The translations under genes were made by a program, and so were the position numbers. This document shows positions 1 to 64,000 of a DNA stretch of 64,000 nucleotides, piece after piece; positions within the stretch are counted from its first letter, which is position 1, and each line of letters starts with the position of its first letter. The notes under the pieces are model-generated. The model had not been told where the DNA came from and searched no databases. It saw nothing but the letters and a program-made list of their open reading frames with translations. This stretch comes from Leifsonia sp. 466MF. GTDB taxonomy: Bacteria > Actinomycetota > Actinomycetes > Actinomycetales > Microbacteriaceae. Location: assembly GCF_900100265.1 (NCBI RefSeq), contig NZ_LT629696.1:2976001-3040000 (forward strand), given 5' to 3'.

Positions 1-641
1 ACACGGCCGAAGAGGTTCTCGAGCACGTAGCTCCAGTGCGGGAACATGTCGACGACGATGCCGCCGCCGTCCTCCGCGCGGTAGTTCCAGCTCGGCCGCT
101 GCGCCGCCTGCCAGTCGCCCTCGAACACCCAGTACCCGAACTCGCCGCGGACCGACAGGATGCGGCCGAAGAAGCCGGAGTCGATCAGCCGCTTGAGCTT
201 GCGCATGCCGGGCAGGTAGAGCTTGTCGTGGACGACGCCGTTCTTGATGCCCGCGTCGTCGGCGAGGCGCGCGAGCTCCAGCGCCTCCTCGAAGCTCTCG
301 GCCGTCGGCTTCTCGGTGTAGATCGCCTTGCCCGCGGCGATGGCCTTGCGGATGGCGGCCGAGCGCGCCTTCGTGACGAGGAAGTCGGCGTAGATCTGCC
401 AGCGGTCGTCGGCGAGGGCCGCGTCGAGGTCGGTCGTGTAGTCGGCGATGTCGTGGCGCTTCGCGAGCTCGGCCAGCTTCTCCTCGTTGCGTCCGACCAG
501 CAGGGGCACCACCTGCACGCGGCGGCCGTCGGACAGCTCGACGCCGCCCTGGTCGCGGATGGCGAGGATCGAGCGGACCAGGTGCTGGCGGTACCCCATG
601 CGCCCGGAGACGCCGTTCATGATGATGCCGATCGACGACAC
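1..641 (-). CDS. Gfo/Idh/MocA family oxidoreductase, 3' end outside window
   Basis: The protein is cut by the left window edge; about 213 N-terminal codons are present. It should be a cytoplasmic NAD(P)-dependent dehydrogenase acting on a sugar, inositol or sugar acid. The N-terminal Rossmann part reads [17 protein letters not shown], and the family EKP motif appears as [16 protein letters not shown], followed by the start of the C-terminal fold. The start is the GTG at 641, preceded by AAGGAG at a spacing of about 5 nt; an in-frame ATG seven codons later has no such site. The gene has its own promoter with a LacI-type operator over the predicted transcription start, the same operator found between the MFS and ThuA genes next door, so these probably form one regulon. 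The substrate is unknown. Confidence 0.9.
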
Positions 642-670
642 GTGTACTCCTTCGTATGTGCTGCACTCGG

Positions 671-717
671 TTGGAAAGCGCTTACCAAGCCTAACGCCCG
701 CCGCCGCGCCCGGTCAA
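671..717 (-). promoter_or_regulatory. Promoter and LacI-type operator of the partial oxidoreductase gene
   Basis: On the minus strand a -35 TTGACC (712-717) and a -10 TAGGCT (688-693) are separated by 18 nt. Immediately downstream lies the inverted repeat TTGG-n-AAGCGCTT-n-CCAA at 671-688, which covers the expected transcription start. The AAGCGCTT core with a central CG is typical of LacI-family operators, and the position predicts repression. Confidence 0.7.
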
Positions 718-735
718 GCCGCCCGCCCCCCGCGC

Positions 736-792
736 CGATTTGGCGCAAATCGCGGTTATCAGTGCGCGATTCCCGCGATTTGCGCCAAATCG
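736..792. terminator. 19-bp perfect hairpin after the MFS gene
   Basis: Arms at 736-754 and 774-792 are perfectly complementary over 19 bp with a 19-nt loop. Each arm holds GATTTGGCGCAAATC or its complement, itself a near palindrome. It lies 15 bp beyond the MFS stop codon (minus strand) and upstream of the next promoter, so it most simply acts as a transcription terminator. There is no T-tract. Confidence 0.6.
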
Positions 793-806
793 CGAACGGG
801 GCGGGG

Positions 807-2096
807 TCAGGCGGCTCGACGCGCTGCGGGCATCGAGGCGGACACCGGGTCGTCCCGCGTGAAGTCGATGGCGTGCGCCTGCTTGCCGAAGGCGGTCAGC
901 AGGATGACGGCGATCGCCGCGATGCCGACCGTCGACGCCATCGCCCAGCCGTAGCCGAGCTGCGGCGCGAGCGCCTGCTGGATGGGCAGGTTGAACGCCG
1001 CGATCACGTTGCCCAGCTGGTAGGTCACGCCCGGGTAGAACCCGCGGATCGCGTTCGGCGACATCTCGTTCAGATGCGCCGGGATGGCGCCCCAGGCCCC
1101 CTGCGTCGTGAACTGGATGAGCGCGGAGCCGAGGCACAGCAGCCCTGCCGTCTGCGAGAACGCGAAGATCGGGATGATCGGGATGGTCAGAGCCGCCCCG
1201 AGGATGATCGTCGCCTTCCGGCCCCAGCGGTCCGACAGCGAGCCGAGCACGACGCAGCCGACGATCGCGCCGATGTTGTAGACGACGGCGATCCAGCCGG
1301 CCGTCGCCGCATCCAGTCCGGCTCCCCCGTTCTCGGTCGACTTCAGGAACGTCGGGTAGATGTCCTGCGTGCCGTGGCTCATCCAGTTGAAGGCCGCCAT
1401 CAGCAGCACCAGGTACACGAACCGGCGCAGCACCTTGCCGTCGAAGAACACGCGGCGGATGGACGTGTCGGCCTTCCGCATCTTCTCCCGGGTGTTCTCC
1501 CACACCTCCGACTCCTTGACGCGGGAGCGGATGATGAGCGTGATCAGCGCGGGCAGGATGCTCAGCGCGAACATCCACCGCCAGTTCAGCCCGAGGACCG
1601 AGTGCACCAGCAGGAAGGCGAGCGACGCCAGCAGGTAGCCGGCGGAGTAGCCGGCCTGCAGGATGCCGGAGTAGAACCCGCGGCGGGTGCGCGGCACCTT
1701 CTCCATCGTGAGCGCGGCGCCGAGGCCCCACTCGCCGCCCATCCCGATGCCGTAGAGCAGCCGCAGGATGAAGAGCACGGTGAAGTTGGGGGCGAAGGCG
1801 CAGAGGAATCCCACCACCGAGTAGAAGCACACGTCGACCATGAGCGGGATGCGCCGGCCGATCCGGTCGGCCCACAGACCGAACAGGTACGCACCGACGG
1901 GGCGCATGATCAGCGTGATGGTCGTGAGGTACGCCATCTGCTCGAGCGGGACGTGGAACTCGGCCCCGATCTCGGCGTAGACGAGCACGATGATGAAGTA
2001 GTCGAAGGCGTCCATCATCCAGCCGAGGAGCGACGCGATGAACGCGTTGCGCTGGTCGGGGTTCAGGCGAGTGGAGGCGATAGCAGTGTCGGACAC
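807..2096 (-). CDS. MFS transporter, sugar-acid/carboxylate type
   Basis: A twelve-helix major facilitator of about 429 residues. It has the MFS signature between helices 2 and 3 (GLWADRIGRRIPL) and the repeat signature RLLYGIGMGGEWGLG in helices 4-5. The pattern resembles the sialate/lactate (SHS) and aromatic-acid symporters, so a sugar acid or carboxylate imported with protons is likely. The frame is open to an ATG at 2150, but that start would lie in the operator; GTG 2096 preceded by GGAAGGGAA is preferred. It is divergent from the ThuA-like gene, with a LacI-type operator between them, and is followed by a strong hairpin. Confidence 0.85.
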   Translation of the reverse strand: MSDTAIASTRLNPDQRNAFIASLLGWMMDAFDYFIIVLVYAEIGAEFHVPLEQMAYLTTITLIMRPVGAYLFGLWADRIGRRIPLMVDVCFYSVVGFLCAFAPNFTVLFILRLLYGIGMGGEWGLGAALTMEKVPRTRRGFYSGILQAGYSAGYLLASLAFLLVHSVLGLNWRWMFALSILPALITLIIRSRVKESEVWENTREKMRKADTSIRRVFFDGKVLRRFVYLVLLMAAFNWMSHGTQDIYPTFLKSTENGGAGLDAATAGWIAVVYNIGAIVGCVVLGSLSDRWGRKATIILGAALTIPIIPIFAFSQTAGLLCLGSALIQFTTQGAWGAIPAHLNEMSPNAIRGFYPGVTYQLGNVIAAFNLPIQQALAPQLGYGWAMASTVGIAAIAVILLTAFGKQAHAIDFTRDDPVSASMPAARRAA

Positions 2097-2133
2097 AGGT
2101 TCCCTTCCGATCGACGGTGATCGGCACGCGCGC

Positions 2134-2150
2134 GAGAAAGCGCTTACCAT
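2134..2150. promoter_or_regulatory. LacI-type operator between MFS and ThuA genes
   Basis: Read on the minus strand the site is ATGGTAAGCGCTTTCTC, containing the AAGCGCTT palindrome at 2138-2145. It matches the operator at 671-688 over 13 of 14 core bases. It sits in the 109-bp divergent intergenic region and could control both flanking genes. Confidence 0.65.
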
Positions 2151-2205
2151 CGCGTTACGATAGACCCCGTTTCGCGGGTGTCAACCCGAACCGACGGAGG
2201 TTGTG

Positions 2206-2868
2206 ATGCGAGCACTGATCCTGAGCGGCGCCGGACGGTACGCCGATCCCTGGCACCCGTTCGCCGAGACGTCGGAGCGACTGGCGGGCATCCTCCGCGA
2301 AGTGGGACTCGAGGTCGAGATCTCCGAAGAGGTGGATGCGCGCATGGCCGCGCTGACGACCGATGCGCCCGACCTGCTGGTGCTCAACATCGGCGACCCG
2401 GCGCTCACCGGCACCCCGGACCCGGAGGCCGAACGCCGCGCCCGGGACGGCCTGCTCGCGTATCTCGCCTCCGGGCGGCCGCTGCTCGCATCGCACGTGA
2501 CGTCGACCTCGCTGCGCGGCATCCCCGAGTGGGAGAGCATCCTCGGCGGCGTCTGGGTGCGCGGCACGACGTTCCACCCCGACTACGGGCCGGCCCGCAT
2601 CCATGTTCACGCCAATCGCAGCCCCATCGTGGCGGGGCTCGACGACTTCTCGGTGACGGACGAGCGGTACACCGACCTGCGCGTGCAGCCGGACGTGCTG
2701 GCGCTCGCCTCGCACGAGCACGACGGCGCCGAGCATCCGCTGATGTGGGAGCGCGAGTACGGCCCGGCGACGATCTTCTACGATGCGCTCGGCCATGACG
2801 CCGCTTCCTACGACGCCGACACCCACCGCGAGATCCTCCGCCGGGCGGTGCGTCGCCTCGTCTCCTGA
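2206..2868 (+). CDS. ThuA-like domain protein
   Basis: A 220-residue ThuA/class-I-amidotransferase-like fold protein. Family members occur in trehalose and other disaccharide-utilisation loci, where they act with Gfo-type dehydrogenases; their exact reaction is still poorly defined. Visible marks are the N-terminal strand MRALILSGAGRY, the segment LLASHVTSTSLRGIPEWE and the C-terminal GPATIFYDALGHDAASY, where the His of the GHD motif is conserved in this family. ATG 2206 is chosen over GTG 2203 because GGAGG at 2196-2200 gives 5-nt spacing. Two further ThuA paralogues lie at 31980 and 38617. It is divergent from the MFS gene and shares its operator. Confidence 0.8.
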   Translation: MRALILSGAGRYADPWHPFAETSERLAGILREVGLEVEISEEVDARMAALTTDAPDLLVLNIGDPALTGTPDPEAERRARDGLLAYLASGRPLLASHVTSTSLRGIPEWESILGGVWVRGTTFHPDYGPARIHVHANRSPIVAGLDDFSVTDERYTDLRVQPDVLALASHEHDGAEHPLMWEREYGPATIFYDALGHDAASYDADTHREILRRAVRRLVS

Positions 2869-2897
2869 GCCGCTTCCAGGCTCTCCGAAATTCGTGC

Positions 2898-2955
2898 TTG
2901 ACGTGGCGACCTGGGATGCGCATTATTGGGAATGCGCATTCTGGGAATGCGCAAT
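2898..2955 (+). promoter_or_regulatory. Consensus promoter overlapped by three 15-bp operator repeats
   Basis: TTGACG (2898-2903) and CATTAT (2921-2926) are separated by exactly 17 nt. Starting at 2911, 2926 and 2941 are three copies of a 15-bp unit close to TTGGGAATGCGCATT. Between copies two and three this creates the perfect 12-bp palindrome GAATGCGCATTC (2930-2941). The repeats overlap the -10 box and transcription start, which predicts repression of the operon beginning at 2987. The same word recurs upstream of the LacI gene at 10869. Confidence 0.8.
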
Positions 2956-2986
2956 CCGGACCACCGCCCCACCCGAGGAGTCGACG

Positions 2987-3997
2987 ATGACCGCAGCGAG
3001 CACGCCCGTCGCCGCCTTCGCCATGCGACCGGACCTGCCGGCTCTGCTGTTCTCGTCCGACGACCTCGCCGCCCTCCGGTCGATCGTCGTGCTGGACGCC
3101 ACCGTCACCATCACCGACTTCGCCACCGCGCCCGCCGGGCTGCTCGACAGCGTGGAGATCCTCGTCACCGGATGGGGCGCCCCGCACATCGGGCCGGCGG
3201 AGCTCGACCGCATGCCCCGGCTGCGCGCCATCGTCCACGCCGCCGGCACGGTGAAGGGCCACATCGACGACGCCGCGTGGGATCGCGGAGTGCTCGTCAC
3301 CAGCGCGGCCAACGCCAACGCCTATCCCGTCGCCGAGTACACGCTCGCCATGATCCTGCTGGCCGGCAAGGGCGTGCCGGACTACATCCGCGGGTACGCG
3401 ACCGACCCGGCCCTCTACGAGCGCGAGGCCGACCCGGCGATCGGCAACTTCCGCCGGACGGTCGGCATCATCGGCGCCTCCCGCGTCGGCCGCCGGGTGA
3501 TCGAGCTGCTCGAGCCGTTCGACATCGACGTGCTGCTGTACGACCCGCAGGTGCGCCAGGGCGACCCCGTCCTCGAGCGAGCACGGGCTGTGCCCCTCGA
3601 CGACCTCTTCGCCGGATCGAGCATCGTCAGCGTGCACGCGCCGCTGCTGCCCGAGACGGTCGGGATGGTCGGGGCCGCGCAGCTCGCCCTGCTGCCCGAC
3701 GGCGCCACCCTGATCAATACCGCCCGCGCCCCGATCGTCGACCAGGAGGCGCTCACCGCCGCGGTCCGCGACCGCGGCCTGCGCGCCGTCCTCGACGTGA
3801 CCGAGCCCGAACCCCTCCCCGCGGAGCACCCGCTGCGGTCTCTGCCGGGGGTCGTGCTCACACCCCACGTCGCGGGTGCGCTCGGCACCGAGGTCCGTCG
3901 TCTGGGCGAGTGCGCCCGCCACGAGATCGAACGATTCGTCGCCGGGGAGCCGGCCGAACATCCCGTCACGAAGGAAGCTCTGATCGCCGTTGCCTGA
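2987..3997 (+). CDS. D-isomer-specific 2-hydroxyacid dehydrogenase (NAD-dependent)
   Basis: A 336-residue D-2-hydroxyacid dehydrogenase that would interconvert a 2-hydroxyacid and a 2-ketoacid in the cytoplasm. The inserted NAD-binding domain begins near residue 155 with TVGIIGASRVGRRVIELL, where the last Gly of the usual GxGxxG is replaced by Arg. The catalytic triad is recognisable: Arg in NTARAPIVDQ, Glu in DVTEPEPLP and His in LTPHVAG. The start is ATG 2987 with GAGGAG 7 nt upstream. It opens an operon with an aldehyde dehydrogenase and a sugar importer, suggesting oxidation of an imported sugar or sugar acid. Confidence 0.88.
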   Translation: MTAASTPVAAFAMRPDLPALLFSSDDLAALRSIVVLDATVTITDFATAPAGLLDSVEILVTGWGAPHIGPAELDRMPRLRAIVHAAGTVKGHIDDAAWDRGVLVTSAANANAYPVAEYTLAMILLAGKGVPDYIRGYATDPALYEREADPAIGNFRRTVGIIGASRVGRRVIELLEPFDIDVLLYDPQVRQGDPVLERARAVPLDDLFAGSSIVSVHAPLLPETVGMVGAAQLALLPDGATLINTARAPIVDQEALTAAVRDRGLRAVLDVTEPEPLPAEHPLRSLPGVVLTPHVAGALGTEVRRLGECARHEIERFVAGEPAEHPVTKEALIAVA

Positions 3998-4043
3998 GAC
4001 TGTCACCGTACCCACCACCCCTTCGATCCAGGAGGCATCCCCC

Positions 4044-5465
4044 ATGCGCGAGCTCCGCGACTACGACGTCCAGGTGTTCATCGACGGCCGGTTCGAGCGA
4101 CCGGAGGCCGGCGACGGCATCCCCGTGCTCGACAAAGCGGCCGGCGTGCCGTTCGGCAGCTACGGCAACGCCTCCCCCGCACAGGTCGACCGCGCGGTGG
4201 CCGCGGCCCGCCACGCGCAGCCCGCCTGGGCGCAGGTGGATGCCAACACCCGTTCCGCGATCATCCGCCGGTTCGCCGCGGAGCTCGAGAACCGGCGCGA
4301 CGAGCTCCTGACCCTGCTCATCCGCGAGACCGGCGGAACGCTCGAGAAGGCGGAGGAGGAGCTCGGGCAGGCGATCACGCAGCTCGAGAACTCCGCCACC
4401 CAGCTCACCGAGAACGCGGGGAGCATCCTCCCTCCGTACAAGTCGGGAAAGCTCTCGCTCTCTCGCGCCGTCCCCCTCGGCGTCATCGGCCTGATCGTCC
4501 CCTGGAACTACCCGATGAGCCTGGCCATGCGTGCGCTCGCCCCCGGACTCGCCTACGGGAACGCCGTCGTGCTCAAGCCCGCCGAGCTGACTCCGATCGC
4601 CGGAGGCCAGATCCTCGCGGAGGCCGCGCTCGCGGCCGGCGTCCCGGCCGGCGTGTTCGCGGTCGTCCCGGGCGACGGGCCGACCACGGGCCGCACGCTC
4701 AGCGAGCACCCGGACCTCGACCTCATCCACTTCACCGGATCGTTCGAGGTCGGCCACCAGATCGCCAACTTCGCGGCGCGATCCTTCCGGCCCGTCGCCA
4801 CCGAGCTCGGCGGCGACAACGCGTTCGTCGTGCTCGACGACGCCGACATCGACCAGGCCGCCAGCTGCGCAGTGTGGTCGTCGCTCTGGTACCAGGGCCA
4901 GACCTGCATCACCGCCGGGCGCCACATCGTCCACCGGGATGTCGCGGCGGCATACACCGACGCCGTCGTCGAGCGCGTGCGCGCCCTCCGCGTGGGCGAC
5001 CCGCTGCGCGACGACGTCGACCTCGGCCCGATCATCAGCGAGACCCAGCTGCGCCGCTTCGCCGATGGCCTGGTCTGGCCGTCCATCGCGGCCGGCGCCA
5101 CCGTGGCCGTCGGCGGCGATCACGACGGCCTCTTCTACCAGCCCACCGTCCTCACCGGCGTCACCCCCGACATGCCGGTGTTCACGGAGGAGATCTTCGG
5201 CCCGGTGATGCCGATCACCGTCGTCGACAGTGAGGCGGAGGCACTCGCCCTCGTCAACAGGCACCGCACGCTCATGAACTCCGTCTTCACCGGCGACCCG
5301 ATGCGCGGACTCGCGTTCGCGGAACAGGTGAAGAGCAACGAGGTCCATGTCAACGACGGGTATGCCCGCCATGGCGGCGAGGGACAGCTCGCCGGTTTCA
5401 CCCATCGGCAGTGGATCGGCATCCAGACCACCCCCGTGCGCTACCCCGCATGGGCCGAGGGCTGA
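4044..5465 (+). CDS. Aldehyde dehydrogenase (NAD(P)+)
   Basis: A 473-residue ALDH-superfamily enzyme oxidising an aldehyde to its acid. Motifs in order: VPWNYPMSLAMRALAPGLA (cofactor domain), HFTGSFEVGHQIA (nucleotide-binding turn), TELGGDNAFVVL (general-base Glu) and GQTCITAGR (catalytic Cys). A TTG at 3990 is also in frame, but ATG 4044 has AGGAGG eight nt upstream and keeps the usual family N-terminus. It lies 46 bp after the hydroxyacid dehydrogenase and 55 bp before the substrate-binding protein gene. The aromatic-aldehyde branch is possible but not proven. Confidence 0.88.
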   Translation: MRELRDYDVQVFIDGRFERPEAGDGIPVLDKAAGVPFGSYGNASPAQVDRAVAAARHAQPAWAQVDANTRSAIIRRFAAELENRRDELLTLLIRETGGTLEKAEEELGQAITQLENSATQLTENAGSILPPYKSGKLSLSRAVPLGVIGLIVPWNYPMSLAMRALAPGLAYGNAVVLKPAELTPIAGGQILAEAALAAGVPAGVFAVVPGDGPTTGRTLSEHPDLDLIHFTGSFEVGHQIANFAARSFRPVATELGGDNAFVVLDDADIDQAASCAVWSSLWYQGQTCITAGRHIVHRDVAAAYTDAVVERVRALRVGDPLRDDVDLGPIISETQLRRFADGLVWPSIAAGATVAVGGDHDGLFYQPTVLTGVTPDMPVFTEEIFGPVMPITVVDSEAEALALVNRHRTLMNSVFTGDPMRGLAFAEQVKSNEVHVNDGYARHGGEGQLAGFTHRQWIGIQTTPVRYPAWAEG

Positions 5466-5520
5466 ACCCACCCGACGCACCACGAGAACGCACCACGAAT
5501 CATCGAAGGAGATGCACACA

Positions 5521-6837
5521 GTGAGGAAGTCAACGCTGAGGACCATCGGAGCGGTGGTCGGCATGGCCGCTGCCGCGGCCACGGTCCTGACCGGCTGCTC
5601 GAGCTCCGGCGGAGGGACCTCGTCGTCCTCCGGCGGCAAGGTCACCCTGTCCTACGTCAACTGGGACGGCGGCATGCAGGCCGTCGTCGACGAGTGGAAC
5701 AAGGCCAACCCGGACATCCAGGTCAAGCTGACCAAGCCGTCCGGCACCGGGTACACCCTGTACAACAAGCTGATCACCAACAACAAGGCCGGCACGAACC
5801 CGGACGTCACCGAGGTCGAGTACCAGGCGCTCCCGGCCCTGATCGCCAACAAGGTCGTGGTCCCGATCGACAAGTACGTCGGCGACCTCTCCGGCGACTT
5901 CTCGAAGTCGACGCTGGCGCAGGTGCAGTTCGAGGGCAAGACGTACGGCGTCCCGCAGAACGTCTGCCCGATGGTGTTCTTCTACCGCAAGGACATCTGG
6001 GACTCGCTCGGCCTGACCGCACCGAAGACCTGGGACGAGTACGCCGCTGACGCCGCGAAGATCCACGCAGCCGACCCGTCCAAGTTCATCGGCAACTTCA
6101 CCGCCGCCGACCCCGGCTGGTTCGCCGGACTCGCCCAGCAGGCGGGCGCCGACTGGTGGAAGGCCTCCGGTGACGAGTGGACGGTCGCCATCAACGACGC
6201 CGCCTCCAAGAAGGTCGCCGACTACTGGAGCGGGCTCGTCAATCAGGGCGTCGTCAGCCCGGAGCCGAACTGGTCCGCCCAGTGGAACACCGACATGAAC
6301 AACGGCACCCTCGTGGGCTGGGTCAGCGCGCAGTGGGCGCCCAACCAGCTGCCGTCGATCGCCAAGGACACCGCGGGCAAGTGGGTCGCGGCGCCCCTCC
6401 CCGCCTGGACGGCCGGAGACGACACCGTCGGCATCTGGGGCGGCGAGACCGAGGCCGTGACGGCCAACTCGAAGCACCCGGCCGAGGCCGCGAAGTTCGT
6501 GAAGTGGATGAACTCCTCCAAGGAGGGCGTCGCCTCGCTGATCAAGAACGTACAGGTCTTCCCCGCGAGCCTGTCGAACCAGACGGCTCCGGAGCTTCAG
6601 ACCCCGCCGCCGTTCATGTCGAACCAGCCGGACTACTACACCCTCATGGGCACGCTGGCGAAGGGCGTCCGCACCTTCGACATCTGGGGACCGAACGCGA
6701 ACGTCACGTTCGACTCCTACTCGAACGCCTTCGGCGACGCACTGCAGAACAAGACGCCGCTCGCCGCGGCTCTCGACAAGATGCAGTCGAGCACGGTGTC
6801 CGACATGAAGAAGATCGGGTTCAAGGTCACGGGCTGA
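5521..6837 (+). CDS. ABC sugar transporter, substrate-binding lipoprotein (family 1)
   Basis: A 438-residue extracellular solute-binding protein of family 1, exported and lipid-anchored. The signal peptide runs to about residue 23 and ends in the lipobox VLTGC, followed by a Ser/Gly-rich linker and the mature start KVTLSYVNWDGG. The sequence FYRKDIWDSLGLTAPKTWDEY is typical of sugar binders in this group. GTG 5521, nine nt after AAGGAG, is preferred to ATG 5512, which abuts the ribosome site. It is followed by a GC hairpin and two permease genes. Oligosaccharide or sugar-acid import is likely. Confidence 0.88.
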   Translation: MRKSTLRTIGAVVGMAAAAATVLTGCSSSGGGTSSSSGGKVTLSYVNWDGGMQAVVDEWNKANPDIQVKLTKPSGTGYTLYNKLITNNKAGTNPDVTEVEYQALPALIANKVVVPIDKYVGDLSGDFSKSTLAQVQFEGKTYGVPQNVCPMVFFYRKDIWDSLGLTAPKTWDEYAADAAKIHAADPSKFIGNFTAADPGWFAGLAQQAGADWWKASGDEWTVAINDAASKKVADYWSGLVNQGVVSPEPNWSAQWNTDMNNGTLVGWVSAQWAPNQLPSIAKDTAGKWVAAPLPAWTAGDDTVGIWGGETEAVTANSKHPAEAAKFVKWMNSSKEGVASLIKNVQVFPASLSNQTAPELQTPPPFMSNQPDYYTLMGTLAKGVRTFDIWGPNANVTFDSYSNAFGDALQNKTPLAAALDKMQSSTVSDMKKIGFKVTG

Positions 6838-6850
6838 CCTTGCTTCCCCC

Positions 6851-6883
6851 GGCGGGGGCGGCGACCCCCACGCCGTCCCCGCC
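6851..6883 (+). terminator. GC-rich intercistronic hairpin after the substrate-binding protein
   Basis: Arms 6851-6863 and 6871-6883 pair over 13 bp with one mismatch and a 7-nt loop. It lies just after the binding-protein stop codon and before the permease start. Such stems commonly stabilise the upstream message or partly terminate transcription so that binding protein is made in excess. Confidence 0.6.
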
Positions 6884-6933
6884 GAAACCCCACCGCATCC
6901 ACCGCCCGCACCCACCGAACTGGAGACCCGCCC

Positions 6934-7848
6934 ATGGCCGTCATCGGAGCCGGCACCGCACGGAGACCGCGCCGCAGGCGCACGCTTCTGCCCGTGTTCC
7001 TCGTCGCGCCCGCCGTCATCCTGCTGCTGCTGTTCACCGTCGCACCCGGCGTGTACGCGGTGATCCTCAGCTTCCTGCAACTGAAGGTGGGCGGCGGACT
7101 CCTCGGCGGCGGCGACCCGACCGAGGTCTTCGCGGGCTTCGCCAACTACGTGACGACCCTCACCGACCCGGAGTTCTGGGCGAGCCTCGGACGGATGCTG
7201 CTGATCGCCCTGATCGGCGTGCCGCTCACCATCGTGCTGGCCACCCTCTTCGCGCTCTGCCTCGATGCCAAGCGCGCCCGGCTGGTCGGCGTCACCCGGC
7301 TGGCGATCTTCCTCCCCTACGCGGTTCCCGGCGTCGTCGCGTCGCTGCTCTGGGGCTTCATGTACCTCCCGGCGACCAGCCCCATCGGCGGCCGCTTCAT
7401 CGACTACTTCGGGAGCACAGGGATCTTCTTCTCGGTCGCGAACGTCGCGGTATGGGGCGTCGTCGGCTTCAACATGGTGATCATCTACACCGCCGTGCGC
7501 AGCCTCCCCAAGGAGCTGTTCGAGGCGGCGGAGCTCGACGGCGCCAGCGAGCTGCAGGTCGCCCTGCGCATCAAGCTGCCGCTGATCGCCCCGGCCATCA
7601 CCATGGTCGCCCTGTTCTCCGTCATCGGCGCCCTGCAGCTGTTCAACGAGCCGACGACCCTGAAGCCGCTGGCGAATGCCATCTCGTCCACCTGGGTGCC
7701 GCTGATGCGCGTGTACACGGACGCGTTCGTCAACAACAGCATCTACGAGGGCGCTGCCACCTCGTTCATCCTCATCCTCATGACCGTCGCCGCAACGGTG
7801 ATCGTCAACGTGATCGGCCGGCGCTTCGCCCGGAGGGAGACCCGATGA
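6934..7848 (+). CDS. ABC sugar transporter permease, MalF-like
   Basis: A 304-residue inner-membrane permease with about six helices. The first is RTLLPVFLVAPAVILLLLF, and the cytoplasmic EAA loop, which contacts the ATPase, reads EAAELDGASELQVALRIKLP near residue 195. The start ATG 6934 has GGAG upstream. Its stop overlaps the next permease start by 4 bp. With the binding protein at 5521 and the permease at 7845 it forms an importer without a local ATPase, as is usual in actinobacteria where a shared MsiK-type ATPase serves several systems. Confidence 0.88.
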   Translation: MAVIGAGTARRPRRRRTLLPVFLVAPAVILLLLFTVAPGVYAVILSFLQLKVGGGLLGGGDPTEVFAGFANYVTTLTDPEFWASLGRMLLIALIGVPLTIVLATLFALCLDAKRARLVGVTRLAIFLPYAVPGVVASLLWGFMYLPATSPIGGRFIDYFGSTGIFFSVANVAVWGVVGFNMVIIYTAVRSLPKELFEAAELDGASELQVALRIKLPLIAPAITMVALFSVIGALQLFNEPTTLKPLANAISSTWVPLMRVYTDAFVNNSIYEGAATSFILILMTVAATVIVNVIGRRFARRETR

Positions 7849-8765
7849 CCACCGCGACCGTACGCACCCCCGACGGGCCGCCGACGACGGCGGCGCGGCG
7901 ATCCGACCCGCGACCGCCGCTGCGGACTCGCTCCGGTCTGCGGATCGTCCCCACCCTCATCCTCATCGTCGGCGCGCTGTACTGCGTCCTGCCGGTGCTG
8001 TGGATCCTCATCGCCTCCACGAAGACCAACGACGAGCTGTTCTCGACCCCGTCGTTCGTGCCGTCCTTCACCGGCGGCTTCTGGACCAACATGCAGGCGC
8101 TGTTCACCTACAACAACGGCATCTTCGGCCGCTGGGCGCTCAACTCGGTGATCTACGCGATCGGCGGCGGCGTGCTGTCCACCGTCATCGCGGGGGCGGC
8201 CGGGTACGCCCTCGGCAAGTACACGTTCACCGGGTCGAAGTGGATCTTCCGGCTCATCGTCGCGGCCGTGCTGCTCCCCCAGATCATGCTCGCCATCCCG
8301 CAGTTCCTGCTGCTGGCGAAGTTCGGGATGACGAACACCTACGCCTCCGTCATCCTCCCCCAGCTGGTGTCGCCGTTCGCGATCTACCTGTGCAAGATCT
8401 ACGCGGAGGCGTCGGTTCCCGACGAGATCATGGAGGCCGCCAGGATCGACGGCGGCAGCGAGTGGCGCATCTTCTGGTCGGTCGGGTCGCGGCTGATGAT
8501 GCCCGCACTGGTGACGGTCTTCCTGCTGCAGTTCATCGGGATCTGGAACAACTTCCTCCTGCCCTTCGTGATGATCAACAACGACCAGCTCTACCCGCTG
8601 ACTCTCGGGCTGTACGGCCTCATGATCATCACCGGCGGCCAGGCGGCGCAGTACTCGATCGTGATCGCAGGCGTGCTCGTGTCGATCGTGCCGCTGGCCA
8701 TCCTGTTCCTGTCGCTGCAGCGCTACTGGAAGATCGATCTCATCTCGGGCGGCGTCAAGCTCTGA
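7845..8765 (+). CDS. ABC sugar transporter permease, MalG-like
   Basis: A 306-residue permease with a cytoplasmic Arg-rich N-terminus, about six helices and the EAA loop MEAARIDGGSEWRIFWSVG near residue 205. The C-terminal helix ends in FLSLQRYWKIDLISGGVKL, a typical end for CUT1 permeases. The ATGA overlap with the upstream permease points to translational coupling. It converges on the LacI gene at 8778 with only 12 bp between stop codons, so there is no room for a conventional terminator between them. Confidence 0.88.
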   Translation: MTTATVRTPDGPPTTAARRSDPRPPLRTRSGLRIVPTLILIVGALYCVLPVLWILIASTKTNDELFSTPSFVPSFTGGFWTNMQALFTYNNGIFGRWALNSVIYAIGGGVLSTVIAGAAGYALGKYTFTGSKWIFRLIVAAVLLPQIMLAIPQFLLLAKFGMTNTYASVILPQLVSPFAIYLCKIYAEASVPDEIMEAARIDGGSEWRIFWSVGSRLMMPALVTVFLLQFIGIWNNFLLPFVMINNDQLYPLTLGLYGLMIITGGQAAQYSIVIAGVLVSIVPLAILFLSLQRYWKIDLISGGVKL

Positions 8766-8777
8766 GGTCCGTCTTCG

Positions 8778-9809
8778 TCAGCGCCGAGGAGTGGATGCGC
8801 GCACGCGCACCTCGGCGGAGACCGGCGTACGCTCTCCGTCCGGCCCGCCCTGGTCGTCCGACTCGTCCGCGAGCGCGAGCTCGAGTGCACGGGCTCCGAT
8901 CTCGGCCAGCGGAAGCGACACCGAGGTGAGGGCGGGAGTGACGTCGGCGACGAGCGGGATGTCGTCGAATCCCGCCACCGCCACCTCCTCGCCGGGTGCG
9001 ATGCCCGCTTCGCGCAGAGCCGCCATCACCCCGATCGCCATGACATCGCTCACCGCGAAGACGCATTCGGGGCGCGCACCCGAGCGGAGCAGTTCGGCCA
9101 TGGCATCCCGTCCTCCCGCGCGCGAGAACTCGGCGTGGGCGATGGAGGCCGACGGCACGACCGACCGGAAACCGTCGACGCGGTCGCGCACCGTGACGAG
9201 TTCCTCGGGGCCGGCGATGACGGCGAAGTCGCTGTAGCCGAGCGCCAGCAGCTCGCGGGCGAGCGCCGCCGCCCCGCCGTGGTTGTCGACGGCGACGGTG
9301 CGATGCTCCGGAGCTCCCCCGCCGACCACGGCCACGTTCGCACGGGCGCCCGCGAGCGGGTCGTCCGGCGCTGCGGCGGCGCTCTGGGCGTCCGGCCGCA
9401 CGACGCGGCTTCCGGCGAGGACGACCGCGCGCGGGCGCTGCCCGCGGAGAGCCGCCAGCGCGGCCTGCTCGCGCGCGACCGACGCTTGGCCCGCGTAGGG
9501 TCCCGTCGCGGTGATCGTGACGATGAGGCCGCGCTCGTCCGCCACACGCACGACCCCGGAGGCGATGGAGGCGAAGTAGGGGTCGGCGATGTCGCCAACC
9601 ACGAGCGCGACCACGTTGCTCGTGCCCCGGGCGACCGCCTGCGCCTGGACGTTGGGGCTGTAGCCGAGCTCGCGGGCCGAAGCGAGCACCCGCTCCTGCA
9701 GCGCCGCGTTGACCTTGCGCGTGCTGCCGTTCAGCGCGCGGGACGCGGTCGCCAGCGAGACGCCGGCATGCGCGGCGACGTCGGACAGGGTGGGGGCGTT
9801 CTCGCTCAC
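8778..9809 (-). CDS. LacI-family transcriptional regulator
   Basis: A 343-residue repressor. The N-terminal helix-turn-helix and hinge read LSDVAAHAGVSLATASRALNG, followed by the periplasmic-binding-protein-like sensor domain with VALVVGDIADPYFASIASG and, near the end, VAVAGFDDIPLVADVTPALTS. The start is GTG 9809 (read as Met). It lies 31 bp downstream of a second LacI gene in the same direction, a tandem paralogue pair. It probably senses a sugar handled by the 2-10 kb locus. Which operator it binds is not known; the AAGCGCTT sites at 671 and 2134 are candidates. Confidence 0.88.
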   Translation of the reverse strand: MSENAPTLSDVAAHAGVSLATASRALNGSTRKVNAALQERVLASARELGYSPNVQAQAVARGTSNVVALVVGDIADPYFASIASGVVRVADERGLIVTITATGPYAGQASVAREQAALAALRGQRPRAVVLAGSRVVRPDAQSAAAAPDDPLAGARANVAVVGGGAPEHRTVAVDNHGGAAALARELLALGYSDFAVIAGPEELVTVRDRVDGFRSVVPSASIAHAEFSRAGGRDAMAELLRSGARPECVFAVSDVMAIGVMAALREAGIAPGEEVAVAGFDDIPLVADVTPALTSVSLPLAEIGARALELALADESDDQGGPDGERTPVSAEVRVRASTPRR

Positions 9810-9840
9810 AGCCCCAACCTACCGGCCGTCACCTGCGGGC

Positions 9841-10869
9841 CTACCGCCGCACCGGCGGGGTCGACGCCCGGATCACGGGGTGCGCCGGGACCGTGCGGCC
9901 CCCCGCATCCCCGTCGAGGGCACGGCGGACCGTCTCGTCGGCGACCTGGTCGAGCGGCACGTGGACGGTGGTGAGGGCGGGCACGACGTCACGCAGCGTG
10001 GTGATGTCGTCGAATCCGGCGACCGCGACGTCCTGGGGGATGCGCCGCCCGCGGTCGCGGAGCCCGGCGATCGCCCCGAGCGCCATGTCGTCGGTGATCG
10101 CGAAGACGAGCTGGATGTTCGCGAGCTCGTCGTCGGGCAGCGAGCGGATGTGCTCGCGGGCTCCCTCCCACGAGAACTCGGGATACGCGACGGCCGCCTC
10201 CCCTCCGAACCCTTCGACGAATCCGTCGACGCGCTGCTGCATGGAGAGAAGCGGGGTGGCGCTTCCGAGCACGAGCGCGCGCCGGTACCCGAGCGTCGTG
10301 AGCTCCGCGGCGAGCTCGCGTGCGCCCTCGCGGTTGTCGAAGGTGACGGTCTCGAAGGGAAGGTCGGTCCGGCTGATCAGCACGACCCGGCCGCCGGTCT
10401 CCTCGAAACGGCGCAACTCGGCCACCAGCTCGTCCCCGTTGGGCGGATCGACGTACCCGGTGCCCGCCAGCACGATCGCCTGCGGCTGCTGTCCGCGCAG
10501 TTCGCGCACCAGCTCCAGCTCGCGGTCCACCCGGCGGTCGGTCACGGCGATCGAGACGCGCATCCCGTACTCCGCCGCCTGCTTCATGAGCTCGGAGGCC
10601 ATGGCCGAGAAGTACGGGTCCGAGATCCCGCTGATCACCAGGGCGATGGTGCGGGAGGTGCCGCGCGCGATCACCTGTGCGGCCAGGTTGGGCGTGTAAC
10701 CCAGCTCGCGGGCGGCGTCGAGCACCCGGCGCCGGTAGCTGTCTGCGACGGTCCGCGCGCTTCCGTTGAGCACCCGGGACGCGGTCGGCTGTGAGACGCC
10801 GGCCCGCCGCGCGACGTCGGTCAGAGTGACGGGACGTCGGGGCGCCGCCTCGCTCTTCGCCTCACCCAC
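9841..10869 (-). CDS. LacI-family transcriptional regulator
   Basis: A 342-residue LacI repressor with DNA-binding helix LTDVARRAGVSQPTASRVLNGS and sensor signatures IALVISGISDPYFSAMASEL and VAVAGFDDITTLRDVVPALTT. The frame is open further upstream, but GTG 10869 is preferred because the head then has the normal length and TACTGT lies six nt upstream, as in leaderless actinobacterial genes. A GGGAATGCGCATA word 30-45 bp upstream matches the operator repeats at 2911-2955, so this protein is the best candidate for an autoregulated repressor of the operon at 2987. Confidence 0.88.
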   Translation of the reverse strand: MGEAKSEAAPRRPVTLTDVARRAGVSQPTASRVLNGSARTVADSYRRRVLDAARELGYTPNLAAQVIARGTSRTIALVISGISDPYFSAMASELMKQAAEYGMRVSIAVTDRRVDRELELVRELRGQQPQAIVLAGTGYVDPPNGDELVAELRRFEETGGRVVLISRTDLPFETVTFDNREGARELAAELTTLGYRRALVLGSATPLLSMQQRVDGFVEGFGGEAAVAYPEFSWEGAREHIRSLPDDELANIQLVFAITDDMALGAIAGLRDRGRRIPQDVAVAGFDDITTLRDVVPALTTVHVPLDQVADETVRRALDGDAGGRTVPAHPVIRASTPPVRR

Positions 10870-10875
10870 ACGGCA

Positions 10876-10881
10876 ACAGTA
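10876..10881 (-). promoter_or_regulatory. -10 box of a leaderless LacI transcript
   Basis: TACTGT on the minus strand ends six nt before GTG 10869. This spacing places the transcription start at the start codon. Confidence 0.5.
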
Positions 10882-10897
10882 CCGGCTCCGCCACCGC

Positions 10898-10914
10898 CTG
10901 GGAATGCGCATACC
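10898..10914. promoter_or_regulatory. Single copy of the GGGAATGCGCAT operator
   Basis: CTGGGAATGCGCATACC matches the 15-bp repeat units at 2911-2955 through GGGAATGCGCAT. It lies upstream of the -10 box of the LacI gene at 10869, consistent with autoregulation. Confidence 0.65.
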
Positions 10915-10939
10915 GGGCGCGGCGGGATGTCCGCTCGAC

Positions 10940-11440
10940 TCAGCCGGCCGGTGTCGCGGCGCCGACGAGCTCGACCTGGGCGCCATCCCATTCGCCGGGT
11001 CGCGTCCACCGCACATTGTCCGGCGTCAGCCTCCGGCCGCACGAGACGCAGACATCGGCCGCCTCGGCGCGTGCTCCGCACGCGACGCAGTTGATACCGA
11101 GGCGACCGGGTCGGGGTTCCGGCCCGTGCTCGTCGGCCCACAGGGCGAATGCGTGCAGGATGGGCAGGGTTGCGGCGCCGGACTCCGTCAGCCGGTACTC
11201 CGCCCGAGGGCGCGCCCCGTCGCCCGCGGTGGACCGCTCGAGCAGACCGCTCTCGACCATCGTGCGCAGCCGGGCGCTCAGCGCCTTGTCGGTGATGCCG
11301 GTCCGGGAGGCGAACTCCTCGAATCGGCGGGCACCGGCGAACGCCTCGCGCAGGATGAGCAGCACCCAGGGGTCGCCGACGACATCGATGCCCCGGGCGA
11401 TGGTGCACGGGCGGGTCGACCAATCGGATCTCAGTGGCAT
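10940..11440 (-). CDS. HxlR-family winged-helix regulator with C-terminal zinc ribbon
   Basis: A 166-residue DNA-binding protein. The N-terminal HxlR domain contains IDVVGDPWVLLILREAF and GITDKALSARLRTMVESGLL, the recognition region. After residue 110 there is a short tail with two CxxC pairs, CVACGA and CVSCGR, 13 residues apart, which should bind zinc; this tail is beyond the usual 110-120-residue HxlR length. The start is ATG 11440 with GGAGG five nt upstream. It is divergent from the DHA2 exporter gene, the common layout for a regulator of its own efflux pump. Confidence 0.88.
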   Translation of the reverse strand: MPLRSDWSTRPCTIARGIDVVGDPWVLLILREAFAGARRFEEFASRTGITDKALSARLRTMVESGLLERSTAGDGARPRAEYRLTESGAATLPILHAFALWADEHGPEPRPGRLGINCVACGARAEAADVCVSCGRRLTPDNVRWTRPGEWDGAQVELVGAATPAG

Positions 11441-11454
11441 GTCGTCCTCCTGCA

Positions 11455-11471
11455 GCTAGCTTAGCGCTAGC
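11455..11471. promoter_or_regulatory. Inverted GCTAGC repeat, candidate HxlR operator
   Basis: GCTAGC at 11455-11460 and again at 11466-11471 flank TTAGC, between the HxlR gene and the divergent exporter gene. Each hexamer is itself palindromic. A related AGCTAG lies near 11554. The position suits control of both genes. Confidence 0.45.
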
Positions 11472-11536
11472 ACCGCTGAATGCTCGTTCAAGATCCGAGC
11501 TTGCGCTCCAGCGACAGCCTGTGGCCTACTTGTTCC

Positions 11537-12925
11537 GTGGCTGACTTGCTTGAAGCTAGTAAAGACGAGACGCGGGGTTCCCGACTGGGACTGACGTTCT
11601 TCGTGGTCGCCACCGGGAGTGTGCTCGCCTCCCTCGACCTCTTCATCGTCAACATCGCGTTCGGCTCGATCAGCGCCAGCTTTCCCGGCGTGCAGCCTCA
11701 GCAGCTCGCCTGGGTGCTCAACGCCTACGGCATCGCCTTCGCAGCGCTCCTGATCCCGTTCGGCCGACTGGCCGACGTCGTGGGCAGGAAGCGGACCTTC
11801 GTGATGGGTCTCGTCGTGTTCGTCGTCGCCAGCGCGGTCTGCTCGATCGCGCCCGAGATCGGGGTGCTGATCGCGGCACGCGCCGTGCAGGGAGCTGCCG
11901 CTGCCGCGATCATCCCGACCAGCCTCGGACTCCTCCTCACCACGGCACCGCGAGCGCGGCACACCCGGCTCGTCAGCGTCTGGGCGGCCACCGGATCCAT
12001 CGCCGCCGCCCTGGGGCCGACGGTCGGCGGGCTGCTCGTGCAGGTCGACTGGCGCTTCATCTTCCTCATCAACGTCGTGCTCGCGCTGCCGGCCCTGATC
12101 GTCCTCCCCCGCGTGCCCTCCGCGCCCGGCTCGGGCGGTCGGCGACCGGATCTCCTCGGTTCGCTCGCTCTCGCCGCCGCGGCCGCGCTGGTGGTCTGGA
12201 CCGTCTCGTACAGCTCCGACCCCGACGTGAGCCTCTGGCAACTCGGCGTCGGCGCGCTGCTCGCCGCGCTCTTCGCTGTGCTGTTCGTGTGGAGGAGCCG
12301 GCGGGCGGCGGTCCCCGCCGTGAATCTGCAGGTGTTCGGCGATCACGGCTTCCGTGCCGCCTCGGCCGGCATGTTCTTCTTCTACGCGGGCTTCGGCATC
12401 ATGCTCGTCGGCGCGCCGCTGGTGCTCACCGGCCCGCTCGGGCTGTCTCCGGCCGTCGCCGGCATCGCGTTCGGTGCCGGACCCGCCGCCGCCGTGGTCT
12501 CGACCATCGTCGCGGGGCGCCTCCCGTCCACCCCGCGCACCCTCGGCCTCCTCGGCGGTGCACTGTTCGCGCTGGGCGGGCTGTGGTGGACCATCCTGCT
12601 CACCGCCGGCGGCTCGTTCTGGTGGGGTTACCTCCCCGGCATCGTGCTGACGGGTCTCGGAGCCGGTCTCGCGCAGACGGCGTTCATCGCCGGCGGGACG
12701 GCGGGCCTCCCCCAGCACGAATACTCGGCCGGCGCGGGCGTGCTCAACACCGCGCGCCAGATCGGCTCGGCCATCGGAGTCGCGGTCTTCGTGGCGCTCA
12801 CGCTCGGAGCGACGAGCTCCCTCACCGGGTACACCGGCGCCTGGGCGGTGCTGACCGCGGGCGGCGTTCTGGCCGTCCTGGCGGCGTGGGCGATCCGCGA
12901 TCGGTCGGCGGAGGGCGGTCGATGA
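11537..12925 (+). CDS. MFS drug-resistance-type transporter, DHA2 family
   Basis: A proton-driven exporter of about 462 residues with roughly 14 predicted helices, the DHA2 arrangement. The first helix has FFVVATGSVLASLDLFIVNI (the D-V motif region of this family), and LADVVGRKRTF is the loop 2-3 signature. The start is uncertain: GTG 11537 or an upstream ATG at 11480, neither with a strong ribosome site. It is divergent from the HxlR regulator. Its stop overlaps the next gene by 4 bp. The exported compound is unknown. Confidence 0.8.
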   Translation: MADLLEASKDETRGSRLGLTFFVVATGSVLASLDLFIVNIAFGSISASFPGVQPQQLAWVLNAYGIAFAALLIPFGRLADVVGRKRTFVMGLVVFVVASAVCSIAPEIGVLIAARAVQGAAAAAIIPTSLGLLLTTAPRARHTRLVSVWAATGSIAAALGPTVGGLLVQVDWRFIFLINVVLALPALIVLPRVPSAPGSGGRRPDLLGSLALAAAAALVVWTVSYSSDPDVSLWQLGVGALLAALFAVLFVWRSRRAAVPAVNLQVFGDHGFRAASAGMFFFYAGFGIMLVGAPLVLTGPLGLSPAVAGIAFGAGPAAAVVSTIVAGRLPSTPRTLGLLGGALFALGGLWWTILLTAGGSFWWGYLPGIVLTGLGAGLAQTAFIAGGTAGLPQHEYSAGAGVLNTARQIGSAIGVAVFVALTLGATSSLTGYTGAWAVLTAGGVLAVLAAWAIRDRSAEGGR

Positions 12926-13833
12926 GATACCTGATCGTGGGGGCAGGGGCCGTCGGCGGCTATCTCGCTGCGCTGCTCCAGGAGTCCCGTCACCGGGTGA
13001 CGCTGCTGGTCCGGCCGGAGCGGGCACGCATCCTCGCGCGGGACGGGCTGGTGCTGGCCGAACCGGACGGCCCGACCTCCGCCTTCCCGATGGAGACCGT
13101 CACGGCGGACACCGTGCGCCCCGAGTACGACGTCGTGCTGCTGTCGGTGAAGGCGTACGCCCTGCCAGGGGCCATCGCCGACCTGCGCGGCGCGATCGGA
13201 CCGGGCACGGTCGTCATCCCGTCCCTCAACGGCATCGCCCACATCGAGGCGCTCGACGCCGCGTTCCCCGGGCAGGTCCTCGGCGGCGTCTGCCTCACGG
13301 CGACCGAGCTGCGGGACGACGGCGCGATCCGGATCCTCCGGCCCGGGGCCACCCTCGGCTTCGGCGAGCTCGACGGGCGGGACACCGAGCGCGTGCGCCG
13401 GATCGCGGACGACCTGAGCGATTCGCCCATCGAGAGCTCCGCGTCGACCACCATCGTCGCGGACATGTGGGAGAAGTGGCTGCTGCTCGCGTCCGGCGGT
13501 GCGACCAACACCCTCCTGGGGGCGGATGTGGGCCGCATCGTCGCGGCGGACGGCGGCGCACGGACGGCGGAAGCCGTGGTCGACGAGGTCGTCGACGTGA
13601 TGACGCGCGCCGGTCATGCGCCGCGGGCGGATGCCGTCCAGCGTGCGCGCGGCGTCCTCACCGAGGCGGGGTCGCACTTCACGACCTCGATGTACCGCGA
13701 TCATCGCGCGGGCCGTCCGGTCGAGGTGGAAGCGGTGCTGGGCGACCTCGTGCGCCGCGCCGACCGCCTCGACACCCCGGCGCCCCTGCTCGCGGCCGCC
13801 GCGGCCGCGCTCCGCATCGTCCCCGAGTCGTGA
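12922..13833 (+). CDS. Ketopantoate reductase family (ApbA/PanE-like) oxidoreductase
   Basis: A 303-residue NADPH-dependent 2-ketoacid reductase of the PanE fold. The N-terminal nucleotide-binding motif is YLIVGAGAVGGYLAALL. SVKAYAL carries the family Lys near residue 75, and a C-terminal helical domain contains the segment FTTSMYRDHRAGRPVEVEA typical of ketopantoate reductases. ATG 12922 overlaps the exporter stop, so the two are translationally coupled. Location beside an exporter rather than pantothenate genes suggests a paralogue acting on another 2-ketoacid, so panE is not assigned. Confidence 0.82.
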   Translation: MRYLIVGAGAVGGYLAALLQESRHRVTLLVRPERARILARDGLVLAEPDGPTSAFPMETVTADTVRPEYDVVLLSVKAYALPGAIADLRGAIGPGTVVIPSLNGIAHIEALDAAFPGQVLGGVCLTATELRDDGAIRILRPGATLGFGELDGRDTERVRRIADDLSDSPIESSASTTIVADMWEKWLLLASGGATNTLLGADVGRIVAADGGARTAEAVVDEVVDVMTRAGHAPRADAVQRARGVLTEAGSHFTTSMYRDHRAGRPVEVEAVLGDLVRRADRLDTPAPLLAAAAAALRIVPES

Positions 13834-13873
13834 CGAACGCGTCGGGACTCACACGTACCGGCCGACGCGTCGC

Positions 13874-14404
13874 TCACATGGCGAGCATCGCGACGAGCAT
13901 CCCGCCGCACACAGCGGCCGATACGACGGTATGCAGGCGGCGCACCCGGCGAGCCAGCACCAGGCGGCCGATCAGCCAGCCAGCCACCGCGATGGCGACG
14001 AGCGCCGGGCCGACCGGGCCGCCGACGGACGGGTCCAGGTGTCGGTGCGGGGACGCGACAGCCGAGCCCACGACACCAGCCGGAACGGGAGCAGCCGAGA
14101 AGGCAATCCCCACCATGACGAGGAGCATGGCCCAGAGGTCGACCACATGCTCGCGCGCGAACGGGGATCGGCGGGCGATCCGCCCGTAGCCGCAGGCGAG
14201 CATGGCGAGTGCGACAGCGCCCGCGCAGAGCGCCGCCGCGTTCCCGGCGGCGCAGGCGAGCGCCATCACCCCGGCCGCGGGCAGCTCGTGCACGAGGGTG
14301 CCCGCCGTCCGGTGCGCGCGCCCGCGACGGCGCACCGCGGCACCGGCGGTGGATGCGGTCGCGACCGCCCCCGCCGCCGGCGCCACGGCCGCCCCCATGG
14401 TCAT
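13874..14404 (-). CDS. Small integral membrane protein of unknown function
   Basis: A 176-residue Ala-rich protein with four likely membrane segments (around residues 42-72, 88-113, 131-150 and 156-175). I do not recognise a family. The region around residues 118-128 (SPHRHLDP) contains closely spaced His residues that could bind metal, but this is only a guess. ATG 14404 overlaps the TGA of the aldehyde dehydrogenase by 4 bp, which supports translation as the last gene of the long minus-strand operon. An Arg-rich patch follows helix 3. The strong Ala bias lowers confidence. Confidence 0.55.
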   Translation of the reverse strand: MTMGAAVAPAAGAVATASTAGAAVRRRGRAHRTAGTLVHELPAAGVMALACAAGNAAALCAGAVALAMLACGYGRIARRSPFAREHVVDLWAMLLVMVGIAFSAAPVPAGVVGSAVASPHRHLDPSVGGPVGPALVAIAVAGWLIGRLVLARRVRRLHTVVSAAVCGGMLVAMLAM

Positions 14405-15777
14405 GCGCGCCAGACGGTCTTCACGTTGGTGAACTCGCGGATGCCGAACGCCGACAGCTCGCGCCCGTACCCGGAGTCCTTGATGCCGCCGAAGGGCAGC
14501 TGCGGGAAGGATGCGGTGAGCCCGTTGACGAAGACGCCGCCGGCCTCGATGCGGTCCTGGAAGAAGGCGGCCTCGTCATCGTCCTGCGTCCATACGCTGG
14601 AGCTCAGGCCGAAGTCCGAGTCGTTCGAGCGCTCGACGGCCTCCTCGGCCGACTCGACCCGGTACAGGCACGCGACCGGCCCGAAGCACTCCTCGCGGAA
14701 GATGCGCATCTCGGGGGTGACATCCCGCAGCACCGTCGCCGGGTAGAACCAGCCGGGGCCGTCCGGCAGCTCGCCTCCGGCTAGGAGGGTCGCACCCTTG
14801 GCGACGGCGTCCTCGACCAGCTCGTGGGTGTCGCGACGCACCTGCTCGGTGGCCAGCGGGCCGAACGACGTTCCCTCGTCGAACGGGTCGCCGACGACCT
14901 GCGCGCGCATCCCCGCGACGAAGGCCTCCTCGAACGCATCGTAGACGTCCGCGTGGACGTAGTACCGCTTGGCGGCGATGCAGCTCTGACCCGAGTTCTG
15001 CACGCGCGCGTTCACCCCGGCTGCGGCCGCCGCTGCGATGTCGGCCGACGGCATCACGACGAACACGTCCGTGCCGCCGAGCTCCAGCACCGACTTCTTG
15101 ATGTTGCGTCCCGCCGCCTCCGCCACAGACGATCCCGCCCCGACCGAACCGGTGAGCGTGACCGCTCGGATGCGGCGGTCGTCGATCAGAGGCGCCACCG
15201 CGCCGCCCTCCACGAGGACGGTCTGGAACGCTCCGGCCGGGAACCCGGCCCGCTCGAACAGCGAACCGAGGTAGAGCGCGCTCTGCGGAACGCTGGAGGC
15301 GTGCTTCAGGATGCCGGTGTTGCCGGCCATGAGCGCGGGGGCCGCGAACCGGATCACCTGCCAGAACGGGTAGTTCCACGGCATGACCGCCAGCACCGTC
15401 CCGATCGGCTGGTAGCGGACGCTCACCGCCGAGGCGCCGACGTCGCCCGCCGCGACCGGTCGCTCTTCGGCGAGGTACTCCGCGGCGTGGTCCGCGTACC
15501 AGCGCATGCCGCGCGCCGACTTCGACACCTCGTACTTCGCCGTCCCGATGGTCTTGCCCATCTCCGTCGTGACGAGCGCGGCGACCTCGTCGAGCTCGGC
15601 GTCGAGGAGGTCGGCGGCGGCGCGCATCCACGCGCCCCGCTGCTCGAACGTCGTGTCCGCGAGCCCGCGGTAGGCGGCCTCGGCCGCGGCGAGGATCTCC
15701 TCCAGCTGCTCGGCCGTGTGCGGCTCGAACGTCTTGAGCGTCTCGCCGGTGGTGGGGTTGATGGTGGCGATGGCCAT
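14401..15777 (-). CDS. Aldehyde dehydrogenase, succinate-semialdehyde type
   Basis: A 458-residue ALDH similar in layout to NAD(P)-dependent succinate-semialdehyde dehydrogenases. Motifs are VMPWNYPFWQVIRFAAPAL, TLTGSVGAGSSVA, LELGGTDVFVV (base Glu), SGQSCIAAKR (nucleophile Cys) and the C-terminal FGGIKDSGYGREL. The start is ATG 15777 with AAAGGAG six nt upstream, 43 bp after the kinase gene. A copper amine oxidase is encoded earlier in the same direction, so this enzyme may oxidise the aldehyde that it produces. This is inference from context. Confidence 0.88.
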   Translation of the reverse strand: MAIATINPTTGETLKTFEPHTAEQLEEILAAAEAAYRGLADTTFEQRGAWMRAAADLLDAELDEVAALVTTEMGKTIGTAKYEVSKSARGMRWYADHAAEYLAEERPVAAGDVGASAVSVRYQPIGTVLAVMPWNYPFWQVIRFAAPALMAGNTGILKHASSVPQSALYLGSLFERAGFPAGAFQTVLVEGGAVAPLIDDRRIRAVTLTGSVGAGSSVAEAAGRNIKKSVLELGGTDVFVVMPSADIAAAAAAGVNARVQNSGQSCIAAKRYYVHADVYDAFEEAFVAGMRAQVVGDPFDEGTSFGPLATEQVRRDTHELVEDAVAKGATLLAGGELPDGPGWFYPATVLRDVTPEMRIFREECFGPVACLYRVESAEEAVERSNDSDFGLSSSVWTQDDDEAAFFQDRIEAGGVFVNGLTASFPQLPFGGIKDSGYGRELSAFGIREFTNVKTVWRA

Positions 15778-15820
15778 GGTGACTCCTTTGTTGTGACGGC
15801 CGATGGGATGCGCGCGCGGC

Positions 15821-16732
15821 TCACACCGCGATGCGCCTGGCCAGCTCGACGGCGCCGGCGACCGGTGCGTCCGCGAGCGGCACGACGGTGAGTCCGGGAT
15901 GCGCGGCCGCGACCGCCCCGGAGAAGGCCGCAAGCAGCCGCGGCTGGTGGGCGAACACACTGCCGCCCACCACGATGTGCGACCCGGCGGCGCCCCGGGC
16001 GATCAGGCGGCCGATCAGCGCAGCGAGCTCGGAGGCGGCCCGGTCGATGACGGAGACGGCGAGGGCGGAGCCGCCGTCCGCCGCCGCGAAGACGGCGACG
16101 GCGCGCGGCCCCCAGTTCTCCGGTGTCGGGTCGTCGTTGACGGCGCGGGCGAGTGCCGGCGCGGACGACACCCCAAACGCGCGCTCCAGAGCGGCGAGGA
16201 GGCCGTCGTCCGGTGCGCCGTCATCGTCGGCGCGGAGAGCGGCGATGGTGGCATCGCGGACGATGGCGGGCGCACCGCCCTCGTCGCCGATCACCCATCC
16301 CCAGCCGCCGGCGAACAGGGTCCGGCCGGACGCATCCGCGCCGACGGCGATGGAGCCCGTGCCGGCGATCACGCCGATGCCCTCCCGCAGGCCCGCGGCC
16401 GGGACGAGCAGCTCGGCGTCGTTCACGACAGCCGCGCGGTAGCCCAGCTCGCCGAGGGCGGCGCGGAGCTCACGGGCGTGCTCGACGGTGTCGAGTCCCT
16501 GAGCGCCGACGCCGAGAGCGGAGACGGTCGCACCCTCGGGCAGCACGTGCCGGATGCGGGCGTGCAGCCACCGAGCGGCGCCGCCTGCCGGGGATGCGCT
16601 CCATTCATCCGCCGGCAGGGCGACGTCGGCGACGCGTGAGCCGTCGAGGGTCTCAGCACGCACGCCGAGCTTGGTGCCACCGGCATCCAAGCCCACGATC
16701 AAAGGGGAAATAAGAGGGGATGCAGCCGTCAC
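15821..16732 (-). CDS. BadF/BadG-type sugar kinase (N-acetylglucosamine/glucosamine kinase-like)
   Basis: A 303-residue ASKHA-fold ATPase. Phosphate-1 motif is GLDAGGTKLGV (residues 14-24), phosphate-2 is IAGTGSIAVG (about 122-131), and a Gly-rich adenosine segment HIVVGGSVFA lies near 265. This group includes eukaryotic-type N-acetylglucosamine kinase and the glucosamine-specific kinase GspK of Vibrio. The start is GTG 16732, overlapping the SIS-gene stop by 4 bp. Together with the SIS protein it suggests phosphorylation and processing of an amino sugar. Activity on another hexose cannot be excluded. Confidence 0.8.
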   Translation of the reverse strand: MTAASPLISPLIVGLDAGGTKLGVRAETLDGSRVADVALPADEWSASPAGGAARWLHARIRHVLPEGATVSALGVGAQGLDTVEHARELRAALGELGYRAAVVNDAELLVPAAGLREGIGVIAGTGSIAVGADASGRTLFAGGWGWVIGDEGGAPAIVRDATIAALRADDDGAPDDGLLAALERAFGVSSAPALARAVNDDPTPENWGPRAVAVFAAADGGSALAVSVIDRAASELAALIGRLIARGAAGSHIVVGGSVFAHQPRLLAAFSGAVAAAHPGLTVVPLADAPVAGAVELARRIAV

Positions 16733-17748
16733 GCGGCGCCCCCCGCATCCACCGACACCTTGGTGTCCGCGTTGTGGAACACGAACTCCTCGATGTCCAC
16801 ACCCCGCACCTCGGCCACGGCGCCGACGAGGATCTGCATCACCAGCGCCTCGAGCACCGCGCGCTGGGCGGCGGGAAGTTTGGGCAGGCGCACCGGGTGC
16901 AGGGTGCTCGTCGCAGCAATGGACTCGGCCGAGATGAGCACGACGTGGTGGCCGGCGTCCGCCAGCGTCGTCGCCAGATCGAGTTCCCGGCTGTCGCCGA
17001 AGACCACGTGCACCCCGTCGCCCGCCGACTCCATCGAGCCGTGCAGGTACTGCCGCGTGCTCATCCCGGTCGCCGGGATGCGGGCCACCTCACGGAACAG
17101 CAGCGCACCCGCCTCGGCCGATCCGACCGCCGGTCCCGCGCCGACGAAATCGCTCGACGAGACCGTCGCGAACAGTTCGGCGAGCGCCGAGACCGGAGCA
17201 GTCAGTCGATCCTCCACCTCGGCGAACGTCTCGGCCAGCCGCGCCCATCCTGCATCGGGCGTCCCGCCGTCCCAGACATCGGCGAGCAGCCCGAGCGCCG
17301 CGACGGTCGCCGTGTACCCCAGGGTCGAGGCGTAGCTGTCGGCCAGGTTGCCGAGCGACAACGTCGAGGCGATGCGCCCGATCGGCGACGGCTCGCTGTT
17401 CACGACCGCGAAGCGCAGCTCCTCCGGCACCGACTCGAGCACCGCCAAGGTCTCGGCGCTGCGGCCGCTCTGCGAGATCCCGACGATGGGATGCACGCTC
17501 GGCGGGAACGGCACGGGGTAGTCCCCAGCGCCGAGGCGCAACGAGTGGATGCCGCGCGAGCGCAGCTCCCAGACCGGCGCGCACGCCGCGGCGAGGCTCG
17601 CGCCGATCCCGACGAAGATCGGGCCGGGTCCCGCGAGCTGGCCGAGCGCCGAGCGCGCTTCGACCTGATCGGCGATCAGCGGGATCGCCCGGCCGAGCTC
17701 CTCCGCCTGCGTCGCCCGCGCGGACGCGTACGTGATGTACCCCTTCAT
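16729..17748 (-). CDS. SIS-domain phosphosugar isomerase/deaminase-like protein
   Basis: A 339-residue protein with two SIS (sugar isomerase) domains, like the isomerase half of GlmS and the AgaS/FrlB group of aminosugar- or fructoselysine-phosphate enzymes. The phosphosugar-binding signature is VGISQSGRSAET (about residues 88-99). The second domain carries REVARIPATGMSTRQYLHGSME, where GMSTRQYLHG resembles the conserved E-x-x-H-G segment of the family. ATG 17748 overlaps the upstream stop. It is directly upstream of the BadF kinase, so a sugar phosphate made by that kinase may be its substrate. Confidence 0.83.
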   Translation of the reverse strand: MKGYITYASARATQAEELGRAIPLIADQVEARSALGQLAGPGPIFVGIGASLAAACAPVWELRSRGIHSLRLGAGDYPVPFPPSVHPIVGISQSGRSAETLAVLESVPEELRFAVVNSEPSPIGRIASTLSLGNLADSYASTLGYTATVAALGLLADVWDGGTPDAGWARLAETFAEVEDRLTAPVSALAELFATVSSSDFVGAGPAVGSAEAGALLFREVARIPATGMSTRQYLHGSMESAGDGVHVVFGDSRELDLATTLADAGHHVVLISAESIAATSTLHPVRLPKLPAAQRAVLEALVMQILVGAVAEVRGVDIEEFVFHNADTKVSVDAGGAA

Positions 17749-18905
17749 CGGAGTCCCCCTGACTGTGCTGGGCTGGTTGCTCGCGAGCCGGTTGCTGCCG
17801 AGCTGGATGGTGTGGTCGCTGCGCTCGGGTCCCAGTCGGGCGGGAGCGGCTCGACGGGCGGCGCCGTGCTGTCGATGGCGACGGGCACGCCGGAGCGCGC
17901 CGACTCCTCGACCGCGAGCATGACCTCGAGCGCGTGGAACGCGAGCGGGCCGGACGCGCGCGGAGGCCGGCCGTCGCGCAGGGCGCGGGCAAACTCCAGC
18001 ACGCCGACACCGCGTTCCCGGTGGGCTCCGGGCGCGGGGACCTCGCTCCAGGCGTGGTCGCGGTCGTCGCCGGCGAGCACCCGCGTCGGTCCGTCGAAGC
18101 CGCTGACCGGCACCTCGAGCACGCCCTCCGATCCGGTGATCTCGAACGCCTGCCGCCGCCGTGGCGAGTCGAAGCTGTACACGGAGGTGCCGACCACACC
18201 GGAGGCGAACCGCGTCAGCACGCTGAGATGTGTGTCGACCTCGACGGGGAACCGCAGACCCGCGTCCGGTCCTGACCCGACGACGCGTTCGGCGCGCGGA
18301 CGCTGGCCCATCGCCTCCACTTGGACGATCGGGCCGAGCAGCTGGATCATCGTGCTGACGTAGTACGGGCCGATGTCGAACAGCGGACCGGCGCCCCGGG
18401 CGAACAGGAACTGCGGCCGCGGGTGCCAGGCATCCGGTCCGGGGCCTTGCATGAGGGTGAGCAGCGTCCTGGGCTCTCCGACCGCACCGTCGAGCAGCAG
18501 CCGCTGCGCGTTCTGGATGCCCTCGCCGAGGATCGTGTCCGGCGCGTTGGCTACGACGACGCCGGCCTCCTGCGCTGCGTCGAGCACCGCGCGGGCCGAC
18601 GCCAGGTCGAGCGTGAGGGGCTTCTCGCCCCAGACGTGCTTGCCCGCCGCGATGGCGGCGAGCGCGACGTCGGCGTGGGCGGCCGGAATGGTCAGGTTGA
18701 CGACGATCTCGATGTCGTCGCGTGCCAGCAGGTCGGCGACGGTGGGCGCGGCCTCCACGCCGTACCGGTCGGCCTGCGCCGCGGCGCGCTCCACGTCGAG
18801 ATCGGCGATCGCGACCACCCGCACGTCCGGGTACGTCGCGAGCGAGCGCAGGTACTCGTCCGAGATGTTTCCTGCGCCGACGATCCCGACGCCGGTGGCG
18901 GTCAT
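17745..18905 (-). CDS. Gfo/Idh/MocA family oxidoreductase
   Basis: A 386-residue NAD(P)-dependent sugar dehydrogenase. The Rossmann start is GVGIVGAGNISDEYL, the EKP motif is HVWGEKPLTLDLASA and the catalytic region DIGPYYVSTMIQLLGP gives the Asp/Tyr pair of the family. It is somewhat longer than average, with a low-complexity Ser/Ala/Thr tail of about 20 residues. ATG 18905 overlaps the stop of the TIM-barrel gene by 4 bp. In characterised systems Gfo enzymes next to TIM-barrel isomerases oxidise a ring carbon of a glycoside or inositol; that is the likely role here. Confidence 0.85.
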   Translation of the reverse strand: MTATGVGIVGAGNISDEYLRSLATYPDVRVVAIADLDVERAAAQADRYGVEAAPTVADLLARDDIEIVVNLTIPAAHADVALAAIAAGKHVWGEKPLTLDLASARAVLDAAQEAGVVVANAPDTILGEGIQNAQRLLLDGAVGEPRTLLTLMQGPGPDAWHPRPQFLFARGAGPLFDIGPYYVSTMIQLLGPIVQVEAMGQRPRAERVVGSGPDAGLRFPVEVDTHLSVLTRFASGVVGTSVYSFDSPRRRQAFEITGSEGVLEVPVSGFDGPTRVLAGDDRDHAWSEVPAPGAHRERGVGVLEFARALRDGRPPRASGPLAFHALEVMLAVEESARSGVPVAIDSTAPPVEPLPPDWDPSAATTPSSSAATGSRATSPAQSGGLR

Positions 18906-19618
18906 GCGTCCACCGCCCGCGGGAGGCGCTCGGCGAAGAACGCGGCGTTGCGCTCGACGAGCGGGAACACATCCCCCTCGTGCACGACCACCTCGACCAC
19001 CGGTAGCTCCAGCGATCGGGCGGCGGCGATGGCCGCGGTGACGTCGAACGGGTTGGTGCCGTCCTCCTTGACGTGCAGGAAGCGCACCCGGTCGCCGAGT
19101 CTCGGGATGAGGCCGAGCACGTCCTCGCCGCCGACCGCCGCCCAATAGGTGTCGAGCTCCAGCACGACAGCGGGGTCGAGCGCGTCGACCAGCACGTCAT
19201 AGGCCGTCCGGCCGTCGACCGACTGCGAGAACTCGAAGTCGTGGTTGTGGTACCCGATGCGGATGCCGCGTTCGGCCGCCACCGGAACCACCGCATTGAT
19301 CGCGTCGGCGAGGGCCAGCACGCCGTCGCGGTCGGCGATGCTCACCGGCGGCACGAAGGGGACGATGACGGTCTCGATGCCGAGGCTCTCCGCCGCATCG
19401 AGCACGGCGTCGCGGTCGAGCTCCGTGATCTTGGCGTGCGCGGTCGACGCGATGAGACCCGTGGCGGCGAGCGCGGCGCGCAGCCCCGCGGTGTCGCTCA
19501 GGATGTCGTACGGCTCCACTTGGGTGAAGCCGTAGCCCGCCAGGCGTTCGAGAGTGCCCTCGAGCCGGCCCGGGCCGATGTCCTCGCGGACGCTGTACAG
19601 CTGGATTCCGAGACTCAC
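18902..19618 (-). CDS. Sugar phosphate isomerase/epimerase-like TIM barrel (AP endonuclease family 2)
   Basis: A 238-residue xylose-isomerase-like TIM barrel. Metal ligands expected for the fold are visible in GIRIGYHNHDFEF, VLELDTYWA and VRFLHVKED. The start is GTG 19618 in a GTGA overlap with the amine oxidase stop. Relatives include inosose dehydratase, 3-keto-sugar epimerases such as YcjR, and subunits of C-deglycosidases, all of which act on products of Gfo-type dehydrogenases. A paralogue lies at 31189. Substrate unknown. Confidence 0.83.
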   Translation of the reverse strand: MSLGIQLYSVREDIGPGRLEGTLERLAGYGFTQVEPYDILSDTAGLRAALAATGLIASTAHAKITELDRDAVLDAAESLGIETVIVPFVPPVSIADRDGVLALADAINAVVPVAAERGIRIGYHNHDFEFSQSVDGRTAYDVLVDALDPAVVLELDTYWAAVGGEDVLGLIPRLGDRVRFLHVKEDGTNPFDVTAAIAAARSLELPVVEVVVHEGDVFPLVERNAAFFAERLPRAVDA

Positions 19619-21639
19619 GCGCCGTGCCCTCCGTGATCGTGCGTGTGCGCATCCGCGTGGCCGTCGCCGTGCCCGTGATGACCGGGCGCGCAGTGGTCGC
19701 CGACCGACTCCGGGATGTCGAGGGTCGGGTTGGCGCCGAAGAACCCGTGCGGCTTGAGCACGAACCCCGCCGAGTCGACCGGCATCACCGGCCAATCCTC
19801 GATGCGCGGGAAGTGCGTCAGCCCGAAGGTGTGCCAGAGCACGATGTCGGCGTTGTCGACGTCGCGGTCCGCGGCCGTCCACTTCGGGAGGCCGGCGCCG
19901 CCCCGGTGCATGTTGACGAAGTCGCCCGCCGGGTACAGCTCGGCGGGTTCGTAGGGCGTGACCCACAGGTGCTTGGCCGAGTAGGTGGCGCGCTGGTGGA
20001 TGTCGGAGAGCTCGTCGGCCAGCAGGGCGGGTTTCCCCTCCGGGTAGAGCACGTACCCGACGGCGCCGCCGAGCCGGTTCCTCCTGCCCGGGTTCGAGAC
20101 GAGCCAGACCCGGTTCTTCGCGTTGTCCGCCATCCGCTGCGCCTCCTTCTCCGTGCGCAGCCGGGTGACCGTCTGGGTGATGCCGGTACCGGTCGGGTTC
20201 TCCGGCCCGCGCGGGACGAGCACCGCCTCCAGCTCGTCGACCGCGTTCTCCACGCCGTCGACCATCATGTCGAGACGCGCCGAGAAGAGGTGCTGGTGAT
20301 ACGGCGCCCCGAGGCCGGGAGCGAGCTCCGACGCGTAGGCGTAGCCCGGGCCCGGGTACGCGGAGGTGAACACGACGCCGGTGGCCTTCACCTCCAGCTC
20401 GATGTTGCCGTCGAGCGAGAAGTACCAGTAGAAGCCGTAGTCATAGTTGCCCACGGTCACGAAGAAGCTGACCACCAGCCGGCGGTTGCGGCGGGAGTCG
20501 CTCGAGCCGTTCCAGTTGTCGAAGTGCTTCCAGAGGATCCCGGCGTCCTCCTCGTGGATGCAGATCGCCTGGGGGATGACGCGCACGTTCCCGGCGTTGT
20601 CGGCCAGGGTCGCATCCAGATAGGTGATGTCTCCGACGCAGTCGCAGCCGAGCTCCAGCGAGTTCGCGAAGCCGCCCAGCAGGTACTCGCCGCAGTCGAA
20701 GAAGTTCTGGAACCAGCGCTGCGGGCTCGGGTCGCCGTAGGGCACCATCATCTCGGCGATGGATGCGCGGTAGAGCACCGGGCGCTGCACTCCGTCGTCC
20801 GCGATGGACACGTTGTGGAAGACCAGCCCCTCGCGCTGGTCGAACGACACCTGCAGCTTCCAGCCCAGCCACGACAGGACGCCGTTCTCGTCGATGGTGA
20901 AGCTCGGACCGTCCGGCTGGCTGATCTCGATCGGCTTGAGGCCTGCGCGCTCGGGCTTCCCCACCCACTCCGGGAGGTGGAAGTTGCCGTCCTCCTGCGG
21001 CACGGGCAGCTCGACGTAGTCGATCACGTCGAGCACCTCGCGGGTCACGACGTCCACCATCACCGTCACGCCGTCGACGGGATGCGCCCAGCCGAGGTCG
21101 TCCGGCGTCTTCTGCACGAAGGTGAAGCAGCGCTGGATGCGTCGGCCGGCCTCGTCGGTCGCCGGAGCGCCGGCCGAGAGCGGGTTCACGCGCAGTGTCG
21201 AGATGTCGGTGAGGCCGCGCTTCGCCATGGCCGCGAGCCAGCGCTCGTCCTGGTGGACGATCTCCTCGACGAGCCCGAACTCGGCCAGGACCACCGGAAC
21301 CTGGCCGTCTGCCGGGTCGAGCTCCACCACCGACACGAGGCGGTCCTCCGCCGGGCAGACGACGGCGTCGTGGGACGCTCCCGTGGCGAAGTCCACCAGC
21401 ATCGCGCGGAACCGGCGGGCCTCCGGCCGGGACCCCGGGGCGAGCAGAGTGCGCTTGTCCTGCTCGAGCAGGCCGAAATAGGACACATGTCCGTCAGGCC
21501 CGAGCAGCCCCTCCCGCTCGAGGATCGCCCGCGAGGCGGCGACCTCCTCCGGCCGGAGGCTCGCCAGGGCGGCCGCGATGGCGGCGTCGGCCTCCGGGTC
21601 CGCGTACGGTGCGGTAGGCGCTTGGGCGGTTTCGGTCAC
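19615..21639 (-). CDS. Copper amine oxidase (primary-amine oxidase, topaquinone)
   Basis: A 674-residue copper/topaquinone amine oxidase converting a primary amine, O2 and water to aldehyde, ammonia and H2O2. The cofactor Tyr is in VTVGNYDYGF (about residue 399). The catalytic Asp is in FFDCGEYLLGG (about 315), and copper ligands are in YHQHLFSARLDM and LTHFPRIEDWPVMPV. The last 25 residues form a His/Asp/Gly-rich tail (HGHGDGHADAHTHDHGGHG) likely to hold metal. No signal peptide is seen. GTG 21639 follows the GntR stop by one base. An amine oxidase inside a sugar-type operon is unusual and suggests an amine-bearing substrate. Confidence 0.9.
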   Translation of the reverse strand: MTETAQAPTAPYADPEADAAIAAALASLRPEEVAASRAILEREGLLGPDGHVSYFGLLEQDKRTLLAPGSRPEARRFRAMLVDFATGASHDAVVCPAEDRLVSVVELDPADGQVPVVLAEFGLVEEIVHQDERWLAAMAKRGLTDISTLRVNPLSAGAPATDEAGRRIQRCFTFVQKTPDDLGWAHPVDGVTVMVDVVTREVLDVIDYVELPVPQEDGNFHLPEWVGKPERAGLKPIEISQPDGPSFTIDENGVLSWLGWKLQVSFDQREGLVFHNVSIADDGVQRPVLYRASIAEMMVPYGDPSPQRWFQNFFDCGEYLLGGFANSLELGCDCVGDITYLDATLADNAGNVRVIPQAICIHEEDAGILWKHFDNWNGSSDSRRNRRLVVSFFVTVGNYDYGFYWYFSLDGNIELEVKATGVVFTSAYPGPGYAYASELAPGLGAPYHQHLFSARLDMMVDGVENAVDELEAVLVPRGPENPTGTGITQTVTRLRTEKEAQRMADNAKNRVWLVSNPGRRNRLGGAVGYVLYPEGKPALLADELSDIHQRATYSAKHLWVTPYEPAELYPAGDFVNMHRGGAGLPKWTAADRDVDNADIVLWHTFGLTHFPRIEDWPVMPVDSAGFVLKPHGFFGANPTLDIPESVGDHCAPGHHGHGDGHADAHTHDHGGHGA

Positions 21640-21640
21640 G

Positions 21641-22414
21641 TCAGGACTCCGTTCGGTTGTGGCGGGAGAAGTAGGTGCGGAGGCGATAGCGGTCGCCGGC
21701 GTACTGGACGGTCGAGGCGAGCACCGCCCGCTCCGACCGGTTGCGCACCACCTGGTGCATCACGAGGGTCGGTGTTCCCGGCTGGACGCCGAGCTGGCCT
21801 GCGACGTCGGCGCTCGCCTCGCGCGCCTCGATGGTCGTCTCCGCGTTGGCGAGCTCGTTGCCGGTCTCGGTGAGCGCCTCGTACAGCGAGGAGGTCTCGA
21901 AGTCGTAGCTCTCGGCGTCCGGAAGCAGGGCGGCCGGGATGAGCGCCCAGTCGAGGGCGATCGGAACGCCGCCGAGCATCCGCACGCGGCCCAGCCGGAA
22001 GATCGGGAGGCCCGGGGCGATGCCGAGCAATTCGGCGTCGTCGATGGTGGAGGGGGCGACGCTCGCCTGCAGCACGCGCGAGCTCGCCGCCAGTCCCATC
22101 CGCTCGGCCGTCTCGCTGAACGACTCGAGGCTGTTCGGCCACTCGTTGCGCTGATCGCTCTCGCCGGACACGTACCAGCCCCGGCCGTGCGACGGCGCGA
22201 GCGCGCCGTCCTCGACGAGGGCCTGCAGTGCTTTGCGGAGAGTGACGCGGCTGATCCCGAGCGTCAGGCAGAGCTCCCGCTCGGGTGGAAGGCGCGCGCC
22301 AGCGGGCAGTGAGCCGGAGGCGATCCGCTCGCGCAGGGAGTCGGCCGCCTGCATCCAGAGCGGGTCCGGGTAGTCGGTCCGGACGACGCCCGTCGTGGTC
22401 GGTGTCGTCGTCAT
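21641..22414 (-). CDS. GntR-family regulator, HutC/UTRA type
   Basis: A 257-residue repressor. The winged helix is LPPERELCLTLGISRVTLRKALQALVEDG (about residues 43-71, shown here only to define the helix-turn-helix span), followed by a UTRA ligand domain ending DRYRLRTYFSRHNRTES. The HutC class generally senses sugars, phosphosugars or amino acids. ATG 22414 overlaps the Gfo stop by 4 bp. It is closely related to the GntR protein at 29393; both share a stretch around LESFxETAxRMGLAASS. It likely binds the TGGTCTAT/ATAGACCA site at 23506 upstream of its own operon. Confidence 0.88.
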   Translation of the reverse strand: MTTTPTTTGVVRTDYPDPLWMQAADSLRERIASGSLPAGARLPPERELCLTLGISRVTLRKALQALVEDGALAPSHGRGWYVSGESDQRNEWPNSLESFSETAERMGLAASSRVLQASVAPSTIDDAELLGIAPGLPIFRLGRVRMLGGVPIALDWALIPAALLPDAESYDFETSSLYEALTETGNELANAETTIEAREASADVAGQLGVQPGTPTLVMHQVVRNRSERAVLASTVQYAGDRYRLRTYFSRHNRTES

Positions 22415-23451
22415 CGCTCGAGGCTCACCGTCTCCCAGACGCCCGAGCGCATCGAGGCGTAGCAGGCGTCGAGGATGCAGTTGACGACGAAGCCGTCGTC
22501 GAACGTCTCGTCCGGCTCCCGCCCCTCGGCGAAGCGCTCGACGAAATGCCGCATCTCCTGGCTGAACCCGTAGGCGCGCGCCTCCTCCGGGACCGGGTAG
22601 ACCCATCCCGTCTCGGCGTCCGCCTTCTCGACCAGGTAACCGGCGGGATTCTCGATGAAGCCCCAGACCGGAGTGTGCGACGTGTCGGTGACGAGGCGCC
22701 CGGCGGTGCCGACGAGCTCGTGGCGCAGCTGCATCCCGCCCTTCTCGATCCACGACGACTCGATCTGCGCCAGCTGACCGCCCGCGAACTTCAGGAGGGC
22801 GATGGCGGTGTCCTCTCCGGTGGTCTTATCCGCGTGGGCCATCGTCGCGCCCCACGCGAAGACCTCGGTGACCGGGTTGCCCTTCCCGAAGAAGTGGCGT
22901 GCGGACTCGACGGTGTGGCAGCCCATGTCGAGCAGGGCTCCACCGCCGGCCGTCTCGGCGTCCCAGAAGTGCGGGGCGTGCGGGCCGGAGTGCGCCTCCC
23001 GCGCCCGCATGGTGAGCGGGTCGCCGATGGCGCCGGCGACGACCATCTGGTGGGCCTTCGCGATGTTCGGCGAGAAGACCGAGCTCTCCGCATAGCCGTG
23101 CCAGACACCGGCGTCGCGCACGATACGGAGGATCTCCGCCGCCTCTGCTCCGGTGCGGGCGAGCGGCTTGGTGCACACGATGCCCTTGCCCGCGGCCGCG
23201 GCGATGCGGACCGCCTCGACGTGCACCTCGTTGGGGAGGGCGATGACGACGAGGTCGATCTCCGGGTCGGCGCACAGGGCCGCCATGTCGTCGTACTGAC
23301 GCGGGATGGGGCCCCACTTCCCGGCGAAGGCCTGAGCGCGGGCGAGGTCGCGCGAGTAGGTGGCGACGAGCTCGGCCCCGCGGACGTCTTGGAGGGCGTC
23401 CGCGTACGTGTCGGCGATGAAGCCGGAACCGAGGAGTCCTACTCGAATCAC
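22411..23451 (-). CDS. Gfo/Idh/MocA family oxidoreductase
   Basis: A 346-residue dehydrogenase and first gene of the long minus-strand operon. Rossmann motif VIRVGLLGSGFIADTYADA, KP motif GIVCTKPLARTGAEA (with Thr-Lys-Pro in place of Glu-Lys-Pro) and catalytic segment LLDMGCHTVESARHF with the conserved Asp and His. The frame is open upstream to 23541, but GTG 23451 has GGAGG four nt upstream and gives the normal N-terminus. It is divergent from the family-5 binding protein gene, with a shared regulatory region, so import and oxidation are probably co-induced. Confidence 0.87.
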   Translation of the reverse strand: MIRVGLLGSGFIADTYADALQDVRGAELVATYSRDLARAQAFAGKWGPIPRQYDDMAALCADPEIDLVVIALPNEVHVEAVRIAAAAGKGIVCTKPLARTGAEAAEILRIVRDAGVWHGYAESSVFSPNIAKAHQMVVAGAIGDPLTMRAREAHSGPHAPHFWDAETAGGGALLDMGCHTVESARHFFGKGNPVTEVFAWGATMAHADKTTGEDTAIALLKFAGGQLAQIESSWIEKGGMQLRHELVGTAGRLVTDTSHTPVWGFIENPAGYLVEKADAETGWVYPVPEEARAYGFSQEMRHFVERFAEGREPDETFDDGFVVNCILDACYASMRSGVWETVSLER

Positions 23452-23482
23452 ATTTCCTCCTGCTGGAACGGGTGTGATCGCC

Positions 23483-23579
23483 ATAGTAGCCATGTGGTAC
23501 GCCATTGGTCTATACCGAAACCCGTGATAGACCAGAAACAAAATACCTCTTGCTACCTCTATGGACCGCTATGTATGCT
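23483..23579. promoter_or_regulatory. Divergent promoters with GntR/HutC-type operator
   Basis: TGGTCTAT (23506-23513) and ATAGACCA (23527-23534) form an inverted repeat. The first half extends to TGGTCTATACC, close to the TGGTCTAGACCA sites bound by DasR/NagR-type GntR proteins. For the plus-strand binding protein TTGCTA (23550-23555) and TATGCT (23574-23579) are 18 nt apart. On the minus strand TACTAT (23483-23488) is a -10 box whose -35 would fall in the operator. A further TGGTAC lies at 23495. Confidence 0.65.
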
Positions 23580-23617
23580 CGCGGTCAATCCATCACCCCG
23601 AACCCGAGGAGAATGCA

Positions 23618-25294
23618 GTGCGACCACGCAAGTCGATGAAGATGCGAGTGGCTGCGGCTCTCGCGACGGTGGCGGCGGCCACGCTGATCATCACGGGATG
23701 CGCCGGCAGCGGCGCGTCCAGCAGCTCCCGCTACCTGAACGTGTACTCCGGCAACCCCGGCAACCTGACTGACAACTTCAACCCGTTCGTCGCCGACGTC
23801 GCCTACGGCGCGAACGGCGCCGTGCTCGGCGCGGTCTACGAGCCGCTCTTCTACTTCAACTCCGCCAAGAACGAGAAGCCGCAGCCGTGGCTCGGCACCG
23901 AGTACACCGTCTCGCCGGACGGCCTCACCTACACCGTGACCCTGCGCGACGGCGTGCAGTGGCAGGACGGCAAGCCGTTCACCGCGGCCGACGTCGCCTA
24001 CACGTACAACCTGCTTGAGAAGAAGCCGGAGCTGAACCTCTACGGCCTCAAGATCGCCGAGGCGAAGGCCGTCGACGACACCCACGTCACCATCACGCTC
24101 AGCCAGCCGGACTACCCCAACGAGTACCGCCTGCTCGGCCTCACCTTCATCGTGCCGGAGCACATCTGGTCGTCCATCTCCGACCCGGCGAAGACCACCA
24201 ACCAGAAGCCGATCGGCACCGGAGCCTTCGACTTCGGGCAGTTCACCCCGCAGTCGGTGACCCTCACGGCCAACAAGGACTACTACCAGAAGGGACAGCC
24301 GGCGATCCCCGGCATCCGGCTGGTCACGTCCACCGGCAACGCCGCGGCGCTCAACTCGCTCAACGCGGGCCAGATCGACTGGGCCGGCATCGCGCTGCAG
24401 GATGTGCAGAAGTCGTTCGTCGACAAGGACAAGAAGTACAACAAGTACACGTCCATCCCCGCCGACATCAAGGTGCTGATGCCGAACCTCAGCAAGGCGC
24501 CCTTCGACGACCTCGCCTTCCGTCAGGCGCTCAGCCTCTCGATCGACCGCGACGCGATCATCAAGCAGGCGTTCGGAGGGACCGACACCCCGGCCAACCC
24601 GACGAGCCTCCTGCAGCCGCGGGACGAGGCCTACATCCCGGCCGACTACACGGGCAAGACGCTCGACCAGGATGTGGACAAGGCCAAGAAGATCCTCACC
24701 GACGCCGGCTACTCGTACGACGGCTCGGGCAACCTGATCGGCAAGGACGGCCAGCCGGTGAAGTTCAAGATCACCACTGTCACGGGCTACACCGACACGA
24801 TCACCGCCAACCAGCTGCTGGTGCAGGACTTCCAGAAGATCGGCGTTCAGGCGACCCCGGAGGAGCTGTCGCTCGGCGCCTACTCCACCGCTCGCCAGAA
24901 CGGCTCGTTCGACCTCCTGGACGACCGCATCCCGACCGGCCCGAACCCCTTCCAGCAGTTCAGCGACAGCCTGGACTCGGCCAAGACGGCACCGGTCGGC
25001 AAGCCGGCCAACGCCAACTTCGTGCGCTTCCAGGACCCGAAGGTCGACCAGCTGATCGCGCAGGCGGGCGGCACCAACGACCCGGCTCAGCTGACCAGCG
25101 CCTACCAGGCGCTCGGCACCTACTTCGCCGAGAACCAGCCGTACATCATCCTCAGCCAGAACGGCGCGGTGACCACCTACCGCGACCAGTACTTCACCGG
25201 GATGCCCACGCCCGACAACCTGTGGGCGACCCCGTCCAACTGGCTGTCCGGCAACATCGGCTACATCGCCAAGTCGCTGAAGCCCGTCAAGTGA
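23618..25294 (+). CDS. ABC transporter substrate-binding lipoprotein, family 5
   Basis: A 558-residue extracellular binding lipoprotein of the peptide/nickel/oligosaccharide class. The signal peptide ends in lipobox IITGC near residue 28 of the predicted protein. Typical family-5 segments include YTVTLRDGVQWQDGKPFTAA and KPIGTGAFDFGQFTP, and DLAFRQALSLSIDRDAI lies midway. The start is GTG 23618, six nt after AGGAG. Family-5 binders import peptides, but many bind cello-, chito- or other oligosaccharides. The surrounding Gfo, SIS and kinase genes favour a glycoside here. A paralogue is encoded at 32719. Confidence 0.88.
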   Translation: MRPRKSMKMRVAAALATVAAATLIITGCAGSGASSSSRYLNVYSGNPGNLTDNFNPFVADVAYGANGAVLGAVYEPLFYFNSAKNEKPQPWLGTEYTVSPDGLTYTVTLRDGVQWQDGKPFTAADVAYTYNLLEKKPELNLYGLKIAEAKAVDDTHVTITLSQPDYPNEYRLLGLTFIVPEHIWSSISDPAKTTNQKPIGTGAFDFGQFTPQSVTLTANKDYYQKGQPAIPGIRLVTSTGNAAALNSLNAGQIDWAGIALQDVQKSFVDKDKKYNKYTSIPADIKVLMPNLSKAPFDDLAFRQALSLSIDRDAIIKQAFGGTDTPANPTSLLQPRDEAYIPADYTGKTLDQDVDKAKKILTDAGYSYDGSGNLIGKDGQPVKFKITTVTGYTDTITANQLLVQDFQKIGVQATPEELSLGAYSTARQNGSFDLLDDRIPTGPNPFQQFSDSLDSAKTAPVGKPANANFVRFQDPKVDQLIAQAGGTNDPAQLTSAYQALGTYFAENQPYIILSQNGAVTTYRDQYFTGMPTPDNLWATPSNWLSGNIGYIAKSLKPVK

Positions 25295-25300
25295 CCCCTC

Positions 25301-25334
25301 GGCGCGGGACGGCGGTCACCCGTCGTCCCGCGCC
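25301..25334 (+). terminator. GC-rich hairpin after the family-5 binding protein
   Basis: Arms 25301-25314 and 25321-25334 pair over 14 bp with one mismatch and a 6-nt loop, starting 6 bp after the stop codon. It precedes the permease gene of the same operon, so partial termination or message stabilisation is likelier than full termination. Confidence 0.6.
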
Positions 25335-25355
25335 CCGACCCGGCGGGACCACCTC

Positions 25356-26339
25356 ATGCGCTACTACCTCAACAAGCTCGGCTTCTACCTGATCGCAGGC
25401 TGGATCGCGATCACCCTCAACTTCCTGCTCCCCCGGCTGGTCAAAGGCAGCCCGGTGGACGTCATCCTCGCCAAGACGCAGGGTGTCGCCCCGATGCCCC
25501 CGGAAGCCCGGCACGCCCTCGAACTGCAGTTCGGGGTCTCGCACGAGCCGCTCATCGTCCAGTACGGGCAGTACCTGCACAACATCTTCACCGGCCAGTT
25601 CGGCCTCTCGGTCAGCTATTACCCGACCCCGGCGATCGACGTCGTCATGCAGGCGCTCCCGTGGACGCTCGCGCTCGTCGGCCTCGCGACCGTCATCAGC
25701 TACGTGATCGGCGTCGTCTTCGGCTCGTGGCTCGGCTGGCGTCGCGGCAGCTGGACCGACGCGATCCTCCCCGCCTCCACCTTCTTCTCGGCGATCCCCT
25801 ACTTCTGGCTCGCCCTCGTGCTCGTCTACGTGTTCGGCTCGATCCTGCACTGGTTCCCGGTCAGCGGCGGCTACGACCTCAACATCGTGCCGGGATTCAC
25901 ACCGGAGTTCATCGGCTCCGTCATCATCTACGGCGCCCTCCCGGCGATCACGATCATCCTCGCGTCCGTCTCGGGCCAGCTGCTGGGCACCCGCAACATG
26001 ATGGTGTCGACGATGGCGGAGGACTACGTGGTCACCGCGCGGGCGAAAGGGCTGCGACCGGGACGGGTCTTCGGCTCGTACGCCATGCGGAACGCCCTGC
26101 TCCCCAGCGTCGCCGGGTTCGCGATGTCCCTCGGCTTCATCGTCAACGGATCGGTGGTCACCGAGAGCGTGTTCGGGTACCCGGGCGTCGGCTTCACCCT
26201 GCTGACCGCCGTGCAGAACAACGACTACCCGCTGATGCAGGCGCTGTTCCTCATCATCACCCTGGCCGTCCTCGGAGCGAACCTGGTCGTCGACCTCGTC
26301 TATGGCTTCATCGACCCGCGCACGCGGCTGGCGAACTAG
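25356..26339 (+). CDS. ABC transporter permease, DppB-like
   Basis: A 327-residue inner-membrane permease with about six helices. The N-terminal LGFYLIAGWIAITLNFLLPR and the PGSP-like KGSPVDVILAK are typical of DppB/OppB. The EAA-type loop is EDYVVTARAKGLRPGRVFG (about residues 220-238). It ends with GFIDPRTRLAN. It forms the membrane channel with the permease at 26348 and lies in the operon starting at 23618. The start ATG 25356 has only a weak upstream ribosome site, consistent with coupling to the binding protein message. Confidence 0.88.
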   Translation: MRYYLNKLGFYLIAGWIAITLNFLLPRLVKGSPVDVILAKTQGVAPMPPEARHALELQFGVSHEPLIVQYGQYLHNIFTGQFGLSVSYYPTPAIDVVMQALPWTLALVGLATVISYVIGVVFGSWLGWRRGSWTDAILPASTFFSAIPYFWLALVLVYVFGSILHWFPVSGGYDLNIVPGFTPEFIGSVIIYGALPAITIILASVSGQLLGTRNMMVSTMAEDYVVTARAKGLRPGRVFGSYAMRNALLPSVAGFAMSLGFIVNGSVVTESVFGYPGVGFTLLTAVQNNDYPLMQALFLIITLAVLGANLVVDLVYGFIDPRTRLAN

Positions 26340-26347
26340 GAGTCCTC

Positions 26348-27340
26348 ATGAGCTTCACGCAGCAAGAACTCGCCGACCCGGAGCTGTCCGGTTCCGAGCC
26401 CGACGCCGACGACGCCGCGGCCGCCCGCACCGGGTTCCTCCGGGCCGCCGGCCGATCGCGCCGCACCGACCGGCGCCGCACCTCCCGCGGGTGGAAGTTC
26501 TGGGTCGGGATCGCGATCTGCGTCTTCTTCGCGCTGGTCGCCCTGACCGCTCCCCTCCTCGTCCCGAACCCGAACCAGTCCAGCCCCGTCGGACTCCAGC
26601 CGCCGAGCGCGGAGCACTGGTTCGGCACGACGAACATCGGGCAGGACGTCTTCGCGCAGGTCTACGCAGGAACCACGGGCTCCGTCGTGATCGGCGTGGT
26701 CGCCGGCGCGATCACCGTGGTGCTCTCGATGCTGTTCGGCATCGGCGGCGCGTTCCTCGGCGGGTTCTGGGACAACCTCTCGTCCCTCATCAGCAACGTG
26801 TTCCTCGTCATCCCCGGCCTCCCGCTGCTCATCATCGTGACCGACTACGTCGAGTCGCGTGACATCGTGGTGATCGCCGTCGTCATCGCCCTGGTGTCGT
26901 GGGCGGGCGCGGCCCGCGTCCTCCGCGCGCAGACCCTCTCGGTGCGCTCCCGGGACTACGTGGATGCTGCGCGCGTCGCCAGCGAGTCGAACTGGCGCAT
27001 CATGCTGCGCGAGATCCTCCCCAACCTCATGCCGATCATCGCCAGCCAGTTCGTCTTCGGCGCCCTCGGCGCGATCCTCGCGGAGGCCGGGCTGTCCTTC
27101 CTGGGGCTCGGCGCGCCCGGCGGCAAGAGCTGGGGCAGCATCCTGTTCTTCGCCCAGAACGCCCAGGCGATCACCCTCGGCGCGTGGTGGTGGTTCGTCC
27201 CACCGGGGCTCTGCATCGCCATCCTCGGGGCCGCCCTCGGCCTGATCAACTTCTCGATCGATGAGCGCATCAACCCGCGGCTGCGGACGGCGGCCATCGC
27301 CAAGCGCTCCCGTACCGCCCCGAAGGGAGCAGCCGCATGA
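26348..27340 (+). CDS. ABC transporter permease, DppC-like
   Basis: A 330-residue permease with a charged cytoplasmic N-terminus of about 50 residues, then helix WVGIAICVFFALVALTAPLL and the typical SAEHWFGTTNIGQDVFAQV segment. The ATPase-contact loop is DYVDAARVASESNWRIMLR. ATG 26348 has AGGAG five nt upstream. The C-terminal INFSIDERINPRLR corresponds to the fusion point in the second transporter (35558), where the same permease type is joined to the ATPase. Here the two genes overlap by 4 bp instead. Confidence 0.88.
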   Translation: MSFTQQELADPELSGSEPDADDAAAARTGFLRAAGRSRRTDRRRTSRGWKFWVGIAICVFFALVALTAPLLVPNPNQSSPVGLQPPSAEHWFGTTNIGQDVFAQVYAGTTGSVVIGVVAGAITVVLSMLFGIGGAFLGGFWDNLSSLISNVFLVIPGLPLLIIVTDYVESRDIVVIAVVIALVSWAGAARVLRAQTLSVRSRDYVDAARVASESNWRIMLREILPNLMPIIASQFVFGALGAILAEAGLSFLGLGAPGGKSWGSILFFAQNAQAITLGAWWWFVPPGLCIAILGAALGLINFSIDERINPRLRTAAIAKRSRTAPKGAAA

Positions 27341-28200
27341 GCGAACCGCTGCTGCGCATCAGCGACCTGACCGTCGACTACGCCACCGACCGCCCGGTGC
27401 GGGCCGTCGACGGCGTCTCGCTCGAGATCCACCCCGGCGAGATCGTCGGGCTGGCGGGAGAGTCGGGATGCGGGAAGTCGACCCTCGCGTACACCGTGAC
27501 CCGGCTCCTGCAGCCTCCCGCCCAGATCAGCGGCGGCTCCATCGAGTGGCGCCGCGAAGACGGCGGGACGACCGACATCCTCGGTCTCGACGGCCGCGAG
27601 CTGCGCGCCTTCCGCTGGCAGGAGATCTCGATGGTCTTCCAGGGCGCCATGAACGCCCTCAACCCCGTCCACCGGATCGGGGCGCAGATCGAGGACGTCT
27701 TCGTCGACCACCGCGCGGGACTCAGCCGAGCGGAGCGTCGGGAGCACGCCGCCGAACTGCTCCGCACCGTCGGCATCCCGGTCGACCGGCTGAAGAGCTA
27801 CCCGCACGAGCTGAGCGGCGGGATGCGGCAGCGCGTCATGATCGCCATGGCCCTCGCCCTGCGGCCCCGGCTGATCATCATGGACGAGCCGACGACCGCG
27901 CTCGACGTCGTCGTGCAGCGCAACATCCTGGAGGAGATCGACCGGCTGCGCAGCGAGTTCGGCTTCGCCGTGCTGTTCATCACCCACGACCTCGGTCTGC
28001 TGCTCGAGATCAGCGACCGGGTCGGCGTCATGCTGTCGGGGCGTCTGGTCGAGGAGAACACCCCGCAGGCGCTGCTCGACGGCGCCGGCCACGAATACAC
28101 CCGGCACTTGCTGCGGTCGTTCCCCAGCCTCCGCGGCGACGTCCCGCTCACGGGCACACGCTATGTCGACATCGAACGAGGAGAGGAGGCGCTGGCATGA
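27337..28200 (+). CDS. ABC transporter ATP-binding protein, DppD-like
   Basis: A 287-residue ATPase energising the family-5 importer. Walker A is GESGCGKST (about residue 43), the ABC signature LSGGMRQRVMIAM and Walker B LIIMDEPTTALD. It lacks the C-terminal Cys-rich extension (oligo_HPY type) that is present in the homologous domain of the second transporter, ending soon after HEYTRHLLRSFPSL. The start overlaps the permease stop by 4 bp and its stop overlaps the next ATPase gene. Confidence 0.9.
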   Translation: MSEPLLRISDLTVDYATDRPVRAVDGVSLEIHPGEIVGLAGESGCGKSTLAYTVTRLLQPPAQISGGSIEWRREDGGTTDILGLDGRELRAFRWQEISMVFQGAMNALNPVHRIGAQIEDVFVDHRAGLSRAERREHAAELLRTVGIPVDRLKSYPHELSGGMRQRVMIAMALALRPRLIIMDEPTTALDVVVQRNILEEIDRLRSEFGFAVLFITHDLGLLLEISDRVGVMLSGRLVEENTPQALLDGAGHEYTRHLLRSFPSLRGDVPLTGTRYVDIERGEEALA

Positions 28201-29129
28201 CGACGCTCGAAGCGCTCCACCTGGCCAAGGAGTACCAGATCCGCGGGAGCGGCCTGCGCCCGCACGTCCTGAAGGCCGTCGACGACGTTTCACTGATCGT
28301 GCGTCCGGGCGAATCCGTCGCCCTGGTCGGCGAGTCGGGCAGCGGCAAGTCGACGATCGCCAAGATGCTCATCCGGCTGGTCGATCCGACGGCGGGCGAC
28401 ATCACGCTCGACGGGGAGCGCATCGGCTCCGGACGCCGCGCCACCAAGCGCTACCGCAAACGCGTCCAGATGGTGTTCCAGGACCCGTTCTCCTCCCTCA
28501 ACCCGTCGCTCCCGATCCGCCACCAGCTGGTGCGGCCGCTGCGCATCCACGGCATCGTGCGCACCCGCGCGGAGGAGGAGAGGGAACTGCACCGGCTCCT
28601 CGACTCGGTGAACCTGGGGCCGGCGGCCGAGATCCTGGCGAAGTATCCGCACGAGCTCTCGGGCGGGCAGCGTCAGCGCATCGCCATCGCGCGAGCGCTC
28701 GCCCCGCAGCCGGAGGTGCTGATCGCCGACGAGCCGGTGTCGATGCTGGATGTGTCCATCCGGCTCGAGATCCTGCAACTCCTCGACGACCTCAAGAAGC
28801 AGCGGAACCTCGCCGTGCTCTACATCACGCACGACCTCGCGACCGCGCGGCACTTCTCGACGCAGATCGTGGTCATGCGCCACGGCCGGGTGGTCGAGCG
28901 CGGTCCGTCGAGCGAGGTCATCCTCAACCCCATCCATCCGTACACGCAGCTGCTGGTGCGGGCGGCGCCGGACCCGCACTCCGAGGCCTTCGACCTCGAC
29001 CCCGAGCGCTTCCGCCTCTCCCCCGACGTGCTGGTGACGCCCGACGATCCGGGCCCCGCGCAGCCGGGTCACTGGGCGCGTGCGTGGGCGGACGACGCCG
29101 CCGTCGCGGAGCTCCTCGCCACCTCCTGA
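28197..29129 (+). CDS. ABC transporter ATP-binding protein, DppF-like
   Basis: A 310-residue ATPase that pairs with the DppD-like subunit. Walker A GESGSGKST (about residue 46), Q-loop MVFQDPFSSLNP, signature LSGGQRQRIAIARAL, Walker B VLIADEPVSMLD and the switch His in YITHDLATARHF are all intact. Like its partner it lacks the Cys-rich C-terminal domain, having instead a short acidic tail. It is the last gene of the operon; a repeat-rich noncoding stretch of 263 bp follows before the convergent GntR gene. Confidence 0.9.
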   Translation: MTTLEALHLAKEYQIRGSGLRPHVLKAVDDVSLIVRPGESVALVGESGSGKSTIAKMLIRLVDPTAGDITLDGERIGSGRRATKRYRKRVQMVFQDPFSSLNPSLPIRHQLVRPLRIHGIVRTRAEEERELHRLLDSVNLGPAAEILAKYPHELSGGQRQRIAIARALAPQPEVLIADEPVSMLDVSIRLEILQLLDDLKKQRNLAVLYITHDLATARHFSTQIVVMRHGRVVERGPSSEVILNPIHPYTQLLVRAAPDPHSEAFDLDPERFRLSPDVLVTPDDPGPAQPGHWARAWADDAAVAELLATS

Positions 29130-29144
29130 CCCCGCACCCCACCC

Positions 29145-29341
29145 GATGCGGGAAACGGAGGTGCTCGGAACCCTTCCGGCCCCGAACCACCTCACTTTCC
29201 CGCATCCCGCGGCGTGCCGCCCTGGGAACTCCTCCGTTTTCGTCGCCGTTCGAAAGGGAGGAGATCCCAGCGACCGGCGCGGCGATTCGCCACGAACGGA
29301 GGCGCGCGCGGCCGCACGGTCCGGGATGTCCTCCGTTTTCG
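29145..29341. repeat. Alternating CCTCCGTTTTCG palindromic repeat array
   Basis: This lies in the 263-bp gene-free stretch 29130-29392 between two convergent genes. CCTCCGTTTTCG occurs exactly at 29231-29242 and 29330-29341. Inverted variants are GGAAACGGAGG (29151), CGAAAGGGAGG (29251) and CGAACGGAGG (29293). They form at least two imperfect hairpins, 29145-29206 (11-bp GATGCGGGAAA arms plus GAGGTG) and 29222-29270 (CTGGGA... against ...TCCCAG). A bidirectional terminator or a REP-like repeat family are both possible. Confidence 0.55.
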
Positions 29342-29392
29342 CAGCGGGCGGACGGTGACGCCGTAACGGGCGGAGAGGGCGGAGGGATGCGG

Positions 29393-30202
29393 CTAGCGCG
29401 TGCGGGCGAAGTGGGTGCGCAGGCGGTAGCGCTCGCCCGCGTACGTGATCGTCGACACGAACAGCGGACGCTCGGACTGGTCGACGGCGACCTGGCGCAT
29501 GACCAGCACCGGCTTCCCGAGCTCCAGCCCCAGGTGCTCGGCGACCGTTCCGATGGCCTCGCGCGCCTCGATCGTCGCGTCGGCGCGGAACGGCTCGACG
29601 CCGGCGTCCGCGAGGGCCTCGTAGAAGGATGCCGTGGCGAAGTCGACCGATTCGAGCGACGGGGCGATGGTAGCCGGCAACCGCGTGACGTCGACGGCGA
29701 TCGGCACCTCGTCGAGCAGGCGGACCCGCTCCAGGTGGAACAGCGGGGTGCCGGGCGCCACGCCCAGCTCCTCCGCCTCGTCCAGCGTCGCCGCCTTCGT
29801 CTCAGCGCGCAGCACGGTGGACGACGCGGCCAGCCCCATCCGGTTCGCGGTCTCGGTGAACGACTCGAGGTTGTTCGGGAAGTCCTTGCCCGGCGCGGGC
29901 GCCTGGGCGACGTACCAGCCACGGCCGTGCGACGCGCTGAGCACGCCGTCCTCGACCAGCTGGCTGAGCGCCTTGCGCAGCGTCACACGCGAGATCGACA
30001 GCTGCTGGCACAGCTCGCGCTCCGGTGGCAGACGTGAGCCCGGCTTCAGCACGCCGGTGGCGATCTCGTGGGTGATCAGGTTGATCACCTGGATCCACAG
30101 GGGCTCGGGGTAGTCAGGCCGGATGGCGGCGACCGCGTCTCGACCGAGAGTCTCCGGCTGCGTCAACGTCGATACCCTCTCCCTGCCGATAGCACGCCTC
30201 AT
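29393..30202 (-). CDS. GntR-family regulator, HutC/UTRA type
   Basis: A 269-residue repressor with winged helix around LCQQLSISRVTLRKALSQL and a UTRA sensor domain ending ERYRLRTHFARTR. It is a close paralogue of the GntR protein at 21641. ATG 30202 lies 12 bp after the epimerase stop but has no clear ribosome site; TTG 30166, eight nt after GGGAGAGG, is an equally good start and gives 257 residues. It is the last gene of the second large operon and probably controls it, with the TGGTAT sites at 40466 and in front of GH9 as candidate targets. Confidence 0.86.
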   Translation of the reverse strand: MRRAIGRERVSTLTQPETLGRDAVAAIRPDYPEPLWIQVINLITHEIATGVLKPGSRLPPERELCQQLSISRVTLRKALSQLVEDGVLSASHGRGWYVAQAPAPGKDFPNNLESFTETANRMGLAASSTVLRAETKAATLDEAEELGVAPGTPLFHLERVRLLDEVPIAVDVTRLPATIAPSLESVDFATASFYEALADAGVEPFRADATIEAREAIGTVAEHLGLELGKPVLVMRQVAVDQSERPLFVSTITYAGERYRLRTHFARTR

Positions 30203-30214
30203 TCATACCACTCG

Positions 30215-31192
30215 TTACCGCGCCGCGAGACGATCGAATGCCGCGGCGAGTTCCGCGCTGACTCCGCGCGCATCCGGGTGCTCGTCGTGGTGACGCACCA
30301 CCCGACGCGCCCCCTCGGCGAACGACACCTGCGGCGCGAAGCCGGGCACGAGCCGCTGCAGCTTCGTCGTGTCGAACAGCATCGTGTGCCGGAAGTCGTG
30401 CTCCAGCACCTCGTCCCAGTCGGGGATCTCCTCGCCGATGGTCTGGCTCGAGCGGTGCACCAGCAGCGGCGAGCGCACCCCGGCGGCGCGGGCCAGCTCG
30501 AGGTGGATCTGATCCCAGGTGAGGATGTCGCCGCTGACGACGTTCACGCTCTCGCCGATCGCGTGGCCCTCGCCGAGCAGCGGCACGAACGCGCGGGCGA
30601 AGTCGCTCGAGTGCATCAGCGTCCAGAGGGATGTGCCGTCACCGTGGACGACGACCGGTTCGCCCGCGCGCATCCGCTCGATCGCCGTCCAGCCGGCGAG
30701 CACCGGGACCGTCGTCTCGTCGTACGTGTGGAACGGGCGGACGATCGTGAGCGGGAATCCTTGCTCGCGGTACGCCTCTTCGAGCAGCAGCTCGCAGGCG
30801 ATCTTGTCGCGGGCGTACCCGAAGACGGGCTGCCGGCGCGGGGTGGATTCGGTGATGGGCAGCAGCGGCACCGGGCGCGCGAACACGGAGCATGTCGAGA
30901 TGAAGACGTACTGGCCGGTGCGTTCGCCGAAGTAGTCGACGTGGCCGTCCAGGTCCTTCGGCGTGAACGCGACCCAGTTCACGACGGCGTCCCACCGTTC
31001 GTCGCCGAGCAGGGCCGCCAGCGCTGCAGGGTCGCGCACATCGCCGGTCAGGAGGCGGACACCCTCCGGTACCGAACGCCGGGGCGCCGACCGCGTCACG
31101 ATGGTGAGGTCGATCCCCCGCTCGACGGCCTCGCGCGCGGCGGCCGAGCCGATCATCCCGTTGCCGCCGAGGAAGAGCACCCGGGCGCTCAT
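30215..31192 (-). CDS. NAD-dependent epimerase/dehydratase (extended SDR)
   Basis: A 325-residue extended short-chain dehydrogenase. The N-terminal NAD site is VLFLGGNGMIGSAAAREA, and the catalytic elements FISTCSV and YARDK (Tyr-x-x-x-Lys) are present around residues 98-130. Such proteins usually modify nucleotide sugars or free sugars. ATG 31192 overlaps the TIM-barrel stop by 4 bp. In this operon it may reduce or epimerise a keto-sugar produced by the Gfo enzyme; no substrate can be named. Confidence 0.85.
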   Translation of the reverse strand: MSARVLFLGGNGMIGSAAAREAVERGIDLTIVTRSAPRRSVPEGVRLLTGDVRDPAALAALLGDERWDAVVNWVAFTPKDLDGHVDYFGERTGQYVFISTCSVFARPVPLLPITESTPRRQPVFGYARDKIACELLLEEAYREQGFPLTIVRPFHTYDETTVPVLAGWTAIERMRAGEPVVVHGDGTSLWTLMHSSDFARAFVPLLGEGHAIGESVNVVSGDILTWDQIHLELARAAGVRSPLLVHRSSQTIGEEIPDWDEVLEHDFRHTMLFDTTKLQRLVPGFAPQVSFAEGARRVVRHHDEHPDARGVSAELAAAFDRLAAR

Positions 31193-31983
31193 GCGTCCAC
31201 GCTCCCGCGCGACACGCCCAGGCCGACCAGGTGACGGTACGACTGCTCCAGCGCGTCGAAGGTGTCGACGCTGAGCCGCTCCAGCTCGACGATGTGCCAG
31301 CGCAGACCGGAGGGAGCCGTCAGGATGCGCTCCCAGTCCATCGCGCCCTCGCCGATCGGCACCATGACGTCGTCCTCATAGCTGACCGCGGGCCCGTCCT
31401 TGATGTGGACCAGGCGCGCGCGGTCGCCCAGCCGGGTCAGCACCTCGGCGGGATCAGCGCCGCCCATGCGCGCCCAGTAGGCGTCGAGTTCGACCACGAC
31501 CCGTGGGTCGAGGAGGTCGAGCAGCAGGTCGTACGCCTGACGGCCGTCGAAGCTCTGCGAGAACTCGGCGAAGTGATTGTGGTACCCGATCGCGAGGCCC
31601 CGGGCGGCCGCGTTCTCCGCGGCCTCGTTCACCCGCTGGACTCCGGCGCGGATGCTCTCCGGAGAGTCGAACTCCTCGCGCTCCATCGACCACACCAGTG
31701 TCGGCGCGCCGAGAGCCTGGGCCGCATCCAGCAGCCGCTCCGCGGGCTCGCCCGCCGGGAACGGAGTGTGGGCGCTCGTGATGGCGAGGCCCGAGGACGC
31801 GGCGGCGATGCGCACCCGCTCCGCGCCGTACGCCTCGACCAGCCCGTACGTCTCGACGCCGAGATAGCCGATGGCGGCGACGCGGTCGAAGGTGCTCTCC
31901 AGGTCGGCGAGCGCCTGCTCCAGGATCGTGTACCCCATCACGGCGAGCGGTCGTGCGCCGCCGCCGGAGTCCTCCCCGCTCAC
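31189..31983 (-). CDS. Sugar phosphate isomerase/epimerase-like TIM barrel
   Basis: A 264-residue xylose-isomerase-like barrel, paralogous to the protein at 18902. Metal-binding elements are LAIGYHNHFAEF, VVELDAYWARMGG and ARLVHIKDG; a C-terminal Glu is in WHIVELERLSVDTF. GTG 31983 overlaps the ThuA stop in a GTGA. Its position between ThuA and an epimerase, downstream of a Gfo gene, matches 3-keto-glycoside and inositol-type pathways in which this fold epimerises or eliminates from a keto-sugar. Confidence 0.84.
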   Translation of the reverse strand: MSGEDSGGGARPLAVMGYTILEQALADLESTFDRVAAIGYLGVETYGLVEAYGAERVRIAAASSGLAITSAHTPFPAGEPAERLLDAAQALGAPTLVWSMEREEFDSPESIRAGVQRVNEAAENAAARGLAIGYHNHFAEFSQSFDGRQAYDLLLDLLDPRVVVELDAYWARMGGADPAEVLTRLGDRARLVHIKDGPAVSYEDDVMVPIGEGAMDWERILTAPSGLRWHIVELERLSVDTFDALEQSYRHLVGLGVSRGSVDA

Positions 31984-32648
31984 AGCGCGCCCGCCGTCCA
32001 CTGCAGGGCGCGCCGGACGAGCTCGCGCACGGGCGGTTCGCCCCACGAGCGCAGGTCGTGGCCGAGTGCCAGGTAGACCACACGACCGTCGCCGACCTGG
32101 CGCGCGTACATCACGGGGATCTCCGCGCCGTCCGCCCTGTGTCGCCGCGCGAGCACCTGCACGTCGTCGTCCGCGAGTTCGAACTCGTAGTACTCGTCGA
32201 ACAGCTCGAAGTCGTCGATGCCCTCGGTGATGGCGTGGTCACCCACGATCTCGATCGTGTGCCTCCCCTCGTGGTGACCCGGCCCGTGCGAGAGGTACCG
32301 GTTGCCGAGCAGCTCGAACATGGGCCGGTCCGCCGGGTCGAGCCCGTCGCCCTGCCAGCCCAGGATGTTGGCGCCGTGGATGCCGACGAGCCCCTTCCCT
32401 CCGCGGACGGCCGCGGCGAGCGCCTCCTGCTGCGCCGTCGGGAACAGCCCGCCGGAGGTGTACAGCAGGTAGGTGTCGGCGTCGGCCGTCTCCGGGCGGG
32501 CGTCGACGAAGCGGTTCATGCCCATCCCGCGCCGGGTCACCAGGCCCGCCTCGATGCCGAGCTGCTGGTACACCAGGGAGGCAGTGAGCAGGTCGTGGTG
32601 GATGTCGTCGCCGTTCACGACGACCAGTGCGTTCTTGTTGCGCGTCAT
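31980..32648 (-). CDS. ThuA-like domain protein
   Basis: A 222-residue ThuA-fold protein beginning ALVVVNGDDIHHDLL, with LVGIHGANILGW in the position of the amidotransferase-like nucleophile elbow (Ala-Asn in place of Cys) and the C-terminal GRVVYLALGHDLRSW. It is clearly paralogous to the protein at 38617 in the same operon. The ATG 32648 is preceded by GAGAG. It follows the binding-protein gene and a hairpin, and overlaps the TIM-barrel gene. A carbohydrate-related role is inferred from family context only. Confidence 0.82.
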   Translation of the reverse strand: MTRNKNALVVVNGDDIHHDLLTASLVYQQLGIEAGLVTRRGMGMNRFVDARPETADADTYLLYTSGGLFPTAQQEALAAAVRGGKGLVGIHGANILGWQGDGLDPADRPMFELLGNRYLSHGPGHHEGRHTIEIVGDHAITEGIDDFELFDEYYEFELADDDVQVLARRHRADGAEIPVMYARQVGDGRVVYLALGHDLRSWGEPPVRELVRRALQWTAGAL

Positions 32649-32669
32649 CTCTCTCGTTCTCTCGCGAGA

Positions 32670-32703
32670 CCGCGGGCGGACCGGATGACCGGCCCGCCCG
32701 CGG
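32670..32703 (-). terminator. GC-rich hairpin after the second family-5 binding protein
   Basis: Arms 32670-32684 and 32689-32703 pair over 15 bp with one mismatch and an ATGA tetraloop. It lies 15 bp after the binding-protein stop on the minus strand and before the ThuA gene of the same operon. Confidence 0.65.
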
Positions 32704-32718
32704 ACGGTGCATGTCCGG

Positions 32719-34377
32719 TCAGGAGACCGGCTTCAGCTTCAGCGCCACCACCGGGTTGGGGTACGGCGCGAAGTAGGGGTTGTCCTCGCTCGGCCAGCCG
32801 GTGACCTTCGCGCTGCTCCAGTCGCCGTAGTTGCCCCAGTAGAACATCACGATCATCGGGAGCTGGTCGATCCAGATGCCCTCGAGCTGCTCCAGGATCT
32901 TCGCCCGCTCCTCGTCCGTGGTCGCGAGCGGGTACTTGTTGAACAGCTCCTTCGCGACCGGGTCGTTGAACCGCTCGATGTTCTCGAACGTCGGCGTCGC
33001 CTGCCCCAGCGGGTAGTACTTGTTCGGGTTCATCATCGAGTCGTAGATGTTGAACGCGCGAGGTGCGGGGCCCACCGGGTATCCGATCGTCGACTGGAAC
33101 GTGCCGTCGGCGGTGATCTTGTTGATGTCGTTCACCGAGGTGGTGTCGATGTCGAGCTTGATGCCGAGGTCCTTCAGCTGCGACACGAGCACCTGGGCGC
33201 GGGCCGCGATGTCGGTGTACGACGCGGGGAAGCTGACCGAGAACTCGACCTTCTTGCCGTCCTTCTCGTAGTAGCCGTCCGATCCCTTCGTGTAACCGGC
33301 ATCGGTCAGCTGCTTCTCGGCGGCCGGCTTGTCCTGCTTGAAGTCGAGGTTCTTGTACTTGGATGCGACCTCGCTCTCGAAGGCCGGCATCGGGAGCCCG
33401 GTCTGGCTCGTCGCGGGCGGCGAGTCCGTCGCTGCGCCGATCTGCGCCCGGTCGACCCCGAGGCTGATCGCGCGTCGCACGGCGATGTCGCTCAGCGGCC
33501 ACTTCTCCAGGTTCGGGATGAGGCCGTCCGATCCGACGACCGGTGCCCAGTAGTGGTTGTCCTTGCTCTTGGAGAGGTAGGTCTTCTCGGCGTCGGCGAT
33601 GTAGGTGCCCGACCAGTCGGCCTGGCCCTGCACGAGCGCGTTCGTCTGGCCCTGGTTGTCCTTGTAGGGGATGAAGCGGATGCCGCCGATCTTGGCGGGC
33701 GTCTGCCAGTAGTCCTTGTTCGTCTTGAGCACGAAGCTCTGCGGCGAGAAGGTGTCGAGGATGAACGGCCCGGTGCCGACCGGGTTCTTGTCGACGTACT
33801 TGGTGGGGTCGCCCACCTTCGACCAGATGTGCTTGGAGACGATCGCGGCCGAGACCAGCGAGGTGAACTTCGTCTCCGACGGTGCCGCGAAGGTCATCAC
33901 GACGGTGTCGGGGTCCTTGGCCGTGATGGTGTCGAAGTCGACGCCGCCCACGTTGAGGGCCGGGTACTTCTTCAGCAGGTCGTAGGTGAACACGACGTCG
34001 TCGGCCGAGAACTTCTGGCCGTCCGTCCACTTGACGCCCGACTGGAGGTGGAGGGTGAGCGTCTTGTTCTCGTCGCTCCACTCCCACGACTTCGCCAGCC
34101 ACGGGATGTCGTGCCCGATGTCGACGTTGTTGATCTGCACGAGCGGCTCGTAGATGAAGCCGCCGGCGCCCTGGTTCGTGTAGGTGGCCCCCTGCGCGGT
34201 GTTCGGCAGGTACGGGTTGAAGGACTGCGTGAGGCTGTCGGACTGACTCGCCACGTTGAGGATCAGTCCGTCGCCCGAGCCCGAACCGTTCGACGAGCAG
34301 GCGGCGAGCGGCACGACGAGCGAGGCGGCCAAAGCCGCGCCGATGGCGGCGCGACGTATGGACCTTCTGCGATTCAT
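32719..34377 (-). CDS. ABC transporter substrate-binding lipoprotein, family 5
   Basis: A 552-residue lipoprotein with a twin-Arg-rich N-terminus (MNRRRSIRRAAIG), hydrophobic core and lipobox PLAAC near residue 27. Family-5 features include LTLHLQSGVKWTDGQKFSAD and NPVGTGPFILDTFSPQ, and the C-terminal FYWGNYGDWSS. ATG 34377 overlaps the ATPase stop by 4 bp, so in this operon the binding protein is encoded after, not before, the membrane and ATPase genes. It is paralogous to 23618 but diverged, so the two transporters may take different glycosides. Confidence 0.88.
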   Translation of the reverse strand: MNRRRSIRRAAIGAALAASLVVPLAACSSNGSGSGDGLILNVASQSDSLTQSFNPYLPNTAQGATYTNQGAGGFIYEPLVQINNVDIGHDIPWLAKSWEWSDENKTLTLHLQSGVKWTDGQKFSADDVVFTYDLLKKYPALNVGGVDFDTITAKDPDTVVMTFAAPSETKFTSLVSAAIVSKHIWSKVGDPTKYVDKNPVGTGPFILDTFSPQSFVLKTNKDYWQTPAKIGGIRFIPYKDNQGQTNALVQGQADWSGTYIADAEKTYLSKSKDNHYWAPVVGSDGLIPNLEKWPLSDIAVRRAISLGVDRAQIGAATDSPPATSQTGLPMPAFESEVASKYKNLDFKQDKPAAEKQLTDAGYTKGSDGYYEKDGKKVEFSVSFPASYTDIAARAQVLVSQLKDLGIKLDIDTTSVNDINKITADGTFQSTIGYPVGPAPRAFNIYDSMMNPNKYYPLGQATPTFENIERFNDPVAKELFNKYPLATTDEERAKILEQLEGIWIDQLPMIVMFYWGNYGDWSSAKVTGWPSEDNPYFAPYPNPVVALKLKPVS

Positions 34378-35561
34378 TGCTGGTCTCCCTTGGTATCGGT
34401 TGTTTCTGGAGCGTCTGTGCTCGTTGGAGCGTCTGTGGGGGCCTGCGGCCCGGTGTGGATGCGGCGGCCGGCCGGTCGCACGGCACCGAGCCCGTAGGCG
34501 ACGGCGTTCTCGGAGCGCCGTTCGGTCGCCTCTGCGTCGTCCGCGTACAGCCAGCACTTCGCCCACTGGCCCTCCTCGAGGGCGAAGGCGGGCGGCGCGT
34601 CCGTGCGGCACCGCTCCATCGCGAACGGGCAGCGCGGGTGGAACCGGCAGCCGGTGGGCGGGTCGATCAGGCTCGGCGGCTGCCCGATGTCGCGTGGCCG
34701 TGCCTCGTCGGGACGCGACGGATCCGGTGCCGAGGCGATGAGCAGCTGCGTGTACGGATGCGCTGCCTTCTGGGTGACCGTCTCGCTCGGGCCGGCCTCG
34801 ACGAGCTGTCCCGCGTACATGACGCTGGTGTCCTCGGCGAAGTAGCGGGCGGACGCGATGTCGTGGGTCACGTACAGCAGCGCGACGCCGCGCTCCTCCA
34901 CCAGCCGGCGCAGCAGGTTGAGCACGCCGAGGCGGATGGACACGTCGAGGCTCGACACCGGCTCGTCGGCGAGGAAGACATCGGGGTCGGCGGCGAGCGC
35001 CCGCGCGATCGAGATGCGCTGCAGCTGACCGCCCGACAGTTCGTGCGGGTACTTCTCCGTGAACTGGCGCGCCGGCCGCAGACTCACCTGTGCCAGCAGG
35101 TCGTCGATGATGCGCCGCTGGGCGGCGCCGTCGGCCTTCGGGTGATGGATGCGCACGGCGCGCGTCAGGGTGCGCGCGATCGTGGCGACCGGGTTGAACG
35201 ACCCGAACGGGTCCTGCAGGATCAGCTGCACCTTGCTGACGTGCGCCCGGAACGACGCCCCGCCCTTCACCCGGACCGGCTTGCCGCGGTACAGGATCTC
35301 TCCCGACGTCACCGGATGCAGCTGCGCCAGCAGCCGGGCGAAGGTCGACTTGCCCGATCCGGACTCGCCGACGAGCGCCATGATCCGCCCGGCGTAGAGG
35401 GCGAGCGACACGTCGTCGGCGGCGTGGACGACGCGGCGCGGACCGCGACGGAACGGCGAGCTGTGCACCGTGAAGTGCTTGGTGACGTGACGCGCCTCCA
35501 GCAGGGGCGCATCCTCACCGGAGGGTGCGACCTCCTGCGGCGCGGTCTCGATGGTGGTCAT
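34374..35561 (-). CDS. ABC transporter ATP-binding protein, DppF-like
   Basis: A 395-residue ATPase. Walker A GESGSGKST (about residue 70), Q-loop LILQDPFGSFNP, signature LSGGQLQRISIARAL, Walker B VFLADEPVSSLD. Beyond the ATPase domain it has the Cys-rich extension CRFHPRCPFAMERC typical of peptide-type ABC ATPases, then a Thr/Asp/Pro-rich tail with a repeated TDAP unit encoded by a direct DNA repeat near 34405-34435. ATG 35561 overlaps the upstream stop. The reading frame stays open far upstream, but that part is antisense-like and not coding. Confidence 0.88.
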   Translation of the reverse strand: MTTIETAPQEVAPSGEDAPLLEARHVTKHFTVHSSPFRRGPRRVVHAADDVSLALYAGRIMALVGESGSGKSTFARLLAQLHPVTSGEILYRGKPVRVKGGASFRAHVSKVQLILQDPFGSFNPVATIARTLTRAVRIHHPKADGAAQRRIIDDLLAQVSLRPARQFTEKYPHELSGGQLQRISIARALAADPDVFLADEPVSSLDVSIRLGVLNLLRRLVEERGVALLYVTHDIASARYFAEDTSVMYAGQLVEAGPSETVTQKAAHPYTQLLIASAPDPSRPDEARPRDIGQPPSLIDPPTGCRFHPRCPFAMERCRTDAPPAFALEEGQWAKCWLYADDAEATERRSENAVAYGLGAVRPAGRRIHTGPQAPTDAPTSTDAPETTDTKGDQQ

Positions 35562-37639
35562 CGGGCATCCTCCATTCGGGCGTGCGGAAGTTCGGCGACG
35601 GCGTCCGGCGTCCGGTTCGGCGCAGAACCGTCCCCCTCGTAGAGCAGGCAGGCGGCTTCCGCCTGCCGCCACTCGGCCGGTCCTGCCAGCGGGATGAGCG
35701 GGGGAACGACCTCGACGCAGCGGTCGAACGCGAGCGGGCAGCGGGGCGCGAAGGCGCATCCCGTCGGCAGCTTGCGGAGGTCCGGCGGCGACCCGGGGAT
35801 GCCGGCGAGCTCGCGCTTCGGGCCGGACAGGGTCGGGAACGACGCCAGCAGCCCCTGACTGTAGGGATGCCGCGGGTTCCGGTAGAACTCGTCCGCGTCC
35901 GCGAGCTCCACCACGCGTCCGGCGTACATGACCGCGATGGTGTCCGAGAGCTCGATGAGCAGCGAGAGGTCGTGGGTGATGAACACGACGGCGAAGCCCA
36001 GCCGGTCCTTCAGCTCGATGATCTTCTCGATGATCTGGCGCTGGATGACGACGTCGAGCGCCGTGGTGGGCTCGTCCATCACGATGATCTCGGGGTCGAG
36101 GGCGAGCCCCACCGCGATCATGGCGCGCTGCCGCATCCCACCGGAGAGTTCGTGCGGGTAGGCGTTCACCCGGTCGGTCTGGATGCCGACGAGCCCGAGC
36201 AGCTCGACCACGCGTGCGGCGCGATCCGCGGCCGACAGGTCGGGTCGATGTGCGCGGAGCACGTCGTCGAGCTGCGCGCCGACCGTCAGCACGGGGTTGA
36301 GCGCGTGCATGGCCGACTGGAACACGATGGACAGCTCGTCCCACCGGAAGTCGCGCAGCTCGCTCTCGCTCATCCGCAGGATGTCGATGGTCGAGCCGTC
36401 GGAGTTCGTGTAGAGGATCCCGCCGCCGGTGATCTGCGCGGGCGGCTTGTGCAGCCGTGTGATGGCGTAGGCCAGCGTCGACTTGCCCGACCCGGACTCC
36501 CCCGCGATGCCGAGGACCTCGCCCCGGCGGAGCGTCAGCGACACGTCGTTGACGGCCGGCGTCACCGAGTTCTCGCCGACGTAGTCGACGTGCAGGTTCT
36601 CGATCTTCAGGATGACGTCGCTGGTCACCGGGTCGTACGGCTGGTGGGGCGGACGCTGGCCGCGCACCCGGGCCGGCCCCCGCACGATCTTCGCCCGCTG
36701 CGCACGCACCTGCGCCCGCTGCGCCTTCCTGGTGCCGATGCCCGCCTGGCGCAGCCGCGGGTTGATGAACTCGTCGATCCCGAAGTTCACGAGCGACAGC
36801 CCGGTGCCGAGCAGCGCGATCGCGAGCCCGGCGGGGACGAACCACCACCAGGAGCCGGTCAGCATCGCGCTCGAGACCTGCGCCCAGTAGAGGATGGTGC
36901 CCCACGACCACTCGGTCACGTTCGTCAGCCCGAGGAACGCGAGACTCGCCTGCGTGAGGATCGCGCCGGTGACCGTTCCGAGGAAGCTCGCGGCGATGAC
37001 GGCGATCTGGTTCGGGAAGATGTCGCGGAAGATGATGCTGGACGTGCGCTCGCCGGTCGCCCTGGCCGCTTCGACGAAGTCGCGTTTGCGCAACGACAGG
37101 GTCTGCGCCCGCAGCACGCGAGCGCCCCACGCCCATCCCGTGATCGAGATCACCAGGATGATGCCGAGCGACCCCGACTTCGGCAGGTAGGAGGCGAGGA
37201 TGACCGTCAGGGGCAGGGCGGGGATGACCAGGAACACGTTGGCGAGCAGCGACAGCAGTTCGTCCGAGAGCCCGCCGAGGTAGCCGGCGGCCAGACCGAC
37301 GAGCACAGACAGCACGGTCGCGACGATCGCCGCACCGACGCCGACGAGCAGCGAGATCTGCGTGCCGTACAGCATCTGCGACAGCACGTCCTGGCCGGTC
37401 TGCGTCGTGCCCAGCCAGTGCTCCGGGCTCGGCGGCTGCAGGGTCGCCTTGCTGACCGCCGACGGGTCGTACGGCGCCACCCAGGGGCCGATGATCCCGA
37501 AGATGCAGAAGACGGCGGTGATGACGATGCCGGTGAGGGTCCAGGGACGGCGGAAGGCGCGCATCCACGCGAAGCGGGATGTCGGGGTGTCCGTCTCGGC
37601 GTTCTCCGCTTCGACGGCGGTGGCGGCGGCGATGGCCAT
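35558..37639 (-). CDS. Fused ABC permease and ATP-binding protein (DppC-DppD fusion)
   Basis: A 693-residue single polypeptide. Residues 1-300 are a DppC-like permease (helix near 35-55, PEHWLGTTQTGQDVLSQ, contact loop DFVEAARATGERTSSIIF). Residues 300-345 are an Arg/Ala-rich linker. Residues 345-693 are a DppD-like ATPase with Walker A GESGSGKST, signature LSGGMRQRAMIAV, Walker B EIIVMDEPTTALD and the Cys-rich end CAFAPRCPLAFDRC. The equivalent genes in the first transporter are separate and overlap by 4 bp at the same point. Such fusions occur in other actinobacteria. Confidence 0.9.
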   Translation of the reverse strand: MAIAAATAVEAENAETDTPTSRFAWMRAFRRPWTLTGIVITAVFCIFGIIGPWVAPYDPSAVSKATLQPPSPEHWLGTTQTGQDVLSQMLYGTQISLLVGVGAAIVATVLSVLVGLAAGYLGGLSDELLSLLANVFLVIPALPLTVILASYLPKSGSLGIILVISITGWAWGARVLRAQTLSLRKRDFVEAARATGERTSSIIFRDIFPNQIAVIAASFLGTVTGAILTQASLAFLGLTNVTEWSWGTILYWAQVSSAMLTGSWWWFVPAGLAIALLGTGLSLVNFGIDEFINPRLRQAGIGTRKAQRAQVRAQRAKIVRGPARVRGQRPPHQPYDPVTSDVILKIENLHVDYVGENSVTPAVNDVSLTLRRGEVLGIAGESGSGKSTLAYAITRLHKPPAQITGGGILYTNSDGSTIDILRMSESELRDFRWDELSIVFQSAMHALNPVLTVGAQLDDVLRAHRPDLSAADRAARVVELLGLVGIQTDRVNAYPHELSGGMRQRAMIAVGLALDPEIIVMDEPTTALDVVIQRQIIEKIIELKDRLGFAVVFITHDLSLLIELSDTIAVMYAGRVVELADADEFYRNPRHPYSQGLLASFPTLSGPKRELAGIPGSPPDLRKLPTGCAFAPRCPLAFDRCVEVVPPLIPLAGPAEWRQAEAACLLYEGDGSAPNRTPDAVAELPHARMEDAR

Positions 37640-37645
37640 GTCAGC

Positions 37646-38620
37646 TCAGCTCTCTCGTGTGCGGGGGTCGAGGAAGACGTACATGAGGTCGGCGAGGAGG
37701 TTCGCGACCAGGACGGTGATCGTGATCACCAGGAAGATGCCCTGCATGAGCGGGTAGTCCTGGGCCTGCGCCGCCTTGAACAGCACCGTGCCGATCCCGG
37801 GGTAGTTGAAGACGACCTCGGTCACGATCGAGCCGCCCACCACGAAACCGAGCGACATCGCGAAGCTCGAGAACGACGGGAGGATGGCGTTGCGCGCCGC
37901 GTAGCTGAACATCACGCGCCGCTTCGGGAGGCCCTTCGCCTCCGCCAGCCGGACGTAGTCCTCGCTGAGGGTCGTGACCATCATGTTGCGCATCCCGATC
38001 AGCCAGCCGCCGATCGAGGCGACGACGATGGTGAGCGCCGGGAGGACCGCGTAGTACGTGGCGCTGCCGATGAAGCCCAGGTTCCAGCCGATCGTCTCGG
38101 TCACCGAATAGCCCCCGGAGAGCGGGAACCAGTGCAGGACGATCGAGAAGATCAGGACGACGCAGATCGCGAACCAGAAGTACGGGATGCTCGACAGCAG
38201 TGTCGTGAACGGGATGAGGCCGTCCAGCCACGAGCCCCGCTTCCAGCCCACGATCATTCCGAGCCCGGTTCCGATGAGGAAGCCGAGCACCGTGCACACC
38301 GTGATGAGCACGAGCGTCCAGCCGATGCTGCTCGCCAGCACGTCCGACACCGGGGTCGGATAGTACGCGTACGACGTGCCGAAATTGCCCGTGAACAGGT
38401 TCTTCCAGTAGTCGAGATACTGCTGCCACAGGCTCGCGTCGCTCTGGCCGAACAGCACGCGGAGCGCTTGGATGGCGTCCGGCGACAGCTTGCCGTGGAA
38501 CTTGGCGATCAGCGCGTCGGCCGGACTTCCCGGCATGATGCGCGGGAGCAGGAAGTTGAGGCTGATCGCCGCCCAGGCGGTGATCAGGTAGAAGACGGCT
38601 CGTCTCAGGAGCACTCTCAT
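37646..38620 (-). CDS. ABC transporter permease, DppB-like
   Basis: A 324-residue permease with N-terminal helix VFYLITAWAAISLNFLLPR, the PGSPADALIAK segment, about six helices and contact loop EDYVRLAEAKGLPKRRVMF. It ends VFLDPRTRES. It resembles the permease at 25356 throughout (shared YYPTP and GWxRGSWxD segments). ATG 38620 overlaps the ThuA stop by 4 bp. It pairs with the permease half of the fused protein 7 bp downstream. Confidence 0.88.
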   Translation of the reverse strand: MRVLLRRAVFYLITAWAAISLNFLLPRIMPGSPADALIAKFHGKLSPDAIQALRVLFGQSDASLWQQYLDYWKNLFTGNFGTSYAYYPTPVSDVLASSIGWTLVLITVCTVLGFLIGTGLGMIVGWKRGSWLDGLIPFTTLLSSIPYFWFAICVVLIFSIVLHWFPLSGGYSVTETIGWNLGFIGSATYYAVLPALTIVVASIGGWLIGMRNMMVTTLSEDYVRLAEAKGLPKRRVMFSYAARNAILPSFSSFAMSLGFVVGGSIVTEVVFNYPGIGTVLFKAAQAQDYPLMQGIFLVITITVLVANLLADLMYVFLDPRTRES

Positions 38621-39321
38621 GGGCGGTCGGTGTCCTCCGCGTCGATCGGGCGGGTGGTGGGTGCGGCCTCTGCGGCCGTCCGTGCGGGCTGGGCGAGCCA
38701 GCGCGCCGCGTTCGTGACGAGCCGGCGGACCTCCGTCGACCCCCAGGCCCGCAGGTCGTGGCCGAACTGCAGGTAGCAGACGCGTCCGCGTCCGTAGGCG
38801 TGCGCGGTCACCAGCGGCTCGCGCCCGTACGGGGCATCGCGCCAAGCCAGCACATCCACGCCCGGCTCGACGGCGAGGCGGTAGTGCTCGTGCTCCAGCT
38901 CGAACGGTTCGACGCCCTCCGTCACCGGATGCGGCGCCAGGCCGACGGCGAACCGGGACTCGTGGGGGCGCGGACCGTGGTCGAGGTACCGCGCGCCGAT
39001 CACCGGCACGAGCGCGTCGTCCTCGAGGTACGCCGTGGAGTGGACGGCGAGCAGTCCTGCGCCGCCGGCCACCGCGCGCACGAGTCCCCGGCGGGCGTCG
39101 TCGTCGAGCTCGCCGGCGGCGCGATAGAGGGCGATGACGTCGTCCGGCGCGTGCGGGCCGGATGCGGAAGCCGGTTCGCGCAGCGACCCCGCGCCGATGC
39201 GCACGCGAGTGGCGAGACCTTCGTCGGCCAGCATCGCCTGGAGCTCGACGCCCGCGCCGAAGAGGTCTTCGTAGACGTCGTCGCCCACGAGCATGACCGT
39301 CGCCGTTCCCATCCGCGTCAC
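38617..39321 (-). CDS. ThuA-like domain protein
   Basis: A 234-residue ThuA-fold protein. GTG 39321 is chosen because it overlaps the Gfo stop as GTGA and because the first 15 residues then align gap-free with the paralogue at 31980 (VTR...LVGDD against MTR...VNGDD). Further shared segments are GLLAVHSTAYLED and the C-terminal GRVCYLQFGHDLRAW. Its C-terminal 20 residues are low-complexity. It is second in the operon, after a Gfo dehydrogenase, the pairing seen for ThuA/ThuB in trehalose oxidation. Confidence 0.82.
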   Translation of the reverse strand: MTRMGTATVMLVGDDVYEDLFGAGVELQAMLADEGLATRVRIGAGSLREPASASGPHAPDDVIALYRAAGELDDDARRGLVRAVAGGAGLLAVHSTAYLEDDALVPVIGARYLDHGPRPHESRFAVGLAPHPVTEGVEPFELEHEHYRLAVEPGVDVLAWRDAPYGREPLVTAHAYGRGRVCYLQFGHDLRAWGSTEVRRLVTNAARWLAQPARTAAEAAPTTRPIDAEDTDRP

Positions 39322-40397
39322 CACGTCGACCGCAGTTCGCCCACCGGCGACCACAGTCCCTCGTCGAGCCCGCTGAGCAGGGCGTTGTCGTACACCCGGA
39401 GCGGCAGCCCGACGCGGCCCCGCGACCGGCTGCTCTCGTAGGTCGCGAAGACGATGGCCGCGCCGGCGAGAGCGTGGCGCGCGGCCAGAACCGGCTCCTC
39501 GCCGGTCTGCAGGCCGTCGACCAGATCGGCGACGGCCTCGCGGGTGCAGGCGAAGATGGCCGGATCGATCCCGTGGTCCCAGGTCGACGGATCGCTCGCG
39601 TACGGGGACGCGAAGCGCATGCCGTCGACCCCGAACCGCTGGACGATGCACTCCTGGCCGTTCACGACGATCCTGCCGCGGCTGCCCTGCAGGATCAGCC
39701 CGAGGTTGTTCTCGCGGTTCAGGATGGGCGTGGCCGGCTCACGACCGGTCGCGATGGTCGCGCGGACGCCGTCGGACCAGGCGACCTGCGTCAGCGACGA
39801 CGTCTCCACGAACGCGCCGTAGACGTAGCGGTTGGTGCTGACATCGATCTGTCCGAGCACCCACTCGGCCGGCTCGTCGTGCCGGTAGAACAGCGCGAGG
39901 TCGACGATGTGGCTGCCCCAGTCGAAGAGGTTCGGGCAGTAGCCCTCGATGCTGACCAGCTCGCCGATGGCGCCGTCGTCGAGCTGGGCCCGGGCGAAGC
40001 GGTGCACCGGCTCGAACCGGCGCTGCAGATTGACGGTCAGCTTGACGCCTGCATCGGCCGCACGCTCGGTCATCGCGACGGCATCGCCATAGCTGAGCGC
40101 GAAGGGCTTCTCGCAGTGGATGGCGCGGACACCCGCGTCGATCGCCGCGTCGACCACGGCGCGGCGGAAGGCGGGAGGCGTGCACACGCTCACGATGTCC
40201 GGTCGCTCCTCGCGCAGCATCGCCGAGACGTCGGAGTAGCTCCGCGGAATTCCGAGTTCGGTCGCGAGCCGGTCGGCCGCGCCGCTGTCGACATCGGCGA
40301 CCCCGACGAGTCGCACCCGCTCGTCGGCCTGGTAGGCGGCGGCGTGGACCCGGCCCTGCCCACCGGCGGCGACGACGACCGCAGAGTACGTCTGCAT
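39318..40397 (-). CDS. Gfo/Idh/MocA family oxidoreductase
   Basis: A 359-residue dehydrogenase and first gene of the second large operon. N-terminus YSAVVVAAGGQGRVHAAAYQ has a variant Gly-rich loop (AAGGQG). The EKP motif is AIHCEKPFALSYGDA, and the catalytic region is NLFDWGSHIVDLALF with Asp and His. ATG 40397 is chosen with GGAG six to seven nt upstream; ATG 40409 is the alternative. It probably oxidises the imported glycoside or a product of it. It is divergent from the MDR dehydrogenase at 40618. Confidence 0.86.
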   Translation of the reverse strand: MQTYSAVVVAAGGQGRVHAAAYQADERVRLVGVADVDSGAADRLATELGIPRSYSDVSAMLREERPDIVSVCTPPAFRRAVVDAAIDAGVRAIHCEKPFALSYGDAVAMTERAADAGVKLTVNLQRRFEPVHRFARAQLDDGAIGELVSIEGYCPNLFDWGSHIVDLALFYRHDEPAEWVLGQIDVSTNRYVYGAFVETSSLTQVAWSDGVRATIATGREPATPILNRENNLGLILQGSRGRIVVNGQECIVQRFGVDGMRFASPYASDPSTWDHGIDPAIFACTREAVADLVDGLQTGEEPVLAARHALAGAAIVFATYESSRSRGRVGLPLRVYDNALLSGLDEGLWSPVGELRSTW

Positions 40398-40449
40398 GTG
40401 CTTCTCCATTGAACTTCTCGGGTGCCGAATCGGCTGCGGGGTGGACCCG

Positions 40450-40472
40450 ACTGTATCCCAGATCGATACCAC
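40450..40472 (-). promoter_or_regulatory. Promoter region of the second large operon with TGGTATCG site
   Basis: On the minus strand TACAGT (40450-40455) is a candidate -10 box. Just upstream lies GTGGTATCGATC, with TGGTATCG at 40464-40471, an octamer also found before the GH9 gene. It sits where a repressor would cover the spacer between -35 and -10. A clear -35 box is not visible. Confidence 0.45.
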
Positions 40473-40605
40473 CCAATGCCAGACTAAGACAGAATGTGAG
40501 CGGTAACAAGAGATGGTTTCTTCGTTTACGCGGTCGAAACAATGTGTGACCGGTTTTCATCGACCCGAGCGCGCATCCACATAAGACCACAACGGACCAC
40601 CGCGC

Positions 40606-40611
40606 TACACT
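40606..40611 (+). promoter_or_regulatory. -10 box of a leaderless MDR gene transcript
   Basis: TACACT ends six nt before ATG 40618, the spacing of leaderless actinobacterial messages. There is no ribosome site in front of the ATG. Confidence 0.6.
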
Positions 40612-40617
40612 GCTCGC

Positions 40618-41568
40618 ATGCTGATCAGCCGTGTCGTCGCCGCCCGCACCTCCCGCATCGAGGAGGCCCCCACTCCGGAGCCGCACCCCGGCCAGGTGCT
40701 CGTCGAAATCGTCGCCAGCGGCGTGTGCACTTCCGACCTCTCCCCATGGCTGCGGGGACCGGGAGACGGCGGCGAGCCCATCGAGCTGGGGCACGAGATC
40801 TCCGGCCGCGTCGTCGCCGTGGGATCCTCCGCGTCGCGCTGGAAGGAGGGCGAGTTCGTGACCGGCCTCGGCGGCCCCGGCTTCGCGACCCACGCCCTCC
40901 TGGAGGAGGACCTGCTCCTTCCCGTCCCCGCCGGGATCGAGCCGGCTCACGCCATCGGAGAGCCGATCGCGACACTCGAGGAGGCGATCTCCCGCACCCC
41001 GCTCAGCCCCGGCGCCCGCGTGGCGATCGTCGGACTGGGATTCATGGGTCTCGGGCTGCTGCAGCTCGCGCTGGCCCGAGCACCGCGCACCGTCATCGCC
41101 GTCGACCCCAACCCGGAGGCGCGGGAGCGCGCACTCGCCCTCGGCGCCGCGGTCGCCCTGCACCCGGACGAGGTCGCCGCATTCGTGGATGCCGCCGAGG
41201 GTGCCGGGACCGCCGACCCCCGCGCCGACGTCGTGCTGGAGGCGACCGGGGTGACGCCGGGACTCGCCACCGCATCCCTGCTGGTCCGGCCCTTCGGCAC
41301 CCTGTGCGTCGTCGGATACCACCACGCGGGCACCGCCCCCTTCGACATGGAGCTCTGGTACAAGGGCGCGACGGTGGTCAACGGCTTCTGCCCGGACCAT
41401 CCGCGCGTCATGCGGGCGATGCGGGATGCCCTGGCGCAGGTCGCCTCGCGCGGGTTCACCTTCGCGCCGCTGATCACGCATCGCTTCGCGCTCGACGGGG
41501 TGGATGCGGCCTACGAGCTGATGGCCCAGCGTGCCTCCGGATTCGTGAAGGCCGTCATCGAGCCGTGA
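40618..41568 (+). CDS. Zinc-type alcohol/polyol dehydrogenase (MDR family)
   Basis: A 316-residue medium-chain dehydrogenase. The catalytic zinc ligands fit Cys in ASGVCTSDLSPW and His-Glu in ELGHEISGRVVAVG; the Rossmann motif is VAIVGLGFMGLGLLQLA. The four-Cys structural zinc lobe is absent and the protein is shorter than the usual 340-350 residues. It is divergent from the Gfo-led operon with 220 bp between. Relatives oxidise polyols or sugar alcohols, which would fit the neighbourhood, but no specific substrate is supported. Confidence 0.82.
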   Translation: MLISRVVAARTSRIEEAPTPEPHPGQVLVEIVASGVCTSDLSPWLRGPGDGGEPIELGHEISGRVVAVGSSASRWKEGEFVTGLGGPGFATHALLEEDLLLPVPAGIEPAHAIGEPIATLEEAISRTPLSPGARVAIVGLGFMGLGLLQLALARAPRTVIAVDPNPEARERALALGAAVALHPDEVAAFVDAAEGAGTADPRADVVLEATGVTPGLATASLLVRPFGTLCVVGYHHAGTAPFDMELWYKGATVVNGFCPDHPRVMRAMRDALAQVASRGFTFAPLITHRFALDGVDAAYELMAQRASGFVKAVIEP

Positions 41569-41607
41569 GCCCGGTGGGGCGCCCGCCGTCGCTTCCGAAA
41601 ATTTCTC

Positions 41608-41655
41608 TTTACCAATCGCGCACCAAAGCTATACATTCCCGGGTAACCGCTTTCC
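41608..41655 (+). promoter_or_regulatory. Promoter and LacI-type operator of the APC permease gene
   Basis: TTTACC (41608-41613) and TATACA (41630-41635) are 16 nt apart. GGTAACCGCTTTCC at 41642-41655 differs in one base from the operator core GGTAAGCGCTTTCC at 671-688 and lies at the expected transcription start. This links the gene to the regulon at the left end of the window. Confidence 0.55.
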
Positions 41656-41677
41656 GGCTTCGACGAAGGGCACACCC

Positions 41678-43069
41678 GTGACCACCACCTCCCGACCCTC
41701 GAGCACCGCCGCTCCCGCCGGTCCGCGACTGAAGCGTAGCCTGGGCACGCCGTCCCTCCTGCTCTTCGGCCTGGCCTACATGCTGCCGCTCGCCGTCTTC
41801 ACCACCTACGGTCTCGTCACCGAGACCACCGGCGGCCACCTCGCCGGCGCCTACTTCGTCACGACGATCGCGATGCTGTTCACCGCCGGCAGCTACGCCA
41901 GCATGGTGCGGGCCTACCCCGTCGCCGGGTCCGCCTACACGTACACGCAGCGCACCTTCGGCCGCCATCTCGGCTTCCTGACCGGGTGGACGCTGCTCCT
42001 CGACTACCTCGCCCTCCCCCTGCTCAACTACCTCGTCATCGGCATCTACCTCAATGCGGCCTTCCCCGCGGTTCCGGCGTGGGTGTGGGTGGTCGGATCG
42101 GTGGTCGTCGTCACCCTGCTGAACGTGATCGGCATCACCCTGGTGTCGAGCGCCAACCTGGCGCTCGTCGGAGTCCAGATCGTCTTCATCGTCGTCTTCG
42201 TGGCCACCGGGATCGCGTACCTCTCGGGCGGGGCGACCGTCCCGAACCTGCTCGACCCGTTCTTCTCGGGCAACACGACGCTGGGCGGAATCGCCGCTGG
42301 CGCCGCCATCCTGGCGCTCGCGTTCCTCGGCTTCGACGCCGTCTCGACCCTCAGCGAGGAGGCGAAGGACGCCAGGAAGAGCATCCCACGCGCGATCATC
42401 CTGTGCACCCTGGTCGGCGGCCTGCTCTTCATCGTCACCGCCTACGTCGCCGGGTTGGTCTTCCCCGACTTCACGAACTTCACCGACACCGACTCCGCTC
42501 CGCTCGACGTGATGACGCGGATCGGCGGCGGAGCCCTGTTCACGTTCTTCACCGCCGCCTACATCGCCGGCAGCTTCGCCTCTGCGATGACATCGCAGGC
42601 CAGTGTCGCGCGCATCCTGTTCGCCATGGGCCGCGACGGCCAGCTGCCACGCCGCGTGTTCGCCGCCATCCACCCGCGCTTCAAGACGCCGTGGCTGTCG
42701 GTGCTCATCGTCGGCGTTGTCGGTCTCATCGGCGCACTGCTCCTGCCGCTGGACGTCGCCGCATCGGTGATCTCCTTCGGCGCGCTCGTCGCCTTCAGCT
42801 TCGTGAACCTCGCCGTGATCAAGCACTACCTGATCGACCAGCACGAGCGGGGAACGCGTGCCGTGCTGGCGCACCTGGTGGCGCCGCTGATCGGTTTCGC
42901 CCTCACCGTCTGGCTCTGGACCAGCCTCTCCCTGACGACGTTCATCGCCGGCGGGATCTGGGTGCTGATCGGCGTCGTCCTGCTCGCGATCCTCACCTCC
43001 GGCTTCCGGCGCAAGCCGCCCGCGATGGACTTCTCGGAGGAGGACCCTGCACCTCTCCCGGAGGCCTGA
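41678..43069 (+). CDS. APC-superfamily amino-acid/polyamine permease
   Basis: A 463-residue transporter with about 12 helices. The first helix segment LGTPSLLLFGLAYMLPLAVF and SAYTYTQRTFGRHLGFLTGW resemble the putrescine importer PuuP group; the conserved loop SEEAKDARKSIPRAI follows helix 6. The start is GTG 41678 with GAAGGG seven nt upstream. It could bring in an amine for the copper amine oxidase encoded 20 kb away, but its operator ties it instead to the left-end regulon, so the partner is uncertain. It ends 24 bp from the convergent GH9 gene. Confidence 0.87.
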   Translation: MTTTSRPSSTAAPAGPRLKRSLGTPSLLLFGLAYMLPLAVFTTYGLVTETTGGHLAGAYFVTTIAMLFTAGSYASMVRAYPVAGSAYTYTQRTFGRHLGFLTGWTLLLDYLALPLLNYLVIGIYLNAAFPAVPAWVWVVGSVVVVTLLNVIGITLVSSANLALVGVQIVFIVVFVATGIAYLSGGATVPNLLDPFFSGNTTLGGIAAGAAILALAFLGFDAVSTLSEEAKDARKSIPRAIILCTLVGGLLFIVTAYVAGLVFPDFTNFTDTDSAPLDVMTRIGGGALFTFFTAAYIAGSFASAMTSQASVARILFAMGRDGQLPRRVFAAIHPRFKTPWLSVLIVGVVGLIGALLLPLDVAASVISFGALVAFSFVNLAVIKHYLIDQHERGTRAVLAHLVAPLIGFALTVWLWTSLSLTTFIAGGIWVLIGVVLLAILTSGFRRKPPAMDFSEEDPAPLPEA

Positions 43070-43093
43070 GGGCCACGTCTTCCGGTCGGCTGC

Positions 43094-44836
43094 TCAGCCG
43101 GCGCAGACGGCGAGGAGGAACCAGCCGGAGTGCGGGATCCACTGCTCGGCCCACCGCCACTCCTCCCCGTCCGGCGCGTCGGCGGGGAGGAAGGCGACGC
43201 CTTCCTCGTCCGTCCAGCCGGAGGTGATGCCGTTGACGATGCCTCCCGGGGTGTTCTGATACACCGCGGAGTACTCCACTCCGTTCCTCCCGCGGCCCTG
43301 GAGCATGCACGAGTCGAACGGGTTGAGGCCGCCGACCCAGGCGATCACGTCGGCATTCAGCCGGCGGAGGCGGGCCCGGAGCCGCTCGTCGATCTGCGGC
43401 AGACGCGCCGCCACGGCTGCGGCATAGGCGAAGGACGCGAGCCCGGCGTTCTCGCCCTGCCACCAGTACCCGGTCTCGTTCTCGTGCGGGAAGAAGAACG
43501 CGTCGCGCGGTTCCGCTCCGATGGGCTGGACGCGCTGCCGCGGGTAGCCGAACGGATTGGGCACGGCATCCGTGCGCCGCAGCACTCCCGTGAGGATGGC
43601 GAGCGCGGTGCGTTCCGCGGCGTCGGCTGCGGCCGCGTCCGTGTCCGTGCCCGCTGCCGAGCCCTGCCTGAGCACCTCGGCCCAGCGCAGCAGTGCCACA
43701 ACGGGCAGGCCGGCCTCGGCCGCATGGAAGTAGGGCCGCCCCTCCACGTCGCCCACCAGCCATGCCCCGGTCTCGCCGTCGCGAAGTCGCTGTGCGATGG
43801 ACTCTGCGCGGCGCGCCCCCGCCGCAGCGAATGCCTGTCGTTCCACCCCGGTACCGCCGGTGGCTGCCAGCAGTTCCGCGGCGGCGAGCAGCGCGCAATA
43901 GTCGTCGATGATCGACTCCTCGCCGTCGAAGAGATAGTCGCGGTTGTGCTGCTCCAGATGCTCGAAGCCGCGCACCGCCGCGGCGAAGTACTCCTCGCGA
44001 CGGAAATCGCCCTCGTCGTCGGCGCACGAGGCGAGAGCGAGCGCGGCGATCGCGAGGCCCCCTCCCTGGCGGTACGCCGCCTGCCACCGCTGGGTGCGGA
44101 CGCTGTCCTGGAGCGGCGCCGTGATCACGCGCTCCTCCAGCCGCTTCGTCAGCGCGTCGAAGACGGCCGTGTAGAAGAAGCCGCTCGGATCCTGGAAGCG
44201 CACCAGGAAGTCGGCGCCGAACAGGCCTTCGTCATGGAGCCGCGGATACTGACTCGTCCGGAAGCCCGGATGCGCCGTGCGCAGCTCCCGGCCCGCGGTC
44301 AGCAGTGCCCAGGCACAGAGCGGGATCTGCTGCGGACTCATCATCCGGGTGTAGGTGAGATGGCTGAGGAACTTGCTGTAGTCACCGGATGCGTCGAGCC
44401 AGCCGCCGCGTGCATCCACCGTGCGGCCGGAGTCGTCGTCGTAGAAGCGCGCTGCGGCATCCTTGCGATCGATCTCCCCGCTCGACCGCTGCGCGCGGAA
44501 CATCGCCGTGATGTCGGACACGACGAGGCTCGGGATGCGGTCCTCCGCGATGACGAACGGCGCCGACGCGACCCCGCCCTCGCCGGTGTCGGCGACGAGC
44601 CGATAGCGACCGGGCGTCGTGATCGACGAGAAGTCCGCGCGGGCGTAGGGCCGTGCCGACCACCGGGAGACGCGCTGCGGTGAGTCGACGGCGACGGACA
44701 CGGTGTCGCTGTCGTCGAGTCGCTCGATCCGAAGGCGCGGAGCGACATCGAACCCGACGAGCACGGCGGCCTTCGGCGCTCCCGTGTCGTAGCCGAGATG
44801 GCTCACGAGGATCGCGGGTTGGTCGACCGTCTGCAT
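43094..44836 (-). CDS. Glycoside hydrolase family 9, cytoplasmic
   Basis: A 580-residue enzyme with an N-terminal Ig-like cellulase domain (about 1-100) and a GH9 (alpha/alpha)6 catalytic domain. The catalytic Asp region is DARGGWLDASGDYSKF (about 141-156). AWVGGLNPFDSCM matches the family's GxNP segment, and the C-terminal EEWRWAEQWIPHSGW would hold the acid Glu. There is no signal peptide, so it acts on imported oligosaccharides, like cytoplasmic GH9 beta-glucosidases and exo-beta-glucosaminidases. ATG 44836 has GGAGG four nt upstream. TGGTAT repeats in its promoter link it to the family-5 transporter operon. Confidence 0.85.
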   Translation of the reverse strand: MQTVDQPAILVSHLGYDTGAPKAAVLVGFDVAPRLRIERLDDSDTVSVAVDSPQRVSRWSARPYARADFSSITTPGRYRLVADTGEGGVASAPFVIAEDRIPSLVVSDITAMFRAQRSSGEIDRKDAAARFYDDDSGRTVDARGGWLDASGDYSKFLSHLTYTRMMSPQQIPLCAWALLTAGRELRTAHPGFRTSQYPRLHDEGLFGADFLVRFQDPSGFFYTAVFDALTKRLEERVITAPLQDSVRTQRWQAAYRQGGGLAIAALALASCADDEGDFRREEYFAAAVRGFEHLEQHNRDYLFDGEESIIDDYCALLAAAELLAATGGTGVERQAFAAAGARRAESIAQRLRDGETGAWLVGDVEGRPYFHAAEAGLPVVALLRWAEVLRQGSAAGTDTDAAAADAAERTALAILTGVLRRTDAVPNPFGYPRQRVQPIGAEPRDAFFFPHENETGYWWQGENAGLASFAYAAAVAARLPQIDERLRARLRRLNADVIAWVGGLNPFDSCMLQGRGRNGVEYSAVYQNTPGGIVNGITSGWTDEEGVAFLPADAPDGEEWRWAEQWIPHSGWFLLAVCAG

Positions 44837-44851
44837 GCTGCCTCCATGTGC

Positions 44852-44900
44852 ATACCAAGGAGTACCACACGATACCAGGGCGATCCTCCAGCGCTGGTAT
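44852..44900 (-). promoter_or_regulatory. TGGTAT direct repeats with 10-bp period upstream of GH9
   Basis: On the minus strand TGGTAT (44872-44877), TGGTAC (44862-44867) and TGGTAT (44852-44857) follow one another at exactly 10-bp intervals. An inverted copy, ATACCA on this strand, lies at 44895-44900, giving CTGGTAT/ATACCAG arms around 15 bp. TGGTATCG is shared with the promoter at 40464-40471. A GntR-type regulator is the likely ligand. Confidence 0.6.
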
Positions 44901-44909
44901 GCGGGCGCG

Positions 44910-46301
44910 TCAGCGACGCACGAGTCGCGAGCCGACGACCCACGCGAGGCCGCAGAGCACCGCTGTCACCGCGAACGCCCCGACGAACGGAACGCCGCCG
45001 CCGAGGCCGCGAAGGGCCGCGAAGACGACCGCCGTCGCAGCCAGCGCGACCGCGGAGCCGGTGGAGTCGGCGATCGTCAGGGCGGAACTGTTGAAACCCT
45101 GGTCGGCGGTCGTCGAGTAGTGCAGCGTGAGGACGCCGAGGCGCGGGTACACGAAACCCATGCCGGCGCCGGCGAACGCCCAGCCGACGACCACGACCCA
45201 CGGATCGAGGTGCCAGGCAGCCGTGGCGATGAGCGACGCGAGGGCGATGGTCAGCCCGGTGGCGCCGAGGCGTGCGGCCAGACGGTTGCCGATGCCGGGG
45301 AAGCGGCCCTGCGCCCACGAGGCCGCCGACCAGCTGAGGCCGGCCGCGGTGAGAGCGAGGCCGGCGATGGCGGCGGAGAGCCCGTACTCGGTCACCATCA
45401 TGAGCGGTACGTAGACCTCGGAAGCGAAGAAGGTTGCGGCGACGATGGCACGCATCAGGATGACGCTCGGCAGACCGCGACGCGCGACCAGCGTCCCCCG
45501 CGGCACCAGCGGACGGATCGCGACAGCCGCGACCGCCACGGCGAGCACCGGCACGATCCACTGGATCGGGCCGGACGCCTCGGCGCCGAGAGTGAGGGCG
45601 AGCACCGCCACGGCGAGCAGCAGGGACCACAGGATGCGCCCGACCGGGAAGGACCCCGGCTCATCGGGAGCCCGGCGCACGCCGCGCATCACCGGAACCA
45701 CCATCAGCATGGCGAGGGCGGTCAGCGCGACGACGCCCAGGAACACCCAGCGCCAGCCGACGGTCTCGCTCAGCACGCCCGCGATGAACGGACCGATCAG
45801 CGACGGGATGACCCACGCCGCGGCGAAGCCGGCGAAGATCCGGGGATGCAGTCGCGGCGGATACACCCGGGCCACGATGACGTACAGCACGACGGTGAGC
45901 GCTCCGCCGCCGAGACCGTGCACGAGGCGCCCGGTGACGAACACCCCCATCGTCGGGGCCAGTCCCGCGGTGAGGAGACCGGCCGCGAAGAGGACGACGG
46001 AGGCGATCAACGCCGACCGGGGATTGCCGCGGTCGGTCCACGCGCCGGCGGTCACCATCCCGACGACGCCGACCGCGAGGGGACCGGCGAAGGCGAACGC
46101 ATAGAGCGAGGCGCCGTCGAGCTCGCGGCTGACGGTGGGCATGATCGTGGTCACGGCGAGGGCCTCGAAGGCCGCGAGCGTGATCAGGAGGCACATCCCG
46201 ATGCTCGTCCAGCGGAACGGTGCGCTCAGCACGCCGCCGGCCGGCGCGACATCGGGGGTGGCGGGGGCCGCGGTCTCCGAATCCAGGTCGCGCGAGCTCA
46301 T
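44910..46301 (-). CDS. MFS transporter, drug-efflux type
   Basis: A 463-residue major facilitator with about 14 hydrophobic segments. The first is LLITLAAFEALAVTTIMPTV, followed by the loop signature GAWTDRGNPRSAL, which replaces the usual GRxxGRR with a reduced form. Such proteins usually export small toxic molecules. It is the last of three minus-strand genes after an APC permease and a LacI regulator; a -10 box seven nt before ATG 46301 suggests it also has its own leaderless message. Confidence 0.83.
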   Translation of the reverse strand: MSSRDLDSETAAPATPDVAPAGGVLSAPFRWTSIGMCLLITLAAFEALAVTTIMPTVSRELDGASLYAFAFAGPLAVGVVGMVTAGAWTDRGNPRSALIASVVLFAAGLLTAGLAPTMGVFVTGRLVHGLGGGALTVVLYVIVARVYPPRLHPRIFAGFAAAWVIPSLIGPFIAGVLSETVGWRWVFLGVVALTALAMLMVVPVMRGVRRAPDEPGSFPVGRILWSLLLAVAVLALTLGAEASGPIQWIVPVLAVAVAAVAIRPLVPRGTLVARRGLPSVILMRAIVAATFFASEVYVPLMMVTEYGLSAAIAGLALTAAGLSWSAASWAQGRFPGIGNRLAARLGATGLTIALASLIATAAWHLDPWVVVVGWAFAGAGMGFVYPRLGVLTLHYSTTADQGFNSSALTIADSTGSAVALAATAVVFAALRGLGGGVPFVGAFAVTAVLCGLAWVVGSRLVRR

Positions 46302-46308
46302 GGGCTCC

Positions 46309-46314
46309 AGCCTA
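46309..46314 (-). promoter_or_regulatory. -10 box of a leaderless MFS gene transcript
   Basis: TAGGCT on the minus strand ends seven nt before ATG 46301. No ribosome site precedes the ATG apart from GGAG, which lies only 3 nt away. Confidence 0.45.
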
Positions 46315-46330
46315 GGCCGAGCCGCCGACG

Positions 46331-46356
46331 CCGGTCGGGGCCGGTCGGGGCCGGTC
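46331..46356. repeat. Short 10-bp tandem repeat
   Basis: CCGGTCGGGG occurs twice in tandem (46331-46350), followed by a partial copy CCGGTC. It lies between the LacI and MFS genes and has no obvious function. Confidence 0.6.
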
Positions 46357-46382
46357 CCGAGCGCCCGGGTCGGCCGGTGGCG

Positions 46383-47402
46383 TCAGCCGACGGAGACGGG
46401 AGGAGCGGTGGAGGCGCGGACCACGAGGTCGGGCCGCAGCGTCACCGGCGTCGGCTCCGTCCCGCCCTCGATCTCGGTCACCAGGTTCTCGACACTCCGC
46501 CGGCCGAGCTGGGTGAAGTCCTGCAGCACGGTCGTGAGCGGCGGCCAGTAGTGAGCGGCTTCGGCGATGTCGTCGAAGCCGACGACGCTCACGTCTTCGG
46601 GGATCCGCCGACCCAGTTCGTGCGCCGCGTGATAGACGCCGAGCGCCATCTGGTCGTTGGAGGTGAACACCGCCGTCACCTCCGGATCGCCGAGCACCTC
46701 GCGCCCGAGGCGGTAGCCGGACTCCGCGGTCCAGTCGCCTTCCGGCGCCGGCATCGGAGTCAGGCCGGCGGCGGCGAGCTCCGACCGGTAGCCGTGGACG
46801 CGGGCCTGCGCCTCGAACCATTCGAGCGGCCCCGACAGGTGGACGATCCGCCGGTGGCCGAGGTCGATCAGATGCCGGGTCGCGGCCCGGGCGCCGGCCA
46901 CCTGGTCGACGGTGAGCTCGCGCTGGACCGACGCCGGACCGCCCAGCAGGGTGACGTACGGGACGTCGAGGCGTGCCGTCTCGAGCCGCTGGAGCACGAC
47001 CTCCTGCGGCGCGATGACGATGAGCCCTTCGACCGATTGCGCGAGCAGGTGGTCGAGGCCGGCGGCGATCGACTCCGGCTCGAGGTCGGCGAGTTGGGCG
47101 ACGGCGATGAAGTAGCCGGCCGCGCGGCCCGCATCCTGGATGGCGTTGATGCTCGACACCGGCCCGTAGAGCGCCGCGGCGGACGTCGAGAGGATGCCGA
47201 TGGTGCGCGATCGGGCGGTGACCAGCGCCCGGGCGGCGCGATTGGGCCGGTAGTGCAGCTGGTCCATGGCGACCAGCACCCGCTGCCGCGTCGACTCCCG
47301 GATGCTCGGATGACCGTTGATCACGCGCGAGACCGTCTGGTGCGAGACGCCGGCGAGGGCGGCGACATCCCGCATGCTGGAGGCCCGCTGATGCTCGGTC
47401 AC
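46383..47402 (-). CDS. LacI-family transcriptional regulator
   Basis: A 339-residue repressor. DNA-binding helix MRDVAALAGVSHQTVSRVING, hinge YRPNRAARALVTARSRTIG, and sensor-domain end VSVVGFDDIAEAAHYWPPLTTV. The His-Gln-Thr recognition start and the AAHYWPPLTTV tail resemble regulators of beta-glucoside or galactoside genes. The start is GTG 47402 with GGGAGG upstream. It lies between an APC permease and an MFS exporter; neither is obviously a sugar carrier, so its target may be elsewhere, for instance the operator at 61427. Confidence 0.88.
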   Translation of the reverse strand: MTEHQRASSMRDVAALAGVSHQTVSRVINGHPSIRESTRQRVLVAMDQLHYRPNRAARALVTARSRTIGILSTSAAALYGPVSSINAIQDAGRAAGYFIAVAQLADLEPESIAAGLDHLLAQSVEGLIVIAPQEVVLQRLETARLDVPYVTLLGGPASVQRELTVDQVAGARAATRHLIDLGHRRIVHLSGPLEWFEAQARVHGYRSELAAAGLTPMPAPEGDWTAESGYRLGREVLGDPEVTAVFTSNDQMALGVYHAAHELGRRIPEDVSVVGFDDIAEAAHYWPPLTTVLQDFTQLGRRSVENLVTEIEGGTEPTPVTLRPDLVVRASTAPPVSVG

Positions 47403-47455
47403 CGCGCCCCCTCCCGTGCGTCGCGACGCGCGCGGCGGCGCCGCGGCTGCCCCTA

Positions 47456-48823
47456 TTATGCGGGATCGGCTCCAGCAGGCCGCCCGGAACGCCGACGGCG
47501 CGAGCGCGAGAGGGCGCCGACCCCCAGCGCGACGACGGCCGCGACCGCGGGGAAGACCAGATGCCATCCGGCGAGCACGAGCAGCCCGGCCGCGAGCACG
47601 CACGAGATCAGCGCCATCCACCAGCCGAGCGAGCGCGCCGGGAGCAGGCGCAACGCCGACGCCACTCCCAGGCCGTAGACCGCGGCCGCGATGCTGGTGT
47701 GGACGAGGATGAACGGCTGGAGGTCGCCGCTCGCCAGCACGACGACCGAGTACAGAGCCATGACGACAGCCGACAGCAGCAGCCCGCGCCGGGCGACCGC
47801 GCCGTTCTCGACGCCCCGGCCGAACCATGCGGGGAGGTCGCCGTCGCGTCCCATGGCCGCGCCGAGCTTGCTGAAGGCCGCGAGGTAGGCGTTGAAGACG
47901 CCGGTCACGACGATGGCGGCGATCACGGCGACCACCACGCCTCCTCCGTCACCGGTCGCCACCCGGACGAGGTCGAGCAGCGGGACATCGCTCGTCGCCG
48001 CCTTCCCACCCAGCACCACGACCGTGACAGCCTGGATGGCGAGGTACGCGACCGAGACGATGACCAGCGCGAGCGCGGTCGCCCGCGGGATATCGCGCCG
48101 GGGGTTCCGGAACTCGCCGCCGATCCCGGCGACGGCCTCCCACCCGGCGAAGGCCCAGATGTAGAGGCTCATGGCCAGTCCGACGCCCGCCCACCCGTGC
48201 GGGAGCAGAGGCTCGAGGTTCTCTGGGCGCGCGTGCGGCGCCGCCGCCGCCAGCACGAAGATCAGCACCGCGACGAGCGCGCCCGATAGGACGAGTTGCA
48301 CCGAAGCGGCGAACCGCACGCCGAAGGCCGTCACGATGACCGGGATCACCATCAGCCCGATGGCGATCAGGGTCGTGCTGAGCGCGTCGCCCCCGATCAC
48401 CGCGACCACGTATCGGGCGGTCATCAGCGCCGCGATCGGCGCGCCGATGGGTGTGCCGAAGAAGAACCAGTACCCGATCACGCGGGCGGCGTCCGGACCG
48501 AACGCACGCCGCGCGAAGGTGGCGACGCCGCCCGCGTCGGGGTGCCGTCGCGCGAGCGCGGCGAAGGTGCTCGCCAGCGGTACCGAGATCAGGGCGAGCG
48601 CCGCGACGGCGAGGATCGCGCCGGGACCGGCGGCGGCCGCGGCGAGCGCCGGGAGCACGAGGATGCCCGTGCCGAGCACCGCCGCGATGTACAGCGCGGT
48701 GCCGCCGGCTACTCCCAGCCGCCCGTGCGGGGTCGCGGGCACCCGCGGATCGCTGAGCTCGGGCTCCGGACCGCCGGTGCGCGTCGTGCTGCGGTTCGTC
48801 GTCGAGGGCCCGCGTTCCGTCAT
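47456..48823 (-). CDS. APC-superfamily amino-acid permease
   Basis: A 455-residue transporter with about 12 helices. The GVAGGTALYIAAVLGTGILVLPALAA span is typical of the YjeH/cationic amino-acid group, and IWAFAGWEAVAGIGGEFRNP matches the conserved helix-6 segment. The reading frame continues upstream antisense to the neighbouring antiporter, but ATG 48823 gives the natural N-terminus; no good ribosome site is seen. The transported amino acid is unknown. Confidence 0.82.
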   Translation of the reverse strand: MTERGPSTTNRSTTRTGGPEPELSDPRVPATPHGRLGVAGGTALYIAAVLGTGILVLPALAAAAAGPGAILAVAALALISVPLASTFAALARRHPDAGGVATFARRAFGPDAARVIGYWFFFGTPIGAPIAALMTARYVVAVIGGDALSTTLIAIGLMVIPVIVTAFGVRFAASVQLVLSGALVAVLIFVLAAAAPHARPENLEPLLPHGWAGVGLAMSLYIWAFAGWEAVAGIGGEFRNPRRDIPRATALALVIVSVAYLAIQAVTVVVLGGKAATSDVPLLDLVRVATGDGGGVVVAVIAAIVVTGVFNAYLAAFSKLGAAMGRDGDLPAWFGRGVENGAVARRGLLLSAVVMALYSVVVLASGDLQPFILVHTSIAAAVYGLGVASALRLLPARSLGWWMALISCVLAAGLLVLAGWHLVFPAVAAVVALGVGALSRSRRRRSGRPAGADPA

Positions 48824-48928
48824 TTGCTCATGATGGCGCGGACCTCCGACATGCGGGTTGCACATCCACCCGCCGAGGGTTACGGCGCACCCGACACCGC
48901 GGGAGGATGTGCGGCAGAAGGAGGTCCA

Positions 48929-50515
48929 GTGCTCGGACTCGAACTGGTCGTCGTCATCGGCGTCACCACCCTGCTCACCAAGGTGATCGCGCGGAAGACG
49001 GGGATCGCCCAGCCGCTCCTCCTCGTCGGCATCGGCGTGCTGATCGGGTTCATCCCCCTGTTCCGCGACATCGAACTCGCGCCGGAGGTGGTGCTGTTCC
49101 TCTTCCTCCCGGCGATCCTCTACTGGGAGAGCCTGACCACCTCCCTGCGGGAGATCCGCTCCAACCTGCGCGGCATCGTCCTGATGAGCACGGGCCTCGT
49201 CGTCGTCACCGCCGCCGCAGTCGCGGTGCTGGCGCATGCGATGGGTCTGCCGTGGGGTGCGGCGTGGACGCTCGGCGCCGCGATCGCGCCCACCGACGCG
49301 ACGGCGATGACCTCGTTCACGCGCTCGCTCCCCCGCCGCAACGTCACGATCCTGCGCGCGGAGAGCCTGGTGAACGACGGGACGGCCCTCGTGCTGTGGT
49401 CCCTCGCGGTCGGGTTCACTGTCGGCGACACCGATGTCAGCGTCGGCGCCGTCACGCTGACCCTCCTCATCGCGTACGTCGGCGCAGCCGTCATCGGCGC
49501 CCTGGTCGCCTGGATCGCCATCCTCGCCCGCCGTCGGCTCCGGGATGCGATCACCCAGAACATCGCCATGCTGCTGACCCCGTTCGTGGCATACCTGCTG
49601 GCCGAGCTGGTGCATGCCTCCGGGGTGCTCGCCGTGGTGGTCGCCGGGCTGATCATCAGCCAGGCCGGTCCCCGCATCGGCGTGGCCGAGGGGCGGAGGC
49701 AGTCGGACGCCTTCTGGACCTTCACGACCTTCCTGCTCAACGCCAGCCTGTTCGTCCTCGTCGGCATCGAGCTGCCGCGCTCGACCATGGAACTGGCGGC
49801 GGTCGACGTCGGGATGGGACTGGTCGCGATCGCCGCCGTGACCGCCGTCATCGTCGCCGTCCGCTTCGCCTACCTCTTCGGCACGGTGTACCTGATCCGG
49901 CTCCTCGATCGGCGCCCGCAGCAGAAGAAGCGCCGGATGAGCGACCGCGCCCGCGTCGTGAGCGGGCTCTCCGGCTTCCGCGGCGCCGTCTCCCTCGCCG
50001 CCGCTCTCGCCGTGCCGACGACCTTGGAGAACGGCTCCCCGTTCCCCGGCCGCGACTTCATCGTGTTCGTCACCACCGGCGTGATCGTCGTGACGCTGGT
50101 CGGGCAGGGCCTCGTCCTCCCGGCGGTCGTCCGCTGGGCGCACCTTCCCTCCGACGAGTCGGTCGGGCACGAGCTGCGGCTTGCCGAGACGAGCGCGACC
50201 CGCGCGGCCCTCGACGAGCTGCCGCAGCTCGCCCAACGGCTCGGCGTCGACCCCGAGATCAGCGAGCGCATCCAGGGCGAGTTCGAGGAGCACCTCGAGC
50301 TGCTCGAGGTCGAGGACGAGTCGCGCGACGGCGAGGAGGCGGCGGAGCGGAGCCGGCAGGACACCGAGCTCCGGCTGGCGCTGCTGCACTGCAAACGCGA
50401 AGAGGTGGTCCGGCTGCGGGATGAGGGCGAGATCGACGACATCGTGCTGCGCGACATCCAGCGGCGGCTCGACGTGGAGGAGGTCCGGCTCACCGGGCGC
50501 GAACCCGGCGAGTGA
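48929..50515 (+). CDS. Na+/H+ antiporter, CPA1 family
   Basis: A 528-residue cation/proton antiporter with about 12-13 helices. Ion-binding motifs are AIAPTDATAM (Asp-Thr region) and SLVNDGTALVL (Asn-Asp of helix 5), the CPA1 signature. SGLSGFRGAVSLAAALA is the conserved Arg-containing helix. After residue 420 there is a soluble tail rich in Glu/Arg (RLAETSATRAALDE onward) likely to be helical and regulatory. The start is GTG 48929 with AAGGAGG five nt upstream. It is divergent from the APC gene. Confidence 0.9.
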   Translation: MLGLELVVVIGVTTLLTKVIARKTGIAQPLLLVGIGVLIGFIPLFRDIELAPEVVLFLFLPAILYWESLTTSLREIRSNLRGIVLMSTGLVVVTAAAVAVLAHAMGLPWGAAWTLGAAIAPTDATAMTSFTRSLPRRNVTILRAESLVNDGTALVLWSLAVGFTVGDTDVSVGAVTLTLLIAYVGAAVIGALVAWIAILARRRLRDAITQNIAMLLTPFVAYLLAELVHASGVLAVVVAGLIISQAGPRIGVAEGRRQSDAFWTFTTFLLNASLFVLVGIELPRSTMELAAVDVGMGLVAIAAVTAVIVAVRFAYLFGTVYLIRLLDRRPQQKKRRMSDRARVVSGLSGFRGAVSLAAALAVPTTLENGSPFPGRDFIVFVTTGVIVVTLVGQGLVLPAVVRWAHLPSDESVGHELRLAETSATRAALDELPQLAQRLGVDPEISERIQGEFEEHLELLEVEDESRDGEEAAERSRQDTELRLALLHCKREEVVRLRDEGEIDDIVLRDIQRRLDVEEVRLTGREPGE

Positions 50516-50610
50516 GCTGCGTCCCTGCCCGGCGGCCCTACCCGGGAGCCCGAGAGCCGTCTACCATCGCGCTCAGAGCATCCACGCGACAGCGATCCGG
50601 GAGGGACGCC

Positions 50611-50772
50611 ATGAGCGACGCCAAGGAGAACTGGCCGGAGACGCCCTCGGGCGAACCGGTCGACACCGACGCCATCGCCGAAGGGGGCGGGGAAGGACCG
50701 TACGACGCCGACGGTTTCGTCGAGCCGGAGCACGACGAGTTCGATCCGCTCGAGGACGACAGCGGCAACTGA
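50611..50772 (+). CDS. Small acidic protein, unknown
   Basis: A 53-residue very acidic protein (about 17 Asp/Glu) with no membrane segment or Cys. ATG 50611 has GGGAGGG five to six nt upstream, which is the main support for translation. The C-terminal EPEHDEFDPLEDDSGN is likely disordered. I do not recognise a family. Confidence 0.55.
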   Translation: MSDAKENWPETPSGEPVDTDAIAEGGGEGPYDADGFVEPEHDEFDPLEDDSGN

Positions 50773-50852
50773 TCGCCCGCACCTCTTGTCCCCCGGTCGT
50801 GTACCCCGCTAGGGTCGTGGTCAGACAGGCCGCCCGAGGGGAGGGGTGCAGC

Positions 50853-51059
50853 GTGACGACATTCGAATCACCGATCGGGAACGTTCCGAAGCCCGGTCAG
50901 GATGTGCATCTGGTGCGGTGGGTGCGCTCGGCGGACGGGTGGTCCAGCGAGACCCTGCTCTGCACGTACCTGGGATGCACATCCGACTCCTGGATCGTCG
51001 ACTCGCGCGGTGAGCAGGTCTCCCTCGCGCGCGACGAGTGGTCGCAGTTCGCGTTCTGA
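50853..51059 (+). CDS. Small conserved-type protein, unknown
   Basis: A 68-residue protein, VTTFESPIGN to DEWSQFAF, with a compact beta-rich look and two Cys (LCTYLGCTSD). GTG 50853 is preceded by a purine-rich GAGGGGAGGGG site, and TAGGGT at 50811-50816 is a possible -10. No family recognised. Confidence 0.55.
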   Translation: MTTFESPIGNVPKPGQDVHLVRWVRSADGWSSETLLCTYLGCTSDSWIVDSRGEQVSLARDEWSQFAF

Positions 51060-51090
51060 CGCGGCGAACCGGAGCGCACGGCACCGGGCG

Positions 51091-51360
51091 CTAGAGCCCC
51101 GCCTGCCCCGCGAGCACCTCGACGGCCACCCGCCAGTCGCGGGCGGGGATGCCCTCGCCGTCCTCCTCTTCGCCGGGAAGCCGGGCGACGAACGCCGGCC
51201 ACAGCTCGCCGGTGTCGTGGACCTCCTCGATCAGGCCGAGGTACTCGCAGCCGTAGTAGACCTCCCATGCCGCGGTCGCGGTGGGGCTGTACATGAGCGT
51301 CAGCGGCAGCGAGCCGTAGGTGTAGACGGCGTGCTGGTGGGCGAGCTCCTTCTCCGTCAT
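51091..51360 (-). CDS. Small protein, unknown
   Basis: An 89-residue soluble protein. It begins with a short helix (TEKELAHQHAVYTYG) and contains aromatic clusters (AAWEVYYGCEYLG) and an acidic loop (PGEEEDGEG). A -10 box TATTCT six nt before ATG 51360 points to a leaderless message and supports the gene. No family recognised. Confidence 0.6.
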   Translation of the reverse strand: MTEKELAHQHAVYTYGSLPLTLMYSPTATAAWEVYYGCEYLGLIEEVHDTGELWPAFVARLPGEEEDGEGIPARDWRVAVEVLAGQAGL

Positions 51361-51366
51361 GACCGC

Positions 51367-51372
51367 AGAATA
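51367..51372 (-). promoter_or_regulatory. -10 box of a leaderless small-protein transcript
   Basis: TATTCT on the minus strand is followed by GCGGTC and then ATG 51360, a six-nt gap. Confidence 0.55.
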
Positions 51373-51457
51373 GGCGCGATCCCCCGCGGGCGGAAGGCCG
51401 CGTGACAGCGCGTGAACACGCGCGCCATCACAGAGAGCGCCACCGGGCTCGGACGGG

Positions 51458-52570
51458 TCAGGCGACGACCAGGTCGTCGTCCTCCGACTGCTCGTGGGTG
51501 GCCGAGACCGCGAGCGCGACCACATCGCGCATCCGCCCTCGACGCTCGAACGCCGCGCGCTGACGGCCGGCTCCTCCACCGGTGGTGAGGATGCGCGCGA
51601 GGCCGCGGCGCACCAGCACCAGATCCCCGTTCGCCTCGAGTGCGGCCGCCGTGTGCGACAGCAGCGCGTCGATGGCCTCGACCGCCGGCACCTCGCGCCA
51701 GGTGACGGGATGCGGCAGCGAGCCGCGGACGCCGGTGAGCGCCGCCTGCCACTCGGCGAGGCGCAGCGCCGCCGAGGGGACGGGCGCGGGAGGAACGCCC
51801 GCCTGCCAGTCCGCCGCCGCCGTGTCGACGAGGGCGCGGACGAGTGCCGCGATGACCGCGGCGTCGCGGGCGTCGAGGCAGACGTCGGCGACCCGGACCT
51901 CGACCGTCGGCTGCTTGTGCGAGACGCGCGCGTCGAGGTACAGCATCCCCGTGTCGAGGATGACGCCGGTGTCGACCAGGAAGCGCTCGAACCGGTCGTA
52001 CGCCTCCACCGAGCCGAACACGTCGGTCGGTCCGGCGCTCTGCCACTGGTGCCATGCAGCGAAGCGGTAACTGGCGTGCCCGGTGTCCGCTCCGCCGAAG
52101 AACGGCGAGTTCGCACTCAGGGCGAGCAGGGTCGGAAGCCAGGTGCGGATGCGGTCGAGCACCGCGACGCCCTCCTCACGCGACTCGATGCCCACGTGCA
52201 CGTGGAAGCCGCAGACGAGGGTGCCCCGAGCCGTGAGCCCGTAGCGCTCGATCATCTTCGCGTAGCGGGGGTCGTCGGTCACGTGCGGGCGGAGCCGCAT
52301 CGGCGACATCCCGACGGCGATGGCCCGGGCGCCGTGACGTTGAGCGAGTCCGTCGGCGAGCTCGCGGCCGCCGATGATGTCGAGCAGCAGCTCGCTGGTC
52401 TGCAGCTGCGGACGCGTCTGCGTCTCGATCATCTCCTGCTGGAACTCCGCGCTCACCGACGGCCCGTCGACGACCGGCGGAGCGTCCGCAAGGACGGACG
52501 GAGCCACCGGCGTGGCCATCCCGCGCGCGTCTACCAGGAGGAGTTCCTCCTCCACCCCGAAAGTCCTCAC
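51458..52570 (-). CDS. YbdK-type carboxylate-amine ligase (glutamate-cysteine ligase family 2)
   Basis: A 370-residue ATP-grasp-like ligase of the GCS2 family. The N-terminus RTFGVEEELLLVDA has the conserved Glu-rich ATP/Mg site, GTLVCGFHVHVGI the second metal/ATP site, and SHKQPTVEVRVADVC the C-terminal Arg/Glu segment. Members have weak glutamate-cysteine ligase activity in E. coli; the true role in actinobacteria is uncertain. GTG 52570 lies six nt after GATAGT, possibly a leaderless start. Confidence 0.87.
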   Translation of the reverse strand: MRTFGVEEELLLVDARGMATPVAPSVLADAPPVVDGPSVSAEFQQEMIETQTRPQLQTSELLLDIIGGRELADGLAQRHGARAIAVGMSPMRLRPHVTDDPRYAKMIERYGLTARGTLVCGFHVHVGIESREEGVAVLDRIRTWLPTLLALSANSPFFGGADTGHASYRFAAWHQWQSAGPTDVFGSVEAYDRFERFLVDTGVILDTGMLYLDARVSHKQPTVEVRVADVCLDARDAAVIAALVRALVDTAAADWQAGVPPAPVPSAALRLAEWQAALTGVRGSLPHPVTWREVPAVEAIDALLSHTAAALEANGDLVLVRRGLARILTTGGGAGRQRAAFERRGRMRDVVALAVSATHEQSEDDDLVVA

Positions 52571-52727
52571 GAGACCACTATCGGCGAGGGCGGGCAGCCG
52601 GACAATACCCGATCAGCCGTGAATGTGCCGTGCGTCGGTTTGTGTCGGCGGCCGGGCCATCTCTCGCGGCTGCCGCACATCCGTTGCGGTGTATTTGCTC
52701 TAATCGGCGAATCGTGGCGTGCATGGA

Positions 52728-52756
52728 TTGCGGGGATGCCGACGTTGCCCTATAAC
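52728..52756 (+). promoter_or_regulatory. Consensus-like promoter upstream of 52812
   Basis: TTGCGG (52728-52733) and TATAAC (52751-52756) are exactly 17 nt apart. The remainder of the 241-bp gap 52571-52811 shows no other clear feature. Confidence 0.6.
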
Positions 52757-52811
52757 TGACCCTGCGGCGCAAGGAATCGCCGGCGCAGTGATGCGAGATC
52801 GAGGAGCCTCC

Positions 52812-53093
52812 ATGTGGGACACGGCGACGCGGATCCCCTTCGATCCGGCCCTGCTGACCGAGCGCAGCGACGCCGCCGCACGGATGCGGCTGATGGCCCT
52901 CCTGCTCGAACGTCCGGGCATCAGCATGGACGAGCTGCACGGGATGCACCTGCCGGGCCTGTTCGCCGACCTGCGGTCCTTCCACCGGGCCGGCCTCATC
53001 CGCACGTCGACGACGCCCCCGCGGTTCTTCGAACGGGAGACCCGCGTGTACCCGGTGTGCGACGGCACCGGCGACGGGACCGCCCCCGCCTGA
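52812..53093 (+). CDS. Small protein with winged-helix-like segment, unknown
   Basis: A 93-residue protein. The stretch ARMRLMALLLERPGISMDE and LFADLRSFHRAGLIRTS resembles a helix-turn-helix followed by a wing, as in small ArsR/PadR-like regulators, but the match is weak. The start is ATG 52812 with GAGGAG five nt upstream and a good promoter 56 bp upstream. Function unknown. Confidence 0.6.
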   Translation: MWDTATRIPFDPALLTERSDAAARMRLMALLLERPGISMDELHGMHLPGLFADLRSFHRAGLIRTSTTPPRFFERETRVYPVCDGTGDGTAPA

Positions 53094-53104
53094 GGCCGCC
53101 CCTC

Positions 53105-53110
53105 TAGACT
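53105..53110 (+). promoter_or_regulatory. -10 box of a leaderless transcript
   Basis: TAGACT is followed by six nt and ATG 53117. Confidence 0.55.
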
Positions 53111-53116
53111 CCGGGC

Positions 53117-53947
53117 ATGCCCCGGACCCCTGACGTGACCGCTTCCACCGACTCCGAACCGGCCGCCTCCTGGCAGCGCGCGCTCGACGGCGATGCGGAT
53201 GCGCTGGAGCGCCACCTCGCGGAGGGCAGCCGCCTACCCGGACCGCGTGCCAACCTCGAGCTCGCCCACCGCGTCGCGGACCTGGCGCACGCGACGCCGC
53301 CCGAGCGCCGGGCGGACGCCCTCCGCGTGCTCCGCCGGTGGCTGAGCGACGACCCCGGCGCCGCCCCCGACCTTCCCGAGGCGCATCGCGAATACCTCGC
53401 CGCGGTGGCCGCGCTCTCGGCCGGCGCGATCCTCGCCACCGGCCCGGATCCGGATGCGCTGGCGCTCCTCGACGCCGCGACCGCCGATCCCCGCTGGCGC
53501 GTGCGCGAACTCGCCGCCACGGGACTGCAACGGGTGCTCGCCGCCGACTGGGATCGCGGCATCGCGCACGCGCACGCCTGGCTGCCGGCCGGCCCGCTTC
53601 CCGTGCGAGCGGCCGTCGCCGCGGTCGCCGAGCCGTCCCTCCTGCGGGATCCCCGCCACGCCGCGGAAGCCGCCTCCATCATCGAGCGTGCGGTCGACGC
53701 GCTGCTCGCCGTTCCGCCCTCCGGGCGCCGCGACCCGGACGTTCGGGTGCTCCGGAAGGCCCTCGGCTATGCGGTCAGCGTGGTCGCGGCGGCCGACCCC
53801 GATGCCGGGGTGGCCCTCCTGGAACGCCTCGCCACCTCCACGGACGGCGACGCCCGCTGGATCGCCCGCGAGAACCTCACGAAAGCGCGGCTGGCGCCCC
53901 TGTCCGATCGGCTGGCGGTCGCACGCGGGGCCCTCAGCCGACCGTGA
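53117..53947 (+). CDS. HEAT-repeat-like helical protein, unknown
   Basis: A 276-residue Ala/Arg/Leu-rich all-helical protein. Repeated blocks such as DPRWRVRELAATGLQRVLAAD and DARWIARENLTKA have the look of HEAT/ARM repeats. No catalytic motif is seen. TAGACT six nt before ATG 53117 marks a leaderless start. Its last 14 bp overlap the convergent VOC gene. Proteins of this type often act as scaffolds, but no partner is evident. Confidence 0.65.
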   Translation: MPRTPDVTASTDSEPAASWQRALDGDADALERHLAEGSRLPGPRANLELAHRVADLAHATPPERRADALRVLRRWLSDDPGAAPDLPEAHREYLAAVAALSAGAILATGPDPDALALLDAATADPRWRVRELAATGLQRVLAADWDRGIAHAHAWLPAGPLPVRAAVAAVAEPSLLRDPRHAAEAASIIERAVDALLAVPPSGRRDPDVRVLRKALGYAVSVVAAADPDAGVALLERLATSTDGDARWIARENLTKARLAPLSDRLAVARGALSRP

Positions 53948-54353
53948 GCGTGCCGTCCTCCGCCAGCGTCCATCCCGGGTTGTACGCGACCTCCCAGACG
54001 TGGCCGTCCGGATCGGCGAAGTACCCCGAGTACCCGCCCCAGAACACACGCTCGGCGGGTTTCAGGATGCGGGCACCGGCGGCCTCGGCCTGCGCGAAGA
54101 CGCGGTCGACGTCCTCCTCCGACCGCTGGTTGCACGCGAGCGTGATGCCGCTGAACGACCCGTCGACCGGATGTCGGGCGTCCTCGGCCAGCTCCTCCCG
54201 CCCGAACAGCGCGAACGCCATGCCGGGCAGCTGGTAGAAGACGACGCCCTCCGGCGCGTCGGCCGGCCTCCAGCCGAGTCCGTCCTCGTAGAAGGCGCGG
54301 CTCCTCGCCAGGTCGGCCACTCCGAGCGTCACGAGACTGATGCGTTGATCCAT
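53934..54353 (-). CDS. VOC-superfamily protein (glyoxalase/bleomycin-resistance fold)
   Basis: A 139-residue single-module VOC protein: ISLVTLGVADLARSRAFYEDGLGW at the start and YSGYFADPDGHVWEVAYNPGW at the end, with a Glu metal ligand in the last motif. Family members are lyases, dioxygenases or binding proteins for resistance; the reaction here is unknown. TAGCCT lies seven nt before ATG 54353. It converges on and overlaps the helical-repeat gene by 14 bp. Confidence 0.82.
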   Translation of the reverse strand: MDQRISLVTLGVADLARSRAFYEDGLGWRPADAPEGVVFYQLPGMAFALFGREELAEDARHPVDGSFSGITLACNQRSEEDVDRVFAQAEAAGARILKPAERVFWGGYSGYFADPDGHVWEVAYNPGWTLAEDGTLTVG

Positions 54354-54360
54354 GCGCCCG

Positions 54361-54366
54361 AGGCTA
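54361..54366 (-). promoter_or_regulatory. -10 box of a leaderless VOC transcript
   Basis: TAGCCT on the minus strand, then seven nt, then ATG 54353. Confidence 0.5.
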
Positions 54367-54423
54367 GCCCCGGCCACCGACTCCCCTGGTGATCGATCGA
54401 ACGCCGCTTGCGACCAAGGGTCG

Positions 54424-55569
54424 CTAGCGACCGAGCGCCTGCTCCACATCCGCGAGCAGGTCGTCCACATCCTCGATGCCCACAGACAGGCGCACGATGT
54501 TGTCCGGCACCTCGAGTGCGGTCCCACGAACCGAGGCGTGCGTCATCTCGGTCGGGTAGCCGATCAGCGACTCCACACCGCCGAGCGACTCCGCGAGCTG
54601 GAACACCTGCGTCGACTCCGCGAACCGCCGGGCGGCCGCCGCACCGCCGGAGAGCGCGACGGACAGCATGCCGCCGAATCCGCTCATCTGGCGCGCCGCG
54701 AGCTCATGGCCGGGATGCGCCGGCAGGCCCGGGTAGTAGACGGTCTCGATGCCCGCGTGGCCGACCAGCGCCTCCGCGATCGCCTGCGCGTTCGCACTGT
54801 GCTGGCGGACGCGCACCTGCAGCGTCTTGATGCCGCGCGTGGTGAGCCACGCATCCATCGGCGACGACACGGCACCTGCGGCGAACTGGATGAACTGCGC
54901 CTTCTCGGCGAGCTCCTCGTCGGCGAAGATCAGCGCGCCGCCGATGACGTCCGAGTGTCCGCCCAGGTACTTCGTGGTCGAGTGGACGACGACATCGGCG
55001 CCGAACGACAGCGGCTGCTGCAGGGCAGGTGACGCGAACGTGTTGTCGACGACGACGATCGCGCCGACGGCGTGGCCGAGCTCCACCAGCGCCGCGATGT
55101 CGCTGATCTTCATCAGCGGATTGCTCGGCGTCTCGATCCACAGCATGCGGGTGCCGTCGCTCCCGAGCGCGGTGCGCACGGCGTCCAGGTCGGCCAGGTC
55201 GACGGTCGTGTTGCGGATCCCCCACTCGCTGTGGATGCGGTCGATCAGCCGGTGGGTGCCGCCGTACGCGTCGTTGCCGAGCACGATGTGGTCGCCCGGG
55301 CGGAGCGCCGCGCGCAGCAGGGCGTCCTCCGCCGCCAGTCCCGACGCGAACGACAGGGCGCGCACGCCGCCCTCCAGCGAGGCGAGCAGCGTCTCGAGGG
55401 ACGTGCGCGTCGGGTTGCCGGCGCGACCGTACTCGTAGCCGTTGCGCAGCCCGCCGATGCCGTCCTGCACGAACGTCGAGGTCTGGTAGATGGGCGGGAT
55501 GATCGCGCCGGTCGTCGGGTCGAACTCCTGACCCTCGTGGATGGCGCGCGTGGCGAAGCCGTGTGTCAT
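54424..55569 (-). CDS. metB: Cystathionine gamma-synthase / gamma-lyase (PLP)
   Basis: A 381-residue Cys/Met-metabolism PLP enzyme. Cofactor-binding features: SFASGLAAEDALL (phosphate), VVVDNTFASPALQQPL (Asp to pyridine N) and the Schiff-base Lys in VHSTTKYLGGHSDVIGG (about residue 199). YEYGRAGNPTRTSLE is the family substrate/phosphate loop. It lies 35 bp after the cystathionine beta-synthase gene, so the pair links homocysteine and cysteine. Synthase and lyase cannot be told apart safely from motifs alone. Confidence 0.9.
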   Translation of the reverse strand: MTHGFATRAIHEGQEFDPTTGAIIPPIYQTSTFVQDGIGGLRNGYEYGRAGNPTRTSLETLLASLEGGVRALSFASGLAAEDALLRAALRPGDHIVLGNDAYGGTHRLIDRIHSEWGIRNTTVDLADLDAVRTALGSDGTRMLWIETPSNPLMKISDIAALVELGHAVGAIVVVDNTFASPALQQPLSFGADVVVHSTTKYLGGHSDVIGGALIFADEELAEKAQFIQFAAGAVSSPMDAWLTTRGIKTLQVRVRQHSANAQAIAEALVGHAGIETVYYPGLPAHPGHELAARQMSGFGGMLSVALSGGAAAARRFAESTQVFQLAESLGGVESLIGYPTEMTHASVRGTALEVPDNIVRLSVGIEDVDDLLADVEQALGR

Positions 55570-55604
55570 TGTCTCTGTTCCTGTGTGGGTCGGCCCGGTG
55601 CGGG

Positions 55605-56969
55605 TCAGTCGCTGAAGTAGTTGAGGAGGTCCTGGCGGGTGAGCACCGCGACGGGCTTGCCGCCGTCGGTCACCAGAAGAGCGTTTGTCGTGGCGAGCGC
55701 GGCGCGGGCGGCCGTGACCGGCTCGTTGACGCCGATGAGCTCGAGCGGCTCCCCGAGGTGGGTGCCGACGGAGTCGCTCATCTCGGCGTGCCCGCTGAAG
55801 ACCGCGTCCACCAGCGACCGCTCGTCGAGCGCGCCGGCGACCTCGCCCATGACGACGGGCGGCTCGGCGGTGAGGACCACGAGCTGCGAGACGCCGTAGG
55901 TGTTCATCGTCTGGATGGCGTCGCGCACCGTCTCGGACGGGTGCGTGTGCACCAGGTCCGGCAGGGCGCCGCTCTTCGTCTTGATGATGTCGTGCACCGT
56001 GGACTCGTCGGGCACCTCGCTGAAACCGTAGGACTGCATCCACCGGTCGTTGAAGATCTTGGCGAGGTAGCCGCGGCCGCCGTCGGGCAGGATGACCACG
56101 ACCACGTCGTCCGGGCCGAGGTCCTTCGCCGCCTGCAACGCCGCCGCGACGGCCATGCCGCTCGACCCGCCGACGAGGATGCCCTCCTCGCGGGCGAGCC
56201 GCCGGGTCATCCGGAACGCCTCGGCGTCGCTGATCGCGATCACCTCGTCGACGACGCTGGGGTCGTAGGCGCCGGGCCAGAAGTCCTCGCCGACGCCCTC
56301 GACGAGGTAGGGCCGACCGGTGCCGCCGGAGTAGACGGACCCTTCCGGGTCGGCGCCGACGATGCGGACGCGACCCTCGGAGACCTCCTTGAGGTACCGC
56401 CCGGTGCCGCTGATCGTGCCACCGGTGCCCACACCGGCGACGAGGTGCGTGATACGGCCGTCGGTGTCGCGCCAGATCTCGGGACCGGTGGTCTCATAGT
56501 GGCTGCGCGGACCGTTCGGGTTGAAGTACTGGTTGGGCTTGAACGCACCGGGGATCTCGGCCGTCAGGCGGTCGGAGACCGAGTAATAGGAGTCGGGATG
56601 GTCCGGCGGCACGGATGTCGGCGTCACCACCACCTCCGCTCCGTAGGCGGTGAGGACGTTGATCTTGTCCTCGCCCACCTTGTCGGGGAGGACGAACACG
56701 CACCGGTAGCCGCGCTGCTGCGCGACCAGGGCGAGCCCGACTCCGGTGTTGCCGCTCGTCGGTTCCACGATGGTGCCGCCGGGCTTCAACAGCCCGTCGC
56801 GCTCCGCAGCGTCGATGATGCGGGAGGCGATGCGGTCCTTCGACGAACCTCCGGGGTTCAGGTACTCGAGTTTGACGAGCACCGTCGCCGCGATCCCCTC
56901 GGTCAGCCTGTTGAGCTTCACGAGCGGGGTGTCGCCGACCAAGTCGATGATGGTCTCTGCGTACTTCAC
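55605..56969 (-). CDS. cbs: Cystathionine beta-synthase with CBS domain pair
   Basis: A 454-residue PLP enzyme condensing serine and homocysteine. PLP Lys is in PGGSSKDRIA (about residue 42), the phosphate loop is GVGTGGTISGTG, and SGNTGVGLAL is the substrate Asn loop. After residue 330 come two CBS domains (about 335-390 and 395-454), which usually regulate the enzyme. GTG 56969 is chosen over GTG 56978 because the protein then starts VKYAETIIDLVGDTPL as in relatives and because TAAGGT lies seven nt upstream. Transcribed with metB. Confidence 0.9.
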   Translation of the reverse strand: MKYAETIIDLVGDTPLVKLNRLTEGIAATVLVKLEYLNPGGSSKDRIASRIIDAAERDGLLKPGGTIVEPTSGNTGVGLALVAQQRGYRCVFVLPDKVGEDKINVLTAYGAEVVVTPTSVPPDHPDSYYSVSDRLTAEIPGAFKPNQYFNPNGPRSHYETTGPEIWRDTDGRITHLVAGVGTGGTISGTGRYLKEVSEGRVRIVGADPEGSVYSGGTGRPYLVEGVGEDFWPGAYDPSVVDEVIAISDAEAFRMTRRLAREEGILVGGSSGMAVAAALQAAKDLGPDDVVVVILPDGGRGYLAKIFNDRWMQSYGFSEVPDESTVHDIIKTKSGALPDLVHTHPSETVRDAIQTMNTYGVSQLVVLTAEPPVVMGEVAGALDERSLVDAVFSGHAEMSDSVGTHLGEPLELIGVNEPVTAARAALATTNALLVTDGGKPVAVLTRQDLLNYFSD

Positions 56970-56976
56970 CCGACCC

Positions 56977-56982
56977 ACCTTA
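56977..56982 (-). promoter_or_regulatory. -10 box of a leaderless cbs-metB transcript
   Basis: TAAGGT on the minus strand, seven nt before GTG 56969. Confidence 0.45.
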
Positions 56983-57021
56983 ACAGCGCGGATGCACCGC
57001 TGGCAGAGTGTGACGCCCGCC

Positions 57022-57027
57022 TAGAAT
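57022..57027 (+). promoter_or_regulatory. -10 box of a leaderless mntR transcript
   Basis: TAGAAT is followed by six nt and ATG 57034. Confidence 0.6.
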
Positions 57028-57033
57028 CGGCTC

Positions 57034-57705
57034 ATGCCCGTGTCCGACCTGTCGTCCGTCGCACAGGACTACCTGAAGATCATCTGGTCGGCGACCGAAT
57101 GGTCGGACGACCCGGTGACGGTCAAGCAGCTCTCCGAGCGGATGGGCGTGCGCGCAGCGACCGTGTCGGACGGCATCCGGCGGCTCGCCGAACAGGGGCT
57201 TGTCGCCCACGAGCGGTACGGCGGAGTCGAGCTGACGGACGCCGGACGCCGGCACGCGGTCGCCATGGTGCGGAGGCACCGGCTGATCGAGACGTTCCTC
57301 GTGGAGGAGCTCGGCTACGGCTGGGACGAGGTGCACGACGAGGCCGAGGTGCTGGAGCACGCCGTCTCGGACGACCTGGTCGAGCGCCTGGATCGGCGCC
57401 TCGGCTTCCCGGCCCGCGATCCGCACGGAGACCCGATCCCGACCGCGGACGGCACACCGCGCCGCCCGGACGCCGTCCCCCTGCTGGACGCGGAGACCGG
57501 AACGCCCCTGAGCGTCGCGCGCATCTCGGACGCCGACCCGGCGGTGCTCCGCTACCTCGGAGAGCGCGGCATCGGACTCGACACCGTGCTCAGGGTGGAG
57601 GAGCACCGCGCGTTCGCGGGCGATGTCACGGTGACGGTCGACGAGCAGCACATCGTGCTCGGGGCGACGGCGGCTGCGGCCGTCTGGGTGGCCGCGCGGG
57701 GCTGA
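57034..57705 (+). CDS. mntR: DtxR/MntR-family metal-dependent repressor
   Basis: A 223-residue repressor. N-terminal winged helix: AQDYLKIIWSATEW and MGVRAATVSDGIRRLAEQGL (recognition helix). The dimerisation/metal domain carries RHRLIETFLVEELGYGWDEVHDEAEVLEHAVS, with the typical Glu and His ligands, and a C-terminal SH3-like domain follows. Its convergent neighbour is an NRAMP manganese transporter with a palindromic box upstream, so manganese sensing is likelier than iron. TAGAAT six nt upstream indicates a leaderless start. Confidence 0.86.
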   Translation: MPVSDLSSVAQDYLKIIWSATEWSDDPVTVKQLSERMGVRAATVSDGIRRLAEQGLVAHERYGGVELTDAGRRHAVAMVRRHRLIETFLVEELGYGWDEVHDEAEVLEHAVSDDLVERLDRRLGFPARDPHGDPIPTADGTPRRPDAVPLLDAETGTPLSVARISDADPAVLRYLGERGIGLDTVLRVEEHRAFAGDVTVTVDEQHIVLGATAAAAVWVAARG

Positions 57706-57721
57706 GCGGCGGACCCGCCGC

Positions 57722-58966
57722 CTACGCTCCCGCGATGGTCAGGCCGACCAGGGCGAGGTTCAGGAGCACGACGAGGCCCGCGACGACGCCGCCCAGGATG
57801 CGCACCCACAGCCGGTCGGCCGATGCGCCCATCACGGCCCGCGAGCCGGTGAGCCGCAGCAACGGGATCATGGCGAACGGGATGCCGAGGCTGAGGAACA
57901 CCTGCGACAGCACCAGAGCCCAGGTGGGGTCGACGCCGGCGGCGAGGATGATCACGGCCGGGATCAGCGTCACGATCCGGCGGACGAGGAGCGGCACGCG
58001 CAGCTTCAGCAGTCCGCCCATGATCGTCGCGCCCGCATAGCTGCCGACGGAGGTGGAGGCCAGGCCGGAGGCGAGCAGGCCGATCGCGAAGACGACCCCG
58101 ATCGCCGGGCCGAGGGCGGAGGAGATCGCGTGGTAGGCGCCCTCGATGGTGTCCGTCCCGTCGACGCCGCGCAGGGCGGACGCCGCGACGAGCAGCATGG
58201 CGATGTTGACGGCGCCGGCGAGCACGAGCGCGAGCACCACATCCACACGGGTGGCGTGCAGCAGCCGGCGGATGCGGCCGGGGTCTGCGGTGGTCCCGTG
58301 CCGGTCGCGGGCCAGGGCCGAGTGCAGGTAGATGGCATGCGGCATGACCGTCGCGCCCAGCATGCTGGCCGCGAGCAGCACGGTCTGGGCGCCGTCGAAT
58401 CGCGGCACCAGCCCGCCGACCGCCTGGCCCCAGTCGACCGGGCTGACGAACAGCCCGGCGAGGAACCCGACCGCGATCACGGCGAGCAGCCCCAGGATGA
58501 CGGCCTCGAACGGGCGCTGGCCGCGGCGCGACTGGATGGCGAGGATGCCGATGGCGACGATGCCCACGATCAGCCCGCCGATGGGCAGCGGCAGCCCGAA
58601 CAGCAGGTTCAGCGCGATGGCGCCGCCGATCACCTCGGCGATGTCGGTGGCCGCTGCGACCAGTTCGGCCTGCACCCAGTAGGCCCGGCGAGCGCCGGTT
58701 CCGAGCCGCTCCCCGAGGAGTTCGGGGAGGCTGCGACCGGTGACGATGCCGAGCTTGGCCGACTGGTACTGCACGAAGACCGCGATCGCGTTGGCGGCGA
58801 CCAGCACCCAGACGAGCAGGTATCCGTACCGCGCGCCGGCCGTCAGGTTGGCGGCGACGTTGCCCGGATCGACGTACGCGATGGCCGCGACGAACGCTGG
58901 TCCGAGCAGCAGCAGGAGCCGCGCGGGCGCGGCCCGCGGCACCCGCTCCTCGACCTCGACGCTCAT
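57722..58966 (-). CDS. mntH: NRAMP divalent metal (Mn2+) transporter
   Basis: A 414-residue proton-coupled metal importer with about 11 helices. The metal-binding motifs are AYVDPGNVAANL in helix 1 and ATVMPHAIYLHSA in helix 6, both intact. ATG 58966 has GAGG six nt upstream. The AGTTAG/CTAACT palindrome at 58989-59006 lies in its promoter region and is a candidate MntR operator; the mntR gene converges on it with 16 bp between stop codons. Confidence 0.92.
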   Translation of the reverse strand: MSVEVEERVPRAAPARLLLLLGPAFVAAIAYVDPGNVAANLTAGARYGYLLVWVLVAANAIAVFVQYQSAKLGIVTGRSLPELLGERLGTGARRAYWVQAELVAAATDIAEVIGGAIALNLLFGLPLPIGGLIVGIVAIGILAIQSRRGQRPFEAVILGLLAVIAVGFLAGLFVSPVDWGQAVGGLVPRFDGAQTVLLAASMLGATVMPHAIYLHSALARDRHGTTADPGRIRRLLHATRVDVVLALVLAGAVNIAMLLVAASALRGVDGTDTIEGAYHAISSALGPAIGVVFAIGLLASGLASTSVGSYAGATIMGGLLKLRVPLLVRRIVTLIPAVIILAAGVDPTWALVLSQVFLSLGIPFAMIPLLRLTGSRAVMGASADRLWVRILGGVVAGLVVLLNLALVGLTIAGA

Positions 58967-58988
58967 CCGCAACCTCGCCTACCTCAAA

Positions 58989-59006
58989 AGTTAGCCCAGT
59001 CTAACT
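58989..59006. promoter_or_regulatory. Candidate MntR/DtxR-type operator upstream of mntH
   Basis: AGTTAG-CCCAGT-CTAACT is a perfect 6-bp inverted repeat with a 6-bp spacer, 23 bp upstream of the mntH ATG. The TTAG/CTAA arms resemble DtxR-family boxes. Confidence 0.65.
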
Positions 59007-59014
59007 CTCTCCCT

Positions 59015-59094
59015 CCCCCCACCGTCGAGTCCGCATATTTTGCACGCCGAACGCCCCCGGAGCGTGCAAAGTTTGCGGACTCGACGGTGGGGGG
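59015..59094. terminator. 33-bp near-perfect hairpin downstream of the SnoaL-like gene
   Basis: Arms 59015-59047 and 59062-59094 pair over 33 bp with only two mismatches and a 14-nt loop. The outer stem is CCCCCCACCGTCGAGTCCGC against its complement. It starts 15 bp past the stop of the gene at 59110 (minus strand) and abuts the mntH promoter. Terminator function is likely; its length and symmetry are greater than needed for that. Confidence 0.65.
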
Positions 59095-59109
59095 CAGGGG
59101 GCGGAGGCG

Positions 59110-59460
59110 TCAGGCGAGGAGGGTGCGGAGCACGGCGATGCGGCCGTCGCGCACCTCGATGACGTCGATGCCGCGGGCGACGGGCGCGCCCTCGGGGCCG
59201 AACGTCCAGGCGAGGGCTCCGGTGTCGCGCCCGAGGTAGACGGGGCCGGCGTCCGCGAACGCGAATGCGGCCGGCGCGTCGTCGATGAGGCCGGCGGCCT
59301 TCGCCTCGAGCGCATCCCATCCGGTCACCTCGCCCTCGGGATCGGCGAAGACGACGTCCTCGGTGTAGGTGCGCTCGATGGCGGCGCGGCGCGAGCCCGC
59401 GTCGCGGTTGCCGAAGACCTCGAGAAGGTTGGCGGACAGCAGTTCGGTGATCGTCGGCAC
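59110..59460 (-). CDS. SnoaL-like / NTF2-fold protein
   Basis: A 116-residue single-domain protein with the SnoaL-like cone fold pattern: N-terminal helix, RTYTEDVVFADPEGEVTGWDAL and the C-terminal strand RGIDVIEVRDGRIAVLRTLLA. Such proteins are often small isomerases or of unknown function. The start is GTG 59460. It lies 31 bp downstream of the ABC exporter gene in the same direction. Confidence 0.8.
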   Translation of the reverse strand: MPTITELLSANLLEVFGNRDAGSRRAAIERTYTEDVVFADPEGEVTGWDALEAKAAGLIDDAPAAFAFADAGPVYLGRDTGALAWTFGPEGAPVARGIDVIEVRDGRIAVLRTLLA

Positions 59461-59491
59461 AGGAAGCCCTTTCGTCGGATGGATGAGGACG

Positions 59492-61378
59492 CTACTCCTC
59501 GAGGACTGCGCTCTCGGTCTGCTCGCGGTACAGGCGCGAGTAGACGCCGCCGAGCTCCAGCAGTTCGCGGTGCGTCCCGCGTTCGACGACCTGCCCGTGG
59601 TCGATCACGAAGATCACGTCCGCCGAGACGATGGTCGACAGCCGGTGCGCGATGGCGATGGTGGTGCGGCCGCTGGATGCGGTGTCGAGCGCCTGCTGCA
59701 CGACCCGTTCCGAGATGGTGTCGAGGGCGCTCGTCGCCTCGTCGAGGATGAGCACCTCCGGGTCCTTCAGCAGCACGCGGGCGATGGCGATCCGCTGCTT
59801 CTCGCCGCCGGAGAGCCGGTAGCCGCGCTCCCCCACGATCGTCGCGTAGCCGTCCGGGAAGCGCGCGATCGTGTCGTGGATGTTGGCACGCTTGGCCGCG
59901 TCCTCCAACTGTTCCTGCGTCGCGTCCGGCCGGGCGTAGCGCAGGTTCTCGGCGATGGTGGCGTGGAACAGGTAGGTCTCCTGGCTGACCACCCCGATGT
60001 GCGAGACCAGCGAGTCCTGCTGGAGGTCGCGCACGTCCGTCTCGCCGAAGAGGATCGAGCCGCTCGTCGCGTCGTAGAACCGCGGGATGAGGTAGGAGAC
60101 GGTGGTCTTGCCCGCGCCGCTCGGCCCGACGAACGCAGCGAACTCCCCGGGCTCGATGACGAACGACACGTCGTCGAGGGTGTTGCGCTCCCCGTCGCGG
60201 GCATCCGGGTAGCGGAACACGACGTGGTCGAACTCGATCCTCCCGAGGTCGTCGGACGGATCCACCGGAACGGCATCCGGACGGTCGGCGATCGCCGGCT
60301 TGAGGTCGAGGTACTCGAAGATGCGGGCGAACAGCGCACCCGAGGTCTGCAGGTCGAGCGCCACCCGCATCAGCGCGAGCAGCGGGAACAGCAGTCGCGC
60401 CTGCACGGTGGTGAAAGCGACGATCGTTCCGGCCGAGATGTCCGTCGCACCGCCCACGATCAGCCACCCGGACACCAGGTACACGATGGCGGGGATCGAC
60501 GACAGGAAGATGTTGACCATCGCGAAGAACCACTGGCCGCTCATCGCCTGCGACACCTGGAGTCGGATCTGGTTCTCGTTCTCGGCGGAGTAACGGCCGA
60601 CCTCGGTGGTCTGGCGGTTGAAGCTCTTCGACAGCAGGATGCCGCTGACGCTCAGCGTCTCCTGCGTGATCGCCGTCATGTCCGACAGCGACTCCTGCGT
60701 CTTGGTCGCGATGCGTGCACGCACCTGGCCGACCCGGCGCTGCGCGATCACGAGGATCGGCATGAGCACCACGGCGACGATGGTCAGCTGCCAGTTGAGC
60801 AGCAGCATCGCGACGAGCGCGGCGATGACCGTCACGGTGTTGCCGAGGATGCTCGAGATCGTGTTGGTGAGGACGCTGGCGACCCCGCCGACATCGTTCT
60901 GGAGCCGCGACTGGATGATGCCCGTCTTGGTGTGCGTGAAGAAGCTGAGCTCCATCGACTGCAGATGCGAGAACAGCCGGACGCGCAGCGCCCCCATCAC
61001 CTTGTTGCCGACCGACGCCGTGAGGTAGGTCTGCCAGACGCCCAGCAGCGCCGACGCGATGTACACGATGAGCATGAACACGACGATCTCGACGAGCACC
61101 GGGATGTTCGGGCCGCCGGGCGGGAACAGCCCGTCGTCGAACGCCCGCTCGGTGAGCAGCGGCGGCACCACCGATAGCGCTGCACCGATCAGCACGAGCA
61201 CCATCGTGAACACGATCGCCATGCGGTGAGCCGAGAAGAGCGAGACGATCCGGCGGAACAGGTGCGGGATCTTCGGCGCCTCGGCGTTGATGGCCCGCTG
61301 AGCCTCCGCGTCGCCGCCGCTGACGCGCCCGCGACCGCCGCCGCCTCCGGCCGCAGCCATGCCGCGCATCCCGCTCAT
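59492..61378 (-). CDS. ABC exporter, fused membrane and ATPase domains
   Basis: A 628-residue half-transporter that would dimerise. It has a Gly-rich N-terminus, then a six-helix ABC membrane domain (about 55-345) starting FTMVLVLIGAALSVVPPLL. The ATPase domain has Walker A GPSGAGKTT, signature LSGGEKQRIAIARVLL, Walker B VLILDEATSALD and switch His in AIAHRLSTI. Lipids or drugs are the usual substrates of this MsbA/LmrA-like class. TACGCT six nt before ATG 61378 suggests a leaderless transcript. It is divergent from the sugar importer. Confidence 0.9.
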   Translation of the reverse strand: MSGMRGMAAAGGGGGRGRVSGGDAEAQRAINAEAPKIPHLFRRIVSLFSAHRMAIVFTMVLVLIGAALSVVPPLLTERAFDDGLFPPGGPNIPVLVEIVVFMLIVYIASALLGVWQTYLTASVGNKVMGALRVRLFSHLQSMELSFFTHTKTGIIQSRLQNDVGGVASVLTNTISSILGNTVTVIAALVAMLLLNWQLTIVAVVLMPILVIAQRRVGQVRARIATKTQESLSDMTAITQETLSVSGILLSKSFNRQTTEVGRYSAENENQIRLQVSQAMSGQWFFAMVNIFLSSIPAIVYLVSGWLIVGGATDISAGTIVAFTTVQARLLFPLLALMRVALDLQTSGALFARIFEYLDLKPAIADRPDAVPVDPSDDLGRIEFDHVVFRYPDARDGERNTLDDVSFVIEPGEFAAFVGPSGAGKTTVSYLIPRFYDATSGSILFGETDVRDLQQDSLVSHIGVVSQETYLFHATIAENLRYARPDATQEQLEDAAKRANIHDTIARFPDGYATIVGERGYRLSGGEKQRIAIARVLLKDPEVLILDEATSALDTISERVVQQALDTASSGRTTIAIAHRLSTIVSADVIFVIDHGQVVERGTHRELLELGGVYSRLYREQTESAVLEE

Positions 61379-61384
61379 GGTCTC

Positions 61385-61390
61385 AGCGTA
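61385..61390 (-). promoter_or_regulatory. -10 box of a leaderless ABC exporter transcript
   Basis: TACGCT on the minus strand, six nt before ATG 61378. Confidence 0.5.
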
Positions 61391-61426
61391 ACCCCCGCCG
61401 GCGACCCGTCCGGCGTGACGCAACCG

Positions 61427-61481
61427 TGATGCAAGCGCTTGACGTAAACGCTTGCATCACGCGAGAGCGTGGGGGTACGGT
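61427..61481 (+). promoter_or_regulatory. Double LacI-type operator and promoter of the sugar importer
   Basis: TGATGCAAGCG (61427-61437) and CGCTTGCATCA (61449-61459) are perfect 11-bp inverted arms. Each contains a LacI-type half, giving two AAGCGCTTG/AAACGCTTG sites. TTGCAT (61452-61457) and TACGGT (61476-61481) are 18 nt apart and could be the -35 and -10 boxes, with the -35 inside the operator. Confidence 0.65.
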
Positions 61482-61532
61482 GATCGGCGGGCGCACACCT
61501 GTGCCCGCACCAAGAGCTCAACGAGGAGTGAA

Positions 61533-62816
61533 ATGAAAGCAGCACGTCTCTCCGTGATCGCCGGGGTGGCCCTCGCAGGCCTCGCGCTGGCAGGATGCAC
61601 CGGTGGCGGCGGTTCGGGAAGCGGTGGCGGCGACGCCAACTCGAATCTCGACAGCAAGGGTCCCATCACCTACGTGCAGGGCAAGGACAACTCCAATGTG
61701 GTCCGCCCGCTGATCGAGAAGTGGAACAAGGCCCACCCGGACGAGAAGGTCACCTTCAAGGAGCAGACCGACCAGGCGGACCAGCAGCACGACGACCTCG
61801 TGCAGCACTTCCAGGCCAAGGACACCAACTACGACGTCGTCGACGTGGACGTGGTGTGGACGGGTGAGTTCGCCGCGAAGGGCTGGCTCCAGCCGCTGAC
61901 CGGCAAGTTCAAGATGGACAACTCGGCCCTCCTGGAGCCGACGGTGAAGTCGGGAACGTACAACGGCACCCAGTACGCGGCGCCGCAGACCTCTGACGGC
62001 GGCATCCTGTACTACCGCAAGGACCTCGTCCCGGAGCCCCCGAAGACGTGGGACGACATGCTCAAGGACTGTGACATCGCCAAGGCGAAGGGCATCGGCT
62101 GCTACGCCGGTCAGTTCGCCCAGTACGAGGGCCTCACGGTGAACGTCGCCGAGGCGATCAACACCAACGGCGGCACGATCGTCGGTGAGGACGGCAAGAA
62201 GGTCACCGTCGACAGCGACGAGGCGAAGGCGGGTCTGACCCGACTGGTGGACGGCTTCAAGAACGGGCAGATCCCGGCCGAAGCCATCACCTACCAGGAG
62301 GAGCAGGGCCGGCAGGCGTTCGAGGCCGGCAAGCTGATGTTCCTGCGCAACTGGCCGTACGTGTACAACCTGGCCAAGACCGACGGCTCCTCGACGGTGA
62401 AGGACACCTTCGGCATCGCGCCGCTCCCGGGCATCAGCGCGGACAAGCCGGGCGTCTCCAGCCTCGGTGGCCACAACGCCGCGATCAGCGTGTACTCCAA
62501 GCACAAGGCGACCGCCTTCGAGTTCCTGAAGTTCCTGCAGAGCGAAGAGACGCAGAAGTTCTTCGTGACCCAGGGCTCTCTGGCACCGGTCGTGTCCTCG
62601 CTGTACGACGACGCGGCGCTGAACAGCCAGCTGCCGTACCTGTCGACGCTGAAGACCTCGATCGAGAACGCGGTCCCGCGTCCGGTGTCTCCGTTCTATC
62701 CGGCCATCACCAAGGCCGTGCAGGACAACGCGTACGCCGCCCTCAAGGGCGACAAGACGGTCGACGAAGCCCTGAAGGACATGGCATCGGCGATCAACAC
62801 CGCCAGCGCCGGCTGA
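61533..62816 (+). CDS. ABC sugar transporter, substrate-binding lipoprotein (family 1)
   Basis: A 427-residue lipoprotein of the maltose/trehalose-type family-1 binders. The signal peptide ends in lipobox ALAGC at about residue 22, followed by a Gly/Ser linker. TWDDMLKDCDIAKAKGIG and GRQAFEAGKLMFLRNWPYVYN are typical of trehalose/maltose and related disaccharide binders (ThuE/LpqY-like). ATG 61533 has GAGGAG four nt upstream. A strong hairpin and two permease genes follow. The upstream LacI-type operators suggest sugar-inducible expression. Confidence 0.9.
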   Translation: MKAARLSVIAGVALAGLALAGCTGGGGSGSGGGDANSNLDSKGPITYVQGKDNSNVVRPLIEKWNKAHPDEKVTFKEQTDQADQQHDDLVQHFQAKDTNYDVVDVDVVWTGEFAAKGWLQPLTGKFKMDNSALLEPTVKSGTYNGTQYAAPQTSDGGILYYRKDLVPEPPKTWDDMLKDCDIAKAKGIGCYAGQFAQYEGLTVNVAEAINTNGGTIVGEDGKKVTVDSDEAKAGLTRLVDGFKNGQIPAEAITYQEEQGRQAFEAGKLMFLRNWPYVYNLAKTDGSSTVKDTFGIAPLPGISADKPGVSSLGGHNAAISVYSKHKATAFEFLKFLQSEETQKFFVTQGSLAPVVSSLYDDAALNSQLPYLSTLKTSIENAVPRPVSPFYPAITKAVQDNAYAALKGDKTVDEALKDMASAINTASAG

Positions 62817-62835
62817 TCCCGGCCTGAAACGGTTG

Positions 62836-62865
62836 CCGGGCGGCGGGACCTCTCCCGCCGCCCGG
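62836..62865 (+). terminator. Perfect 13-bp hairpin after the substrate-binding protein
   Basis: Arms 62836-62848 and 62853-62865 pair perfectly over 13 bp with a CCTC tetraloop, between the binding-protein and permease genes. It fits the pattern seen after the binding-protein genes at 5521, 23618 and 32719. Confidence 0.7.
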
Positions 62866-62899
62866 CCCCTCTCCTTCCGACAAGCATCCGGAGGCACAC

Positions 62900-63943
62900 A
62901 TGTCAACGTCGAACGTCGTCGCCCCCTCATCCACCAGTACCGGTAAGAACGGCAAGCCGCCGATCCGCGCCGGCGCGAAGCGGCAGCGTGCCCAGCAGAG
63001 TCGCTGGGCCTTCTACCTGATCATCCCCACCCTGGTCCTGCTCGCGGTCGTGATCGGCTACCCGGTCGTCTCGGCGATCGTGATGTCCTTCCAGAAGGAC
63101 GCGGGTCTCGACCCGGCGACCGGCCTGTTCGTGCAGGGCGGGTTCGCCGGTTTCCAGAACTACGCCCACTGGCTGCTCCAGCAGTGTCAGGGCCCCAACG
63201 GCACCACGATCTCCTGCCCGCCCGGCAACCTCGGCTCCAGCTTCTGGAGCGCCGTGTTCGTCACCTTCTTCTTCACGGTGACGACCGTCATCCTCGAGAC
63301 CGGCCTGGGCCTCTGGTTCGCGCTGATCATGAACCGCGCGTTCCGCGGCCGCGGCCTCGTCCGTGCGGCGATCCTGATCCCGTGGGCGATCCCCACCGCG
63401 GTCACCGCGAAGCTGTGGTTCTTCATCTTTTCGGTCGCCGGTGTCGCCAACGCGGTCCTCGGCGCCCACATCCTGTGGACGTCGGATGAGTGGGCGTCCC
63501 GGTTCGCGGTCATCATCGCCGACACCTGGAAGACCACGCCGTTCATGGCGCTGCTGATCCTGGCCGGTCTGCAGATCATCCCGGAGGAGGTCTACGAGGC
63601 CGCGAAGGTCGACGGCGCGACCACCTGGCAGCGCTTCTGGCGCGTGACCATGCCGCTGCTGAAGCCGGCACTCATGGTCGCGATCCTGTTCCGTGTGCTC
63701 GACGCCCTCCGCATCTACGACCTGCCGCAGATCCTCACCGGCGGTGGAGGTGGTACAGGCCATGCCACGACCACGTTGTCCATCCTGGTGGTCGATCAGA
63801 TCAGGCAGGGCTTCAACAGCGCGGCCGCCCTGTCCACCATCACGTTCATCATCATCTTCCTGATCGCCTTCATCTTCGTCCGGCTCCTCGGGACGAACGT
63901 CGTGCGAACGCAGGAGGACCAGCAGAAGGGGGCGAAGCGATGA
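62900..63943 (+). CDS. ABC sugar transporter permease, MalF-like
   Basis: A 347-residue permease with about six helices. It has a long hydrophilic N-terminus, then WAFYLIIPTLVLLAVVIGYP and the ATPase-contact loop YEAAKVDGATTWQRFWRVTMP (spanning about residues 232-252). A periplasmic loop with two Cys (around 95-110) is unusual and may form a disulfide. ATG 62900 has GGAGG seven nt upstream. Its stop overlaps the next permease start by 4 bp. Confidence 0.88.
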   Translation: MSTSNVVAPSSTSTGKNGKPPIRAGAKRQRAQQSRWAFYLIIPTLVLLAVVIGYPVVSAIVMSFQKDAGLDPATGLFVQGGFAGFQNYAHWLLQQCQGPNGTTISCPPGNLGSSFWSAVFVTFFFTVTTVILETGLGLWFALIMNRAFRGRGLVRAAILIPWAIPTAVTAKLWFFIFSVAGVANAVLGAHILWTSDEWASRFAVIIADTWKTTPFMALLILAGLQIIPEEVYEAAKVDGATTWQRFWRVTMPLLKPALMVAILFRVLDALRIYDLPQILTGGGGGTGHATTTLSILVVDQIRQGFNSAAALSTITFIIIFLIAFIFVRLLGTNVVRTQEDQQKGAKR

Positions 63944-64000
63944 CCGCCGTCGCCGGCCAGGCAGCAGCGACCGCCGAGGCGGGAGCTCTCCCTCGTACCC
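63940..64000 (+). CDS. ABC sugar transporter permease, MalG-like, start only
   Basis: Only the first 20 codons are in the window, beginning MTAVAGQAAATAEAG. The assignment rests on the ATGA overlap with the MalF-like gene and the standard gene order of such importers; no diagnostic motif is visible yet. Confidence 0.6.
   Translation, partial: MTAVAGQAAATAEAGALPRT

Follow-up and report, generated by a model that had tools for sequence, protein, structure and literature searches.

The candidate locus at positions 13874..44836 of the window (the whole analysed stretch of 64,000 nucleotides from Leifsonia sp. 466MF) comprises 27 genes, g14 to g40, which form one conserved, motif-linked unit. Its products may import amino-sugar glycosides and convert the amino sugar set free from them to fructose-6-phosphate by means of a BadF kinase and a GlmS/NagB-II-like SIS protein; we give this reading slightly less than an even chance. 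Genes were called by a codon-usage method, with approximate start positions, and assigned to families by Pfam and NCBIfam profile scans. Each gene item listed in a preceding sequence-only reading was recovered, together with two GntR-UTRA regulators, a zinc-type alcohol dehydrogenase, an APC permease, a permease-ATPase fusion (35558-37639) and a small membrane protein (13874-14404) beyond that list. The claim that the genes are mostly joined by 4-bp overlaps was about half right, since such overlaps occur at 5 of 8 junctions in g14-g22, 2 of 4 in g23-g27 and 4 of 8 in g29-g37. The description as an undescribed catabolic locus stands, with the substrate class narrowed. In the open-licence literature, we found no paper that combines three of the four terms copper amine oxidase (CuAO), Gfo, amino sugar and SIS domain, and no such pathway appeared among the matches listed in further searches, including those on kanosamine catabolism.

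The block is conserved far above chance. The same gene order was found in eight other Leifsonia genomes, with the block whole or part missing, and the SIS gene, the orthologous CuAO and the GH9 gene occurred in the same 9 of 28 Leifsonia genomes, 8 of which also carried the operon B markers. In other genera, the two operons were fused in some loci, and other loci held a compact Gfo-CuAO-SIS-kinase core with a different sugar importer. Related genomes showed co-occurrence of the two operons and not the independent carriage that would have refuted the sequence-only reading. This co-occurrence, the fusion in other genera and a common motif support the conclusion that the two operons form one unit and belong together.

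The same observations, namely occurrence in the same genomes within the genus, operon fusion in other genera and one motif at several promoters, largely refute the explanation that sugar, amine and chitosan loci lie side by side by chance, which we regard as highly improbable even though modules are lost separately. One genome (G007) lacks g29-g38, and thus operon B and g38, and in another (G011) the first importer and g39 are missing. Of the gene set, G245 carries GH9-SIS-kinase only, and within the stretches read, both G245 and G309 contain these three genes with no CuAO or Gfo; the redox and amine steps therefore look like added modules rather than the core. Order-wide, with few candidates per genome scored, g17 (1/297 genomes) and g30 (2/297) were too rare for a co-occurrence test, and relatives of g18 (81/297) were too common to inform. 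In the phylum sample, g22 was found in 1 of 396 genomes.

The common motif is the direct repeat GGTA-N6-GGTA, of which the window contains four copies compared with 0.12 expected. These sites lie ahead of operon A and its importer, in the divergent g22/g23 promoter (GGTAGCAAGAGGTA, 23544..23557, minus strand); upstream of g28, with a 5-base overlap with the end of g29 (GGTAACGAGTGGTA, 30206..30219, minus); and upstream of the GH9 gene as two overlapping copies (GGTACTCCTTGGTA and GGTATCGTGTGGTA, 44853..44876, minus). A weaker copy in the g37/g38 promoter of operon B (40499..40518, plus) scored 18.1 bits, the second-best value in the window, compared with at most 12.5 bits in 20 Markov windows; a site of at least 9 bits was also present at this promoter in two relatives (G014 and G012) and absent in five others with operon B. 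The GntR-UTRA regulators g21 (21641..22414, minus; PF00392 and PF07702) and g28 (29393..30088, minus; profile scan) may control the block through these repeats. For a DasR-type operator (TGGTCTAGACCA), the window held no exact site; with up to two mismatches allowed there were 4 sites (1.15 expected), including one in the g22/g23 promoter, and this operator was dropped in favour of the direct repeat. Inverted repeats were observed as two pairs in the g22/g23 promoter and one before g40, with none in the other two promoters, and 9-mers common to the intergenic stretches of the window yielded nothing useful.

The GH9, kinase and SIS genes together suggest that the shared product is an amino sugar. 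The BadF-type sugar kinase g16 (15821..16696, minus; PF01869) has the MurNAc/GlcNAc kinase 8zo3 as its best PDB match and was found in 39 of 39 named loci, in one of them (L034) as a separate 44% copy. For g17 (16729..17748, minus), the Pfam SIS score was 22.8 bits against a cut-off of 25, and its SIS identity was confirmed by profile and fold. The protein contains a Glu/His pair as in the NagB-II glucosamine-6-phosphate deaminase; against the NagB-II equivalog NF046059, it scored 33 bits, below the cut-off of 430. Its Lys330 lies close to GlmS Lys603 in the alignment, about three residues off by fold ranges and within a low-confidence tail. The exo-beta-glycosidase g40 (43094..44836, minus; 6gdt, 3h7l and 5dgq, E ~1e-120) is homologous over its full length to the VC0615-type GH9, keeps the catalytic Asp pair and Glu, and displayed nothing signal-peptide-like at its N-terminus on inspection by eye. 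In all 19 GH9 copies, VC0615 Tyr148, Trp220 and Tyr232, around C2 of the -1 sugar, correspond to F, L and a missing residue; these are described for VC0615 as a positional feature not demonstrated to set specificity (PMC6096475).

The kinase and SIS genes could instead belong to the breakdown of glycated amines (Amadori compounds), in which the kinase would phosphorylate a fructosyl-amine, the SIS protein, as a deglycase, would yield glucose-6-phosphate together with a primary amine, which CuAO and an aldehyde dehydrogenase (ALDH) would burn. The last two enzymes are the classical combination for degrading a primary amine once it is free, and an APC permease is the divergent neighbour of CuAO in one genome (G718). 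In addition, the compact loci resemble frl in combining a sugar ABC importer, a repressor, SIS and kinase (FrlONM, PMC12632257), and among the 120 database copies listed, many carry FrlB-like names and others GlmS-like ones. However, the fold of g17 is 8 Z units closer to GlmS than to FrlB, and the CuAO-free GH9-SIS-kinase unit of G245 is hard to account for. FrlD is a PfkB-type fructosamine kinase, whereas g16 is of the BadF type. Moreover, Amadori breakdown offers no role for Gfo g22, which is 73% identical between phyla, and we consider it quite unlikely.

The involvement of an amine, proposed in the sequence-only reading, is supported by an intact CuAO. In g20 (19615..21639, minus; NF008559, 819.8 bits against a cut-off of 651), the TPQ Tyr, the catalytic base Asp and the three Cu His are all in place. 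Among 38 CuAO copies, the Tyr and three His were present in every one and the Asp in 37, the remaining copy being gapped there; the G718 copy, outside these 38, has no alignment at the third His. Next to the ALDH g15 (14401..15777, minus; AldH/succinate-semialdehyde type, NF042989, 913.9 bits against a cut-off of 800), which was found in 19 of 39 named loci, lies g14 (13874..14404, minus), a small His/Met-rich membrane protein with no Pfam or NCBIfam match. Met47, Asp89-x-Trp-Ala-Met, His120 and Met173 are invariant in 12 aligned relatives placed after ALDH or kinase, and g14 is a predicted copper-handling partner of CuAO.

We infer from these data both what the substrate is and what CuAO does. 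It is possible, although doubtful, that CuAO is a cytoplasmic topaquinone sugar-amine oxidase that would convert the amine of an imported amino sugar with release of ammonia and H2O2, after which the KanD2-like Gfo would reduce the carbonyl to a hydroxyl. In this way, unusual amino sugars (e.g. 6-amino, 2,6-diamino or 3-amino hexoses of natural-product conjugates) would be brought to a standard sugar that the kinase and SIS protein could process. This Gfo oxidoreductase, g22 (22411..23451, minus), is 73% identical to a Sinorhizobium B11 protein; its best PDB matches are 6jw6 (E 1.9e-34) and 6nor (8e-30), which we take to be KanD2 and GenD2. Its relatives at 40-45% on Chloroflexota and Bacteroidota plasmids lie in other sugar loci, two with an FAD oxidoreductase and SIS and none with an annotated CuAO. 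For plasmid relatives of g30 and g20, the analysis covered a listing and two CuAO regions.

CuAO and ALDH might otherwise degrade the aglycone of an imported amino-sugar or glucose glycoside of a primary-amine alcohol or phenol, cut by GH9 or Gfo/TIM, while the kinase and SIS protein process the sugar. A CuAO-ALDH-APC set free of sugar genes does exist (plasmid CuAO region), the VC0615-type GH9 is also a beta-glucosidase, and the eliminase relative AtOGE works on an aryl glucoside (PMC10628242). However, the CuAO channel and gate differ from those of Arthrobacter globiformis phenylethylamine oxidase (AGAO) by A135N, L358N and Y296F, and the change of channel positions to polar residues fits a sugar substrate more readily than an aryl amine. 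Moreover, around CuAO, SIS and kinase in several compact loci (e.g. L036 and L045), whose other neighbours were partly annotated, we recognised no gene known to cut glycosides. We judge an amine-bearing aglycone to be unlikely.

Returning to amino-sugar glycosides, the Gfo and TIM-barrel proteins suggest a second means of cleavage. The Gfo dehydrogenase g18 (17745..18905, minus; PF01408, PF22725), a putative glycoside 3-dehydrogenase, travels across loci with the TIM-barrel protein (AP_endonuc_2) g19 (18902..19618, minus), a putative 3-keto-glycoside eliminase whose best PDB match is AtOGE (8bvk). A second protein of this family, g30 (31189..31983, minus; 8bvk, E 5e-22), is a putative eliminase or hydratase. 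His124, His126, Asp156 and His182 of g19 are kept in 20 sequences and His135, His137, Asp167 and His193 of g30 in 15, with a spacing that matches AtOGE H132, H134, D163 and H189. This HxH, Asp and His set in both proteins is consistent with a Gfo/TIM pair of the 3-keto-glycoside eliminase type. The best scores for IolG (at most 143.8 bits against 355) and IolE (at most 40.9 against 290) were far under the NCBIfam cut-offs, and an inositol or rhizopine (iol/moc) pathway was rejected. Of the previously proposed redox-assisted cleavage of an amine-bearing sugar conjugate, the eliminase type and the amine are supported and the inositol/rhizopine-type chemistry is not, and the proposal is refined to an amino-sugar product.

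In the proposed pathway, two family-5 (SBP_bac_5) importers would take up a di- or oligosaccharide-sized conjugate: g23-g27 (23669..29129, plus; SBP, two permeases and two ATPases) and g32-g35 (32719..38620, minus; SBP, ATPase, permease-ATPase fusion and permease), both identified by profile scan. The closest solved relatives of the compact-locus SBP are general oligosaccharide binders and give no substrate clue. The linkage would be cut by the GH9 exo-glycosidase, or by C3 oxidation (g18) and beta-elimination (g19), with hydration and reduction by g30, by the extended SDR epimerase/dehydrogenase g29 (30215..31192, minus; PF01370, YxxxK conserved) or by the Gfo dehydrogenase g37, the first gene of operon B (39318..40409, minus; PF01408). 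CuAO, supplied with copper by g14, could oxidise the amino sugar at a primary amine, giving a carbonyl that would be reduced by g22 or oxidised by g15; g16 and g17 would phosphorylate the sugar and then deaminate or isomerise it. The block also encodes two ThuA proteins (g31, 31980..32648, and g36, 38617..39294, both minus; PF06283), a zinc-type alcohol dehydrogenase (g38, 40618..41568, plus; PF08240 and PF00107) and the APC permease (g39, 41678..43069, plus; PF00324/PF13520).

For sugar breakdown, a copper amine oxidase would be an unusual tool. If the pathway is correct, the picture of how amino sugars are broken down in soil would be extended by a modular regulon in which glycosides are cleaved both by hydrolysis and by oxidation and elimination, alongside an amine oxidase. 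If CuAO acts on sugars, copper amine oxidases would gain a new class of reaction, and actinobacteria may consume natural products containing amino sugars by this route. Direct tests of the idea can build on the motif, the residue signatures and the gene losses that occur naturally.

Several known systems share parts of this block. The frl operons of E. coli and B. subtilis likewise combine a SIS protein (a deglycase in frl), a kinase, a regulator and an ABC importer or permease, and FrlC belongs to the shared features. FrlR is a GntR-UTRA regulator that has been compared with the GntR-type NagR. Unlike frl, the block has a BadF kinase (PF01869) in place of the PfkB-type fructosamine kinase and a SIS protein closer to GlmS, as well as Gfo, CuAO and GH9, none of which occurs in the frl stretch examined. 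The Vibrionaceae chitobiose cluster contains the GH9 exo-glucosaminidase VC0615 (PMC6096475). A homologous exo-GH9 occurs here, although with the three residues near C2 changed or missing, and the SIS protein, CuAO and Gfo modules set the block apart. The Vibrio cluster presumably also has a BadF kinase and a family-5 SBP nearby, as in this block.

The Agrobacterium GlycDH-AtOGE-AtHYD-Gfo operon performs non-hydrolytic glycoside cleavage (PMC10628242). As in that operon and in the levoglucosan operon, Gfo dehydrogenases accompany two TIM-barrel proteins here, g19 and g30, both of which retain the HxH/Asp/His site of AtOGE (8BVK), whereas CuAO, SIS, the BadF kinase, GH9, the ThuA pair and the two family-5 importers are additional to the Agrobacterium operon. 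GenD2-GenS2 and KanD2 carry out C3'' oxidation-amination of aminoglycosides (PMC4340712). Judged by its nearest solved structures, g22 resembles GenD2 and KanD2, and GenS2-GenD2 run in reverse take a sugar amine to a hydroxyl; that system, however, is biosynthetic and uses a PLP aminotransferase instead of CuAO. Finally, g20 is 54% identical to AGAO and shares its TPQ, base and copper ligands, but differs from it in the three channel and gate substitutions and in its surroundings of sugar genes.

Genes were called from codon usage and assigned to families by Pfam and NCBIfam scans, and the gene list of the sequence-only reading proved correct. The window sits in a single-contig genome of 4.14 Mb. 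Operon A, on the minus strand, reads in order Gfo (g22), GntR (g21), copper amine oxidase (CuAO, g20), TIM-barrel (g19), Gfo (g18), SIS (g17), BadF-type kinase (g16), ALDH (g15) and a membrane protein (g14). The importer g23–g27 is divergent from operon A, and a GntR gene (g28) lies between this importer and operon B, which comprises, in order, Gfo (g37), ThuA (g36), an importer (g35–g32), ThuA (g31), TIM-barrel (g30) and SDR (g29). Beyond operon B lie ADH (g38), an APC permease (g39) and GH9 (g40). At window positions 1–2868 lie a Gfo gene, cut off by the window start, and genes for an MFS transporter and a third ThuA protein; they constitute another sugar locus travelling with the core cluster. 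Relatives of this Gfo (72–89% identity) were found near the core in L025 (for example, the region L025:18758–20778), L026, L028, L043, L053, L055, L056 and L059, and in some loci DUF993 and TIM-barrel genes come after it.

Among the named relatives retrieved by the SIS protein are Leifsonia aquatica, L. virtsii, L. poae and Leifsonia sp. Root227. An identical set of 9 out of 28 Leifsonia genomes carried SIS (E up to 1e-70), GH9 (E up to 1e-60) and an orthologue of CuAO (at least 86% identity, the remaining CuAOs of Leifsonia genomes reaching at most 54%); the chance of two genes hitting the same nine is 1.4e-7 if independence is assumed, but these genomes share ancestry. Operon B genes g30 and g36 were found in eight of the nine, with g30 orthologues defined by at least 77% identity and weaker relatives (33–40%) occurring in almost every Leifsonia genome. 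The block had been proposed as a single locus, and gene order across related genomes bears this out: it is collinear in all nine carriers apart from a few inserted genes, with some parts missing. G007 lacks g29–g38 as one block, and G011 lacks both g23–g27 and g39. In two genomes (G002 and G016; loci L081–L086), two additional genes (476 and 541–551 aa) separate GH9 from the APC permease, and a gene pair (442–448 and 482–483 aa) lies between g28 and the importer.

A scan of named genomes yielded 39 loci, among which L033 and L035 are from the same genome and near relatives include three Agromyces and two Asanoa. The BadF kinase was found alongside SIS in 39/39, the kinase of L034 being a separate 44% copy, and CuAO in 36, g22 in 34, ALDH in 19 and GH9 in 7. 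The CuAO-less locus L033 starts at a contig end, the CuAO of L051 sits just upstream of the locus with an APC permease and GH9, and the Kutzneria genome (L049) contained no CuAO at E up to 1e-100. A CUT1 sugar importer without g18/g19 was found in 17 loci and g18 with g19 without this importer in 18; L058 carries both, and L033, L046 and L049 carry neither. L058 aside, the two architectures are mutually exclusive (Fisher's test, P = 4e-7, ancestry not corrected for). Genes g29–g31 were seen within the stretch read in 12 of the 19 g18/g19 loci, in most cases arranged head to tail with operon A. The compact type is also carried by a Sinorhizobium plasmid, on which identity to the window proteins is 73% for Gfo, 53% for SIS and 54% for the kinase; beside these genes are a different CuAO (45% over 525 residues) and an ALDH (43%). 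The SIS gene of Pseudolysinimonas kribbensis (L059:10001–10989) is broken by stops or a frameshift, reflecting decay or sequencing error. On proteobacterial plasmids (L061, L062, L063 and L064), a g17-like SIS is paired with a g16-like BadF kinase, accompanied by transporters of other kinds and, in most cases, by ROK-type regulators; this pair is an uncharacterised two-gene pathway.

GH9 of the g40 subfamily (E up to 1e-80) was found in 3 out of 297 genomes of the order sample, including the window genome. Both of the others, G245 and G309, contain SIS and kinase homologues nearby that are 43–50% identical to the cluster members. G245 is arranged as importer–GH9–SIS–kinase, and G309 contains GH20, GH9, ThuA, TIM-barrel, SDR, SIS, kinase and ADH; no CuAO or Gfo was recognised in the stretches analysed (30 and 40 kb). 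Because these minimal forms hold GH9, SIS and kinase with CuAO and Gfo unrecognised, kinase and SIS look like the common end of the pathway, and GH9, ThuA/TIM/SDR, Gfo/TIM and CuAO/Gfo look like modules feeding them. The GH20 gene of G309 (L106:13125–14726) is one gene away from GH9, which is a further link to hexosamine oligosaccharides.

Of the 33 named loci with a readable upstream stretch, 25 keep an element upstream of g22, GAGGTAGCAAGAGGTATT (at least 13/18 bases); the remaining eight score 9–12. The reduced form of this element, GGTA-N6-GGTA, has four exact matches in the window versus 0.12 expected (four were reached in 0/100 shuffles): one match lies in the g22/g23 promoter, one precedes g28 and two precede g40. 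Allowing one mismatch gave 26 matches versus 8.2 expected, also inside genes, and we therefore confined the analysis to exact sites. All 23 exact sites in the nine Leifsonia genomes were intergenic, as judged by midpoint (genomes with a site at g22/g23, 9/9; at g28, 5; at g40, 5). The 39 named loci (five from genomes also in the Leifsonia motif set) have 30 exact sites, of which 28 were intergenic, compared with an intergenic share of 57,789/749,504 bases. Of these 28, the g22 promoter accounts for 22 and the Agromyces GH9–importer promoter for three; the others are single sites between g22 and g20 (L027), at GH9/ThuA (L046) and in the operon B promoter (L049). Fifteen of the 39 loci, including 8/9 Streptomyces and Actinacidiphila loci, had no intergenic exact site. 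A weight matrix built from the 25 kept sites places the second-best site of the window in the operon B promoter, between g37 and g38 (18.1 bits; top score in 20 Markov windows, 12.5), and among seven relatives with operon B this site reached at least 9 bits in G014 and G012 only. The link suggested by the motif is weakest for operon B. The g22/g23 promoter also contains a palindrome-like sequence, TGGTCTATACCG (23506–23517), which resembles the PhnF operator; 3/33 loci have a related site in the corresponding position.

Small His/Met-rich membrane proteins near CuAO (window 13874–14404; also L097:8372–8929, L093:1369–1626 and L060:15390–16040) are candidates for a group of proteins that supply CuAO with copper. 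By a motif filter, such a protein occurs in 19/39 named loci, and it also lies beside two CuAOs elsewhere; in Sinorhizobium, a PpoB2 copper-chaperone-domain protein occupies its place beside CuAO.

CuAO is the weakest step of the amino-sugar conjugate account. Its substrate may be the sugar itself, which would be a novel case, an aglycone that carries an amine, or an amine that deglycation has freed. Compact loci in which CuAO is present and no glycosidase was recognised favour action on the sugar or on a deglycation-freed amine; GH9–SIS–kinase loci lacking CuAO disfavour deglycation. Among the matches listed in searches of open-licence papers, none described this gene set. Its most economical explanation is a pathway for amino-sugar conjugates that is fed by several modules.
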